From assembly GCA_009777835.1 (NCBI GenBank), contig WRKZ01000012.1, positions 1 through 38,709 on the forward strand: 38,709 bases of DNA, given 5' to 3'. This DNA is from Oscillospiraceae bacterium. GTDB lineage: Bacteria > Bacillota > Clostridia > Oscillospirales > Ruminococcaceae. The notes beneath the pieces are model-generated. The model worked only from the letters and a program-made list of their open reading frames with translations, was not told where the DNA came from and did no database searches. Every line of letters begins with the position of its first letter. The stretch's first letter is position 1. Positions 1 through 38,709 of this stretch are shown here, piece by piece. The position numbers and the translations under genes were made by a program.

Positions 1-88
1 CCGCTTGTTCGGTGGTAGGTAGGTAGGTAGGTAGGTAGGTAGGTAGGTAGGTAGGTAGGTTCTCTGTAAGCGTATCATATTTTCGCAT
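1..88 (-). CDS. Partial low-complexity LPTY-repeat small protein
   Basis: The reading frame runs off the left edge of the window. It starts at an ATG (88-86) with an AAGGAG ribosome binding site at 100-105 (11 nt spacing) and sits behind a consensus promoter at 140-168. The visible peptide begins MRKYDTLTEN and continues with three LPTY units and LPTT, encoded by a (TACC)n microsatellite. An alternative upstream ATG at 130 would be almost leaderless. I do not recognise a family. Promoter, SD and start line up, which favours a real transcript, but the repeat may simply be non-coding. Confidence 0.4.
   Translation of the reverse strand, partial: MRKYDTLTENLPTYLPTYLPTYLPTTEQA
14..60. repeat. 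(GGTA)n tetranucleotide array, about 12 units
   Basis: Forty-seven bases of uninterrupted GGTA repeat. The plus strand carries regularly spaced GG pairs, the pattern that allows a two-layer G-quadruplex. The array encodes the LPTY repeat on the other strand and is a candidate for slippage or an assembly break. Confidence 0.95.
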
Positions 89-139
89 AAAAGTCAATAC
101 TCCTTGGGATTTAGCGGGGTTCATTTTCATACGAAAATA

Positions 140-168
140 AGTATATCACATTTCGGCGGGAACGTCAA
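140..168 (-). promoter_or_regulatory. SigA-type promoter for the leftward LPTY ORF
   Basis: On the minus strand, -35 TTGACG is at 168-163 and -10 TATACT at 145-140, with exactly 17 nt between. The -35 box overlaps the TGA stop of the patatin fragment (165-167), as if the fragment had been joined to a foreign promoter region. Confidence 0.75.
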
Positions 169-764
169 GGAAAATTTTCGGGGAGTTCGCCCTTGTTAAG
201 TTGCTTTTTGCTCGGTACCGGGAAACCGGCAGAAGCGGCAATCATACGCGAGATAGGCAAATCGGGATTCTGCGTGTACCCTATGTGACTGTCGCCCATG
301 TAATCCCGACGAATACGGAAACTCCCGCCCGTCTCATAAGTGGTGCAATTGATTTCCCAATAAGGAGAATCGGGGAACACCGGCAAATCCTGCAGTGTGC
401 CTTTTATTCCCCATCTTTGTTCGAGCATTTCGGCAATGATTTCCACCCGCTTGTTCCAGTACTGCGGATAAAACGGCAACCGCCGCAACGCCGACTTCTG
501 TATATCACAGGCAAGCATTATTTCGCGGACTTTCCCCAACGTTTCTTCAAGGAAAACGTCGCCCTTCGGCCATTTGTTCCCGCAGGCGGCGAAAATCGCA
601 CCTATACAAAGGCTTGCCCCGGAAACAGAGGATATACTCGTGATTCGTTCGTACAAGCCCGATTCCGCCAGGTATTTCAACACGCCGAGATGATAGATTG
701 CCGCACGGGTTCCGCCCCCCGACAAGGCAAGCCCGATTCGGCACGTATTTACGTTCATACTCAT
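165..764 (-). pseudogene. Patatin-like phospholipase, N-terminal half only
   Basis: Start ATG at 764 overlaps the tgl stop as ATGA, so the two are translationally coupled. The 199-residue product has the patatin oxyanion motif SGGGTR (about 15-20) and the nucleophile elbow SVSGAS with Ser48, and runs on to the conserved AASAGFP segment near residue 180. It then turns into an unrelated tail and stops before the second catalytic motif (DGG). In the family the Ser-Asp dyad needs that Asp, so this fragment should be inactive alone. A matching C-terminal half, starting just before DGG, lies at 32191-32718 in the opposite orientation. A family expert would call this a serine lipid acyl hydrolase, broken after residue 185. 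Confidence 0.85.
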
Positions 765-1522
765 ACAAACAACCTTTCGCCCGGTATATGGCGGAATCCG
801 TTCTTGGCTTCGATTCCCTTCGTCAGAACAGCCGGCGGGAAATGCCGCCATACTGCAACCGCAGTCGGTGAATTCATCACATCGGCGAGTTTTCGAAAAT
901 CGGGGCGGCCGGCTTTGTTCATCAAGTATGCCGATTGTACGTCACCGCTTTTTCGGCGGGAGTTGAGCGATTTTATGATGTTTTCGGCGGTGTTCAGCCC
1001 GATTCCGTGTCCGTAGTACAGACCGTCTTCCAACACGATGACGTTTTCGCCCTGCCATTGCGGTAAATCGGGTGCATGGTCGGGATTTGCGAAGTACGCA
1101 CGGTCGCCGATTAACAGTCCTTCCGAACCTACATCTTCCATTCTGCCGACTTTTCGCAGTAGCGGGTCGCGAATATCCCAGTCCATTAAGTAAATCGTTG
1201 TGAAGGTTTTGTCGAAGAGTTCATCGCCGTAGACCTCAAGAATCGCCTTGTAATAGACGATTTCCATTGCTGTCGCACACTCGGTCGAGTATCTCCAACC
1301 GTTATCGAATATGTCGTTTACCGCCTCACTCGGTTTAACGTTTTGTTTCATGTTCCAGCCGCCGTTTCCGGCGCGATTCCAGTAGTCTTCGTTGCATCTT
1401 GTGTTGGCGAATACAGCGAATGACATTCCGCTTTGGTGCAGTGCGTTGGCGGCATTGCAGATTTCCTCTCTCAGATTCTGCTCGAATTCGTAATACAGAT
1501 TTTCAAGATTTTCGTTGTTCAT
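761..1522 (-). CDS. tgl: Protein-glutamine gamma-glutamyltransferase (Tgl-type transglutaminase)
   Basis: The product is about 253 residues and resembles Bacillus subtilis Tgl, which crosslinks spore coat proteins through epsilon-(gamma-glutamyl)lysine bonds. The catalytic Cys is in ECATAM (Cys82), the Glu in PQWQGENVI (Glu159) and the His in GHGIG (His172). The 13-residue Glu-His spacing equals that of the Bacillus enzyme. The N-terminus is about 34 residues shorter and the C-terminus somewhat longer than Bacillus Tgl. I chose ATG 1522 because GGAG lies 8 nt upstream; a GTG at 1540 is the alternative. It is followed by the coupled patatin fragment. Together with SpoIIID and CwlD in this window it supports a sporulating lineage; a coat role here is inference. 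Confidence 0.88.
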   Translation of the reverse strand: MNNENLENLYYEFEQNLREEICNAANALHQSGMSFAVFANTRCNEDYWNRAGNGGWNMKQNVKPSEAVNDIFDNGWRYSTECATAMEIVYYKAILEVYGDELFDKTFTTIYLMDWDIRDPLLRKVGRMEDVGSEGLLIGDRAYFANPDHAPDLPQWQGENVIVLEDGLYYGHGIGLNTAENIIKSLNSRRKSGDVQSAYLMNKAGRPDFRKLADVMNSPTAVAVWRHFPPAVLTKGIEAKNGFRHIPGERLFV

Positions 1523-1594
1523 ATGTAGTCTCCGTTTCACTCGTTTTTGTTACATCATATGAACAGACATGATTTCGGGTGACTGAAACTCCCG

Positions 1595-1636
1595 GGACGT
1601 GATTTTGTCACGTCCATAGTCGTTTTCAACGACTAT
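1595..1636. other. Two tandem perfect hairpins between tgl and nifS
   Basis: GGACGTGA at 1595-1602 pairs perfectly with TCACGTCC at 1608-1615. Immediately after, ATAGTCGTT (1616-1624) pairs with AACGACTAT (1628-1636). They lie between divergent genes, with neither followed by a clear T-run, so they may be operator-like dyads or transcript structures rather than terminators. Confidence 0.7.
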
Positions 1637-1650
1637 AATCAAAAAATCGC

Positions 1651-1680
1651 TTGACAAAACGGAAATCTTTGTGATATACT
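1651..1680 (+). promoter_or_regulatory. SigA promoter of the nifS-iscU operon
   Basis: TTGACA at 1651-1656 and TATACT at 1675-1680 are separated by 18 nt. They are preceded by an A-tract plus CGC, and TGTGA stands directly before the -10. The resulting leader is about 30 nt. Confidence 0.85.
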
Positions 1681-1717
1681 ATTACTAATCCGCACGGAAA
1701 GGCACGGTCAAAAGAAA

Positions 1718-2902
1718 ATGGAAAAATCAAGCAAAGCAGTCTACCTCGATAACGCAGCCACCACCCGAATCAGCGATACGGTTTTCGAGGGAGTTTTACC
1801 ATATTTGAAAGAACGATACGGGAATCCTTCTTCGGTATATTCACTGGGGCAGGAAAGTGCGCGTGCAATCGAGAAATCGCGCGAACGACTTGCCTCCGCC
1901 TTGAACTGCACCCCCGGCGAAATCTACTTTACGGGCGGCGGAAGCGAGAGCAATAACTGGGCGATTCGTTCCTGCGGGGCTTCTCACATCATCACAAGTG
2001 AATTTGAACATCATGCTGTTCTGCACGTCTGCGAAAATCTCGAAAAACACACAGGAGTCAAAACGACATATTTGCCGGTCTATGCCAACGGAATCATCAA
2101 AATTGAGGATTTAGAAAAAGCGTTACACGAAAATCCCTCCACAGGGCTTGTGACGATTATGTTCGCTAACAATGAAATCGGTACGATTCAGCCGATTGCC
2201 GAAATCGGTAGGTTAATCTCCGATTGGAACAAGAAAAACAGGAAATGTCGATTCCACACAGATGCCGTTCAGGCGGTGGGGAATGTTCCGATTGACGTAC
2301 AGGCAATGAATATCGATATGCTGTCGCTTTCGGGGCATAAATTCCACGGAATGAAAGGGGCGGGCGCATTGTACGTTCGAAAAGGCGTAAAGCTTCCGCC
2401 GTTCATATTAGGCGGGGCGCAGGAACGCGGCAGTCGCGCAGGTACCGAAAACGTTGCGGGAATAGTTGCATTGGGAATCGCCGTTGAAGAAGCGGTCGGC
2501 AATCTCGAAGAGAAAAATGCCCTACTCCTCAAAAAGCGGGAACGGATTTATAACGAAGTCATGAAAATTGAGCGTACACGCTTGAACGGCGACTTAGAAA
2601 AACGATTGTCCAACAACCTCAACTTTTCATTTGAAGGAATCGAGGGGGAAGCGTTGCTTCTAAACCTGGATTTAATGGGGATTGCCGCTTCGAGTGGTTC
2701 GGCGTGTACTTCCGGCTCACTCGACCCGTCTCACGTGCTTCTTGCGTTGGGTCTCCCTCATGAAATAGCGCACGGTTCGCTCAGAATCAGTATGTCGAGG
2801 TATACGACCGACGATGAAATCACTCATTTGCTTGAGGTTTTGCCCCCAATCGTTGCGAAATTACGTGCAATGTCACCCGTATGGGAGAATATTAATGTAT
2901 AA
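1718..2902 (+). CDS. nifS: Cysteine desulfurase (NifS/IscS family)
   Basis: A PLP-dependent class V aminotransferase of 394 residues that removes sulfur from cysteine and hands it to a scaffold for Fe-S cluster assembly. The PLP lysine is in SGHKFHG (Lys208) and the sulfur-accepting cysteine in the mobile loop [10 protein letters not shown] (Cys330), the IscS/NifS-type loop. The N-terminal YLDNAATT motif is intact. An iscU-type scaffold lies 0.6 kb downstream in the same operon, so sulfur transfer partners are co-transcribed. The stop overlaps the start of the next gene by 8 nt. Whether it serves general Fe-S assembly or tRNA thiolation (for instance the TtcA-type protein at 36.6 kb) cannot be told from sequence. 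Confidence 0.95.
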
Positions 2903-3470
2903 TAACTACGACGGTAAGATGCTGAAACGTAAGGAATTGAAAAAACTCACCGATTCCCGACCCGAGCCTGATAAAAGCAGTGAAATAACGCTCACTCAGA
3001 CGCAGTATGAGGAGATGGTCGGGATTCTGCAAAAGCAAAAGAAGTGGTTACCGGGAATGATGATTGGACCCATAATCCTTTTTTTTATGATATGGATGAT
3101 ATGGGGTTTGAATGTAGTATTACATGAAAAACACTCACCTTATTCTGTTATTGTTTTTGCGATAGTTACGATTATCTGTATAGGGATTGTTGTTCCGAAG
3201 ATTGTTTTTGATTTGCGCAAGACGCATAAAAGGTGCGAGCGACTCCTGGAAAGCCTTGAAAGGGGAAGATATCGTGCATATGCTTTAGATATCACGCGCA
3301 AGGCTTTTTATTTCGGCGGAGAAGAGAGTGACTGTTTCTACATTGAATGTGGTGACTTTAGAATACTCACGGAAGAAACCCGGTTGTACAACAAAGCAAA
3401 GTCACGGCTCATTGCCGTTTTTGCTCAAGACAATGAAAATCAGACGGAAATTTTTTTATCAGGAGAATGA
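2895..3470 (+). CDS. Small two-helix membrane protein of unknown function
   Basis: I do not recognise this 191-residue protein. ATG 2895 has GGGAG 7 nt upstream and overlaps the nifS stop. The N-terminal 60 residues are charged and cytoplasmic-looking. Two hydrophobic segments follow (about residues 59-78 and 88-107), then a charged C-terminal domain of about 80 residues. It sits between nifS and iscU in a tight operon, which hints at a link to Fe-S assembly or only at hitch-hiking. The stop TGA overlaps an ATG (ATGA) that opens a 15-residue micro-ORF leading into iscU. Confidence 0.75.
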
Positions 3471-3514
3471 AGGTTCTCAATGGGGTTTTGCGCCTCGGAA
3501 AGGAATGGTCATAA
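3467..3514 (+). other. Micro-ORF ending Trp-Ser-stop, 3 nt before iscU
   Basis: Reads [15 protein letters not shown] then TAA. The ATG overlaps the stop of the membrane-protein gene as ATGA, and the stop lies 3 nt before the iscU ATG. The same C-terminal pattern (K-x-W-S-stop, DNA TGGTCATAAT) recurs before the PL11 gene and, as GGWS, before aspS. Coding status is uncertain; it may instead be a conserved ribosome-binding leader. Confidence 0.4.
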
Positions 3515-3517
3515 TAT

Positions 3518-3964
3518 ATGATATATACAGAAAAAGTTATGGAACACTTCGCAAATCCACAGAACGTCGGTGAGTTACCCGATGCTAACGGTATCGGTGA
3601 AGTCGGTAATGCCAAATGCGGCGATATCATGAAAATCTACCTGAAAATCGAGGACGGGGTCATAGTTGACGTACGGTTCAAGACTTTTGGGTGCGGTGCG
3701 GCGATTGCCACATCTTCGGTATCGACAGAATTAATCAAAGGTAAGCGAATCGAAGACGCGCTCAGTCTCTCGAACAAGACGGTAGTGGATGCTCTGGGCG
3801 GATTGCCTTCGGCAAAGCTCCACTGTTCGGTGTTAGCCGAACAGGCGGTTAAAGCTGCGGTGGCTGATTATTACAAACGTCAGGGAATCGACCCGGAACT
3901 GTTTGTCGGTAAATGCGACGACAGCGAACATCATTGTTGCGGCGAAGGCGAAAATTGCGGTTAA
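3518..3964 (+). CDS. iscU: Fe-S cluster scaffold protein (IscU/NifU N-terminal type)
   Basis: The 148-residue protein carries the three cluster-binding cysteines of the scaffold family: Cys34 in AKCGD with the adjacent Asp36, Cys59 in FGCGAA, and Cys103 in LHCSVLAE. It would assemble [2Fe-2S] or [4Fe-4S] clusters from sulfur supplied by NifS. It ends in a short His/Cys-rich tail (HHCCGEGENCG) that adds further potential ligands beyond the core fold; this tail is unusual relative to enterobacterial IscU, though similar Cys-rich ends occur in clostridial NifU-like proteins as far as I recall. The upstream GGAAAGG is the likely SD. A second, nearly identical leader is found before the next gene. 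Confidence 0.93.
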   Translation: MIYTEKVMEHFANPQNVGELPDANGIGEVGNAKCGDIMKIYLKIEDGVIVDVRFKTFGCGAAIATSSVSTELIKGKRIEDALSLSNKTVVDALGGLPSAKLHCSVLAEQAVKAAVADYYKRQGIDPELFVGKCDDSEHHCCGEGENCG

Positions 3965-4007
3965 AAACAGAGGCTACTTTGTGTCTCGGAAAGATATGGT
4001 CATAATC

Positions 4008-6542
4008 ATGATTATTAAGGGTGTTAAGTCGAGATTTATTGCGCTATCGGTTGTGTTCGCTGTTATAGTGGGGAGTTTTTCGCTGTTTGTATTGCCTATG
4101 TCGGGGGCAGATGGTGTTCCTGTTGTGGAATTCCTCAACAGGGGAATCGTTGCGGTCAGGGCGCGAACCGGAATCTTCGTGAGTTGGCGGCACTTAGCGA
4201 GTGACCCCGATGATGCTGTATATCGGCTTTATCGTGACGGTACGCTGATTCATACAACCTCCGATACGGGGGCGACCTGTTTTAATGACACCTCCGGAAC
4301 AATAACATCGGTTTATCGGGTTGATGCCGTTTCGGGAAACACCGTCTATCACAGTGAAGACAAGGTAATCCGTGCGAACACCTTCCTCAATAATCAAACC
4401 GGGGGCGGGTATTTTGATATTCCGATTTCAAAGCCGAGTAACTCCCACCATGCTAACGACTTAACCGTCGGGGATGTTGACGGAGACGGTGAATATGAAA
4501 TCTTCATTAAATGGGAGCCCGATAACGCGAAAGATAACTCACAATCGGGAACCACCGACAATGTGTTCATCGATTGCATTAAATTGGACGGAACCCTTCT
4601 CTGGCGAATTGATTTAGGGCGGAATATCCGTGCGGGGGCGCACTATACGCAGATGTTGGTTGCCGATTATGACCTGTCGGGAAGCGCGAAGTTAATCGTC
4701 AAGACCGCCGACGGCACCCGCGACGGATTGGGTAACGTCATCGGTAATGCCAATGCCGACCATCGCAATTCGAGCGGGTACATACTTTCCGGACCGGAAT
4801 ATCTGACATTGTTCGACGGAAAAACCGGTGCGAATCTGCACACCATTGATTATAAGCCGGGTCGAGGAAATGTCAACGCCTGGGGTGACAATTACGGTAA
4901 CAGGGTGGATAGATTTTTAGGCGCGGTCGCCTATTTAGATGGGGTTAAGCCGAGTGCGGTACTCATTCGCGGGTACTATACCCGAATGACGGCGACCGCT
5001 TACGATGTTGTCAATGACAGATTAGTGGAGAAGTGGGCATTCGACTCCGGAAATAATTCAAGTGCGCAGGGGTACGGTCAAGGAAATCACAACTGTATGC
5101 CCGCCGCTCTCGGAAACGATTCACGCCAATCGATTGTTTTGGGTTCATGTGCAATCGGCCCTGACGGGACTATGCTGTGGGACGCACGGCAGGGTCACGG
5201 GGACGCATTACACGTGGGGAATTTCATTCCCGAACGTCCGGGGGTGGAAGTGTTCATGTGTCACGAGAATTCGCCGTTTGGGGTTTCGCTGAAAAGTAAT
5301 ACAGGGGAGGTTCTGTGGCGCAGTAACGGAAGCAGTGATACCGGTCGCGGGGCTGCCGGAAACATTTTCGCCGGAAATAACGGTGCGGAATTCTGGGGTT
5401 CGCAACCTGACGGAGTGCTTAACACTTCGGGACAGCGGATTTCCGGTATGCCGAAGCCTACCATTAATCACCTCATCTGGTGGAATGGTGAGCTTGAGCG
5501 GCAATTCGCGGACGGAACAGGCGGGAATGACTCCAACCTCAAAATAGAGCGGATTAACGCCGCCGGAACAGGCATCGACCGTGTATTCACAACTGTAGGC
5601 GACCTCACCATAAACGGTACAAAGAAGAATCCCGGGCTAACCGCCGACTTGTTCGGTGACTGGCGGGAAGAAATCGTGTTGAGAACCGCTGATTCGTCGG
5701 CTTTGCGGGTGTATTCCACCGTCACGCCGACTTCTTATCGGATTACTACGCTTATGCACGACCCGCAATACCGAAATCAGGTTGCGGGGCAGAATGTTTG
5801 TTATAATCAGCCGCCACATCCGAGCTTTTTTCTGGGAATGGGACACCCGCTCCCTAAACAGCCCAATGTTGTGGTGAGGGGACAAGGAGGCGATTCCCCG
5901 ATAACCACCACTGCGACTGAAACTACGACTTCGGCAACTTCGACTGCTACGACTACTGCGACTACTGCGACTACTGCGACTTCGACTACTGCGACTACCG
6001 CGACTTCGGCAACTACGACTACGGCAACTTCGACGGCTACGACTACGGCAACTTCGACTGCTACGACTACGACGGCTTCGACTGCTACGACTACGACGGC
6101 TTCGACTGCTACGACTACGACGGCTTCGACTGCTACGACTACCGCGACTTCGGCAACTACGACTACGGCGACTTCGACTGCCACGACTACGGCGACTTCG
6201 ACTGCCACGACTACGGCGACTTCGACTGCCACGACTACGGCAACTTCGACTGCTGAGACTACGGAAACTACGGATGCCGAAACCTCTTCGCACGGTATTC
6301 AACCATTACTCGGGGATACCGACGGAAACGGTCGTGTTACGATTGCAGACGCGCTTGAGCTTCTCAAGCATCTTGCTGGAATGAGTTCGTTGGTTTCGCA
6401 GGATAATCCCGAATTATGGGTGAATTCCTTGATTACCCCGGCAAGCCAAGCGGCGAACAAACCCGCAATCGCCGATGTACTTGAGATTCTGAAATATCTT
6501 GCACGAATGTCGAGTTTAGTGAGCGGCGAACGACCTACGTAA
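4008..6542 (+). CDS. Secreted rhamnogalacturonan lyase (PL11) with Thr-rich linker and dockerin
   Basis: The 844-residue exoenzyme cleaves the rhamnogalacturonan I backbone of pectin. Order: signal peptide (MIIKGVKSRF then a hydrophobic run ending near SGADG), a YesW-like PL11 catalytic domain (about 30-625) with many Asp-rich DVDGDG/DYDLSG loops expected to bind Ca2+, a Thr/Ala/Ser linker (about 630-760), and a C-terminal dockerin (about 765-844). The first dockerin loop DTDGNGRVTIAD is canonical. The second (SQAANKPAIAD) has lost most Ca2+ ligands although its helix VLEILKYLARM is kept. ATG 4008 is chosen because it starts directly at the signal peptide; in-frame ATG 3996 is possible. The dockerin implies attachment to a cohesin-bearing scaffoldin elsewhere in the genome. 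Confidence 0.92.
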   Translation: MIIKGVKSRFIALSVVFAVIVGSFSLFVLPMSGADGVPVVEFLNRGIVAVRARTGIFVSWRHLASDPDDAVYRLYRDGTLIHTTSDTGATCFNDTSGTITSVYRVDAVSGNTVYHSEDKVIRANTFLNNQTGGGYFDIPISKPSNSHHANDLTVGDVDGDGEYEIFIKWEPDNAKDNSQSGTTDNVFIDCIKLDGTLLWRIDLGRNIRAGAHYTQMLVADYDLSGSAKLIVKTADGTRDGLGNVIGNANADHRNSSGYILSGPEYLTLFDGKTGANLHTIDYKPGRGNVNAWGDNYGNRVDRFLGAVAYLDGVKPSAVLIRGYYTRMTATAYDVVNDRLVEKWAFDSGNNSSAQGYGQGNHNCMPAALGNDSRQSIVLGSCAIGPDGTMLWDARQGHGDALHVGNFIPERPGVEVFMCHENSPFGVSLKSNTGEVLWRSNGSSDTGRGAAGNIFAGNNGAEFWGSQPDGVLNTSGQRISGMPKPTINHLIWWNGELERQFADGTGGNDSNLKIERINAAGTGIDRVFTTVGDLTINGTKKNPGLTADLFGDWREEIVLRTADSSALRVYSTVTPTSYRITTLMHDPQYRNQVAGQNVCYNQPPHPSFFLGMGHPLPKQPNVVVRGQGGDSPITTTATETTTSATSTATTTATTATTATSTTATTATSATTTTATSTATTTATSTATTTTASTATTTTASTATTTTASTATTTATSATTTTATSTATTTATSTATTTATSTATTTATSTAETTETTDAETSSHGIQPLLGDTDGNGRVTIADALELLKHLAGMSSLVSQDNPELWVNSLITPASQAANKPAIADVLEILKYLARMSSLVSGERPT
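5905..6260 (+). repeat. ACN-rich linker repeat in the PL11 gene
   Basis: Degenerate trinucleotide array encoding Thr, Ala and Ser. Part of it (around 6055-6135) is organised as near-perfect 24-bp units containing TTCGACTGCTACGACT, encoding STATTTTA. Such arrays change length by slippage, and the open antisense frames over it are artefacts of the repeat. Confidence 0.9.
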
Positions 6543-6592
6543 GGGACTCCTGTAAATTTTAAAAAATTTCAGAAAAATTTTAGAAAAAACAC

Positions 6593-6621
6593 TTGACAAA
6601 TCGAAAAAAAAAGTGTATACT
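6593..6621 (+). promoter_or_regulatory. Promoter of tRNA-Phe
   Basis: TTGACA at 6593-6598, 17 nt spacer, TATACT at 6616-6621, preceded by an A-tract. Confidence 0.88.
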
Positions 6622-6643
6622 GCTAAAGTCGTGGTTTTCATGC

Positions 6644-6716
6644 GCCCCTGTAGCTCAGTCGGTAGAGCAGTAGACTGAAAATCTACGTGTCGTTGGTTCG
6701 ATTCCGACCGGGGGCA
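6644..6716 (+). tRNA. tRNA-Phe (GAA)
   Basis: Full cloverleaf: acceptor GCCCCTG pairs with CGGGGGC, D-arm AGCTCAGTCGGTAGAGC, anticodon arm GTAGA-CTGAAAA-TCTAC with anticodon GAA, T-loop GGTTCGATTCC. Discriminator A; CCA is not encoded. Confidence 0.96.
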
Positions 6717-6726
6717 GCAAATAGCA

Positions 6727-6767
6727 GAAAAAACAGGATTTAGTTATCAACTGAATCCTGTTTTTTG
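6727..6767. terminator. Bidirectional intrinsic terminator
   Basis: A 14-bp stem (AACAGGATTTAGTT with AACTGAATCCTGTT, one G-T pair) is flanked by an A-run on the left and T6 on the right. It can end both the tRNA-Phe unit (rightward) and the long comF operon (leftward). Confidence 0.9.
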
Positions 6768-6774
6768 AGATTTT

Positions 6775-7428
6775 CTAAATAACCGTTGCAATTACCCCTG
6801 CATAGACTTTTGTTGCCCCCGCCGAAATCAATACTCCTGCCGCAGAATCCAACGTTGCACCGGTGGTACGGACATCGTCAATCAATAGAATGTTTCCGCT
6901 GACAGATGAATCGGTAACATGAAACGCGTCTTTCAGATTCTCACGCCGTTCCGCCGCTGACAGCGACTTCTGGATTTCGGTACGGCGGCTCTTCATGAGC
7001 AGTTTCGGCGCGAAAGCAAGTCCCGAAATCGCCGACATCTCAGCGGCTATCAACTTCGGCGGATTGTATCCTCTGTTCCTCATTCGCGGTGCGTCTGTGG
7101 GAATACAAGTTATAATTCCGATTTCGTCCGGAAGGTAAGCAAGTGACTCACAAAGCAACTTCGCCGCCGCCGAAACAGCATAACCATCTCCCCCTTCTTT
7201 GATTGCGTAAACAAAGGGGGAGGTTTTTTTGTTATATTCGAATAAGGACAGGGTTGCAGTGACATTTCGGAGTGGTTCGAGCTTTTCCGGCGGCAGTGCG
7301 ATTTCAGTTCCTTCTATACAGCTGCTACAGTAGTACGCATCATAAGCAATGACTTCATCGCAGAACGGGCATTTATTGGGATAAATCACATCGAGGAAAA
7401 AGCGTTTCGCTTTGTATAGAGTAGTCAT
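6775..7428 (-). CDS. comF: ComF family amidophosphoribosyltransferase-like protein
   Basis: The 217-residue protein has the ComF layout: an N-terminal Cys4 zinc site (CPFC and CSSC, about residues 20-37) and a type I phosphoribosyltransferase fold with the PRPP-binding loop ILLIDDVRTTGATL (about 183-196). The conserved RGYNPPKLIA segment precedes it. In naturally competent bacteria ComF is needed for uptake of transforming DNA. It is the last gene of the operon and starts 4 nt after aspS, so it depends on the upstream promoter near 13.97 kb unless there is an internal one. No other competence gene is in view. Confidence 0.9.
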   Translation of the reverse strand: MTTLYKAKRFFLDVIYPNKCPFCDEVIAYDAYYCSSCIEGTEIALPPEKLEPLRNVTATLSLFEYNKKTSPFVYAIKEGGDGYAVSAAAKLLCESLAYLPDEIGIITCIPTDAPRMRNRGYNPPKLIAAEMSAISGLAFAPKLLMKSRRTEIQKSLSAAERRENLKDAFHVTDSSVSGNILLIDDVRTTGATLDSAAGVLISAGATKVYAGVIATVI

Positions 7429-7432
7429 GGCT

Positions 7433-9235
7433 CTATCTTATTTTAATATGCGTTTCTCTCAACTGCAACTCACTGACTTCACCGGGTGCGCCCAACATAA
7501 CGTCCTGTGCGTTGGAATTCAACGGGAATGCTATGGTTTCTCTCACGTTTTCTTCACCGAGGAGCAACATAAGCAGTCGGTCTACGCCGAACGCCATTCC
7601 CGCATGAGGGGGTGCGCCAAATCGAAATGCCGAGTACAACGCCCCGAATTTGTTCTTGACATCTTCCTCTGAGAATCCGGCTATTTCAAATGCTTTCACC
7701 ATAATGTCGGGATTGTGGTTTCTCACTGCACCCGAGGCTAATTCAACCCCATTCAACACGAAATCATACTGGTACGCTAAAATTTCGAACGGGTCTTTAT
7801 TATTCAACGCATCAAGCTCACCCTGCGGCATAGAAAACGGATTATGCCCGAAAGCCGCCTTACCGGAATCATCTCTTTCGTAAAATGGGAAATCGGTAAT
7901 CCAACAAGCCTTGAAATCATCTTTGTCGATTAATCCCAATCTTTCGGCGATTTCAGCGCGAATCTGCCCCGCATACTTCGCGGCAACGGTTTCGTCGCTC
8001 TCCGCTACGAAGTACAACACATCGCCGACCTGTAATCCGGCACGTTCACGAATCGCTTCACGGGATTCATCTGTCAGGAACTTATCAATCGGGCCTGCAT
8101 AACCGCCGTCTTGCTCGACTTTGACGTAGCCCAACCCCTTCATTCCGATAGACAGCGCAAAATCCTCCATGCTCTTGAAAAAACTTTTAGATGCGATGGG
8201 ATTTTCGCCCATTTTCGGTATGCGGAGCGCACGGACTGTTTTATTCGCAAACGGCTTGAAATCACTGTTTACGAACAAATCTGAAATGTCAACAATCAAC
8301 AGCGGATTCCGTAAATCGGGTTTATCCGTTCCGTATTTAAGAAGCGCGTCGGCAAAGGTTATTTTCGGAATATCTTCCAACCCTTTACCGGTTTTGCTGA
8401 ACGTCCCAATCACTGATTTTATGAGGGATTCCCCCACCTCGAACACGTTTTCCTGCTCGGCGAACGCCATTTCCAGGTCAAGCTGGTAGAATTCCCCTGC
8501 CGTCCTGTCTGCACGTGCATCTTCATCACGAAAACATGGTGCAACCTGGTAATACCGTTCAAATCCCGAAACCATCAGCAACTGCTTGAAAATCTGCGGG
8601 GCTTGCGGCAACGCATAGAATTTCCCGTGGTGTTTCCTGCTCGGAATAAGAAAATCTCTCGCACCTTCCGGCGACGAAGCCGATAAAATCGGGGTCTGCA
8701 TTTCAAGGAAGCCCATGCCGTTCATGCTTTCGCGCATATATGAAATTACCTTCGAGCGGAGAATCAACGCATCCTGCATGGTTTTATTCCGCAAATCAAG
8801 AAAACGATACTTTAATCGAACATCTTCCCCTGTTTCGCGCGATGCCGACGGTTCAAACGGCAGATTCTCGTAAACCTGCCCCAGAATGTCGAGACTTTCA
8901 GCGACGATTTCGATTTCACCGGTGCTGATTTTCGGGTTAAAAGTCTCGGGCGAACGCTTAGTGACTTCCCCGCTTATACTTACCGTTGATTCCCTGCGGA
9001 CGTTTTCCAGGAGTGTGTCTTTTACGACAATCTGTACTACACCGTAATGGTCGCGCAGGTCGATGAACATGATTCCGCCGTGGTCACGAATAGTCTCGAC
9101 CCAACCTGCAACCCGCAGAGTCTCCCCTACATTTTCATTTGTGAGCATTGCTGTGGTTTTAGTGCGGTATTTGTTCGCCATTGAGCAGAGTTCGCCGCAC
9201 CGCAGTTCTTGTTTTGATTCGTTTTGATTAAACAT
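7433..9235 (-). CDS. aspS: Aspartyl-tRNA synthetase (bacterial type)
   Basis: About 600 residues, class II synthetase with the N-terminal OB anticodon-binding domain (VAGWVETIRDHGG), bacterial GAD insertion, and motifs 2 and 3 (FRDEDARADR; GMAFGVDRLLMLLLG). It charges tRNA with Asp; together with the adjacent gatCAB genes a non-discriminating enzyme that also feeds Asn-tRNA formation is plausible but cannot be shown here. ATG 9235 is taken as start because GGGGG lies 11-12 nt upstream. The family usually begins near MANKYRTKTT (ATG 9181), so about 18 residues look added; part of that added stretch coincides with a piece of the hairpin repeat (9189-9217). Confidence 0.95.
   Translation of the reverse strand: MFNQNESKQELRCGELCSMANKYRTKTTAMLTNENVGETLRVAGWVETIRDHGGIMFIDLRDHYGVVQIVVKDTLLENVRRESTVSISGEVTKRSPETFNPKISTGEIEIVAESLDILGQVYENLPFEPSASRETGEDVRLKYRFLDLRNKTMQDALILRSKVISYMRESMNGMGFLEMQTPILSASSPEGARDFLIPSRKHHGKFYALPQAPQIFKQLLMVSGFERYYQVAPCFRDEDARADRTAGEFYQLDLEMAFAEQENVFEVGESLIKSVIGTFSKTGKGLEDIPKITFADALLKYGTDKPDLRNPLLIVDISDLFVNSDFKPFANKTVRALRIPKMGENPIASKSFFKSMEDFALSIGMKGLGYVKVEQDGGYAGPIDKFLTDESREAIRERAGLQVGDVLYFVAESDETVAAKYAGQIRAEIAERLGLIDKDDFKACWITDFPFYERDDSGKAAFGHNPFSMPQGELDALNNKDPFEILAYQYDFVLNGVELASGAVRNHNPDIMVKAFEIAGFSEEDVKNKFGALYSAFRFGAPPHAGMAFGVDRLLMLLLGEENVRETIAFPLNSNAQDVMLGAPGEVSELQLRETHIKIR
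9189..9217. repeat. Partial copy of the hairpin repeat at the aspS 5' end
   Basis: The stretch CGCCGCACCG followed by CAGTTCTTGTTTTG matches the 3' half of the hairpin copy at 33282-33334 at all but two positions. The 5' stem arm is missing. Read in the aspS frame it encodes SKQELRCGELC at the protein N-terminus. Confidence 0.65.
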
Positions 9236-9237
9236 TA

Positions 9238-9309
9238 TTATGACCATCCCCCTTCTTTTCTAACTTCTTCGATTTCGGATAAAGCTTCAGCTCTCGTATC
9301 ATATGCCAT
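9238..9309 (-). other. Micro-ORF ending Trp-Ser-stop, 2 nt before aspS
   Basis: ATG 9309 to TAA 9240-9238 encodes 23 residues ending EEVRKEGGWS. It begins 7 nt after the gatB stop and ends 2 nt before the aspS ATG. The peptide is acidic and could form a helix. It shares the TGGTCATAAT end with the leaders of iscU and the PL11 gene. It could couple aspS translation to gatB. Confidence 0.4.
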
Positions 9310-9316
9310 AAAAACT

Positions 9317-10744
9317 TCACTCGCCTTTCAGTTTACTCTCAAGAATATTTTTCACGGTTGCCGGGGCTGCCGAGCCTTTCAGCTCTTTACTCGCCTGACC
9401 CATCAAGAATCCGAAAACCTTGACTTCACCGTTGCGATATTGTTCGACTGCTTTCGGATTAGCTTCGAGAACTTTGTTAATAACCGCCTCGACCGCTCCG
9501 GAATCTTCTTTCAGCCATAAATCCCCTTCATCGCAGATTTGCCCCGGCGATTTACCGGATTCCAGCATCTCCCGCAGAACATCTTTACGGACATCACGAT
9601 TAAGTTTGCCTTCATCTACCGAACGCTGTAAGTCGGCGAAATCGGCAGGGGAAAACGGTAATGCCCCCATGTCGGCTTCCCCGAGATTGACCCGCCGCAA
9701 CAATTCCACTACAATAAAATTCGCCAGTGTCTTCGGGTTATTATGAACAGCAACTGCCGCATCATAAAAGTCTGACACCCTTTTATCGTTCAGAATAATC
9801 ACCGCATCTTTTTCAGCCAGTTTGAAGTCGTTGACGTAGCGTTTTAAGCGAATTCCCGGCAGTTCCGGCAGTGCTTGTCTGAATCGCTCGATTTCCTCCT
9901 CACTCAACACCACGGGGGGAATATCCGGGTCGGGGAAATAACGATAATCATGAGCATCCTCTTTAGTTCGCATCGGGATTATTTCCCCGGTAGCATCGTC
10001 GAATCGCAGGGTCTGCTGAATAATCGCCTCCCCATTTTCCAGAAGGTCGGTTTGTCGCTCGATTTCGGCGGCAATCGCCCTGCCAATCGCCTTAATCGAG
10101 TTAAGGTTCTTGATTTCGGTACGAGTACCGAGTTTCTCGCTCCCGAAAGGAGCAAGCGATATATTCACATCGCAACGAAGCGAACCCTGTTCCATTTTCC
10201 CGTCGCAGATGTCGCCGTATTGAAGAATTTGTCGCAGTTTTTCAACATATGCGACAACCTCCTCGGCTGAGTGGAAATCAGGCTCTGTAACGATTTCAAT
10301 CAGCGGAACACCGGTACGATTATAATCGGCAAGGCTTTTTCCACCTACATGATTGAGTTTTCCCGCATCTTCTTCCAAATGGATTCGGTTAAGGCGAATG
10401 GTTTTGGTTTCGCCGCCCGCCTCTATTTCAAGTCCGCCGCCGACACATACCGGGCGTTCCATCTGTGAGACTTGATATGCCGCAGGTAAATCGGGGTAGA
10501 AATAATTCTTCCGCTCCCATTTTGTGAATCGAGAGATTTTACAATCCAGGGCGAACCCCGCACGAACAATCAATTCCAACGCTTTTTTATTCAGTGAGGG
10601 TATCGCACCGGGAAATCCCGAACACCCGATACAGCAATGCTCATTCTCTTCCCCGCCGAACTTTGCCGAACAAGAACAGAACAATTTCGACTCGGTCATG
10701 AGTTCCGCGTGAGTCTCGAGTCCTATTGTAGGGTATAGTTTCAT
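9317..10744 (-). CDS. gatB: Asp/Glu-tRNA amidotransferase subunit B
   Basis: The 475-residue GatB subunit binds the mischarged tRNA and activates the Asp/Glu side chain with ATP. Signature segments are LYPTIGLETHAEL at the N-terminus, the zinc cysteines CSCSAKFG and EHCCIGCSG, and EIKNLNSIKAI. The C-terminal YqeY-like tail (about 330-475) is intact. The start is preceded by AGAGGTGAAG, an SD that lies in inserted sequence: an exact 45-bp copy of the gene start lies 110 bp upstream (10813-10857), originally coupled to gatA by an ATGA overlap. The present gatB is therefore translated from the inner duplicate. Confidence 0.96.
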   Translation of the reverse strand: MKLYPTIGLETHAELMTESKLFCSCSAKFGGEENEHCCIGCSGFPGAIPSLNKKALELIVRAGFALDCKISRFTKWERKNYFYPDLPAAYQVSQMERPVCVGGGLEIEAGGETKTIRLNRIHLEEDAGKLNHVGGKSLADYNRTGVPLIEIVTEPDFHSAEEVVAYVEKLRQILQYGDICDGKMEQGSLRCDVNISLAPFGSEKLGTRTEIKNLNSIKAIGRAIAAEIERQTDLLENGEAIIQQTLRFDDATGEIIPMRTKEDAHDYRYFPDPDIPPVVLSEEEIERFRQALPELPGIRLKRYVNDFKLAEKDAVIILNDKRVSDFYDAAVAVHNNPKTLANFIVVELLRRVNLGEADMGALPFSPADFADLQRSVDEGKLNRDVRKDVLREMLESGKSPGQICDEGDLWLKEDSGAVEAVINKVLEANPKAVEQYRNGEVKVFGFLMGQASKELKGSAAPATVKNILESKLKGE

Positions 10745-10747
10745 CGA
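10703..10747. repeat. 45-bp direct repeat, copy at the gatB start
   Basis: Identical base for base to 10813-10857. This copy covers the first 14 codons of the functional gatB. The two copies bracket 65 bp that contain a hairpin repeat. Confidence 0.97.
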
Positions 10748-10854
10748 ACTTCACCTCTCATCGTCAAGCAGCCTGCCGCCGGCGAAGCCGCCGCCCGCTG
10801 CTCTTGTTTTGCTTCCGCGTGAGTCTCGAGTCCTATTGTAGGGTATAGTTTCAT
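10741..10854 (-). pseudogene. Decoy gatB start: 37-codon ORF from the duplicated 5' end
   Basis: Begins MKLYPTIGLETHAE exactly like gatB, then runs through the hairpin repeat (AKQEQRAAAS...) and stops at TGA 10743-10741, overlapping the ATG of the true gatB. It overlaps the gatA stop (ATGA), as the ancestral gatB must have done. It may now act as a translated leader linking gatA to gatB. Confidence 0.75.
10763..10812. repeat. Hairpin repeat copy A, between gatA and gatB
   Basis: CAAGCAGC pairs with GCTGCTCTTG (CT bulge), and an inner CGGC-GAA-GCCG hairpin is enclosed. The same architecture with different, compensating stem bases occurs at 33282-33334 and 28267-28318. The 3' edge GCTCTTGTTTTGC is shared with the copy beside tRNA-Val. 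Confidence 0.85.
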
Positions 10855-10857
10855 CGA
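10813..10857. repeat. 45-bp direct repeat, upstream copy at the gatA end
   Basis: Identical to 10703-10747. Contains the gatA stop codon and the old gatB start (ATGA overlap), which identifies it as the ancestral position. Confidence 0.97.
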
Positions 10858-12251
10858 TTTCGCCCCCTTTCAATGCAATCAGCCACTTGCAGAATCGTCG
10901 CTTCATCGAATTTTCGCCCGGTCAACGAAACACCAATCGGCATATACGGTTTGTCGAATTTGACCGAATTTACACCCGGAGTCGAAACGCACGGAAGTCC
11001 GGCAAGGTTCATCGGGACGGTGTACAAGGTCGATGAGTAGATTTTTACGAAATCACCGGGTTCGTCCAGACTGAACGCGCTTCTTGAAGAAGTGGGGGAG
11101 ACCGCAACGTCATAATCGTTAAGCAACGCATTAAACTCACGAGTAATTTGCTGACGAATAGCTAACCCTTTTCTAAAATAAGTGTTCATGTTCTCGCCCG
11201 AAAGCACAAAGTTTCCGAGCATGATTCGCCGTTTGACTTCCTCACCAAGTCCTCGTGTGCGGCTGTCGCGAAGTCGTTCGTCGTAGGTCGCGCCTTCGCC
11301 GCGCAGACCGTATTTTACCCCGTCGAATCGTGACAACGCACTGACCCCTTCTGCCGATGCCAACGTGAAATAGGCGGGGGCGGCATAATCCAAAGCAGGG
11401 AGTGAAACTTTCTCCACCTGCGCACCTTGACTTCTTAAAAAGTCCAGCGTTTGACTTACCGATTCTCTGACGTTCACATCTACGTTTTCTGTGAACAATT
11501 CTTTTATAAGGGCGATTTTCATGCCCTTTATGCCGTTACCGATTTTAGAAGCGTACGACTTTTCCCCGGTCAATGCTTCCATTATGATTGCGCAGTCCTC
11601 CGCTGTTTTAGCGAGCGGACCGACCGTATCGAAACTCCCCGCGAAGGCGGTCACTCCCGTACGGGAGATTCTGCCGTAGGTGGGTTTCAGCCCTGTGATT
11701 CCGCAGTATGCCGCAGGTTGCCGAATCGAACCGCCGGTATCCGTCCCTATTGAATAGCAACACAAGTCTGCCGCAACCGCCGCCGCACTCCCTCCGGAAG
11801 AACCGCCGGAAACGCGTTCGCGGTCGTGCGGATTGCGAACGTTCCCGAAATAAGATGTTCGGTTGGAGTTACCCATCGCAAATTCATCCATGTTAGTCTT
11901 GCCGAGCATGACAAAACCCTGTGATTTTAACGTGCGGATTAAATCGGCATCGTAAAACGGGACGAAGTTTTCCAGCATTTTCGAACCGTTGGTGGTTTTG
12001 ATTTCCGCGGTGCAGATGTTGTCCTTGATTGAACACGGAATCCCGGTTAAAGCGGTTGATTCCCCCGAATCAAACAGCTTTTGCGCCGTCTGCGCACTCT
12101 GTAAAGCCGTTTCTTCTGTGAGGGTGATATAGGCATTCAGGTCGGACTGTTTAGCCCGCTCCAGATAATCGCCGACGACTTCCTTCACGCTGATTTGCCG
12201 CTCACTCAGGGCGGTGTTCAATTGTTTGAGACTGAGTTTAGTTAAATCCAT
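10851..12251 (-). CDS. gatA: Asp/Glu-tRNA amidotransferase subunit A (glutaminase)
   Basis: An amidase-signature enzyme of 466 residues that releases ammonia from Gln or Asn and channels it to GatB. The Lys of the Ser-cis-Ser-Lys triad is in CSIKDNIC, and the Gly/Ser-rich core GGSSGGSAAAVAADL is complete. The start is set at ATG 12251, which gives the family-typical MDLTKLSLKQL; a GTG at 12260 overlapping the gatC stop is less likely. It lies between gatC and gatB in the usual C-A-B order. Needed because the organism presumably lacks GlnRS and/or AsnRS, which this window cannot show. Confidence 0.96.
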   Translation of the reverse strand: MDLTKLSLKQLNTALSERQISVKEVVGDYLERAKQSDLNAYITLTEETALQSAQTAQKLFDSGESTALTGIPCSIKDNICTAEIKTTNGSKMLENFVPFYDADLIRTLKSQGFVMLGKTNMDEFAMGNSNRTSYFGNVRNPHDRERVSGGSSGGSAAAVAADLCCYSIGTDTGGSIRQPAAYCGITGLKPTYGRISRTGVTAFAGSFDTVGPLAKTAEDCAIIMEALTGEKSYASKIGNGIKGMKIALIKELFTENVDVNVRESVSQTLDFLRSQGAQVEKVSLPALDYAAPAYFTLASAEGVSALSRFDGVKYGLRGEGATYDERLRDSRTRGLGEEVKRRIMLGNFVLSGENMNTYFRKGLAIRQQITREFNALLNDYDVAVSPTSSRSAFSLDEPGDFVKIYSSTLYTVPMNLAGLPCVSTPGVNSVKFDKPYMPIGVSLTGRKFDEATILQVADCIERGRNR

Positions 12252-12256
12252 TATCC

Positions 12257-12538
12257 TCACCCTATTACTTTCGGAATAATATAGCAGTTGTTCAGCGATT
12301 CTGTATTCGCCAGGAGTTGTTCGGGTGTGGCGGTCGAAACGCTGACATCTTCACGCAACTGCGAGAACGTGACGTGATTGTTATCGGCGATATCATCGTA
12401 TTCGCCGCCGAAATCACACACCTTGCTTACGAACTCTGCGATTTCGTTTAGTTCGCTGTTGAACCTTGCCCCACCCTCTTCGGTAAAATCAAACTTCGAA
12501 AGCTCACTCAAACGTGCAAAAGTTTTATTATCAATCAT
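12257..12538 (-). CDS. gatC: Asp/Glu-tRNA amidotransferase subunit C
   Basis: The 93-residue GatC is the small subunit that wraps around GatA and stabilises its contact with GatB. The N-terminal helix motif FARLSELSKFDFTEEG and the C-terminal belt segment LREDVSVSTATPEQLLANTESLNN match the family in spacing. ATG 12538 has GGGGGA 6 nt upstream. It starts 11 nt after the DUF4358 lipoprotein gene, so it belongs to the same transcript from the promoter near 13.97 kb. Confidence 0.93.
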   Translation of the reverse strand: MIDNKTFARLSELSKFDFTEEGGARFNSELNEIAEFVSKVCDFGGEYDDIADNNHVTFSQLREDVSVSTATPEQLLANTESLNNCYIIPKVIG

Positions 12539-12549
12539 ACATATTCCCC

Positions 12550-13047
12550 CTATTTGAAATAACTGTCCAGAATTTCACGAGCGTTCGCAGAATCGCTGCA
12601 TATGAACAAAACCGTGTACAACCCCCGCGATTCAATCACCACGTTATCGAACTTGTGCATTTCGCCGGGCTGATAATCTTTCCATTCTTCTTTCTTACCA
12701 CTCACGTAATCGGCGAAGAACCGTCTCAACTCGGTTGCCGCTTCACTCGAAGTTGTTTTCACAATGGTGATTTCATCGGGATTCGCCCCCGCAGGATTGA
12801 TTCTGAATGACGCATCTTCGACCCATTCGTCTTTTATTCCGAAGTAGCGGTTCTCTAAATCGTCGCGCGTTTTTTCGAGCATTGTCGGGAAATCTCCCCC
12901 CTCCGACTCGACAATCGCTCCGGTGATTTCCGAAAGCGTCGCCGTGGGTTCGAAATCGCTGTCGGAAGTGCAACCCGATAACATAATCGTGACGAAAAAA
13001 CAGGAAAAAAGCAATACGCTCAGTAATAATCTTAGATTTTTAGTCAT
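12550..13047 (-). CDS. DUF4358-like lipoprotein
   Basis: A 165-residue predicted lipoprotein: a positively charged start, a hydrophobic segment and the lipobox LSGC near residue 25. The mature part resembles the DUF4358 family of Firmicutes (a DRYFGI-type segment, an SSEAATELRRFF helix, a YTVLFICSD strand). The function of the family is unknown. It starts 4 nt after the SGNH-hydrolase gene with GGAGGG as SD, and the two lipoproteins probably act together outside the membrane. Assignment to DUF4358 rests on memory of the pattern. Confidence 0.7.
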   Translation of the reverse strand: MTKNLRLLLSVLLFSCFFVTIMLSGCTSDSDFEPTATLSEITGAIVESEGGDFPTMLEKTRDDLENRYFGIKDEWVEDASFRINPAGANPDEITIVKTTSSEAATELRRFFADYVSGKKEEWKDYQPGEMHKFDNVVIESRGLYTVLFICSDSANAREILDSYFK

Positions 13048-13051
13048 AATG

Positions 13052-13873
13052 TTAACGCCCTCCACTGCGAACCAGACTGAGTATAGTCTTATACGCACTT
13101 CCTTTTAAGTGAACGCCGTCGGCTTCACTGAACTCACTGCTCAAATATCCGTTAGCATCACTCAACGCCTCATGCAGGTCGATTAATTTGAACGCTCTTT
13201 TTTGCGATAACTCTTTAATCGCTGCATTGAACTCCCGGATTGTCTCGTTGTTCATATTCGGATAGCTGTTCACTTCGGCGACCGGGGGCAGGGTCAAGAA
13301 AAACACATCTGTATTGGGATTTTCGGTTCGGATTTTATCAATCATGGATTCGATTCCCGTCACCACCTCAGACGTATTGTTCCCGTTAAGCTCATTCGTG
13401 CCCAGCATGATTACAATCATATCAAAGTCGCCCGCTATATCGTAAAGCTTTCTTCCGTTGATTTCGACCGAATCACCGCCGGAAACGCTTAATCCCACTT
13501 TAGCGAATACGTTTCGCGAGGGGAGATAGCCGTATCCGTCGATTCCGGTGAAAATTGAGTCCCCCACGAACAACGTATGTGAGAAGAACTCTTCGTCGGT
13601 TAAGTTGGGGTCGTCGGTGTACCACCCTATAAAGTCGTCAATGGTAGAATCGGCGGAGGTAGCATCATCACTTTGACCTGCAACGCTTGAATCTGCGTTT
13701 GTTTCGCCGGTTTCGCTTGTATCGTTTATTTCGTTTGTTTCAGAAGTATCGTTCGCCGAGATTTGACTGTACCCCTCAGTTTTGACTTCCGGTTCGGAAC
13801 TGCACCCTGTTATTCCCGCCGACAGTGCCGACAGTAACAGGCACGCTATCAGTTTTCTTAGCTTGTTTTGCAT
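13052..13873 (-). CDS. SGNH/GDSL-hydrolase lipoprotein
   Basis: 273 residues with a lipoprotein signal (lipobox ITGC near residue 24), a Ser/Thr/Asp-rich spacer (about 30-80), and an SGNH esterase domain. Block I GDSIFTG holds the catalytic Ser, block III GTNEL the oxyanion Asn, and block V DGVHL the Asp-His pair. Such surface enzymes often deacetylate polysaccharides or peptidoglycan; the substrate is unknown here. It is the first gene of the gatCAB-aspS-comF operon, which puts a cell-surface esterase under the same promoter as tRNA charging genes. Confidence 0.85.
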   Translation of the reverse strand: MQNKLRKLIACLLLSALSAGITGCSSEPEVKTEGYSQISANDTSETNEINDTSETGETNADSSVAGQSDDATSADSTIDDFIGWYTDDPNLTDEEFFSHTLFVGDSIFTGIDGYGYLPSRNVFAKVGLSVSGGDSVEINGRKLYDIAGDFDMIVIMLGTNELNGNNTSEVVTGIESMIDKIRTENPNTDVFFLTLPPVAEVNSYPNMNNETIREFNAAIKELSQKRAFKLIDLHEALSDANGYLSSEFSEADGVHLKGSAYKTILSLVRSGGR

Positions 13874-13919
13874 TAAGTTTCCCCTTTATTTTTTTATTCT
13901 AACAGATTAAACGCATGAC

Positions 13920-13963
13920 ATTAATCCGTAATGAAAGTCTTTGACTTCCTGTTGCGGATTAAT
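13920..13963 (-). other. Leader hairpin of the SGNH-gatCAB operon
   Basis: ATTAATCCG (13920-13928) pairs with CGGATTAAT (13955-13963), a 9-bp perfect stem that starts right at the expected transcription start of the leftward operon. The loop contains GAAAGTC and GACTT, which can also pair with one another. It probably protects the mRNA 5' end. Confidence 0.6.
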
Positions 13964-13992
13964 ATTATATCATAAAAAATTCCAAACGTCAA
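13964..13992 (-). promoter_or_regulatory. Promoter of the SGNH-DUF4358-gatCAB-aspS-comF operon
   Basis: On the minus strand TTGACG (13992-13987), 17 nt, TATAAT (13969-13964), with TATGA directly before the -10. Confidence 0.88.
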
Positions 13993-14015
13993 TAAATTTG
14001 AACGAATTTTCGGGC

Positions 14016-14044
14016 TTGACTTTTTTGCTTTATTATGTTAAACT
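14016..14044 (+). promoter_or_regulatory. Promoter of the yerC-rsfS operon, near-leaderless
   Basis: TTGACT at 14016-14021, 17 nt, TAAACT at 14039-14044. The yerC ATG is at 14051, about where transcription should begin, and no SD precedes it, so this mRNA is probably leaderless. Confidence 0.7.
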
Positions 14045-14050
14045 ACTGAA

Positions 14051-14356
14051 ATGAAAGAAAATAAAACCAAAAACGCCGAATTTTTGTTCGAAGTTATGTC
14101 AAAACTCCGAACGCCCGAAGAATGTCGCATCGTTTTCGAAGACCTCTGCACCATAAAGGAAGTCGAGGCTATTTCGCAACGGTTGTACGTCGCGAAACTT
14201 CTGCACGAAAAGCACGTCTACAACGATATCGTAAAGATGACCGGCGCATCAACCGCGACAATCAGCCGCGTGAACCGCTCGCTTCAATCAGGAAGCGGGG
14301 GGTACGATGTTGTGTTCAAACGGCTCACGCAGGAAACCAAACAAGAACATGAATAG
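14051..14356 (+). CDS. yerC: YerC/YecD-family TrpR-related DNA-binding protein
   Basis: 101 residues of the Trp-repressor-like helix-turn-helix family. The segment LFEVMSKLRTPEECRIVFEDLC followed by SQRLYVAKLLHEKHVYNDI and TGASTATISRVNRSLQ is the typical YerC pattern, the last part being the recognition helix. The physiological target of YerC is not established. It heads a ten-gene operon, and its ATG lies at the predicted transcription start. The stop overlaps the next gene by 8 nt. Confidence 0.9.
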   Translation: MKENKTKNAEFLFEVMSKLRTPEECRIVFEDLCTIKEVEAISQRLYVAKLLHEKHVYNDIVKMTGASTATISRVNRSLQSGSGGYDVVFKRLTQETKQEHE

Positions 14357-15098
14357 CGGGTACGGAATTTTCGCCGAATTTTACGACCAACTGATGTACG
14401 GGTTCGATTATTCCCGATTAGCCGACTATTACGACGGATTCATAAAAGAAAACGGATTGACGGCAGCTAAAAGCGGAATCCTTCTTGATTTAGCCTGCGG
14501 TACGGGAAAACTCTCCCGATTGATGGCTGAAAAAGGCTGGGATGTAATCGCGGTGGATTCTTCACCGGAAATGCTTTCAAAAGCTGAACCCCACACCAAC
14601 GTTTCGTACATTTGTCAAGACATGAATGAGCTGGATTTGTTCGGGACGATTGATGCGGCAATCTGCTCTTTTGACGGGTTGAATCATCTTGCCGACGAAT
14701 CGGAGTTGTATGAAACGATTAAGCGCGTTTCGCTGTTTATGAATCCCGGCGGTGTGTTCGTATTTGATTTGAACACGCTTTACAAGCATGAAACAATCCT
14801 TGCCCATAATATATTTGTAAGGGAAACCGACGAGATTTATTGTGTCTGGCGCAATGAGTATTCGGGCGGGGGGGTTGTGTATATTAATCTCGATTTCTTT
14901 TCGAAACAAGATAAGCCGGAATCGGGATTGTATCGGCGTTTCACGGAAGAAATCCGAGAGATTGCGTATGATTCGGACACCCTCATAAGTTTATGTGAGC
15001 GTGCAGGGTTCGAAGTGGTCGCACAACATGATTTCGTAGGTATTTCTAAAAAAGAAAAGGTGGTATTTGTATGTCGGAAAGTAAGAAATCGGCAATAA
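14349..15098 (+). CDS. SAM-dependent class I methyltransferase
   Basis: 249 residues with a Rossmann-fold SAM-binding motif I (LLDLACGTGKLS, about 38-49), the acidic loop after strand 2 (VDSSPEM) and CSFDGLNHL. It most resembles clostridial stand-alone small-molecule or tRNA methyltransferases, but the substrate cannot be told from sequence. It overlaps yerC by 8 nt and glmU by 28 nt, so it is firmly inside the operon. Confidence 0.88.
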   Translation: MNSGYGIFAEFYDQLMYGFDYSRLADYYDGFIKENGLTAAKSGILLDLACGTGKLSRLMAEKGWDVIAVDSSPEMLSKAEPHTNVSYICQDMNELDLFGTIDAAICSFDGLNHLADESELYETIKRVSLFMNPGGVFVFDLNTLYKHETILAHNIFVRETDEIYCVWRNEYSGGGVVYINLDFFSKQDKPESGLYRRFTEEIREIAYDSDTLISLCERAGFEVVAQHDFVGISKKEKVVFVCRKVRNRQ

Positions 15099-16459
15099 TC
15101 CTTGCTGCGGGAGACGGCAAAAGAATGAAATCGAAAAAGCCGAAAGTGCTTATGGAGGTGGCGTTTCAGCCGATGTTATCATGGGTACTCGATTCGGTAA
15201 AACAAGCGGGAATCGAGAAAATCGCGGTAATAATCGGAAATAATGCCGAATTACTCGAAAAAGAGTTGGGAAGTCACCCTGATTGTAAAACTTTCCCTCA
15301 GGCCGAACGCAAAGGAACAGGTCACGCTGTTCTTCAGGCGGCGGCATTTCTGGAAGAAAATAAAGACGGTGATGTTCTTGTGCTTTGCGGGGATGCACCT
15401 TTCATGGATTCGACCACGGTGAATGAAGCGTATAAACTCCACAAAGAGAAAAATCATGCAGTTACCGTGATAACGGCAGAGGTCGAAAACCCATTCGGTT
15501 ACGGAAGGATTGTTCGCGAAAAAGACGGCGGTCTTCTCGGCATAGTCGAACAGAAAGATTGTAGCGAAGAACAGCGTTCAATTAGAGAAATCAATTCCGG
15601 CGGATATTGGTTCAACACCGCGAACTTGCTCGAAGCACTACCCCTTCTCACCGACGAAAACGCTAACCGAGAGTATTACCTCACCCGGACGGTTGAGCTT
15701 ATTCGTAATAACGGCAGATTTGCCGGGGCGTATAAGTCCGATAACGGCAGAATCGTCCTCGGTGCGAACGACCGTCGCGGACTGCGGGAACTTAATCGAA
15801 TTGCTACGGAAATGTTGAACGATGAAATTTCAGACGGCGGTGTGGATATAATCGGGGAGGTTTTCATACAAAAAGGTGTGAAAATCGGGCAGGATACTGT
15901 TATTTTGCCGAACACAATCATAAAAGGGGATACGGTTATAGGTGAAGGCTGTGTAATCGGTCCGAATTCTTTTATAGAGGATTGTAAAATCGGTAATGAA
16001 GTAACCCTCAACAACGTGCAGGCGTTTGAGTCCTGCGTGGAAGACGGCGCAAAGGTCGGCCCGTTCGTTCAGTTACGTCCGAACACAACCCTCAAAAAAG
16101 GAGTGAAAATCGGGGATTTTGTCGAGGTAAAGAATTCGGTCATAGGCGAAAAGACTTCAATTGCACACTTGACTTACATCGGCGATTCCGATGTGGGTGC
16201 AGGGGTGAACTTCGGTTGCGGATGTGTTACCGCAAATTATGACGGAATCGCGAAACATCGTACGGTAATCGGCGATAATGCGTTCATCGGGTGTAACACG
16301 AATCTAATTGCACCGGTAACGGTCGGCGAAAACGCAACCACTGCCGCAGGTACTACCGTCACGAAAAATGTTCCCGCTAACAGTTTAGCAATCGAGCGGG
16401 GACAAATGAACGTCAAAGAAAATTGGGAGAAAAATTTCTTAAGAAAAAAGAAGAAGTAA
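15071..16459 (+). CDS. glmU: Bifunctional GlcNAc-1-P uridyltransferase / GlcN-1-P acetyltransferase
   Basis: 462 residues making UDP-GlcNAc, the precursor of peptidoglycan. The N-terminal pyrophosphorylase has the signature LAAGDGKRMKSKKPK and GTGHAV. From about residue 255 a left-handed beta-helix of hexapeptide repeats (IGEGCVIGPNSFIED and on) forms the acetyltransferase, ending in the conserved NFGCG...NYDG...FIGCN active-site strand. The start lies inside the 3' end of the methyltransferase gene with AAAGGTGG as SD. It is followed by prs, as in Bacillus. Confidence 0.96.
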   Translation: MSESKKSAIILAAGDGKRMKSKKPKVLMEVAFQPMLSWVLDSVKQAGIEKIAVIIGNNAELLEKELGSHPDCKTFPQAERKGTGHAVLQAAAFLEENKDGDVLVLCGDAPFMDSTTVNEAYKLHKEKNHAVTVITAEVENPFGYGRIVREKDGGLLGIVEQKDCSEEQRSIREINSGGYWFNTANLLEALPLLTDENANREYYLTRTVELIRNNGRFAGAYKSDNGRIVLGANDRRGLRELNRIATEMLNDEISDGGVDIIGEVFIQKGVKIGQDTVILPNTIIKGDTVIGEGCVIGPNSFIEDCKIGNEVTLNNVQAFESCVEDGAKVGPFVQLRPNTTLKKGVKIGDFVEVKNSVIGEKTSIAHLTYIGDSDVGAGVNFGCGCVTANYDGIAKHRTVIGDNAFIGCNTNLIAPVTVGENATTAAGTTVTKNVPANSLAIERGQMNVKENWEKNFLRKKKK

Positions 16460-16496
16460 AAAATTGCCAAAGAGCGGGCTTTGTCCGATTTTACAA

Positions 16497-16516
16497 GACT
16501 TTCGTTGCGGCGCAAT
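16497..16516 (+). repeat. 20-bp dispersed motif, solo copy before prs
   Basis: GACTTTCGTTGCGGCGCAAT lies in the 99-nt gap between glmU and prs. GTTGC and GCAAT can pair around a 3-nt loop. It is related to the copies at 28141, 28550, 29804 and 32183. The gap also carries ATATTTACGGAGTTAAA, which recurs with few changes before the first CPBP gene (about 17540-17558). Confidence 0.8.
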
Positions 16517-16558
16517 ATTTACGGAGTTAAAAAACTGAAAGGGCGACGTGGAATTATA

Positions 16559-17518
16559 ATGAGTATACATGGCAAGGATATTAAAATCTTTACCGCAAAT
16601 TCGAACCCTGCACTTGCGAGAAAAATCGCCGATGAATTGGGATTGCCCATGGGTGAATCGGAGGTCGCACAGTATTCGGACGGTGAAATTTCGGTTAGCA
16701 TAAAGGAAAGCGTTCGCGGGTCGGGGGTGTTTATCGTGCAATCGACTTCTGACCCCGTCAATGATAATCTGATGGAACTGCTCATCATGATTGACGCGTT
16801 CAAGAGGGCAAGCGCACGAGAAATCACGGCGGTGATTCCGTACTACGGTTATGCGCGCCAGGACAGGAAAGCCAGGGCGCGTGACCCCATTTCCGCAAGA
16901 TTAGTTGCCGATTTAATCAAGACGGCAGGTGCGGACAGGGTAATGACGATGGATTTACATTCGCCGCAAATCCAGGGTTTTTTCGATATTCCGGTGGATA
17001 ATCTGCCGGGGACGTATTTGTTGGCTTCTTATTACAAAGAAGAAATGCAAAACCGTGAGAATCTGATTTGTGTTTCGCCGGATGTGGGTTCGGTAGCGCG
17101 GGCGCGGAAAATGTCCAAGAAAATCGATACGGGATTGGCTATAGTCGATAAGCGCAGACAGAAGGCGAATTCAAGCGAAGTTATGAATATAATCGGTGAT
17201 GTCAACGGCAAAGACGTAATCATCGTTGACGATATGGTCGATACCGCAGGGACACTCTGCAATGCGGCACGTGCGTTGGTGGAAATCGGCGGGGCGAAGA
17301 CTATTTATGCCTGTGCGACCCACGGCGTTCTGTCGGGGCCGGCGATTGAACGTATCCGGAACTCCCCCATTAAAGAACTTGTCTTACTTAACACGATTGA
17401 CATTCCCAAAGAAAAGCAAATCCCGCAAATCAAGATTTTAGATACGTCGGAGTGGTTCGCAGAGAGTATTCGACGGGTATATAATGACAAACCGATAACC
17501 CCCATGTTTAACGAGTAA
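16559..17518 (+). CDS. prs: Ribose-phosphate pyrophosphokinase (PRPP synthase)
   Basis: 319 residues, class I PRPP synthase that makes PRPP from ribose-5-phosphate and ATP for nucleotide, His, Trp and NAD synthesis. Seen are the catalytic flexible loop region YARQDRKAR, the metal-binding TMDLHSPQIQGFF, and the PRPP loop VIIVDDMVDTAGTL. ATG 16559 matches the family start (MSIHGKDIKIFTANSN). It follows glmU in the operon after a 99-nt gap. Confidence 0.96.
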   Translation: MSIHGKDIKIFTANSNPALARKIADELGLPMGESEVAQYSDGEISVSIKESVRGSGVFIVQSTSDPVNDNLMELLIMIDAFKRASAREITAVIPYYGYARQDRKARARDPISARLVADLIKTAGADRVMTMDLHSPQIQGFFDIPVDNLPGTYLLASYYKEEMQNRENLICVSPDVGSVARARKMSKKIDTGLAIVDKRRQKANSSEVMNIIGDVNGKDVIIVDDMVDTAGTLCNAARALVEIGGAKTIYACATHGVLSGPAIERIRNSPIKELVLLNTIDIPKEKQIPQIKILDTSEWFAESIRRVYNDKPITPMFNE

Positions 17519-17574
17519 ATGAGGAAATTCGGTCTACCGATATTTCCGGAGTTAATAAAAGTATAGGAGTTGGT

Positions 17575-18615
17575 ATGGTAAAATCCGAGAAAACCGCCGA
17601 GTTTAAAGCTGTTTGCGCTAAAGTGGCATTGATAATGGTGTTCTTTTTCGCAGGTGCGATTGTCTGTTTGCTGATTGTAAGTTATGTTCACGTGAATTTC
17701 GCCGAACAACTCGGTGTTACCGGGAGTTATATGTCACGATTGATTTTATCGGCGGTGTTTTTACAGGCAATCCCGAGTATAACAGCGGTGAGTGTTTTCA
17801 AGTTCCGTTCGGATAGTCTTTACAAGAAACCACCCCGATTAGCTAAAGCGTTAGGGAATTTCCCCGCTATGTACGGACTGGGGCAAATACCGAATCTGCT
17901 GTTTTTTTTGGTTATATGGATTATTATGAGTTTTCAGTCGAAACAAGAAGATATGGCAAGGGCTTTCGGGGGAATGGAGAGTGTTTTTCCGCCTAATATA
18001 ATCTGTGCGATTGCACTGTTTATTTATGCGGTGTTTATAGCTGCTTTTTTCGAGGAATTTTTGTGCAGGGGGGTTATTCTTCATGTTTTGAAACCTTACG
18101 GAAACGGGTTCGCCGTAATCATAAGCGGATTGCTCTTCGGACTTATGCACGGAAACGTTCACCAGTTTATATATGCGTTCGTGTTGGGGATTGTGTTGGG
18201 TTACATCACAATTCAGACCGGTTCGATTCTTGCATCGACGATTCTGCACGCTATGTTTAATTCTATCGGCGGAATTATGTTGTTGCTTATGTCAACACGT
18301 TCGGTTCAAGACTATATGTTCGGCGGCGGTGAAGAGGGTGAAGTGTTGGTGCGTAATTCGGGGGTGATGGCGGCATACGGAATGTTCTACGTTATGTTTT
18401 TTATATTGGTTATATCGGGGATTGCCCTGGCAATCAAGAGACTCTTCCGATTAAAACGGTACAAATTCGAAAACGACTTCACCGAGATAACGACTAAACA
18501 AAAATTCGTGACTTTTTTCGTGAGTGTTCCTGCGGTGATTATGCTGATTTTGGTAATCGACAGGTTTGCAGGGGGATTCATCGCTTCAAAAATATTTCAA
18601 TTATTGAAATTATGA
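17575..18615 (+). CDS. CPBP-family intramembrane metalloprotease (first of a tandem pair)
   Basis: 346 residues with about eight hydrophobic segments. The CPBP/ABI motifs are present: EEFLCRG (Glu160-Glu161), LLFGLMHGN and ILHAMFN, supplying the Glu and His residues of the intramembrane active site. Members process prenylated proteins in eukaryotes and serve bacteriocin immunity or signalling in bacteria; the role here is unknown. GGAG precedes ATG 17575. The next gene is a paralogue with the same motifs. Confidence 0.88.
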   Translation: MVKSEKTAEFKAVCAKVALIMVFFFAGAIVCLLIVSYVHVNFAEQLGVTGSYMSRLILSAVFLQAIPSITAVSVFKFRSDSLYKKPPRLAKALGNFPAMYGLGQIPNLLFFLVIWIIMSFQSKQEDMARAFGGMESVFPPNIICAIALFIYAVFIAAFFEEFLCRGVILHVLKPYGNGFAVIISGLLFGLMHGNVHQFIYAFVLGIVLGYITIQTGSILASTILHAMFNSIGGIMLLLMSTRSVQDYMFGGGEEGEVLVRNSGVMAAYGMFYVMFFILVISGIALAIKRLFRLKRYKFENDFTEITTKQKFVTFFVSVPAVIMLILVIDRFAGGFIASKIFQLLKL

Positions 18616-18635
18616 AAGGCTTGGCGTGAAAGAAT

Positions 18636-19745
18636 ATGATAGACAGATTCAACGACTATATTAATGAGCCGGCTATGCACCGGTTTGAATCCTTGCAGGA
18701 ACAAGAAATCAAAGCTGAACAAAAAAAGAACGAAACGCAGGACTTCAAAAAGTTTTTGAAGATTCTCGCGCTTACCGTTGTTTTCATAACCATCGCAGAG
18801 AAGTTTATGAGTCATGCGGTGTGGAGCGTTTTTTTCGGATTAGACTTTACCTTTGCGTTTTCCCACCTTCATGTACCTAACTTCGACTATTTTATCGAGA
18901 CAATCAGCGGGGACGGCGCAAGGGTTCTCACACAGGATTCACTTTATTTTATTCAGTGGGCACTCAACGATATAATTGTGTATCTGCCTTCGCTCATTGT
19001 CATGCCGTTCGCTTTCAGGAAGTACATGAATCGCAGCGGACTCGCCGACGGACAGGCAAACCGATATAACTTTCCCGCGTTTGGGGTACTGACATTGTTC
19101 TTGTCGGCGTATTCTTTGAGTTATGCCGGGGGGAAAGTTACCGCATTTATCGCCGATTTTCTTGATGGGTTGTTCGGAACGGGAGAGTTGGAAAACGTTT
19201 TCGCCGATGTGATGCCGACAAGCGGGAATCAGTGGTTGCTGATGTACTTGTTTGTGGGATTAATCGGGCCTATTGCAGAAGAAGTGATTTTCCGTCATAT
19301 GCTGCTTCGCCCGTTACGGCGATTCGGCGATATGCAGGCGGTGATTATAACGTCACTGCTTTTCGGGGCATTCCACGGGAATCTTTATCAACTGCTTTAT
19401 ACCAGCCTGGCGGGATTCGTCATGGGGGTGGCGGCGGTAAAGGCGAATTCGGTCATGCCCGCGATTTTTATCCATGTACTCAATAACACGTTTGACATAG
19501 CCAAGTCACACTTTTTCGAAATGTCAATATATGGGGAAATTCCTGTTAGTCCGTATATAGTCAGCAATTTATACATGATGGTGGTCTACGGCGGTTTGTT
19601 ACTGTCGATTGTCCTGATGGTTAACCATCATTTCAGTTTAACGAACGACAATCCACACCTTTCTACGGGTGAACGTGCGAGAATGGCGTTCGCTAATCCG
19701 TGGATTTTAGCTATGATGGCGGTATTGATTTATACTATTGTTTAA
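18636..19745 (+). CDS. CPBP-family intramembrane metalloprotease (second of a tandem pair)
   Basis: 369 residues, multi-pass. Motifs: EEVIFRHMLL (Glu215-Glu216), LLFGAFHGN, and FIHVLNNT. The N-terminal 40 residues are charged and cytoplasmic (MIDRFNDYINEPAMHRFE), which the first paralogue lacks. The pair shares the catalytic block closely and diverges elsewhere, as expected of an old duplication. It lies 20 nt after the first and 25 nt before ftsY. Confidence 0.88.
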   Translation: MIDRFNDYINEPAMHRFESLQEQEIKAEQKKNETQDFKKFLKILALTVVFITIAEKFMSHAVWSVFFGLDFTFAFSHLHVPNFDYFIETISGDGARVLTQDSLYFIQWALNDIIVYLPSLIVMPFAFRKYMNRSGLADGQANRYNFPAFGVLTLFLSAYSLSYAGGKVTAFIADFLDGLFGTGELENVFADVMPTSGNQWLLMYLFVGLIGPIAEEVIFRHMLLRPLRRFGDMQAVIITSLLFGAFHGNLYQLLYTSLAGFVMGVAAVKANSVMPAIFIHVLNNTFDIAKSHFFEMSIYGEIPVSPYIVSNLYMMVVYGGLLLSIVLMVNHHFSLTNDNPHLSTGERARMAFANPWILAMMAVLIYTIV

Positions 19746-19770
19746 AAATCGGGAAGGAAAACTTTAATCT

Positions 19771-20700
19771 ATGGGGCTTTTTTCTAAATTAAAAGAGGGT
19801 TTGAAGAAAACCAAGGATTCACTGGCGGGAGGGGTAAGCAGGGTCGTTAATTCGTTTACGAAGATTGATGAGGACTTTTTTGAGCAACTTGAAGAAACGC
19901 TGATTCTCGCCGATATAGGTGCGCAGACCGCCGATGAAGTCTGCGATAAGTTGCGCGCCGAAATCAAGAGAACCGGGGCGAAAGACACGTCGGTCATCAC
20001 CGGAATGTTGAAAGAAATCATCGCCGAAATTTTGACCGGAGGGAATGAGCTTGATTTGTCTTCAAGACCTTCGGTGATTATGGTAATCGGGGTGAACGGC
20101 GCAGGAAAAACGACAACAATCGGGAAGTTGGCGGCAAATCTCAAATCAGAGGGGAAACGTGTACTGATTGCGGCGGCGGATACCTTCCGTGCGGCGGCAA
20201 TCGAACAACTCTGTGAATGGGCGAAACGTTCGGGTACGGAGGTGATTCGTCACGCCGAAGGTTCCGACCCTGCAGCGGTGGTGTATGATGCCTGCAATGC
20301 CGCGAAAGCAAGGGGCGCGGACATGCTTATAATCGATACGGCGGGGCGGCTTCATAACAAGAAGCATCTCATGGAAGAATTGCGTAAGATTGCACGTTCG
20401 GTGACTTCGCAATTGCCGGATTCGGTGCTTGAAACCCTCCTCGTCTTAGATGCTACTACCGGACAGAATGCCGTTAATCAAGCGAGATTGTTTAATGAAG
20501 TTACCGCTTTAAGCGGAATCGCCCTAACCAAACTTGACGGGACAGCGAAAGGCGGGATTATCATTGCAATTAAGAACGAACTCGGGATTCCCGTAAAACT
20601 GGTGGGGGTGGGCGAAAAAATCGATGACCTTCAGCCGTTTGTTCCGCAGGATTACGTGAATGTTTTATTCGAGAACAGCGAAAGCGAGGAACAAACGTGA
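19771..20700 (+). CDS. ftsY: Signal recognition particle receptor FtsY
   Basis: 309 residues comprising a short N domain and the SRP GTPase (NG) domain; the acidic A domain of enterobacterial FtsY is absent, as usual in Firmicutes. G1 GVNGAGKTTTIGKL, the insertion-box segment DTFRAAAIEQL, G3 DTAGR and G4 TKLDGTAKGG are intact. It docks the ribosome-SRP complex on the membrane. The GTG start of the next gene overlaps its stop (GTGA). Confidence 0.96.
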   Translation: MGLFSKLKEGLKKTKDSLAGGVSRVVNSFTKIDEDFFEQLEETLILADIGAQTADEVCDKLRAEIKRTGAKDTSVITGMLKEIIAEILTGGNELDLSSRPSVIMVIGVNGAGKTTTIGKLAANLKSEGKRVLIAAADTFRAAAIEQLCEWAKRSGTEVIRHAEGSDPAAVVYDACNAAKARGADMLIIDTAGRLHNKKHLMEELRKIARSVTSQLPDSVLETLLVLDATTGQNAVNQARLFNEVTALSGIALTKLDGTAKGGIIIAIKNELGIPVKLVGVGEKIDDLQPFVPQDYVNVLFENSESEEQT

Positions 20701-21296
20701 AACTTGTTATAGCATCGGATAATGCGGGAAAAATTCGGGAATTTAAGCAGTTGCTGTCTCCGTCGAATTATGATTATGAAGTGCTCTCTCAGTCGGAGGT
20801 GGGGTTCGATATAAAAGTGGAAGAAACAGGAAAAACCTTCGAAGAAAATGCTGTTATTAAGGCGACGGCATTGTTTACGTTCTTAAAAACGAGGGGGGAG
20901 AGCGATTTCATCGTGATTGCGGATGATTCCGGGTTGGAGGTCGATAAACTCGGCGGTGAACCCGGTGTGTATTCGGCACGATATGCCCCGGAAGGTCAGC
21001 GAAAGCAGACTATTTTAACGAAACTGGAGGGGGTCCCCCTTGAAGAACGTACCGCACGTTTTGTGTGCAGTATCTGTTGTATTGATTCCTCCGTGCCGAA
21101 AAACCATATCAAAGTCAGCGGTGAATGTGAAGGATATATCGGGTTTGAGTGCAAGGGTGAAAACGGCTTCGGTTATGACCCGATTTTTATGGTGGGGGAA
21201 GAGTCTTTTGCAGAAATCGATTCCGATAGGAAAAATGAAATCAGTCACAGAGGAATTGCTTTGCGCAAACTGGCGGAAAGGTTGAATCAACGGTGA
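20697..21296 (+). CDS. rdgB: XTP/dITP diphosphatase (non-canonical purine NTP pyrophosphatase)
   Basis: 199 residues of the RdgB/HAM1 family, which removes inosine and xanthosine triphosphates from the nucleotide pool. Motifs: IASDNAGKIREFKQLL, ADDSGLEVDKLGGEPGVYSARYA, and GENGFGYDPIF. Starts with GTG overlapping the ftsY stop and ends overlapping the GTG of the nadD fusion, so the three are translationally coupled. Confidence 0.95.
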   Translation: MKLVIASDNAGKIREFKQLLSPSNYDYEVLSQSEVGFDIKVEETGKTFEENAVIKATALFTFLKTRGESDFIVIADDSGLEVDKLGGEPGVYSARYAPEGQRKQTILTKLEGVPLEERTARFVCSICCIDSSVPKNHIKVSGECEGYIGFECKGENGFGYDPIFMVGEESFAEIDSDRKNEISHRGIALRKLAERLNQR

Positions 21297-22300
21297 AAAC
21301 AATAATATTCGGCGGCGCGTTTGACCCGCCGCATTTAGGTCACATAAACTTGGTGAAGTCGCTTCGGCAAAGATTAAAATCCGAACGTTTTATAATCATT
21401 CCTACGGGAAATGCCCCACATAAATCAAGCGAGACACCGTTCGAGACACGATTCAAACTTGCACAGGCGGCATTCCCGGATTGTGAAGTCAGCGACATCG
21501 AAGGAAAAGAAAGCAACGAACGTTCGCAAAAAAGCTATACCGTGAACACAATCGCTAAACTAAAGCAACTCTACCCTGAAAGTAGCTTTGTGTTGGCAAT
21601 CGGCTCGGATATGCTGTTAAGTTTCACAGACTGGAAAGACTATGAACAAATCCTCGCCGAGTGTGAAGTTGTAGCGTTATCACGGGATTCTTCCCTTGAA
21701 AAACACCGAGAGTATAGCAAAGCTGCCGAACGTCTCGGCATAAAACTGATTGACATTCCCGTTACCGAAATGTCATCACGGCAAATTCGGGCTTTATTAA
21801 GTCGAAAAAGATACACCCATAGTATAAATACCGCTATAATTTGCGGAGAGTTATCGAAAATTGCGGGATTTAATCATGAAATGTCGGAGAAAGCGTATAT
21901 AGCAGGATTGTTCCATGACATCGCAAAGGAACTCCCCGACGAAAAGTTGCAGAAGCTCATTTCCGACGGGGATTTTCAGCTTTATGAAAAGGAAGTCGCA
22001 ATTGTAAAGTTGTGGCATTCTCCGGCGGGGGCGGTATATGTTCGCAAGGAGTTCGGCATTACCGACCCGGAGATTTTGAGCGCGATTAGGTTTCACACGG
22101 TCGGCAGGGATAAAGCCGAGGATATGAGTACGCTCGAAAAAATTGTTTATGTCGCTGATAAGATTTCTTATGAGCGGGATTATGAGGGGCTGGTTCAAAT
22201 CCGAGAGCTTGCGTTTTCGGATATTGACTCAGCTTATAAAGAAACAAAAAAACGTATAGAAAAAACTATAAAGGAAAAGGGGGATAAAAAGCATGACTGA
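21293..22300 (+). CDS. nadD: NadD-YqeK fusion: nicotinate mononucleotide adenylyltransferase plus HD phosphohydrolase
   Basis: 335 residues joining two usually separate genes. Residues 1-170 are NadD (GGAFDPPHLGHINL; SSRQIRALL at the end of the domain), which makes deamido-NAD. Residues 175-335 are a YqeK-like HD domain (HSINTA, AGLFHDIAKELPDE, HSPAGA, AIRFHTVG) whose homologues hydrolyse Ap4A symmetrically. In Bacillus the order is nadD, yqeK, rsfS as separate genes; here the stop between the first two is lost and the same gene order continues with rsfS. Fusions of this kind are known in Clostridia and some other groups. Confidence 0.94.
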   Translation: MKTIIFGGAFDPPHLGHINLVKSLRQRLKSERFIIIPTGNAPHKSSETPFETRFKLAQAAFPDCEVSDIEGKESNERSQKSYTVNTIAKLKQLYPESSFVLAIGSDMLLSFTDWKDYEQILAECEVVALSRDSSLEKHREYSKAAERLGIKLIDIPVTEMSSRQIRALLSRKRYTHSINTAIICGELSKIAGFNHEMSEKAYIAGLFHDIAKELPDEKLQKLISDGDFQLYEKEVAIVKLWHSPAGAVYVRKEFGITDPEILSAIRFHTVGRDKAEDMSTLEKIVYVADKISYERDYEGLVQIRELAFSDIDSAYKETKKRIEKTIKEKGDKKHD

Positions 22301-22661
22301 TTTGGAAATGCTGAAAATCGCTGTAAAAGCACTCGACGAGAAAAAGGGACTGGATTTGAAAGTCATAAAGGTTGAAAACGTTTCCGCGCTTGCGAACTAT
22401 TTTGTTCTGGTGACGGGGACAAGCTCCACGCAGGTTAAGACGCTCGCGGATGAAGTTGAGCACAAACTCAAACATGCGGGGGTCGAACCCGGCAGAACCG
22501 AGGGTTATCACGGTGCGAATTGGATTATTCTCGATTATATCGACGTAGTGATACACATATTCTACACCGAAACGCGGGAATTTTACGATTTAGAGCGGTT
22601 ATGGCAGGACGGCGAAGAAGTCGATACAGCCGCTATTCTTGGTTCTCAAGATACTGTATGA
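22293..22661 (+). CDS. rsfS: Ribosomal silencing factor RsfS
   Basis: 122 residues of the RsfS/Iojap family, which binds L14 and blocks subunit joining when nutrients are scarce. Segments LKVIKVENVSALANYFVLVTG, EGYHGANWIILDYIDVVIHIF and FYDLERLW are characteristic. It overlaps the nadD-yqeK stop by 8 nt and ends the operon. Its last 29 nt overlap the convergent cwlD gene, leaving no room for an ordinary terminator. Confidence 0.95.
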   Translation: MTDLEMLKIAVKALDEKKGLDLKVIKVENVSALANYFVLVTGTSSTQVKTLADEVEHKLKHAGVEPGRTEGYHGANWIILDYIDVVIHIFYTETREFYDLERLWQDGEEVDTAAILGSQDTV

Positions 22662-23349
22662 TTCCTTTGTAAATCGTGAAGGTGACTTTGCGCTGATAAT
22701 CGGGGTCGTTAAGCCTTGCGGATTCTTCTGCGTTGGAGAGGAATCCGCATTCAATTAACACTGCCGGTTGAGTCGTTGACTTAAATAGGTAGAGTTCGTT
22801 ATCGATTATTTTGATTTCGCGCTCATTCCCGACTTGCAGTTCGGCGAAACTGTTTTGCAGGATTTGCGCCATTTTGCTGTTTTCGGGGTTTATTTCGGTG
22901 TAAAACATCTGCGCCCCGGTGAAATCCGGGTTGCTGAACCTGTTTTGATGAATCGATAAGAACAGGCTGCTTTCGGAATGTTCGTCAATTACCGCTTTGC
23001 GGTTTTCCATATCGGAAACCTTTTGGTTGCGGATTCCCGTGACCCCTTCGGTGTGCATGGAACGGTCTTCGCTCCTTGTGAGTATGACGTTGTAGCCTGA
23101 GAATTCGAGCATTTGTTGCAGATTTTTGACAATCGCAAGGTTGATGTTCTTTTCGAGTTCGCCGTTCACACCGACCGCGCCGCCGTCCATCCCCCCATGC
23201 CCCGCATCGAGAATAATCGTCATGCGGGAATCCCCGCCTGTGATACTTGTGGGAATACTTGCGTTATTCGCATTGAACGTCAGCGTAATCACAAGGAAGC
23301 AGACCAGAAACGCAATCGTTAAAGGGAGTTTGTTTTTTCGAATATCCAT
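22633..23349 (-). CDS. cwlD: N-acetylmuramoyl-L-alanine amidase, CwlD-type
   Basis: 238 residues, the length of Bacillus CwlD (237). An N-terminal signal/anchor helix (about 9-27) is followed by an Amidase_3 domain: zinc ligands in LDAGHGGMDGG, the Glu of GELEKNINL, the His in SIHQNRF, and catalytic Glu in VLIECGFL. In spore formers CwlD acts with PdaA to make muramic-delta-lactam in spore cortex. No pdaA is present here, so the sporulation role rests on length and similarity. It converges on rsfS and overlaps it by 29 nt. Confidence 0.88.
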   Translation of the reverse strand: MDIRKNKLPLTIAFLVCFLVITLTFNANNASIPTSITGGDSRMTIILDAGHGGMDGGAVGVNGELEKNINLAIVKNLQQMLEFSGYNVILTRSEDRSMHTEGVTGIRNQKVSDMENRKAVIDEHSESSLFLSIHQNRFSNPDFTGAQMFYTEINPENSKMAQILQNSFAELQVGNEREIKIIDNELYLFKSTTQPAVLIECGFLSNAEESARLNDPDYQRKVTFTIYKGIIQYLENQE

Positions 23350-23431
23350 GTTAAGACCTCTTTATCATTTTTTTTAGATTATATTACCGACTTCGGACAA
23401 ATATGACAAGCAATTCGCTTCGGGAAAAAAT

Positions 23432-23473
23432 AAAACAATCGCCGTCTCTTTTTGAGAGGGAGATTGTTTTTTT
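23432..23473. terminator. Terminator-like hairpin between divergent genes
   Basis: AACAATC (23434-23440) pairs with GATTGTT (23462-23468), with an inner TCTC-GAGA stem, an A-run before and T7 after. An intrinsic terminator between two divergently transcribed genes has no obvious transcript to end, which hints at a small unrecognised RNA. The rest of 23350-23643 shows only the promoter below. Confidence 0.6.
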
Positions 23474-23565
23474 AAACATGCAACCTTTTCCGTCTTTGAA
23501 TTGTTTGTGTTATCGTTTGTGGATTTTCTACAAAAAACCATCACGAATTTTGTGCAAATTGACTA

Positions 23566-23594
23566 TTGATTTACGTTCAATGATGTTGTATAAT
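23566..23594 (+). promoter_or_regulatory. Promoter of the ChW metalloprotease gene
   Basis: TTGATT at 23566-23571, 17 nt, TATAAT at 23589-23594. A competing TTGACT lies 6 nt further upstream at non-optimal distance. Leader about 43 nt. Confidence 0.7.
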
Positions 23595-23643
23595 ACTATT
23601 ATAATAAATCATAAGCCGAACAAGAAAGGGACAGGTGGAAATC

Positions 23644-24981
23644 ATGCGGTACAGAAAACTAAAGCGCGGTATATCTATATTATTGGTCTTGGCGTTCGTT
23701 GTCGGAATCGTGAGTTCCGGGGTGCTGGAAAAACCCACCGAAGCATTCGGAGGGAATTCGATATCTTACCAAGTCTTTCAGCGCGGGGTCGGGTGGACAT
23801 CGACTATACAAGAGCCGAATGTCGCAGGAAACTCCGGCTTAAGCAACAGTCCGTTGGAGTCGCTTTACATCACTTCAACACTGTCCCTCGAATACAGGAC
23901 GCACGTTCAAAATGACGGATGGCACAGTTACGTGTCGAACGGCAACTATTCGGGGCTACCCAACCAGGGAAAACATATCGAGGCGGTTCAAATCAGGCTT
24001 GTCAATGCACCCGGGTGGAACGTATATTATCGTGTGTATATGCGAAATTTGGGTTGGGGCGATTGGGCAATGAATGGTGAGGCTTCTGGTACAGTCGGTC
24101 AAAATCGACCGATTTTGGCGATTCAGATTTTTGTGTCCCCAAAAACGCAACATGTTACCCAAGGCATTGTCGCAAACGGAACGTTTACAAGTGAAGTTCA
24201 ACATGCCGCCTATCCGGGAGATACTTTAAGTTTCAATGTAAACTTCTCTCGGCAAGCACAAGTTCGTTTTATAAACGAATCAACGGGAATTTACTATTAT
24301 TGGAATGTATCTGCCGGTCCCCATAGCACTTCGTGGACTGTACCAACTGCAGGTATATATAGGTTTGCAATAGTGAACCAAACTAACTTCCCGATGGTTG
24401 TGATTCAAACCGCTTCATGGACACACACCCGTAACGTTAAAACCCGTCTTGCGCGAATTATAACCGACTGGAATGGTATTGAGGGTAATGCCACCGATGC
24501 TTTCAACGCTGCCACACCTGCTCTTATGGAAAAATTCGGTATAAAGTTAATACTCGCTTTGACTACTACGAACGGCAACTTAAGCGGATACTGCCCGCGG
24601 ACTACGATTGATGAAATCTGTCGTGTCGGAAATAATCTGTGCGGGCAAACTTGTAACGGAGTTCATCATAAGAATGGATCGCGTGTACTTGGAATAGACC
24701 CTGGATTTTTGGAATACGTTGTGCGGGTTGTGGGTTACAGGATGTGTTATTCCTCAAATGGCCATGGCGAGATTGCGGGTTTGGCTAATGTAAACGGAAG
24801 GAATTCTGTAATATCTACTTTGAGTTCGGGCCAGTTTTTTTCACAGGTTATACAACATGAACTTTCGCATAATTTAGGGGTACAGGGTCATTGTGACAAC
24901 GTATGCACTATGAATGATGACAGTCGTGAAATTAATACATGGTGCAGTAGTTGTAGTAATCAGATTTTCAACAATAAATAG
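23644..24981 (+). CDS. Secreted ChW-repeat protein with archaemetzincin-like metalloprotease domain
   Basis: 445 residues. A signal peptide (1 to about 35) precedes three clostridial hydrophobic repeats with conserved Gly-Trp (RGVGW, NDGWHSYV, RNLGWGDW; about 41-165), then a beta-rich spacer (about 180-260) and a zincin domain. Its C-terminal motif is HELSHNLGVQGHC (His405, Glu406, His409, Gly412, His416), then Cys421, Met423 and CSSC (434-437). This resembles the archaemetzincin pattern HExxHxxGxxHC, CxM, CxxC, with one extra residue before the third His. ChW repeats are thought to bind the cell surface or large complexes. ATG 23644 has AGGTGG upstream. The later part is A+T-rich compared with neighbouring housekeeping genes. 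Confidence 0.82.
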   Translation: MRYRKLKRGISILLVLAFVVGIVSSGVLEKPTEAFGGNSISYQVFQRGVGWTSTIQEPNVAGNSGLSNSPLESLYITSTLSLEYRTHVQNDGWHSYVSNGNYSGLPNQGKHIEAVQIRLVNAPGWNVYYRVYMRNLGWGDWAMNGEASGTVGQNRPILAIQIFVSPKTQHVTQGIVANGTFTSEVQHAAYPGDTLSFNVNFSRQAQVRFINESTGIYYYWNVSAGPHSTSWTVPTAGIYRFAIVNQTNFPMVVIQTASWTHTRNVKTRLARIITDWNGIEGNATDAFNAATPALMEKFGIKLILALTTTNGNLSGYCPRTTIDEICRVGNNLCGQTCNGVHHKNGSRVLGIDPGFLEYVVRVVGYRMCYSSNGHGEIAGLANVNGRNSVISTLSSGQFFSQVIQHELSHNLGVQGHCDNVCTMNDDSREINTWCSSCSNQIFNNK

Positions 24982-25021
24982 TTGGAAATAAAATTTTATT
25001 TAATTTAGGGAGGTAATAATC

Positions 25022-25693
25022 ATGAAATTAAAAATGGTTTTAGCAGTTGTTTTTGCATTGGTGTTATTGCTTAATGGTTGTTCAGAAACAAATAATAGTA
25101 AAATAGATGTGCTACAGGAAGTTTCAGAAGACTTGGGTGAATCAATAGCCTGTTTTTCTCCGTGGGTGAGTGTGTTAATCAAAGATTCCATCGATTTCGA
25201 GAGTGAAATTATTAATCGAATAAAAATTCCACCGGAAACAGATGACTCGGATGGAGATTATCATTTATATTTTACAAATGAGATAGGACGTATATCAAGC
25301 TTTTATAATCTTGTGAATTTAAAAATTGACGGATATACGTTAAACAAGGCTGACATTAATAAGCAAAATTTTATTTATTACTTTGAATCAATAGAAGAAA
25401 AAGTTGAAAGTTCTTCTATTTTAGTAACAATAACTCGACAAGATTGGAATGTTACTCATTATCCTAAAATCGACCCATATGAACGCATATTAGAAACAAT
25501 AATGTTTGGAGCCGATACCTATTTGACTGAAGATAATTTTGTATATTACGAAAGTGCAAATCGTATTTTAGCTCAAATAGGGGATACAATTTTCACAATC
25601 TCCGTCCCCGAACACCTCGCCGACTACGAATACCTCCGTGACCTTGCGTTTGATTTGATTAAATCGGCTGAGTTGGTAAAGGTGGGCGAGTAG
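25022..25693 (+). CDS. Predicted lipoprotein, paralogue 1
   Basis: 223 residues with a lipoprotein signal (lipobox LNGC near residue 20); I do not recognise the family. The mature part is A+T-rich, acidic and mostly unlike its neighbour, but the last 50 residues (RILAQIGDTIFTISVPEHL and on) match the next gene, and 51 bases of that end are identical between the two. It follows the ChW protease by 40 nt with GGGAGG as SD, suggesting a shared surface function or co-acquisition. Confidence 0.8.
   Translation: MKLKMVLAVVFALVLLLNGCSETNNSKIDVLQEVSEDLGESIACFSPWVSVLIKDSIDFESEIINRIKIPPETDDSDGDYHLYFTNEIGRISSFYNLVNLKIDGYTLNKADINKQNFIYYFESIEEKVESSSILVTITRQDWNVTHYPKIDPYERILETIMFGADTYLTEDNFVYYESANRILAQIGDTIFTISVPEHLADYEYLRDLAFDLIKSAELVKVGE
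25604..25654 (+). repeat. 51-bp identical segment, lipoprotein 1 copy
   Basis: Identical to 26388-26438. G+C-rich compared with the rest of both genes; encodes VPEHLADYEYLRDLAFD. Confidence 0.95.
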
Positions 25694-25733
25694 GCGGGAA
25701 AACGTTTCTTGCTATGAGCGGGAGGAGAATATT

Positions 25734-26477
25734 ATGAAAACTAAAAAAATCATTGCAACGCTTATTGCCGTTGTATTACTCACAACACTTTCCGGGTGCG
25801 AAAATGTAGAAGAAGTGGGTTCTTCCTCTGATTATGAAAATGCAAGAGAAGAATCTTCCAACGAGTATAAAGAATCTGAAGAATCAGATAAAATTTTTGA
25901 AGAAAGCTGTAACGAAGTTGCCTCGGTAGAAATATTGGGTAACAATAGGACAAATTTCAAAAGTGAAATTATTAACGAAATCGAAAAATCCAAAACTTTA
26001 ACCCGCAATGATAATAATTATGGAACGTATTCAGCAAATAGAATTCCGGAAATTAAGGAGTTTTATTACCCTAAAATCGAAATTGAAGGGTATGAATTGT
26101 TTGTTGTGCATTTAACAAAATTCAGTATTATGTATTATTACGCTCCCGGTGAAAAACTCAAAAAGGAAGAAGAGTTTATTCCGTGGCAAATGTATGATGA
26201 CAGTATTAATGTGCTAATACGGAGACCGGACTCAAAAAATGCCCATAATGCCCATGATGATTCTTTAGAAAAAATTGCCGAAGCAAATGCCCATAATGGT
26301 ATGGTTTTAACCGTTGATAATCTTTTGTATTATCGTGATGGCGATAATGTTCGAGGTCAAGTTGGTGAAGTGAACTTCCGTATAACTGTCCCCGAACACC
26401 TCGCCGACTACGAATACCTCCGTGACCTTGCGTTTGATGTAATCAAAAACGCCGAACTAGTCACCGTGAAAGATTGA
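25734..26477 (+). CDS. Predicted lipoprotein, paralogue 2
   Basis: 247 residues with lipobox LSGC near residue 22, a Glu/Ser-rich spacer (about 25-60) and an unrecognised mature domain. The region FKSEIINEIEKSKTL and the C-terminal VPEHLADYEYLRDLAFD align with paralogue 1, so the two come from a duplication. A short internal repeat NAHNAHD/NAHNG is visible (about 166-186). GGGAGGAG precedes the ATG. It closes the A+T-rich island before a bidirectional terminator. Confidence 0.8.
   Translation: MKTKKIIATLIAVVLLTTLSGCENVEEVGSSSDYENAREESSNEYKESEESDKIFEESCNEVASVEILGNNRTNFKSEIINEIEKSKTLTRNDNNYGTYSANRIPEIKEFYYPKIEIEGYELFVVHLTKFSIMYYYAPGEKLKKEEEFIPWQMYDDSINVLIRRPDSKNAHNAHDDSLEKIAEANAHNGMVLTVDNLLYYRDGDNVRGQVGEVNFRITVPEHLADYEYLRDLAFDVIKNAELVTVKD
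26388..26438 (+). repeat. 51-bp identical segment, lipoprotein 2 copy
   Basis: Identical to 25604-25654, in the same codon frame. Confidence 0.95.
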
Positions 26478-26551
26478 TTCACCCCGGGACTCGGTTTGAC
26501 TCGTGTCAAGAACGAGCGGTAAGTCCTCGTTGAAGATAGGAAGATAGATTA

Positions 26552-26590
26552 ACAGCCCCGTCTCGCAATTGAGACAGGGCTGTTTATACT
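26552..26590. terminator. Bidirectional terminator between lipoproteins and rplL
   Basis: AACAGCCCCGTCTC pairs with GAGACAGGGCTGTT (one C-A mismatch) around a 6-nt loop, followed by TTTAT to the right and AATC to the left. Confidence 0.8.
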
Positions 26591-26611
26591 GTTAATTTAA
26601 GAAAAACGCGC

Positions 26612-26986
26612 TTATTTCAATTCAACAGCCGCGCCCGCAGCTTCGAGTTTTGCTTTGAGCTCGTCGGCTTCAGCTTTGCCGAGCCCTTCTTTAACAGCTT
26701 TAGGTGCCGCTTCAACGAATTCTTTCGCTTCTTTCAGACCTAATCCGGTGATTTCTTTCACGACTTTGATTACGTCCATCTTCTTCGCGCCGAAGTTAGC
26801 GAGGATAACGTCAAACTCGGTCTTTTCTTCAGCTGCCGCCGCGCCGCCGCCTGCCGCAGGACCTGCCGCAACCATTGCCGCCGCCGAAACCCCAAATTCT
26901 TCTTCGAGGGCTTTTACTAAATCGTTAAGCTCTAACACGGATAACTTTTTTACCTCTTCTACAAGAGCGGTAATCTTTTCAGACAT
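26612..26986 (-). CDS. rplL: 50S ribosomal protein L7/L12
   Basis: 124 residues: N-terminal dimerisation helices ([20 protein letters not shown]), a flexible Ala/Gly hinge ([16 protein letters not shown]), and the C-terminal factor-binding domain ([28 protein letters not shown]). It forms the ribosomal stalk that recruits GTPase factors. It follows rplJ by 41 nt in the usual order. Confidence 0.98.
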
Positions 26987-27027
26987 TGTTATAATTCTCC
27001 TTTTTTAATATGTGTGTTTGGATTTTT

Positions 27028-27588
27028 TTATTCTGCCGCTGCTTCCGGAGCTGCGTCCGAAGCTTCTGTCGCAGGGGCTGTTTCGGTGACCTCACCGTCT
27101 TTTTTAGCGATTTCGCTAATCGCGATTGCAAGCCTTTGCATCGGCGATTGCAGCATGAACAGCAATTTAGATACAAGAACCTCTTTACTCGGCAGTTTCG
27201 CATATTCGATGATTGTCACCGAATCAACGGGTTTTCCTTCAATGAATCCCGCTTTGATGCCGTACTTGCCTTTGGAAGATTCGACCTGCTCATACGTGAG
27301 TTTTGGCGCGACTATGATGTCTTCTTCAGAAAGAGCGATTGCGGTTTCACCGGTGAGATGAACATTCAGCTCTTCAAGCCCTGCTTTTTCAAAAGCGCGG
27401 GACAAGAGCGAGTTTTTCACCACGAAATAATCGACGTTGGCTTCACGCATGGCTTTGCGCAACTTTGTGTCTTCGTCAACGGTGATTCCCTTATAGTTCG
27501 CGAGAACGCCGCAAGCGGATTTATTCAGCTTTTCGGCGAGTTCCGTCACGAATTTCTCTTTCTTCTTTAAGATTTTTGGACTTGGCAT
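27028..27588 (-). CDS. rplJ: 50S ribosomal protein L10
   Basis: 186 residues with the RNA-binding N-terminal domain (KFVTELAEKLNKSACGVLANYKGI) and the L7/L12-docking C-terminal helix. An Ala/Glu-rich tail (TETAPATEASDAAPEAAAE) extends beyond the Bacillus length of 166. It is expected to repress its own operon with L7/L12 by binding the leader at 27593-27775. Confidence 0.97.
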   Translation of the reverse strand: MPSPKILKKKEKFVTELAEKLNKSACGVLANYKGITVDEDTKLRKAMREANVDYFVVKNSLLSRAFEKAGLEELNVHLTGETAIALSEEDIIVAPKLTYEQVESSKGKYGIKAGFIEGKPVDSVTIIEYAKLPSKEVLVSKLLFMLQSPMQRLAIAISEIAKKDGEVTETAPATEASDAAPEAAAE

Positions 27589-27592
27589 TCTT

Positions 27593-27775
27593 CTTTCGTT
27601 TTCTCCTTTCGTTAAAATTCGAGGAAGTAAAAAAGCCTTTTCTTTGCTTCTTTAATAAAGTAAGAAGCTTTGAGAAAAGGGCTTACATGGCTATAATTCA
27701 AGTACGCACACATTCCTCGGCGGGATTTACAAAATCGGATTTTCGCCGATGAACACCCGCTGTCTGTAGAACAGC
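27593..27775 (-). ncRNA. Ribosomal protein L10 leader with attenuator
   Basis: On the minus strand the L10-binding motif is visible as ACAGCGGGTG followed by AAATCCCGCCGAGGA, and nearer the gene lies an intrinsic terminator (AAGCCCTTTTCT with AGAAAAGGCTTTTTT, 27629-27684). This is the Firmicutes L10 leader layout: binding of L10/L12 should favour termination. Confidence 0.88.
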
Positions 27776-27781
27776 AGATTA

Positions 27782-27810
27782 ATCATAGCACAATTTTGCG
27801 TGAAAGTCAA
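27782..27810 (-). promoter_or_regulatory. Promoter of rplJL
   Basis: On the minus strand TTGACT (27810-27805), 17 nt, TATGAT (27787-27782). An A/T-rich tract lies between it and the divergent tRNA promoter and could serve both as an UP element. Confidence 0.85.
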
Positions 27811-27860
27811 GCGTTTTTTTGAATTTTTTTGAAATTTCTGAAAATTTTTTCAAAAAACGC

Positions 27861-27889
27861 TTGACAAACTGTTTTTTCTATGATATAAT
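27861..27889 (+). promoter_or_regulatory. Promoter of tRNA-Thr(GGT)
   Basis: TTGACA at 27861-27866, 17 nt, TATAAT at 27884-27889. Preceded by AAAAAACGC, the same upstream sequence as at several other promoters in the window. Confidence 0.9.
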
Positions 27890-27987
27890 CAGACTTGCTT
27901 GTGGGTTTCTTCTGAATTTCAAGCCGATTCTCCATGAAAATTAAACTTTTGCCATGTTTCGGCAATTTATCTTGGGAATGTTAAACC

Positions 27988-28060
27988 GCTTCTATGGCGC
28001 AGTAGGTAGCGCGCATCCTTGGTAAGGATGAGGTCATCGGTTCGAATCCGATTAGAAGCT
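27988..28060 (+). tRNA. tRNA-Thr (GGT)
   Basis: Acceptor GCTTCTA pairs with TAGAAGC; anticodon stem CATCC/GGATG with loop TTGGTAA gives anticodon GGT; T-arm ATCGGTTCGAATCCGAT. Discriminator T, no encoded CCA. Confidence 0.95.
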
Positions 28061-28078
28061 CTCGCTTTTTCGTAAAAA

Positions 28079-28140
28079 ACGCTTGAAACTCAAATTTTCG
28101 AGCGGTTTTTGTTTTTAGCCTATTCGTATAGGCTTTTTTT
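28079..28140 (+). terminator. Tandem intrinsic terminators after tRNA-Thr(GGT)
   Basis: First hairpin GCTTGAAA/TTTCGAGC (28081-28103) followed by GGTTTTTG; second, perfect hairpin AGCCTAT-TCGT-ATAGGCT (28117-28134) followed by T6. Confidence 0.88.
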
Positions 28141-28160
28141 GTTGCCTGCGCAACGAAAGT
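28141..28160 (-). repeat. 20-bp dispersed motif, inverted copy
   Basis: Minus strand ACTTTCGTTGCGCAGGCAAC; GTTGC and GCAAC pair perfectly. Together with the plus copy at 28550-28569 it forms outward-pointing inverted repeats around about 0.4 kb. Confidence 0.75.
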
Positions 28161-28264
28161 TGGTACTGTGCGCCGAACTCCTATGATATACTATGAATTA
28201 AGAAATCGAAAAGGGCGGGAGAAACGGCGGAAAAATCTGAAAATTGAGGGAGGTGTGAAAAAGT

Positions 28265-28363
28265 TTGAATAAGAGCTCACGGGGTCGGCGGCTTCTCCGT
28301 CGAGCAGGTGAGCTTGACAGGCTTGAATTCATGCCACTTTGTGGCAGAAAGTCATGGTCATAA
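28265..28363 (+). other. Possible small ORF through hairpin C, ending GRKSWS-stop
   Basis: From a TTG with GGGAGG 11 nt upstream, 32 codons stay open through the hairpin repeat to TAA 28361-28363. An internal ATG at 28331 gives MPLCGRKSWS. The end matches the W-S-stop leaders found before iscU, the PL11 gene and aspS, but here no gene start lies 2-3 nt downstream. Probably non-coding or a remnant. Confidence 0.3.
28267..28318 (-). repeat. Hairpin repeat copy C
   Basis: On the minus strand it begins GTCAAGCTCACCTGC and ends CCCCGTGAGCTCTTATTC. The stem AAGCTCAC/GTGAGCTCTT has the same CT bulge as copies A and B but different paired bases, and it encloses a CGG-AGAAG-CCG loop. Confidence 0.75.
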
Positions 28364-28390
28364 CAGTCAAAAAAATCCATGTCAATTCTC

Positions 28391-28419
28391 TTGACATTCC
28401 CCCGGGAACGTGGTATAAT
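28391..28419 (+). promoter_or_regulatory. Strong promoter of the structured RNA
   Basis: TTGACA at 28391-28396, 17 nt, TATAAT at 28414-28419, TGG directly before the -10. One of the closest matches to consensus in the window. Confidence 0.88.
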
Positions 28420-28425
28420 TATTAA

Positions 28426-28598
28426 ACTGCAACAAATGTCTTGACATTTGTCGGTTTAATTTGCCGGCTGCGTCGGTTGCCCCATAGGGGCGAGACGCAG
28501 GGCAATTTTGAGCAACGGAAGTCACGAGCGGCTCTGCCGTGAGTGTCAAGACTTTCGTTGCGGAGCAATAGTCAGTTTGAAAAAGCTTCGGCATTTTT
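28426..28598 (+). ncRNA. Candidate structured non-coding RNA or long 5' leader
   Basis: Begins about 7 nt after a near-consensus -10. Hairpins in order: ACAAATGTC/GACATTTGT (28432-28451), a two-tier CTGCGTC/GACGCAG with inner GCCCC-ATA-GGGGC (28468-28500), TCACG/CGTGA (28522-28542), and GACT..GTTGC/GCAAT..AGTC (28550-28573). AAACTG at 28424 can close with CAGTTT at 28573-28578. A UUCG-capped hairpin (AAAAAGC-TTCG-GCATTTTT, 28580-28598) resembles a terminator. No known RNA family recognised. It could be a stand-alone RNA of about 170 nt or a regulatory leader of the gene at 28668. Confidence 0.55.
28550..28569 (+). repeat. 20-bp dispersed motif, copy inside the structured RNA
   Basis: GACTTTCGTTGCGGAGCAAT, one mismatch from the copy after the recombinase (32183-32202) and one from that before prs (16497-16516). 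Confidence 0.85.
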
Positions 28599-28667
28599 GA
28601 ACCGGGTAGCTTTGCTATGCTGTGCGAAACACGCATAAAAAGAATATATTATCGGGGGTAAAGAAGA

Positions 28668-29291
28668 ATGACTAACGCAGGAAATCTCATAGCGGATGTA
28701 CCGCTCAAAAAGAAAGGGAGGAGTGCGCAATTTTTCAGCGACCGCGTAGAATTTAACGGACAGAGCGTTCGTTATGATGATATCGACATATTAAGAACAA
28801 AGGCTCAAACCACGATTCATACATACGCCGCCATTCCGGTAGGGCGTAGCTTTGATGGTGCGGTTAATTTCAAGATGAAGAACGGTAAATCATTAAAAAT
28901 AAACTTAAGCAGTATGACTGTTTTGGGGATACCGTTCGGCGGCAGTGCCCGCAAGAACGAGAAATTATATCCCGCTTTGTTTGATGCTGTCTTTTCTGTT
29001 GTCGCGCAAAATATGGCGCAAAGGTATATAGAGATGATAAGGGCGGGCAATCAGGTCGAGGTTGCGGGGCTTATCATTAACGGTTCGGCGGCTTCCCCCA
29101 AGCCTAAGGGAAAGAAACCCGTTACCGTTTCAATTACGAGAGAGAATTACCGTGATGCGCAAATTAACGGGGGTTACGGTGTAATGGTATACGATAAATC
29201 AGGTGAAAGCATCTGGTGTTCTTCGGTGTGGGATAACGCAAACGTCTTGGTTCTCCCGTATATCCTCGATACTTTTTTCGGTACGGTTTAG
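28668..29291 (+). CDS. Unknown protein, possible PH-like domain
   Basis: 207 residues, not recognised with confidence. No signal peptide or membrane helix. The first 110 residues alternate short strands (RSAQFFSDRVEFNGQSVRYDDIDILRTKAQT) and end in a helix, the pattern of bacterial pleckstrin-homology-like domains. The C-terminal part (about 150-207) contains ITRENYRDAQINGGYGVMVYD and SSVWDNANVLVLPYIL. It follows the structured RNA by about 70 nt with GGGGGTAAAG as SD. The next gene also looks PH-like, so the two may act together. Confidence 0.7.
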   Translation: MTNAGNLIADVPLKKKGRSAQFFSDRVEFNGQSVRYDDIDILRTKAQTTIHTYAAIPVGRSFDGAVNFKMKNGKSLKINLSSMTVLGIPFGGSARKNEKLYPALFDAVFSVVAQNMAQRYIEMIRAGNQVEVAGLIINGSAASPKPKGKKPVTVSITRENYRDAQINGGYGVMVYDKSGESIWCSSVWDNANVLVLPYILDTFFGTV

Positions 29292-29311
29292 TTTGAAAGT
29301 AAGGAGGACGC

Positions 29312-29731
29312 ATGACCGATACCAAGTGCCGTATTTGCAAAGCAAAACTTAAGGGGGGAATTTGTAATCGGTGCGGTGCCGAATCAATAAGAGAACAACT
29401 CGTGATTTCCGCGGGCGGGCATACTTGGCTGAACGACGGCAGAAAAAACATAAACAAATTTTCGGCTTGCAAGGTTGCCGTTACGAATTTCCGATTAATT
29501 ATCTATAAAATCAAACCCGAAGCGGAAGACCATGCTTTGTCGTTCTTTAAAATGATTGCCAACGCAATCAAAAAAGTTCCCCACATATCCGTTAACCTAG
29601 GCGATATTGAATATGTGAGACGATACGATTCAAAGTTCGTAATCGGAACACGTACCAATGAGTATTCCGTGTCACTGAGCAAGCACAAGGAGTTCCATGA
29701 GTTGCTTGCGAAATATTATCCTCCGGATTGA
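29312..29731 (+). CDS. Zinc-ribbon plus PH-like domain protein
   Basis: 139 residues. An N-terminal Cys4 zinc ribbon (CRICKAKL, then CNRCGAE; residues 6-23) is followed by a PH-like domain: VTNFRLIIYKI, IEYVRRYDSKFVIGTRTNEYSVSLSKHKEFHELLAKYY. This order is seen in small bacterial proteins of unknown role. It starts 20 nt after the previous gene with AAGGAGG. The 200 nt after it hold a copy of the 20-bp motif, a hairpin and then the tRNA-Thr promoter. Confidence 0.72.
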   Translation: MTDTKCRICKAKLKGGICNRCGAESIREQLVISAGGHTWLNDGRKNINKFSACKVAVTNFRLIIYKIKPEAEDHALSFFKMIANAIKKVPHISVNLGDIEYVRRYDSKFVIGTRTNEYSVSLSKHKEFHELLAKYYPPD

Positions 29732-29803
29732 TTTTTCTGCGGGGCTTTTTCGTTGTTTCAAGGGGGTTGAACTGATTTTAGCGAGGGATGTGTAAGGTAT
29801 TAA

Positions 29804-29818
29804 GGCGCAACGAAAGTC
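29804..29818 (-). repeat. Dispersed motif, inverted partial copy
   Basis: Minus strand GACTTTCGTTGCGCC. With the plus copy at 32183-32202 it forms outward-pointing inverted repeats around tRNA-Thr(TGT), the integrase remnant and tnpW-tnpX. A hairpin CCGACGC-AA-GCGTCGG follows at 29869-29884; read on the minus strand the stretch TGCGTCGGTT resembles part of the structured RNA at 28.47 kb. Confidence 0.65.
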
Positions 29819-29938
29819 CCGAACGACTTTGCCTGCTTTCGAGAGCCTCAGTCCGCTTGATGAGAGAACCGACGCAAGCGTCGGGGGATTATATCCTTAC
29901 TTTCAATAAAAATGAGATAAAAATTTTTACGAAAACGC

Positions 29939-29967
29939 TTGACAAACGAAAAGATTTGTGATATAAT
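29939..29967 (+). promoter_or_regulatory. Promoter of tRNA-Thr(TGT)
   Basis: TTGACA at 29939-29944, 17 nt, TATAAT at 29962-29967, with AAAACGC upstream and TTGTGA before the -10. Confidence 0.9.
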
Positions 29968-29982
29968 GCTTTGAGATGAGTC

Positions 29983-30056
29983 GCTGGTGTAGCTCAATTC
30001 GGTAGAGCAGCTGATTTGTAATCAGCAGGTTAGGGGTTCAAGTCCGTTCACCAGCT
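29983..30056 (+). tRNA. tRNA-Thr (TGT)
   Basis: Acceptor GCTGGTG pairs with CACCAGC; anticodon stem GCTGA/TCAGC with loop TTTGTAA gives TGT; T-arm GGGGTTCAAGTCC. Discriminator T. Its 3' side borders the integrase remnant, as at many tRNA integration sites. Confidence 0.95.
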
Positions 30057-30064
30057 TCAATAAC

Positions 30065-30096
30065 AAGAAAACCTGCTTTACAAGCGGGTTTTCTTT
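30065..30096. terminator. Terminator after tRNA-Thr(TGT)
   Basis: AAGAAAACCTGCTT pairs with AAGCGGGTTTTCTT (one T-G pair) around TAC. It also covers the stop codon of the leftward integrase remnant. Confidence 0.88.
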
Positions 30097-30257
30097 AGAT
30101 TATCAACAGGGCTGAACTTGCCGAAGTTGACTAACATTTTCGAGGGAATCAGCTGTGCGTAACGTTTAGTCATTTCGAGGGTGGTATGACCTCCGGTTAA
30201 CTTGACCACAGGTTGATTCAACTCCCTCCAACAAATCAGAGCGATAGTCGGATTTCT
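30078..30257 (-). pseudogene. C-terminal remnant of a tyrosine integrase
   Basis: The minus strand is open for about 59 codons to TAA 30080-30078 and reads LNQPVVKLTGGHTTLEMT, KRYAQLIPSKMLV. GGHTTLEMTKRYAQ matches the end of the phage integrase fold: the third catalytic His (usually LGH) and the Tyr nucleophile in RYAH. The catalytic Arg and Lys regions are missing and an in-frame TGA bounds it upstream. It faces the tRNA-Thr 3' end. It is most likely the relic of an island once integrated at this tRNA. Confidence 0.8.
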
Positions 30258-30280
30258 TCACGGTTGTTACTTTTTCGGAA

Positions 30281-30309
30281 TTAGACAAGCGGTAAGCCGA
30301 ATATATATA
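30281..30309 (+). promoter_or_regulatory. Possible promoter of tnpW-tnpX
   Basis: TTAGAC at 30281-30286, 17 nt, TATATA at 30304-30309. Weaker than the other promoters here. Confidence 0.5.
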
Positions 30310-30344
30310 GTAGCGGACAACTTTTGCGAAAGGGATGTACTGCT

Positions 30345-30515
30345 ATGAATACGAATGAGAATAAATCACTTGAAAATAAATCGTCGCAATATGACGAATA
30401 TGCCGAGTATAAAATCGGAACTACTATATATATCGTAACAGGAACATATAAAAAAGAAGGAAAAGAGGGGTTGTTAGATAAATTATGGCGGTTAATTAAA
30501 AGTGATGGCAATTAG
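30345..30515 (+). CDS. tnpW: TnpW-like small transposon protein
   Basis: 56 residues with an acidic/polar N-terminus and the conserved core KIGTTIYIVTGTYKKEGKEG then LLDKLWRLIKSDGN. This is the pattern of TnpW, the small protein encoded next to TnpX in Tn4451-type elements; its role is not defined. ATG 30345 has AAAGGG upstream. The stop lies 22 nt before the GTG start chosen for tnpX. The pairing identifies the element type even though no cargo remains. Confidence 0.82.
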   Translation: MNTNENKSLENKSSQYDEYAEYKIGTTIYIVTGTYKKEGKEGLLDKLWRLIKSDGN

Positions 30516-30537
30516 TGCTTTACATTTTGGAGAAATC

Positions 30538-32184
30538 GTGAATATCTTGGATTACAAAATCGGCATGAAGTTGCCCGACAAAATTACCGTGCTTTATTCA
30601 AGACTTTCACGCGATGATAAGGACAAAGATAAGGAGAGTAACAGCATTATCAATCAAAAGAAAATGTTGGCTCAACTTGCTTTTGAACTCAATCTACCTA
30701 ACCCGATTTTTTTTACAGACGATGGCGTAAGTGGGACAACCTTTGAGAGACCTCACGTTCAGGCAGCGTTATCATTAATGGAAGAGGGACGTGTAAAGTG
30801 TTTCGTCACAAAGGATTTAAGCCGTTTCGGACGAGATAACGCCCTTGTCAACTACTACATTGACTACGTATTCCCCAAAAAGGACATACGTTTTATAGCA
30901 AAGGATGACAATGTTGATATCACAACAGGCTTGAAAAGTATGGAAACACAGTTCAAGATAATGTTTAATGAGCATTATCCTCGCGAAACAAGTGAAAAGG
31001 TTAGGGCGGTGTTTCGTGCGAAAGGGATGGCGGGTGAACCGCTCACCTTTAATCCGCCCTACGGCTATGCGAAATCCCTCGATAATCCCAAGCAGTGGAT
31101 TATCGACGAATCGTCTGCACAGATAGTACGACAGATTTTTCAGTGGTGTATGGAGGGGTTAGGGGTTACGCATATCGCCAATCGATTACGCGCGGAACAA
31201 GTCGAAACCCCGATTGTTTACGCAAACAATGCGGGTATTCGCAAAAGTGAAAAATTCATCGACCCTTATGACTGGAACGATACCACAGTCGGCAGAATTT
31301 TAGAACGCCGTCAATATCTCGGACACACCGTAAACTTCCAAACTTATCGCAAATCTTACAAGGATAAAAGGCAGTTTCAAAATGCCCCCGAAAATCAATA
31401 TGTTTTCGAGAATACACATCCCGCAATCATTGAGACGGAAGTTTTCGAGAGGGTACAACAAATCCGTCAAGGCGGGAAAAGACGGCGTAATCACAGCGGA
31501 CGTGTTGCTCTGTTTTCGGGATTGGTTTTCTGCGCAGATTGCAAGAATAAACTCTATATGTCAAGTGGTGCTTGCTTAAAGCCCGAAAACGATAACTTTT
31601 CCTGTTCGGCATTCCGCACGAAAAAGAATCCGTGTCATTCATCGCACTATATTCGGCGAGTCGTCTTGGAACAAGCGGTTTTGCAGTTCGTTCGGCAAGT
31701 GTCGTATTATGCGCAGAATCACGAGAAGGCTTTTTTGCAAAAACTCCAAACACGGAATACCGACAGATTCCGCAAAGAGTTTGCAATCGACAAGAAATCC
31801 TTACAGCAAGCCGAAAGACGCATACAGGAGTTAGACGGTATAATTCAAAAGCTGTTCGAGGGGAATGTGACGGGCAAAATCTCTGATGAACGGTTTGCCA
31901 AGCTGTCTCAAACTTACGAGCAGGAACAAAAAGACTTAACGTCTCAAATCGAATTCTTGCAAGAGCGGGTCGCGTCTCGTCGCGTAGCGAGCGAAAATTT
32001 AAATAACTATAGTATCGACAGTATCGACGTTGAGATGTTTTTGTCGAGAATCCGTAAATACACCCGTCCAACCGAATTGACCACTGTAATGCTTAATGAG
32101 TTAATCGAGCGGGTTGAAGTTCATGCCCCTGATAAGAGTTCGGGGAAACGGGTTCAGCAAATCGACGTTTATTTCAATTATTGA
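30538..32184 (+). CDS. tnpX: Large serine recombinase, TnpX/TndX type
   Basis: About 548 residues. The resolvase domain comes first (VLYSRLSRDD with the catalytic Ser; DDGVSGTTFERP; VTKDLSRFGRDN), then the recombinase domain (NPPYGYAKS to RILERRQYLGHTV), a zinc ribbon (CADC, later CSAF and NPCHSS), and a coiled coil (about 430-490). Such enzymes excise and insert elements between short sites; Tn4451 TnpX recombines at a GA dinucleotide. GTG 30538 is chosen for its GGAG 5 nt upstream; an open GTG at 30502 is also in frame. The C-terminus IDVYFNY may be a few residues short of relatives. Only 6 nt after the stop the patatin C-half begins in the same frame. Confidence 0.93.
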   Translation: MNILDYKIGMKLPDKITVLYSRLSRDDKDKDKESNSIINQKKMLAQLAFELNLPNPIFFTDDGVSGTTFERPHVQAALSLMEEGRVKCFVTKDLSRFGRDNALVNYYIDYVFPKKDIRFIAKDDNVDITTGLKSMETQFKIMFNEHYPRETSEKVRAVFRAKGMAGEPLTFNPPYGYAKSLDNPKQWIIDESSAQIVRQIFQWCMEGLGVTHIANRLRAEQVETPIVYANNAGIRKSEKFIDPYDWNDTTVGRILERRQYLGHTVNFQTYRKSYKDKRQFQNAPENQYVFENTHPAIIETEVFERVQQIRQGGKRRRNHSGRVALFSGLVFCADCKNKLYMSSGACLKPENDNFSCSAFRTKKNPCHSSHYIRRVVLEQAVLQFVRQVSYYAQNHEKAFLQKLQTRNTDRFRKEFAIDKKSLQQAERRIQELDGIIQKLFEGNVTGKISDERFAKLSQTYEQEQKDLTSQIEFLQERVASRRVASENLNNYSIDSIDVEMFLSRIRKYTRPTELTTVMLNELIERVEVHAPDKSSGKRVQQIDVYFNY

Positions 32185-32202
32185 CTTTCGTTGAGGAGCA
32201 AT
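32183..32202 (+). repeat. 20-bp dispersed motif at the recombinase 3' end and patatin junction
   Basis: GACTTTCGTTGAGGAGCAAT overlaps the tnpX stop codon and includes the GAGCAA hexamer (32196-32201) shared with the patatin N-half. Its place is where the end of a TnpX-type element would be expected. Confidence 0.8.
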
Positions 32203-32718
32203 GTTGATAAAATCAAAAAAATGTTTTATCGCACCCCCTCCGACGGTGGTGTCTACGACAATCTCGGACTCGAAGCACTATACAAAATCGGACGCGGATT
32301 GGACAAAGAAATCGACTTCATAATAGTCTCGGATGCCTCATCACACATATCGTTCCAAAAGCGTAAGGGAACTGCTTCCATTGCGAATATGCGGAGATTG
32401 CTTGACATTTCGTCGTACCAGGTCTATGCGTTGCGAAGTCGCGAACTCCACGCAAATATAACAGAAAAGCGGCAGGGTATGCACTTGAAAATCGGGAAAC
32501 ACGGAAGCCAAATCGCATCGGATTTCGGTGTTGAACCTATTATCTCCGATTGTCTCACGTATGAGGAAACGGCATATGCGCGGGATTACTGCACAACGCT
32601 TCACACGCCTTGCCGTCACGATTTTGACTTGATTCTTCGCCATGGTTACGAGACCGCAAAGTTCACGAAACAATTCGGCGAGATGTCGCTCAACCTCACC
32701 TCAACGAAAAGAGCGTAA
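32191..32718 (+). pseudogene. Patatin-like phospholipase, C-terminal half only
   Basis: Open from a TTG to TAA 32716-32718 (175 codons). It starts just before the second patatin catalytic motif, SDGGVYDNLGLEALYKIGRG, which carries the dyad Asp, and continues through the usual C-terminal part (SFQKRKGTASIANMRRLL, TTLHTPCRHDFDLILRHGYE). The nucleophile half is absent. It complements the N-half at 165-764: the codons AGC AA are in the same phase in both, and joining there gives GFPVPS-NVDKIKKMF with no frameshift. No SD precedes the TTG, so it is probably not translated on its own. Confidence 0.85.
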
Positions 32719-32737
32719 CCTGTTCGGTTACGCTCTT
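32709..32737. terminator. Bidirectional terminator between the patatin C-half and spoIIID
   Basis: Perfect 12-bp stem AAGAGCGTAACC / GGTTACGCTCTT around TGTTC, with T-rich flanks on both strands; serves two convergent units. Confidence 0.85.
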
Positions 32738-32755
32738 CTTGTAATTCCGCCGATT

Positions 32756-33034
32756 TCATTTTCCCGCATACTTGAGTTTTGTTGCCATTCCACCCCTAAT
32801 GTGACGTTCTTGCTTATTTTTCTCTAAAATACTTTTGACTTTCTTGTGTAAAGCCGGGTTGATTTTTTCAAGCCTTGTCGTTATATCTTGATGTACGGTG
32901 CTTTTGCTAATCCCGAACGTTTTTGCAGCCTCCCTAACAGTTGTCTTATTAGCGATTATGTATTGTCCTAAACTTACACATCTTTCCTGTTTCGACCCTG
33001 CGAAACCGGGATTGACTTTCACTGTGTTTGTCAC
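32756..33034 (-). CDS. spoIIID: Sporulation transcriptional regulator SpoIIID
   Basis: 92 residues closely matching SpoIIID, the mother-cell DNA-binding protein that tunes the SigE regulon. Helix-turn-helix VREAAKTFGISKSTVHQDITTRL, then INPALHKKVKSIL and the conserved basic tail ERHIRGGMATKLKYAGK. The N-terminus is about ten residues longer than in Bacillus. The start is GTG 33034 with GGAGGGAG upstream. A SigE-like -10 (CATATAAAT) may lie near 33117-33125 upstream, but its -35 is not convincing. This gene is the best evidence here for endospore formation. Confidence 0.93.
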   Translation of the reverse strand: MTNTVKVNPGFAGSKQERCVSLGQYIIANKTTVREAAKTFGISKSTVHQDITTRLEKINPALHKKVKSILEKNKQERHIRGGMATKLKYAGK

Positions 33035-33184
33035 ATGAACTCCCTCCGCTAAATCGGTTTTGTCTTAAACTTCGCTCAAAGTGCGGGGTTGGGGATTCCC
33101 CCGACCTTGTTAAGATAATTTATATGCGAAAAGTCGAGTGGAAATTACAAAACGAACAAAATTCCGTTAAAGCCTTGACGAAAA

Positions 33185-33219
33185 TAAAAAACAGGCGATG
33201 TTCAAACGAACATCGCCTG
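33185..33219 (-). terminator. Terminator of the tRNA-Val unit
   Basis: Perfect 12-bp stem CAGGCGATGTTC / GAACATCGCCTG, loop of 4, followed on the minus strand by TTTTTTATTTT. Confidence 0.9.
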
Positions 33220-33281
33220 CAACTATTGCGTTTGTATCTTACTTCTCAATCGAAAAACAAATACGAACACTCTGCTCCTCC

Positions 33282-33334
33282 GTCAAGCTCCCTGCCGTCG
33301 GGCGAAGCCCGCCGCACCGGAGCTCTTGTTTTGC
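33282..33334. repeat. Hairpin repeat copy B, abutting tRNA-Val
   Basis: CAAGCTCC pairs with GGAGCTCTTG (CT bulge) enclosing CGGGC-GAA-GCCCG. It ends 2 nt from the tRNA-Val 3' end and lies between the tRNA and its terminator, so it is transcribed and probably removed during 3' processing. Confidence 0.88.
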
Positions 33335-33335
33335 A

Positions 33336-33409
33336 TGGAAACGAATGGACTTGAACCATCGACCCCCCGCATGTCAAGCGGGTACTCTAACCAGCTGAGC
33401 TACGCTTCC
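33336..33409 (-). tRNA. tRNA-Val (GAC)
   Basis: Minus strand acceptor GGAAGCG pairs with CGTTTCC (one G-T); D-arm AGCTCAGCTGGTTAGAGT; anticodon stem CCCGC/GCGGG with loop TTGACAT gives GAC; T-arm GATGGTTCAAGTCCATT. Discriminator A, no encoded CCA. Confidence 0.94.
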
Positions 33410-33442
33410 GTGATTTTGCATGTCCGTCTTGAAGTCTTGACC

Positions 33443-33471
33443 AGTATATCATATTAAAAACGTTTTGTCAA
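33443..33471 (-). promoter_or_regulatory. Promoter of tRNA-Val
   Basis: Minus strand TTGACA (33471-33466), 17 nt, TATACT (33448-33443). Its -35 abuts the divergent -35 within the near-palindrome TTGTCAAGCGTTGACAA. Confidence 0.9.
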
Positions 33472-33474
33472 GCG

Positions 33475-33503
33475 TTGACAAAAAACTTTTTTCGTGATAT
33501 AAT
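33475..33503 (+). promoter_or_regulatory. Promoter of the membrane amidase gene, near-leaderless
   Basis: TTGACA at 33475-33480, 17 nt, TATAAT at 33498-33503. The ATG at 33512 is 8 nt after the -10, so the mRNA has little or no leader and no SD. Confidence 0.88.
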
Positions 33504-33511
33504 ATTCGGCA

Positions 33512-35143
33512 ATGAAAAACCGATTTTTCTTACGTTGCGTTCTCTTGCTGATTTGCGCGGCTTTCGCTTTAGTCAATGCGGCGTTTGCGAACCAGCAGAC
33601 AGCGGATAATTTCGAGAACGGGTTTATAATTCTTCCGCATGCTAAAAACGGTGAGATTAAAATCACCCGCGCTCAGATTAGCTTGTTGGGGGCTTGTAAT
33701 CCCGGCTTTCCGTTGTATATCAACGGGGAAGAAATGCCGACTACCGTCAGCGGTTATTTTTCTGTTTACGTCGAGTTGCAGGTGGGGGATAACGTTTTCG
33801 TTCTTGAAAACGGGGAAATATCTACCGAACTCGTTGTAACGCGTGAAACCCCCAAGCCATTTACGCCTACCCCTGTGGTTTATTTTGAAGAGCCGCTATA
33901 CGGTAAAGCGGCGAGCAATAATATTTCGCGATTTTATGACGGTAACGACGATACTAAGATGGGGACTCCTTTGGCGAAGGATACCAACTTCAGGATTATT
34001 GCCGAAGACAGCGATAACGAGATGTATATAATCCATGATGGTTCTTACGTTTTTAAGAGTAACGTAACCCTCGTCAAGGCGGGCGAATTTGCAGCGGAGA
34101 ATCGGCTTTACAGCGTGGAATTACAAGAAGAGTCGGCAGAAATCACTTTCCATAACTTTGACGGAACGGACGAATCGTTTTCGATTCCTTATGAGGGCGA
34201 ACAGCCTGTTGCGGGGTATTTTGCGGAGTTTTCTCAAGGGGAATTGGCGGTAACGCTCAGGTACGCGCCTTCGGTTTTGGAAAACGCGGTGGTACTCATT
34301 GACGCGGGACATGGTGGGAGTGACCCCGGTGCGTTAGGGCCGCCGGGTGAGTTCGGTCTCATGGAGAAGGATTTGAATTTGCAGGTTGCGCGTAAAACCG
34401 CCGAGTACCTCGAAAGTCACGGCGTAACTGTGATTTCGTTAGCTTTAGATGATGAGACTTTTTGGGCAGTTGACAGGGTCGAACACATTTATGAATCGTT
34501 GCTCTCAGGTGAATTCGCCGATTTATCGGTGAGTATTCATGCGAATTCAATGCCGATGGGCAGTGACTTCACGAGGGAAAACGGGCCGCTGATGTTTTAC
34601 ACGATGGGAAGCTCTGAATCGGCGGCGAACATCATACTCGAAAACGTGTCGCAACGCGTTTCCGGTGTTTCCCCGCATGAGTTTAAAGCGGCAATCAATC
34701 GAAATTTTGCATTAGCGCGATACACCCCTTCACCGTCGATGTTGTTTGAGATGGGGTTCGTGTGTAATCCGCATGAATACGAGATTCTGATAACCGATGG
34801 ATATCTCGATTTAATGGGGGAGGCACTTGGTGAGGGAATCGTCAAATACCTGCTGATTAATGCACAGACTGCTTCTGAAAACGGTGAGAATCCGAGTGAA
34901 ACCGAGGCGGCGGCCACGACGGTTTCGGGCGTTTCGGAATCTACTACCGAAAATTCTGCTACTTCCGAAATGAGTGAGATTTTCGAAAACGATGAAATCG
35001 CAGGAATAACAGCAATAAACGCCAACCGCTCAACGATTCAAGTCGGTGATGTAGCAGGGGCGGTTTCGGTCGGTTTTATAACTCTATACTTTATATATGG
35101 GTATATAAAGCAACGCAAATCTAAAAAAGCAAAAAAATTTTAA
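33512..35143 (+). CDS. Membrane-anchored N-acetylmuramoyl-L-alanine amidase
   Basis: 543 residues. A signal peptide (1 to about 26), a beta-rich region of about 230 residues that may bind the wall, then an Amidase_3 domain (about 260-450): zinc ligands in LIDAGHGGSDPGA, Glu in GLMEKDLNL, His in SVSIHANSM, catalytic Glu in MLFEMGFVCN. After a Ser/Thr/Glu-rich spacer (about 455-500) comes a membrane helix (AGAVSVGFITLYFIYGYI) and a basic tail, so the enzyme is tethered at its C-terminus with the catalytic part outside. It cleaves the amide bond between MurNAc and the stem peptide. Translation probably starts on a leaderless mRNA. Confidence 0.9.
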   Translation: MKNRFFLRCVLLLICAAFALVNAAFANQQTADNFENGFIILPHAKNGEIKITRAQISLLGACNPGFPLYINGEEMPTTVSGYFSVYVELQVGDNVFVLENGEISTELVVTRETPKPFTPTPVVYFEEPLYGKAASNNISRFYDGNDDTKMGTPLAKDTNFRIIAEDSDNEMYIIHDGSYVFKSNVTLVKAGEFAAENRLYSVELQEESAEITFHNFDGTDESFSIPYEGEQPVAGYFAEFSQGELAVTLRYAPSVLENAVVLIDAGHGGSDPGALGPPGEFGLMEKDLNLQVARKTAEYLESHGVTVISLALDDETFWAVDRVEHIYESLLSGEFADLSVSIHANSMPMGSDFTRENGPLMFYTMGSSESAANIILENVSQRVSGVSPHEFKAAINRNFALARYTPSPSMLFEMGFVCNPHEYEILITDGYLDLMGEALGEGIVKYLLINAQTASENGENPSETEAAATTVSGVSESTTENSATSEMSEIFENDEIAGITAINANRSTIQVGDVAGAVSVGFITLYFIYGYIKQRKSKKAKKF

Positions 35144-35177
35144 TAAATTTTAATATAAGAACGGGAGAATTTAAGTC

Positions 35178-36626
35178 ATGATTAAGATTAATAACAACAA
35201 GAAGACGAAAATTATCTGCACGCTCGGCCCGGCGACTCAGGACGATAACGTCATGAGGGGAATGATTGAGGCGGGAATGAACGTTGCACGGTTCAATTTC
35301 TCTCACGGAACGCACGAAAGTCATAAGGCAACCCTCGACCAGCTTAAGCGGATTCGCAAGGAGATGGGGGTGTTTGTCGGTGCGTTGCTTGATACAAAAG
35401 GCCCCGACGTACGATTCAAGACTTTTACGGAAGGTGAAGCCACCCTCGAAAAAGGGCAGTTGTTTACGTTACATTCCGGAGATTATGAGGGGGATGAGAC
35501 CGGTTGCTCAATCAGTTATTCCGGGCTTGCTTATGATGTTGATGTCGGTGACAACATTCTCTTTTGTGACGGACTTATAAAGACCGAGGTCGTTGAAATA
35601 AAAGGAACCGACATCGTTTGCAGGGTTGAGACAGGAGGGGTGGTTAAGAATCATAAAGGGATTAACGTCCCGGGGGTTCGTTTGAGTATGCCTTATATGA
35701 ATGAAAAAGACCGTGCGGATATTCTTTTCGGGATTGAAAACGGATTTGATTTCATAGCGGCTAGTTTTGCCGGACGTGCGCAGGATATTCTTGATATTCG
35801 CAGGGTTCTTGAGCGGCATAACTGTGACAGTATACGAATTATTGCGAAAATCGAGAATGCGGAGGGGGTTGATAACATTGCCGAAATCCTCGAAGTCAGT
35901 GACGGTATAATGATTGCAAGGGGGGATATGGGAGTCGAAATCGATATGGCGAAACTCCCGGCGATTCAAAAAAAGCTGATTCATATGTGTTATGATTCGG
36001 GCAGACCCGTTATTACCGCCACCGAAATGCTTGAAAGCATGATACACAATCCCCGTCCTACCAGGGCAGAAGCCAGCGATGTTGCCAACGCAGTCTATGA
36101 CGGGACGAGTGCGGTTATGCTCAGTGGGGAAACCACAATCGGGAAGTATCCGATTGAGTCGGTTCGGGCGATGGCGGCGATTATTCACGAAGCGGAGGAG
36201 GATATACATTATTCCGATAATATGTTCCGCCGCCGCCGCAGTGACAGAGGAAACCGAAAACTTACCGTTGCGGATGCGACCTGTCATGCCGCCTGCATGA
36301 CTTCGATTGAAGTAGAGGCAGATGCTATTCTTACCATGTCACAGAGTGGCGGAACGGCAAGAACGTTGAGCAAATATCGCTCACCTTATCCGATATACGC
36401 CTGCGTTTTAGACGATAATACGGCGCGCCATCTTTCGTTGTCGTGGGGGGTTTATCCCTTGATTATGCCGCTCATGCCTAATACAGATGAAGCGTTGAAG
36501 GAGTGCGAGAGACTCTGCAAAGACGTAGGATACATCAAAAAAGGCGATATGCTGGTCATTGTTGCGGGAATGCCTTCCGGTGCATCCGGGACTACTAACA
36601 TGATGACGATTCACCAGGTTAAATAG
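35178..36626 (+). CDS. pyk: Pyruvate kinase
   Basis: 482 residues converting PEP and ADP to pyruvate and ATP. Motifs: KIICTLGPATQ, NVARFNFSHGTH, IIAKIENAEG with the catalytic Lys, MIARGDMGVEI, and ITATEMLESMIHNPRPTRAE. It has the standard A, B and C domains but lacks the extra PEP-utiliser-like C-terminal domain of Bacillus Pyk. GGGAG precedes ATG 35178. It is followed after 6 nt by the TtcA-type gene and so heads or continues a short operon. Confidence 0.97.
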   Translation: MIKINNNKKTKIICTLGPATQDDNVMRGMIEAGMNVARFNFSHGTHESHKATLDQLKRIRKEMGVFVGALLDTKGPDVRFKTFTEGEATLEKGQLFTLHSGDYEGDETGCSISYSGLAYDVDVGDNILFCDGLIKTEVVEIKGTDIVCRVETGGVVKNHKGINVPGVRLSMPYMNEKDRADILFGIENGFDFIAASFAGRAQDILDIRRVLERHNCDSIRIIAKIENAEGVDNIAEILEVSDGIMIARGDMGVEIDMAKLPAIQKKLIHMCYDSGRPVITATEMLESMIHNPRPTRAEASDVANAVYDGTSAVMLSGETTIGKYPIESVRAMAAIIHEAEEDIHYSDNMFRRRRSDRGNRKLTVADATCHAACMTSIEVEADAILTMSQSGGTARTLSKYRSPYPIYACVLDDNTARHLSLSWGVYPLIMPLMPNTDEALKECERLCKDVGYIKKGDMLVIVAGMPSGASGTTNMMTIHQVK

Positions 36627-36632
36627 TCGGCG

Positions 36633-37361
36633 ATGAAAATTCAGAAAATATTAGGCTACGTGAGAAGGGCTTGTCAAGAGTTCGATTTGATTCAAGAGGG
36701 TGATAAAATCGCAATCGGTGTGTCCGGTGGGAAGGATTCACTTGCGTTGCTGGTTGCGTTGGCTGGAATGCGGAGATTCAGCGAGTTTAATTATGAGATT
36801 CATGCGGTTACGCTCGACCCGCGATTCTTCGGGCAGGATGGGGACTTTTCCCCGGTAGCGCGAATCTGCGATGAGTTGGAGGTGCCCTTCACCTTATTGA
36901 AATCGGACATTTACGAAATCGTTTTTGATATTCGCAAGGAGAAGAATCCTTGTTCCCTCTGTGCGAAGATGAGGCGGGGCGCACTTCACGATGCGGCAAT
37001 CGCCGCGGGATGCAATAAAATCGCGCTTGCACACAGTTTCGACGATGCGATAGAAACGTTTATGATGAACCTTTTTAAAGAGGGAAGGGTAGGCTGTTTT
37101 TCCCCGAAAAGCTACCTTTCGAGGAAAGATATAACGTTGATTCGTCCGTTGGTGCTTGTTCCCGAAAGTGCGATTATCAGTTTTGTTAAGCAAAGCGGGT
37201 TCGAAGTTGTGAAGTCGCCCTGTCCGATTGACAAGGCAACTTATCGGCAGGAAATCAAGGAGTTTTTACAGTCTGAAGAGAGAAAAGACAATGGGTTCAA
37301 ACTGAGGATTTTTACGGCGTTGAGAAAGAGTGGTGTCGATGGTTGGGGATTTAAAACTTGA
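36633..37361 (+). CDS. TtcA-family tRNA 2-thiolation protein
   Basis: 242 residues of the PP-loop ATPase superfamily. The ATP-binding loop is SGGKDS (31-36). Cys107 and Cys110 in NPCSLC plus Cys197 in SPCPID match the three [4Fe-4S] ligands of TtcA, which thiolates cytidine 32 of tRNAs. The family also includes clostridial proteins of untested specificity, so 2-thiocytidine is inferred. Its Fe-S cluster would depend on a system such as the nifS-iscU pair near 1.7-4 kb. It overlaps the next gene by about 23 nt. Confidence 0.88.
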   Translation: MKIQKILGYVRRACQEFDLIQEGDKIAIGVSGGKDSLALLVALAGMRRFSEFNYEIHAVTLDPRFFGQDGDFSPVARICDELEVPFTLLKSDIYEIVFDIRKEKNPCSLCAKMRRGALHDAAIAAGCNKIALAHSFDDAIETFMMNLFKEGRVGCFSPKSYLSRKDITLIRPLVLVPESAIISFVKQSGFEVVKSPCPIDKATYRQEIKEFLQSEERKDNGFKLRIFTALRKSGVDGWGFKT

Positions 37362-38451
37362 GCTTCCGAAACAGGTTACGCAGGTGCTCGAACGGCTCGG
37401 CGATTATGGGTATTCGGCATATATTTACGGTGAATGTGTAAGATTGCTTATAATTGCCAAAAATAAAAGCACGAACGACTCACTGCGTGAAATCATGCCG
37501 CCACCTGACTTCGATGTTTTGACCAATGCCGAACTCCCGCGGATTCGTGCGATTTTCGAGGAGTATAACATAAATGAGTCTCGGATTGAGCAGGGCGAAT
37601 TAATCGTGACGGTTTTGGGGGTATCGGTGAGTATTGCCTCGTACGTTGAACTTGAGGAAAAACTGCTCCAAAAATGCGGATTCACTTTCGACGGAATCGC
37701 CTACGCTGTTAAGAAAGGGAAGGAAGGAAAGGAAGGAAAAAAAGTACTCTTCGACCCGTTCGGCGGGAATGAGGACTTGAATAGCGGCAGGCTGAACTTT
37801 ATTCAAAGCGGAAGACGGTTTAATCCACATGATATTCTTCCTGCGTTGGCGTACAGCTCAAGTGGGGAGTTTGAAATCAGCGGCGAAGCGAAACGCTTGA
37901 TTATGGAAAACGTTTCGGGGTTGGGGGAGAGCGAAGATGCGGCTTCTGTGCAAAAAGTCCTGTTGGGGCGAAATGTAAGTGCGGTTCTTGCTGAATACAG
38001 CGATGTTTTCACCGCTATTATTCCGGAATTAAAAATGTTGGAGGGGTTCGGGAATCTGCTTTCTCTTACATATAAGAGCGTGGGTTCTTCTCCGCCGATT
38101 TTGGTTTTGCGGTTCGCGCTTTTGTTTCGTGAATTAGGCAAACCGGATTGTCATTCAAAAGATTCTGACGGGGAAGAGTTTTATTATGGTCATGCCGAGC
38201 GTTCCCGCATTTATGCCTCACGAATTATGCAGCGTCTCGGTTGTGAACAGGAAGAAATCCGACGGGTCGGAAAGATTATAAAGTTTTACGAAAAAGTTGT
38301 CGATGCAAGCGAAGAAACGCTTCTTGATTTGCAGGACGAATATTCCGACGGTTTGCTGAAGGAATTGCTGCTTTTCAATAGTGCGGTTCACAGGGCGAAC
38401 GGGGACGAGAAGAATGCTATGAAGTTTAAAAAGTTATTGAAAGGTTTCTAA
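37339..38451 (+). CDS. Degenerate CCA-adding-enzyme-like protein with HD domain
   Basis: 370 residues with the layout of class II tRNA nucleotidyltransferases: head domain, neck, and a C-terminal HD domain (HAERSRIYASRIMQRL). The nucleotidyltransferase core is eroded: the usual GGxVRD is GECVRLL, though DFDVLT (Asp57, Asp59) remains. A lysine/glycine-rich insert (KKGKEGKEGKEGKK) interrupts the region around 129-142. It may have lost CCA addition or be a divergent enzyme; since none of the tRNA genes here encodes CCA, the genome should have an active enzyme somewhere. ATG 37339 is chosen; GTG 37330 and 37333 are in frame. It is coupled to the gene before and after. Confidence 0.72.
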   Translation: MVGDLKLELPKQVTQVLERLGDYGYSAYIYGECVRLLIIAKNKSTNDSLREIMPPPDFDVLTNAELPRIRAIFEEYNINESRIEQGELIVTVLGVSVSIASYVELEEKLLQKCGFTFDGIAYAVKKGKEGKEGKKVLFDPFGGNEDLNSGRLNFIQSGRRFNPHDILPALAYSSSGEFEISGEAKRLIMENVSGLGESEDAASVQKVLLGRNVSAVLAEYSDVFTAIIPELKMLEGFGNLLSLTYKSVGSSPPILVLRFALLFRELGKPDCHSKDSDGEEFYYGHAERSRIYASRIMQRLGCEQEEIRRVGKIIKFYEKVVDASEETLLDLQDEYSDGLLKELLLFNSAVHRANGDEKNAMKFKKLLKGF

Positions 38452-38681
38452 TGGACGGTAGTTTTAACTGGTTGAATTATATCGACGTGTTTCACCAACG
38501 TTGTAGTAAATATATTGTTCCATCCGGTAGCTTTGGGTATTCGGGTTCGTATTCGTATGGTTCATACGGATTCGGCTCATACGTATTCGGCTCGTACGGA
38601 TTCGGCTCGTACGGATTCGGCTCGTACGGATTCGGCTCCTACGGTCTCCAATCCTTTGGAAACGTTTTCTTCCCTTTTTAA
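38451..38681 (+). CDS. Small GFGSY-repeat protein
   Basis: 76 codons starting at an ATG that overlaps the preceding stop (TAATG). A unique head (MDGSFNWLNYIDVFHQRC) leads into about five GSYGF units and ends QSFGNVFFPF. The repeat resembles Gly/Tyr/Phe/Ser-rich sticker sequences of phase-separating or adhesive proteins. The tight coupling and lack of internal stops favour translation, but a slippage-made repeat with a chance frame is possible. No family recognised. Confidence 0.45.
   Translation: MDGSFNWLNYIDVFHQRCSKYIVPSGSFGYSGSYSYGSYGFGSYVFGSYGFGSYGFGSYGFGSYGLQSFGNVFFPF
38550..38647 (+). repeat. 15-bp tandem repeat
   Basis: Units of TACGGATTCGGCTCG, about five, nearly identical, in frame with the GSYGF repeat. 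The most uniform units are at 38591-38635. Confidence 0.9.
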
Positions 38682-38683
38682 AA

Positions 38684-38704
38684 GAAAACCCCAAAGCGGT
38701 TTTC
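38684..38704 (+). terminator. Possible terminator at the window end
   Basis: GAAAACC (38684-38690) pairs with GGTTTTC (38698-38704). The window ends before any T-run could be seen. Confidence 0.4.
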
Positions 38705-38709
38705 GGGCT

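Follow-up and report, generated by a model that had tools for sequence, protein, structure and literature searches.

The window, by which we mean the whole stretch of DNA analysed here, is an entire contig of 38,709 bases from a genome assembly of 1.74 Mb in 93 contigs (95% complete), and its position 1 is a contig end. Near this end lies patN (216 to 758, minus strand), the N-terminal part of a patatin-like phospholipase gene, which was assigned by homology, carries the GGG and GASLC motifs and resembles its relatives up to SAGFPV. The patN frame continues into a tail (165 to 215, minus strand) that showed no patatin homology in sequence comparison and contains the hexamer GAGCAA (213 to 208). 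Downstream of patN, an intergenic-looking stretch (1 to 164, minus strand) contains promoter-like stretches recognised by eye and a GGTA microsatellite. Next to patN lies TGL (761 to 1540, minus strand), a gene of the protein-glutamine gamma-glutamyltransferase family (PF20085, 266.7 bits), whose stop overlaps the likely patN start codon. TGL scored 269.7 bits against the NCBIfam equivalog, which is under the cut-off of 307, and showed no match in phage records.

Towards the other end of the window, tRNA-Thr(tgt) (29983 to 30056, plus strand) is adjoined by a possible 3' remnant of a tyrosine integrase gene (30078 to 30221, minus strand), which was recognised by eye and matched no family in library searches. 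The plus strand then carries the genes for TnpW (30324 to 30515; PF14202, E value of 1.8e-7, 31.2 bits against a cut-off of 25) and for a large serine recombinase of the TnpX/TndX type with DUF4368 (30502 to 32184), followed by the probable right end of a TnpX element (32185 to 32231). After it comes patC (32233 to 32718, plus strand), the C-terminal part of a patatin-like phospholipase gene, which starts just before the DGG motif. The chromosomal gene spoIIID (32756 to 33034, minus strand) is located to the right of patC. An earlier note on this DNA had described the two patatin fragments, the transglutaminase gene beside one of them and the TnpX-type recombinase adjoining the right break, and all three are confirmed.

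The patN open reading frame (165 to 851, minus strand) matched the Pfam Patatin family (PF01734) with an E value of 2.5e-9 over model positions 1 to 164 of 191, and its 38.1 bits exceeded the curated cut-off of 27.7. Over the patN part, it was 72 to 77% identical to the intact homologues of four same-genus relatives, which are presumably of termite-gut origin. The patC open reading frame (32191 to 32718, plus strand) showed no Pfam match, and an intact homologue from genome G047 passed the same cut-off with 71.4 bits. Patatin homology stops in patN at codon GTA (218 to 216) and resumes on the right at 32233 to 32242. The catalytic motifs are split over the two open reading frames and do not occur in one protein; we take the GASLC/GGG part to hold the catalytic serine and the DGG part to hold the catalytic aspartate. 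The locus shares the GGG, GASLC and DGG motifs with patatin-like phospholipases of PF01734, and both patN and the intact G047 homologue score above the Pfam cut-off, but here the sequence is in two pieces and the middle was not found. A reading as a defence system was dropped because PADLOC and NCBIfam searches with the two pieces and two intact genes returned nothing. A sequence search of solved structures found none at E values up to 0.01, and the structure predicted for the intact G047 protein (mean pLDDT of 63.8) was not good enough in the region of the missing segment to serve as an argument. Two pattern-based scans for patatins in IMG/VR confirmed no relative of either half.

The two pieces are complementary. 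Aligned with full-length homologues, patN and patC showed no overlap and resembled the same relatives. In searches of the own genome, patN and patC were the only patatin fragments, one of the N type and one of the C type. With the own genome counted, patN matched in 6 of 119 genomes, once in each, and patC in 7 of 119; a wider search for patC at the level of the order gave 2 of 394, own genome included. In so sparse a family, it would be unusual for one genome to have two separate copies. A scan of the collection with patN found nine loci with intact homologues, and the identities of the window pieces in the N and C parts lay at most 1.81 standard deviations off the line of the 36 intact pairs formed by these nine homologues. 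In the tree, the N piece of the window grouped with G047 and G006 (support 83/90, not starred). The C piece took no clear position in its tree; a clade with G047 and G006 was not rejected (p-AU of 0.31), nor was one with all four same-genus genes (p-AU of 0.23).

The insert patterns were more mixed. The internal stretch of the C piece has 28 residues, and the intact homologues have 33 in four of nine cases, 8 in one case and 1 to 3 in the same-genus four. The insert in the N piece has 3 residues, as in G047, and that in G006 has 6. In resampling, the nearest relative of the N piece was G023 (0.53), G047 (0.26) or G027 (0.19), and that of the C piece was G047 (0.48) or G006 (0.40). The earlier claim that the fragments are halves of one gene is therefore upheld in part: the complementarity stands and the trees and identity plots are acceptable, but the loose placement of the C piece and the mixed inserts fall short of it. 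We consider it likely, although not proven, that patN and patC derive from one ancestral gene. An origin from two patatin paralogues that were truncated separately, with a coincidental complementarity, is possible but unlikely. The different insert patterns of the two pieces could mean paralogues, and the contexts also differ, with patC between the tRNA-Thr with its integrase-like remnant and spoIIID, and patN beside TGL. On the other hand, the family is sparse, each of the six genomes matching patN has a single match, and the divergence from half to half fits one gene, which makes one gene the likelier source.

A segment between the two halves is missing. SAGFPV and DGG are separated by exactly 34 residues, some of them invariant, in each of the nine intact homologues. 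When the G047 protein was compared with the own genome, matches were found only at residues 1 to 181, 213 to 301 and 303 to 331. Of the 34 residues, 31 (G047 residues 182 to 212) remained unmatched in the own assembly at E values up to 10, a search that a short piece alone could escape, and the window itself gave no convincing match to the missing segment. The earlier suspicion that sequence had been lost between GFP and DGG was thus well founded. Joining the halves would place at this gap the non-homologous tail of patN and the 57 nt from the recombinase stop to DGG.

Next to patC, the recombinase has Resolvase, Recombinase, Zn-ribbon and DUF4368 domains, with its tnpW neighbour upstream. Recombinases of this kind were present in 55 of 99 genomes, own genome included (E values up to 1e-60). 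A box, TGTTTTAT, lies 40 nt past the recombinase stop, and similar boxes recur 37 to 54 nt after the stops of related recombinase genes. At a match of at least 7/8 within 80 nt of the stop, the box was found in 7 of 19 tnpX-type genes, window included, and was absent at 7/8 from the other 12, against 1.29 on average and at most 6 in 500 shuffled controls; the box was picked after the sequences had been viewed, and the shuffles preserved single-base composition only. The 19 genes are that of the window and those of 18 out of 19 recombinase loci, with one locus (L063) dropped because its sequence ended too early. Together with TnpW upstream, the box lets the stretch after the recombinase stop be read as the probable right end of a TnpX-type element, lying directly against patC.

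This candidate element resembles Tn4451 and Tn5397 (TnpX/TndX) in the four recombinase domains, in the position of tnpW beside tnpX and in adjoining an interrupted gene. It differs from them in that tnpW and tnpX were the only parts recognised across the 2 kb that separate the integrase-like remnant from patC, the left end was not found, and crossover at GA is no more than a possibility: a GA dinucleotide occurs near both breaks, but the crossover point is unsure. DUF4368 is described as typical of a multi-targeting clade including TndX-like transposases (PMC10083194), TndX of Tn5397 is described with a central GA and a preference for Fic-domain genes in C. difficile (PMC4430133), and for Tn4451 numerous sites (GA) are listed (PMC5704250). 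With a DUF4368 recombinase of such low specificity, an ordinary insertion into the gene would explain the right break. A limited literature search yielded, among the matches listed, none on TnpX-type elements in patatin genes.

A second fragment of the patC type was found beside a serine recombinase in genome G012, about 250 bp from the recombinase start. The matches of this recombinase do not include DUF4368, and no patatin N-part was found in this 87%-complete genome. That this fragment is likewise truncated close to DGG raises the possibility of patatin genes as a recurrent target, which two cases cannot show. The arrangement in the window also recalls the gene-intervening elements of spore formers such as skin and gin (PMC5595907), in that a serine recombinase lies by an interrupted gene in a spoIIID-bearing genome. 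Unlike in those elements, the halves here are in opposite orientation (patN minus, patC plus) and codons are missing, and excision could therefore not restore the patatin gene.

On the left side, the homologous part of patN gives way to non-homologous sequence about 215 bp before the contig end. The first 217 bases gave short matches only, in 6 of 69 other genomes searched; they were judged intergenic from these matches and rejected as an element end. Because no recognisable element end was found at the left break, insertion accounts for the right break but not for the left one. We favour, with a probability of roughly 60%, the decay of one accessory patatin-like phospholipase gene via element insertion, deletion, and rearrangement or contig misjoin. 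A TnpW-TnpX element with a low-specificity recombinase would have inserted a few codons before DGG, as suggested by the right end abutting patC. The N-terminal part would owe its present site to subsequent deletion and rearrangement or, alternatively, to a misjoined metagenomic contig, and some 31 to 34 conserved codons would have disappeared from between the breaks. From the parts that remain, a simple inversion could not rebuild the whole gene. The patatin case has the look of an ordinary decaying gene next to a transposon of a common kind, and it exemplifies, in an uncultured bacterium, the loss of a gene next to a low-specificity transposon.

It is rather improbable that the contig is simply a misjoin of metagenomic reads, in which case neither the 32-kb separation nor the opposite orientation would be real. 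The assembly consists of 93 contigs, of which the window is one in full, and the contig end near which patN homology stops enters the GGTA microsatellite. However, no sharp composition step was seen at the junctions on a coarse scale of 1,500 bases, there was no direct sign of a misjoin, and a misjoin alone would not explain the missing codons.

An inversion of the intervening DNA was also considered. Plus-strand GC3 skew was positive in the seven genes tested between 16.5 and 23.3 kb and in the four from 33.5 kb onwards. It was near zero or mixed between 23.6 and 33 kb, and most values between 1.7 and 10.7 kb were slightly negative. This mixed and weak pattern does not point clearly to a recent inversion with one end at 32 kb and is also compatible with one. 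Gene order gave no inference about the ancestral arrangement because it was too little conserved in the relatives mapped. In the relatives mapped (6 of the 8 that matched TGL and 6 of the 9 that matched the amidase), TGL and the amidase never lay on one contig and no patatin was found on the mapped stretches, and when 24 open reading frames of the window were compared with the surroundings of five intact patatin genes and the G012 fragment, the patatin pieces alone matched. None of the relatives mapped has the arrangement of the window. It is doubtful, with a small probability, that a TnpX-type recombinase once irreversibly inverted about 32 kb of mostly housekeeping genes between a site beside its own gene and a site in the patatin gene, about 100 bp being lost in the process. 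Should large serine recombinases indeed invert chromosomal segments of tens of kilobases, this would be a known enzyme class in another role.

The earlier note had gone further and proposed a TnpX-mediated inversion of 209 to 32199 at GAGCAA that would rejoin the gene, possibly as a reversible phospholipase switch. The halves are in opposite orientation, a recombinase lies at one break, and the hexamer is indeed in the same codon phase at 213 to 208 (minus strand) and 32196 to 32201 (plus strand), the right copy 12 nt after the recombinase stop; in addition, the slightly negative skew at about 1.7 to 10.7 kb is unlike that of the right end. However, both copies of GAGCAA are outside patatin homology, the left one in the non-homologous tail and the right one in the terminal stretch of the TnpW-TnpX element. 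Among stretches of this size, the frequency of a common in-phase 6-mer was 16% for shuffles and 19% for random contig pairs (45 to 48% in any phase), and a second in-phase 6-mer, CAAAAA, is common to both junctions, so that the hexamer is unremarkable as a crossover mark. The proposed join would link a non-homologous tail to a transposon end with 34 conserved residues absent, which contradicts a clean restoring switch. Among the 10 pairs of inverted repeats of at least 20 nt that were listed, none paired the two junctions, a threshold below which shorter imperfect sites could lie, and the positive skew on either side of 32 kb (16.5 to 23 kb and from 33.5 kb) argues weakly in the same direction. 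On this evidence, we regard the switch as hardly credible. patN and patC illustrate how the impression of a switch can arise from an open frame and a hexamer common to both sides.

The right GAGCAA is part of a 17-mer, CTTTCGTTGMGGMGCAA, which occurs at 41 places in the genome with at most two mismatches, 10 of them exact; the reversed control occurs at 2. The probable right end of the element coincides with this dispersed 17-mer in the first 17 nt after the recombinase stop. In many of the 30 loci examined, the 17-mer is located at the edge of a palindromic repeat.

The 17-mer CTTTCGTTGMGGMGCAA is found in the window at positions 16499, 28552 and 32185, the last of which is the first base after the stop codon of the TnpX/TndX-type large serine recombinase gene, and at further sites across the genome of the same assembly. 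When up to two mismatches were allowed, the 17-mer was located at 41 places in this genome, compared with 2 for the reversed control. Among the 30 loci inspected, many contained a palindromic repeat bordered by CTTTCGTTGMGGMGCAA, in some cases upstream of a start codon.

In the compared genome G012, a C-terminal patatin fragment adjoins a serine recombinase (locus L021, 1573 to 3659). The fragment starts about 9 codons past the beginning of the DGG region, and a search for the patatin N-terminal part in this genome did not find it. Patatin homologues were also observed in plasmid records at 42 to 43% identity; among the matches listed (10 of 33 records), 3 of 10 touched annotated ThiF or Mov34/MPN genes.

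A TnpX-like recombinase that looked broken, matched over residues 213 to 560 at 30% identity, adjoins tRNA-Cys and tRNA-Asn in a second genome, G003 (locus L116, 6500 to 9000). The amidase-pyk pair of this genome lies downstream of it, with another recombinase near the pair. In the window, a possible tyrosine-integrase remnant, recognized only by eye, adjoins tRNA-Thr(tgt) at 30078 to 30221.

The window also contains an exact direct repeat of 45 bp, one copy of which overlaps the start of a gatB-like gene and the other lies between that gene and a gatA-like gene (10703 to 10747 and 10813 to 10857; genes named by eye). The linker of a rhamnogalacturonan lyase contains a long low-complexity repeat (5889 to 6305), and the dockerin match of this protein was below the cut-off. 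Two adjacent low-GC proteins, encoded at 25022 to 26477, have 115-bp stretches in common that are 75% identical.
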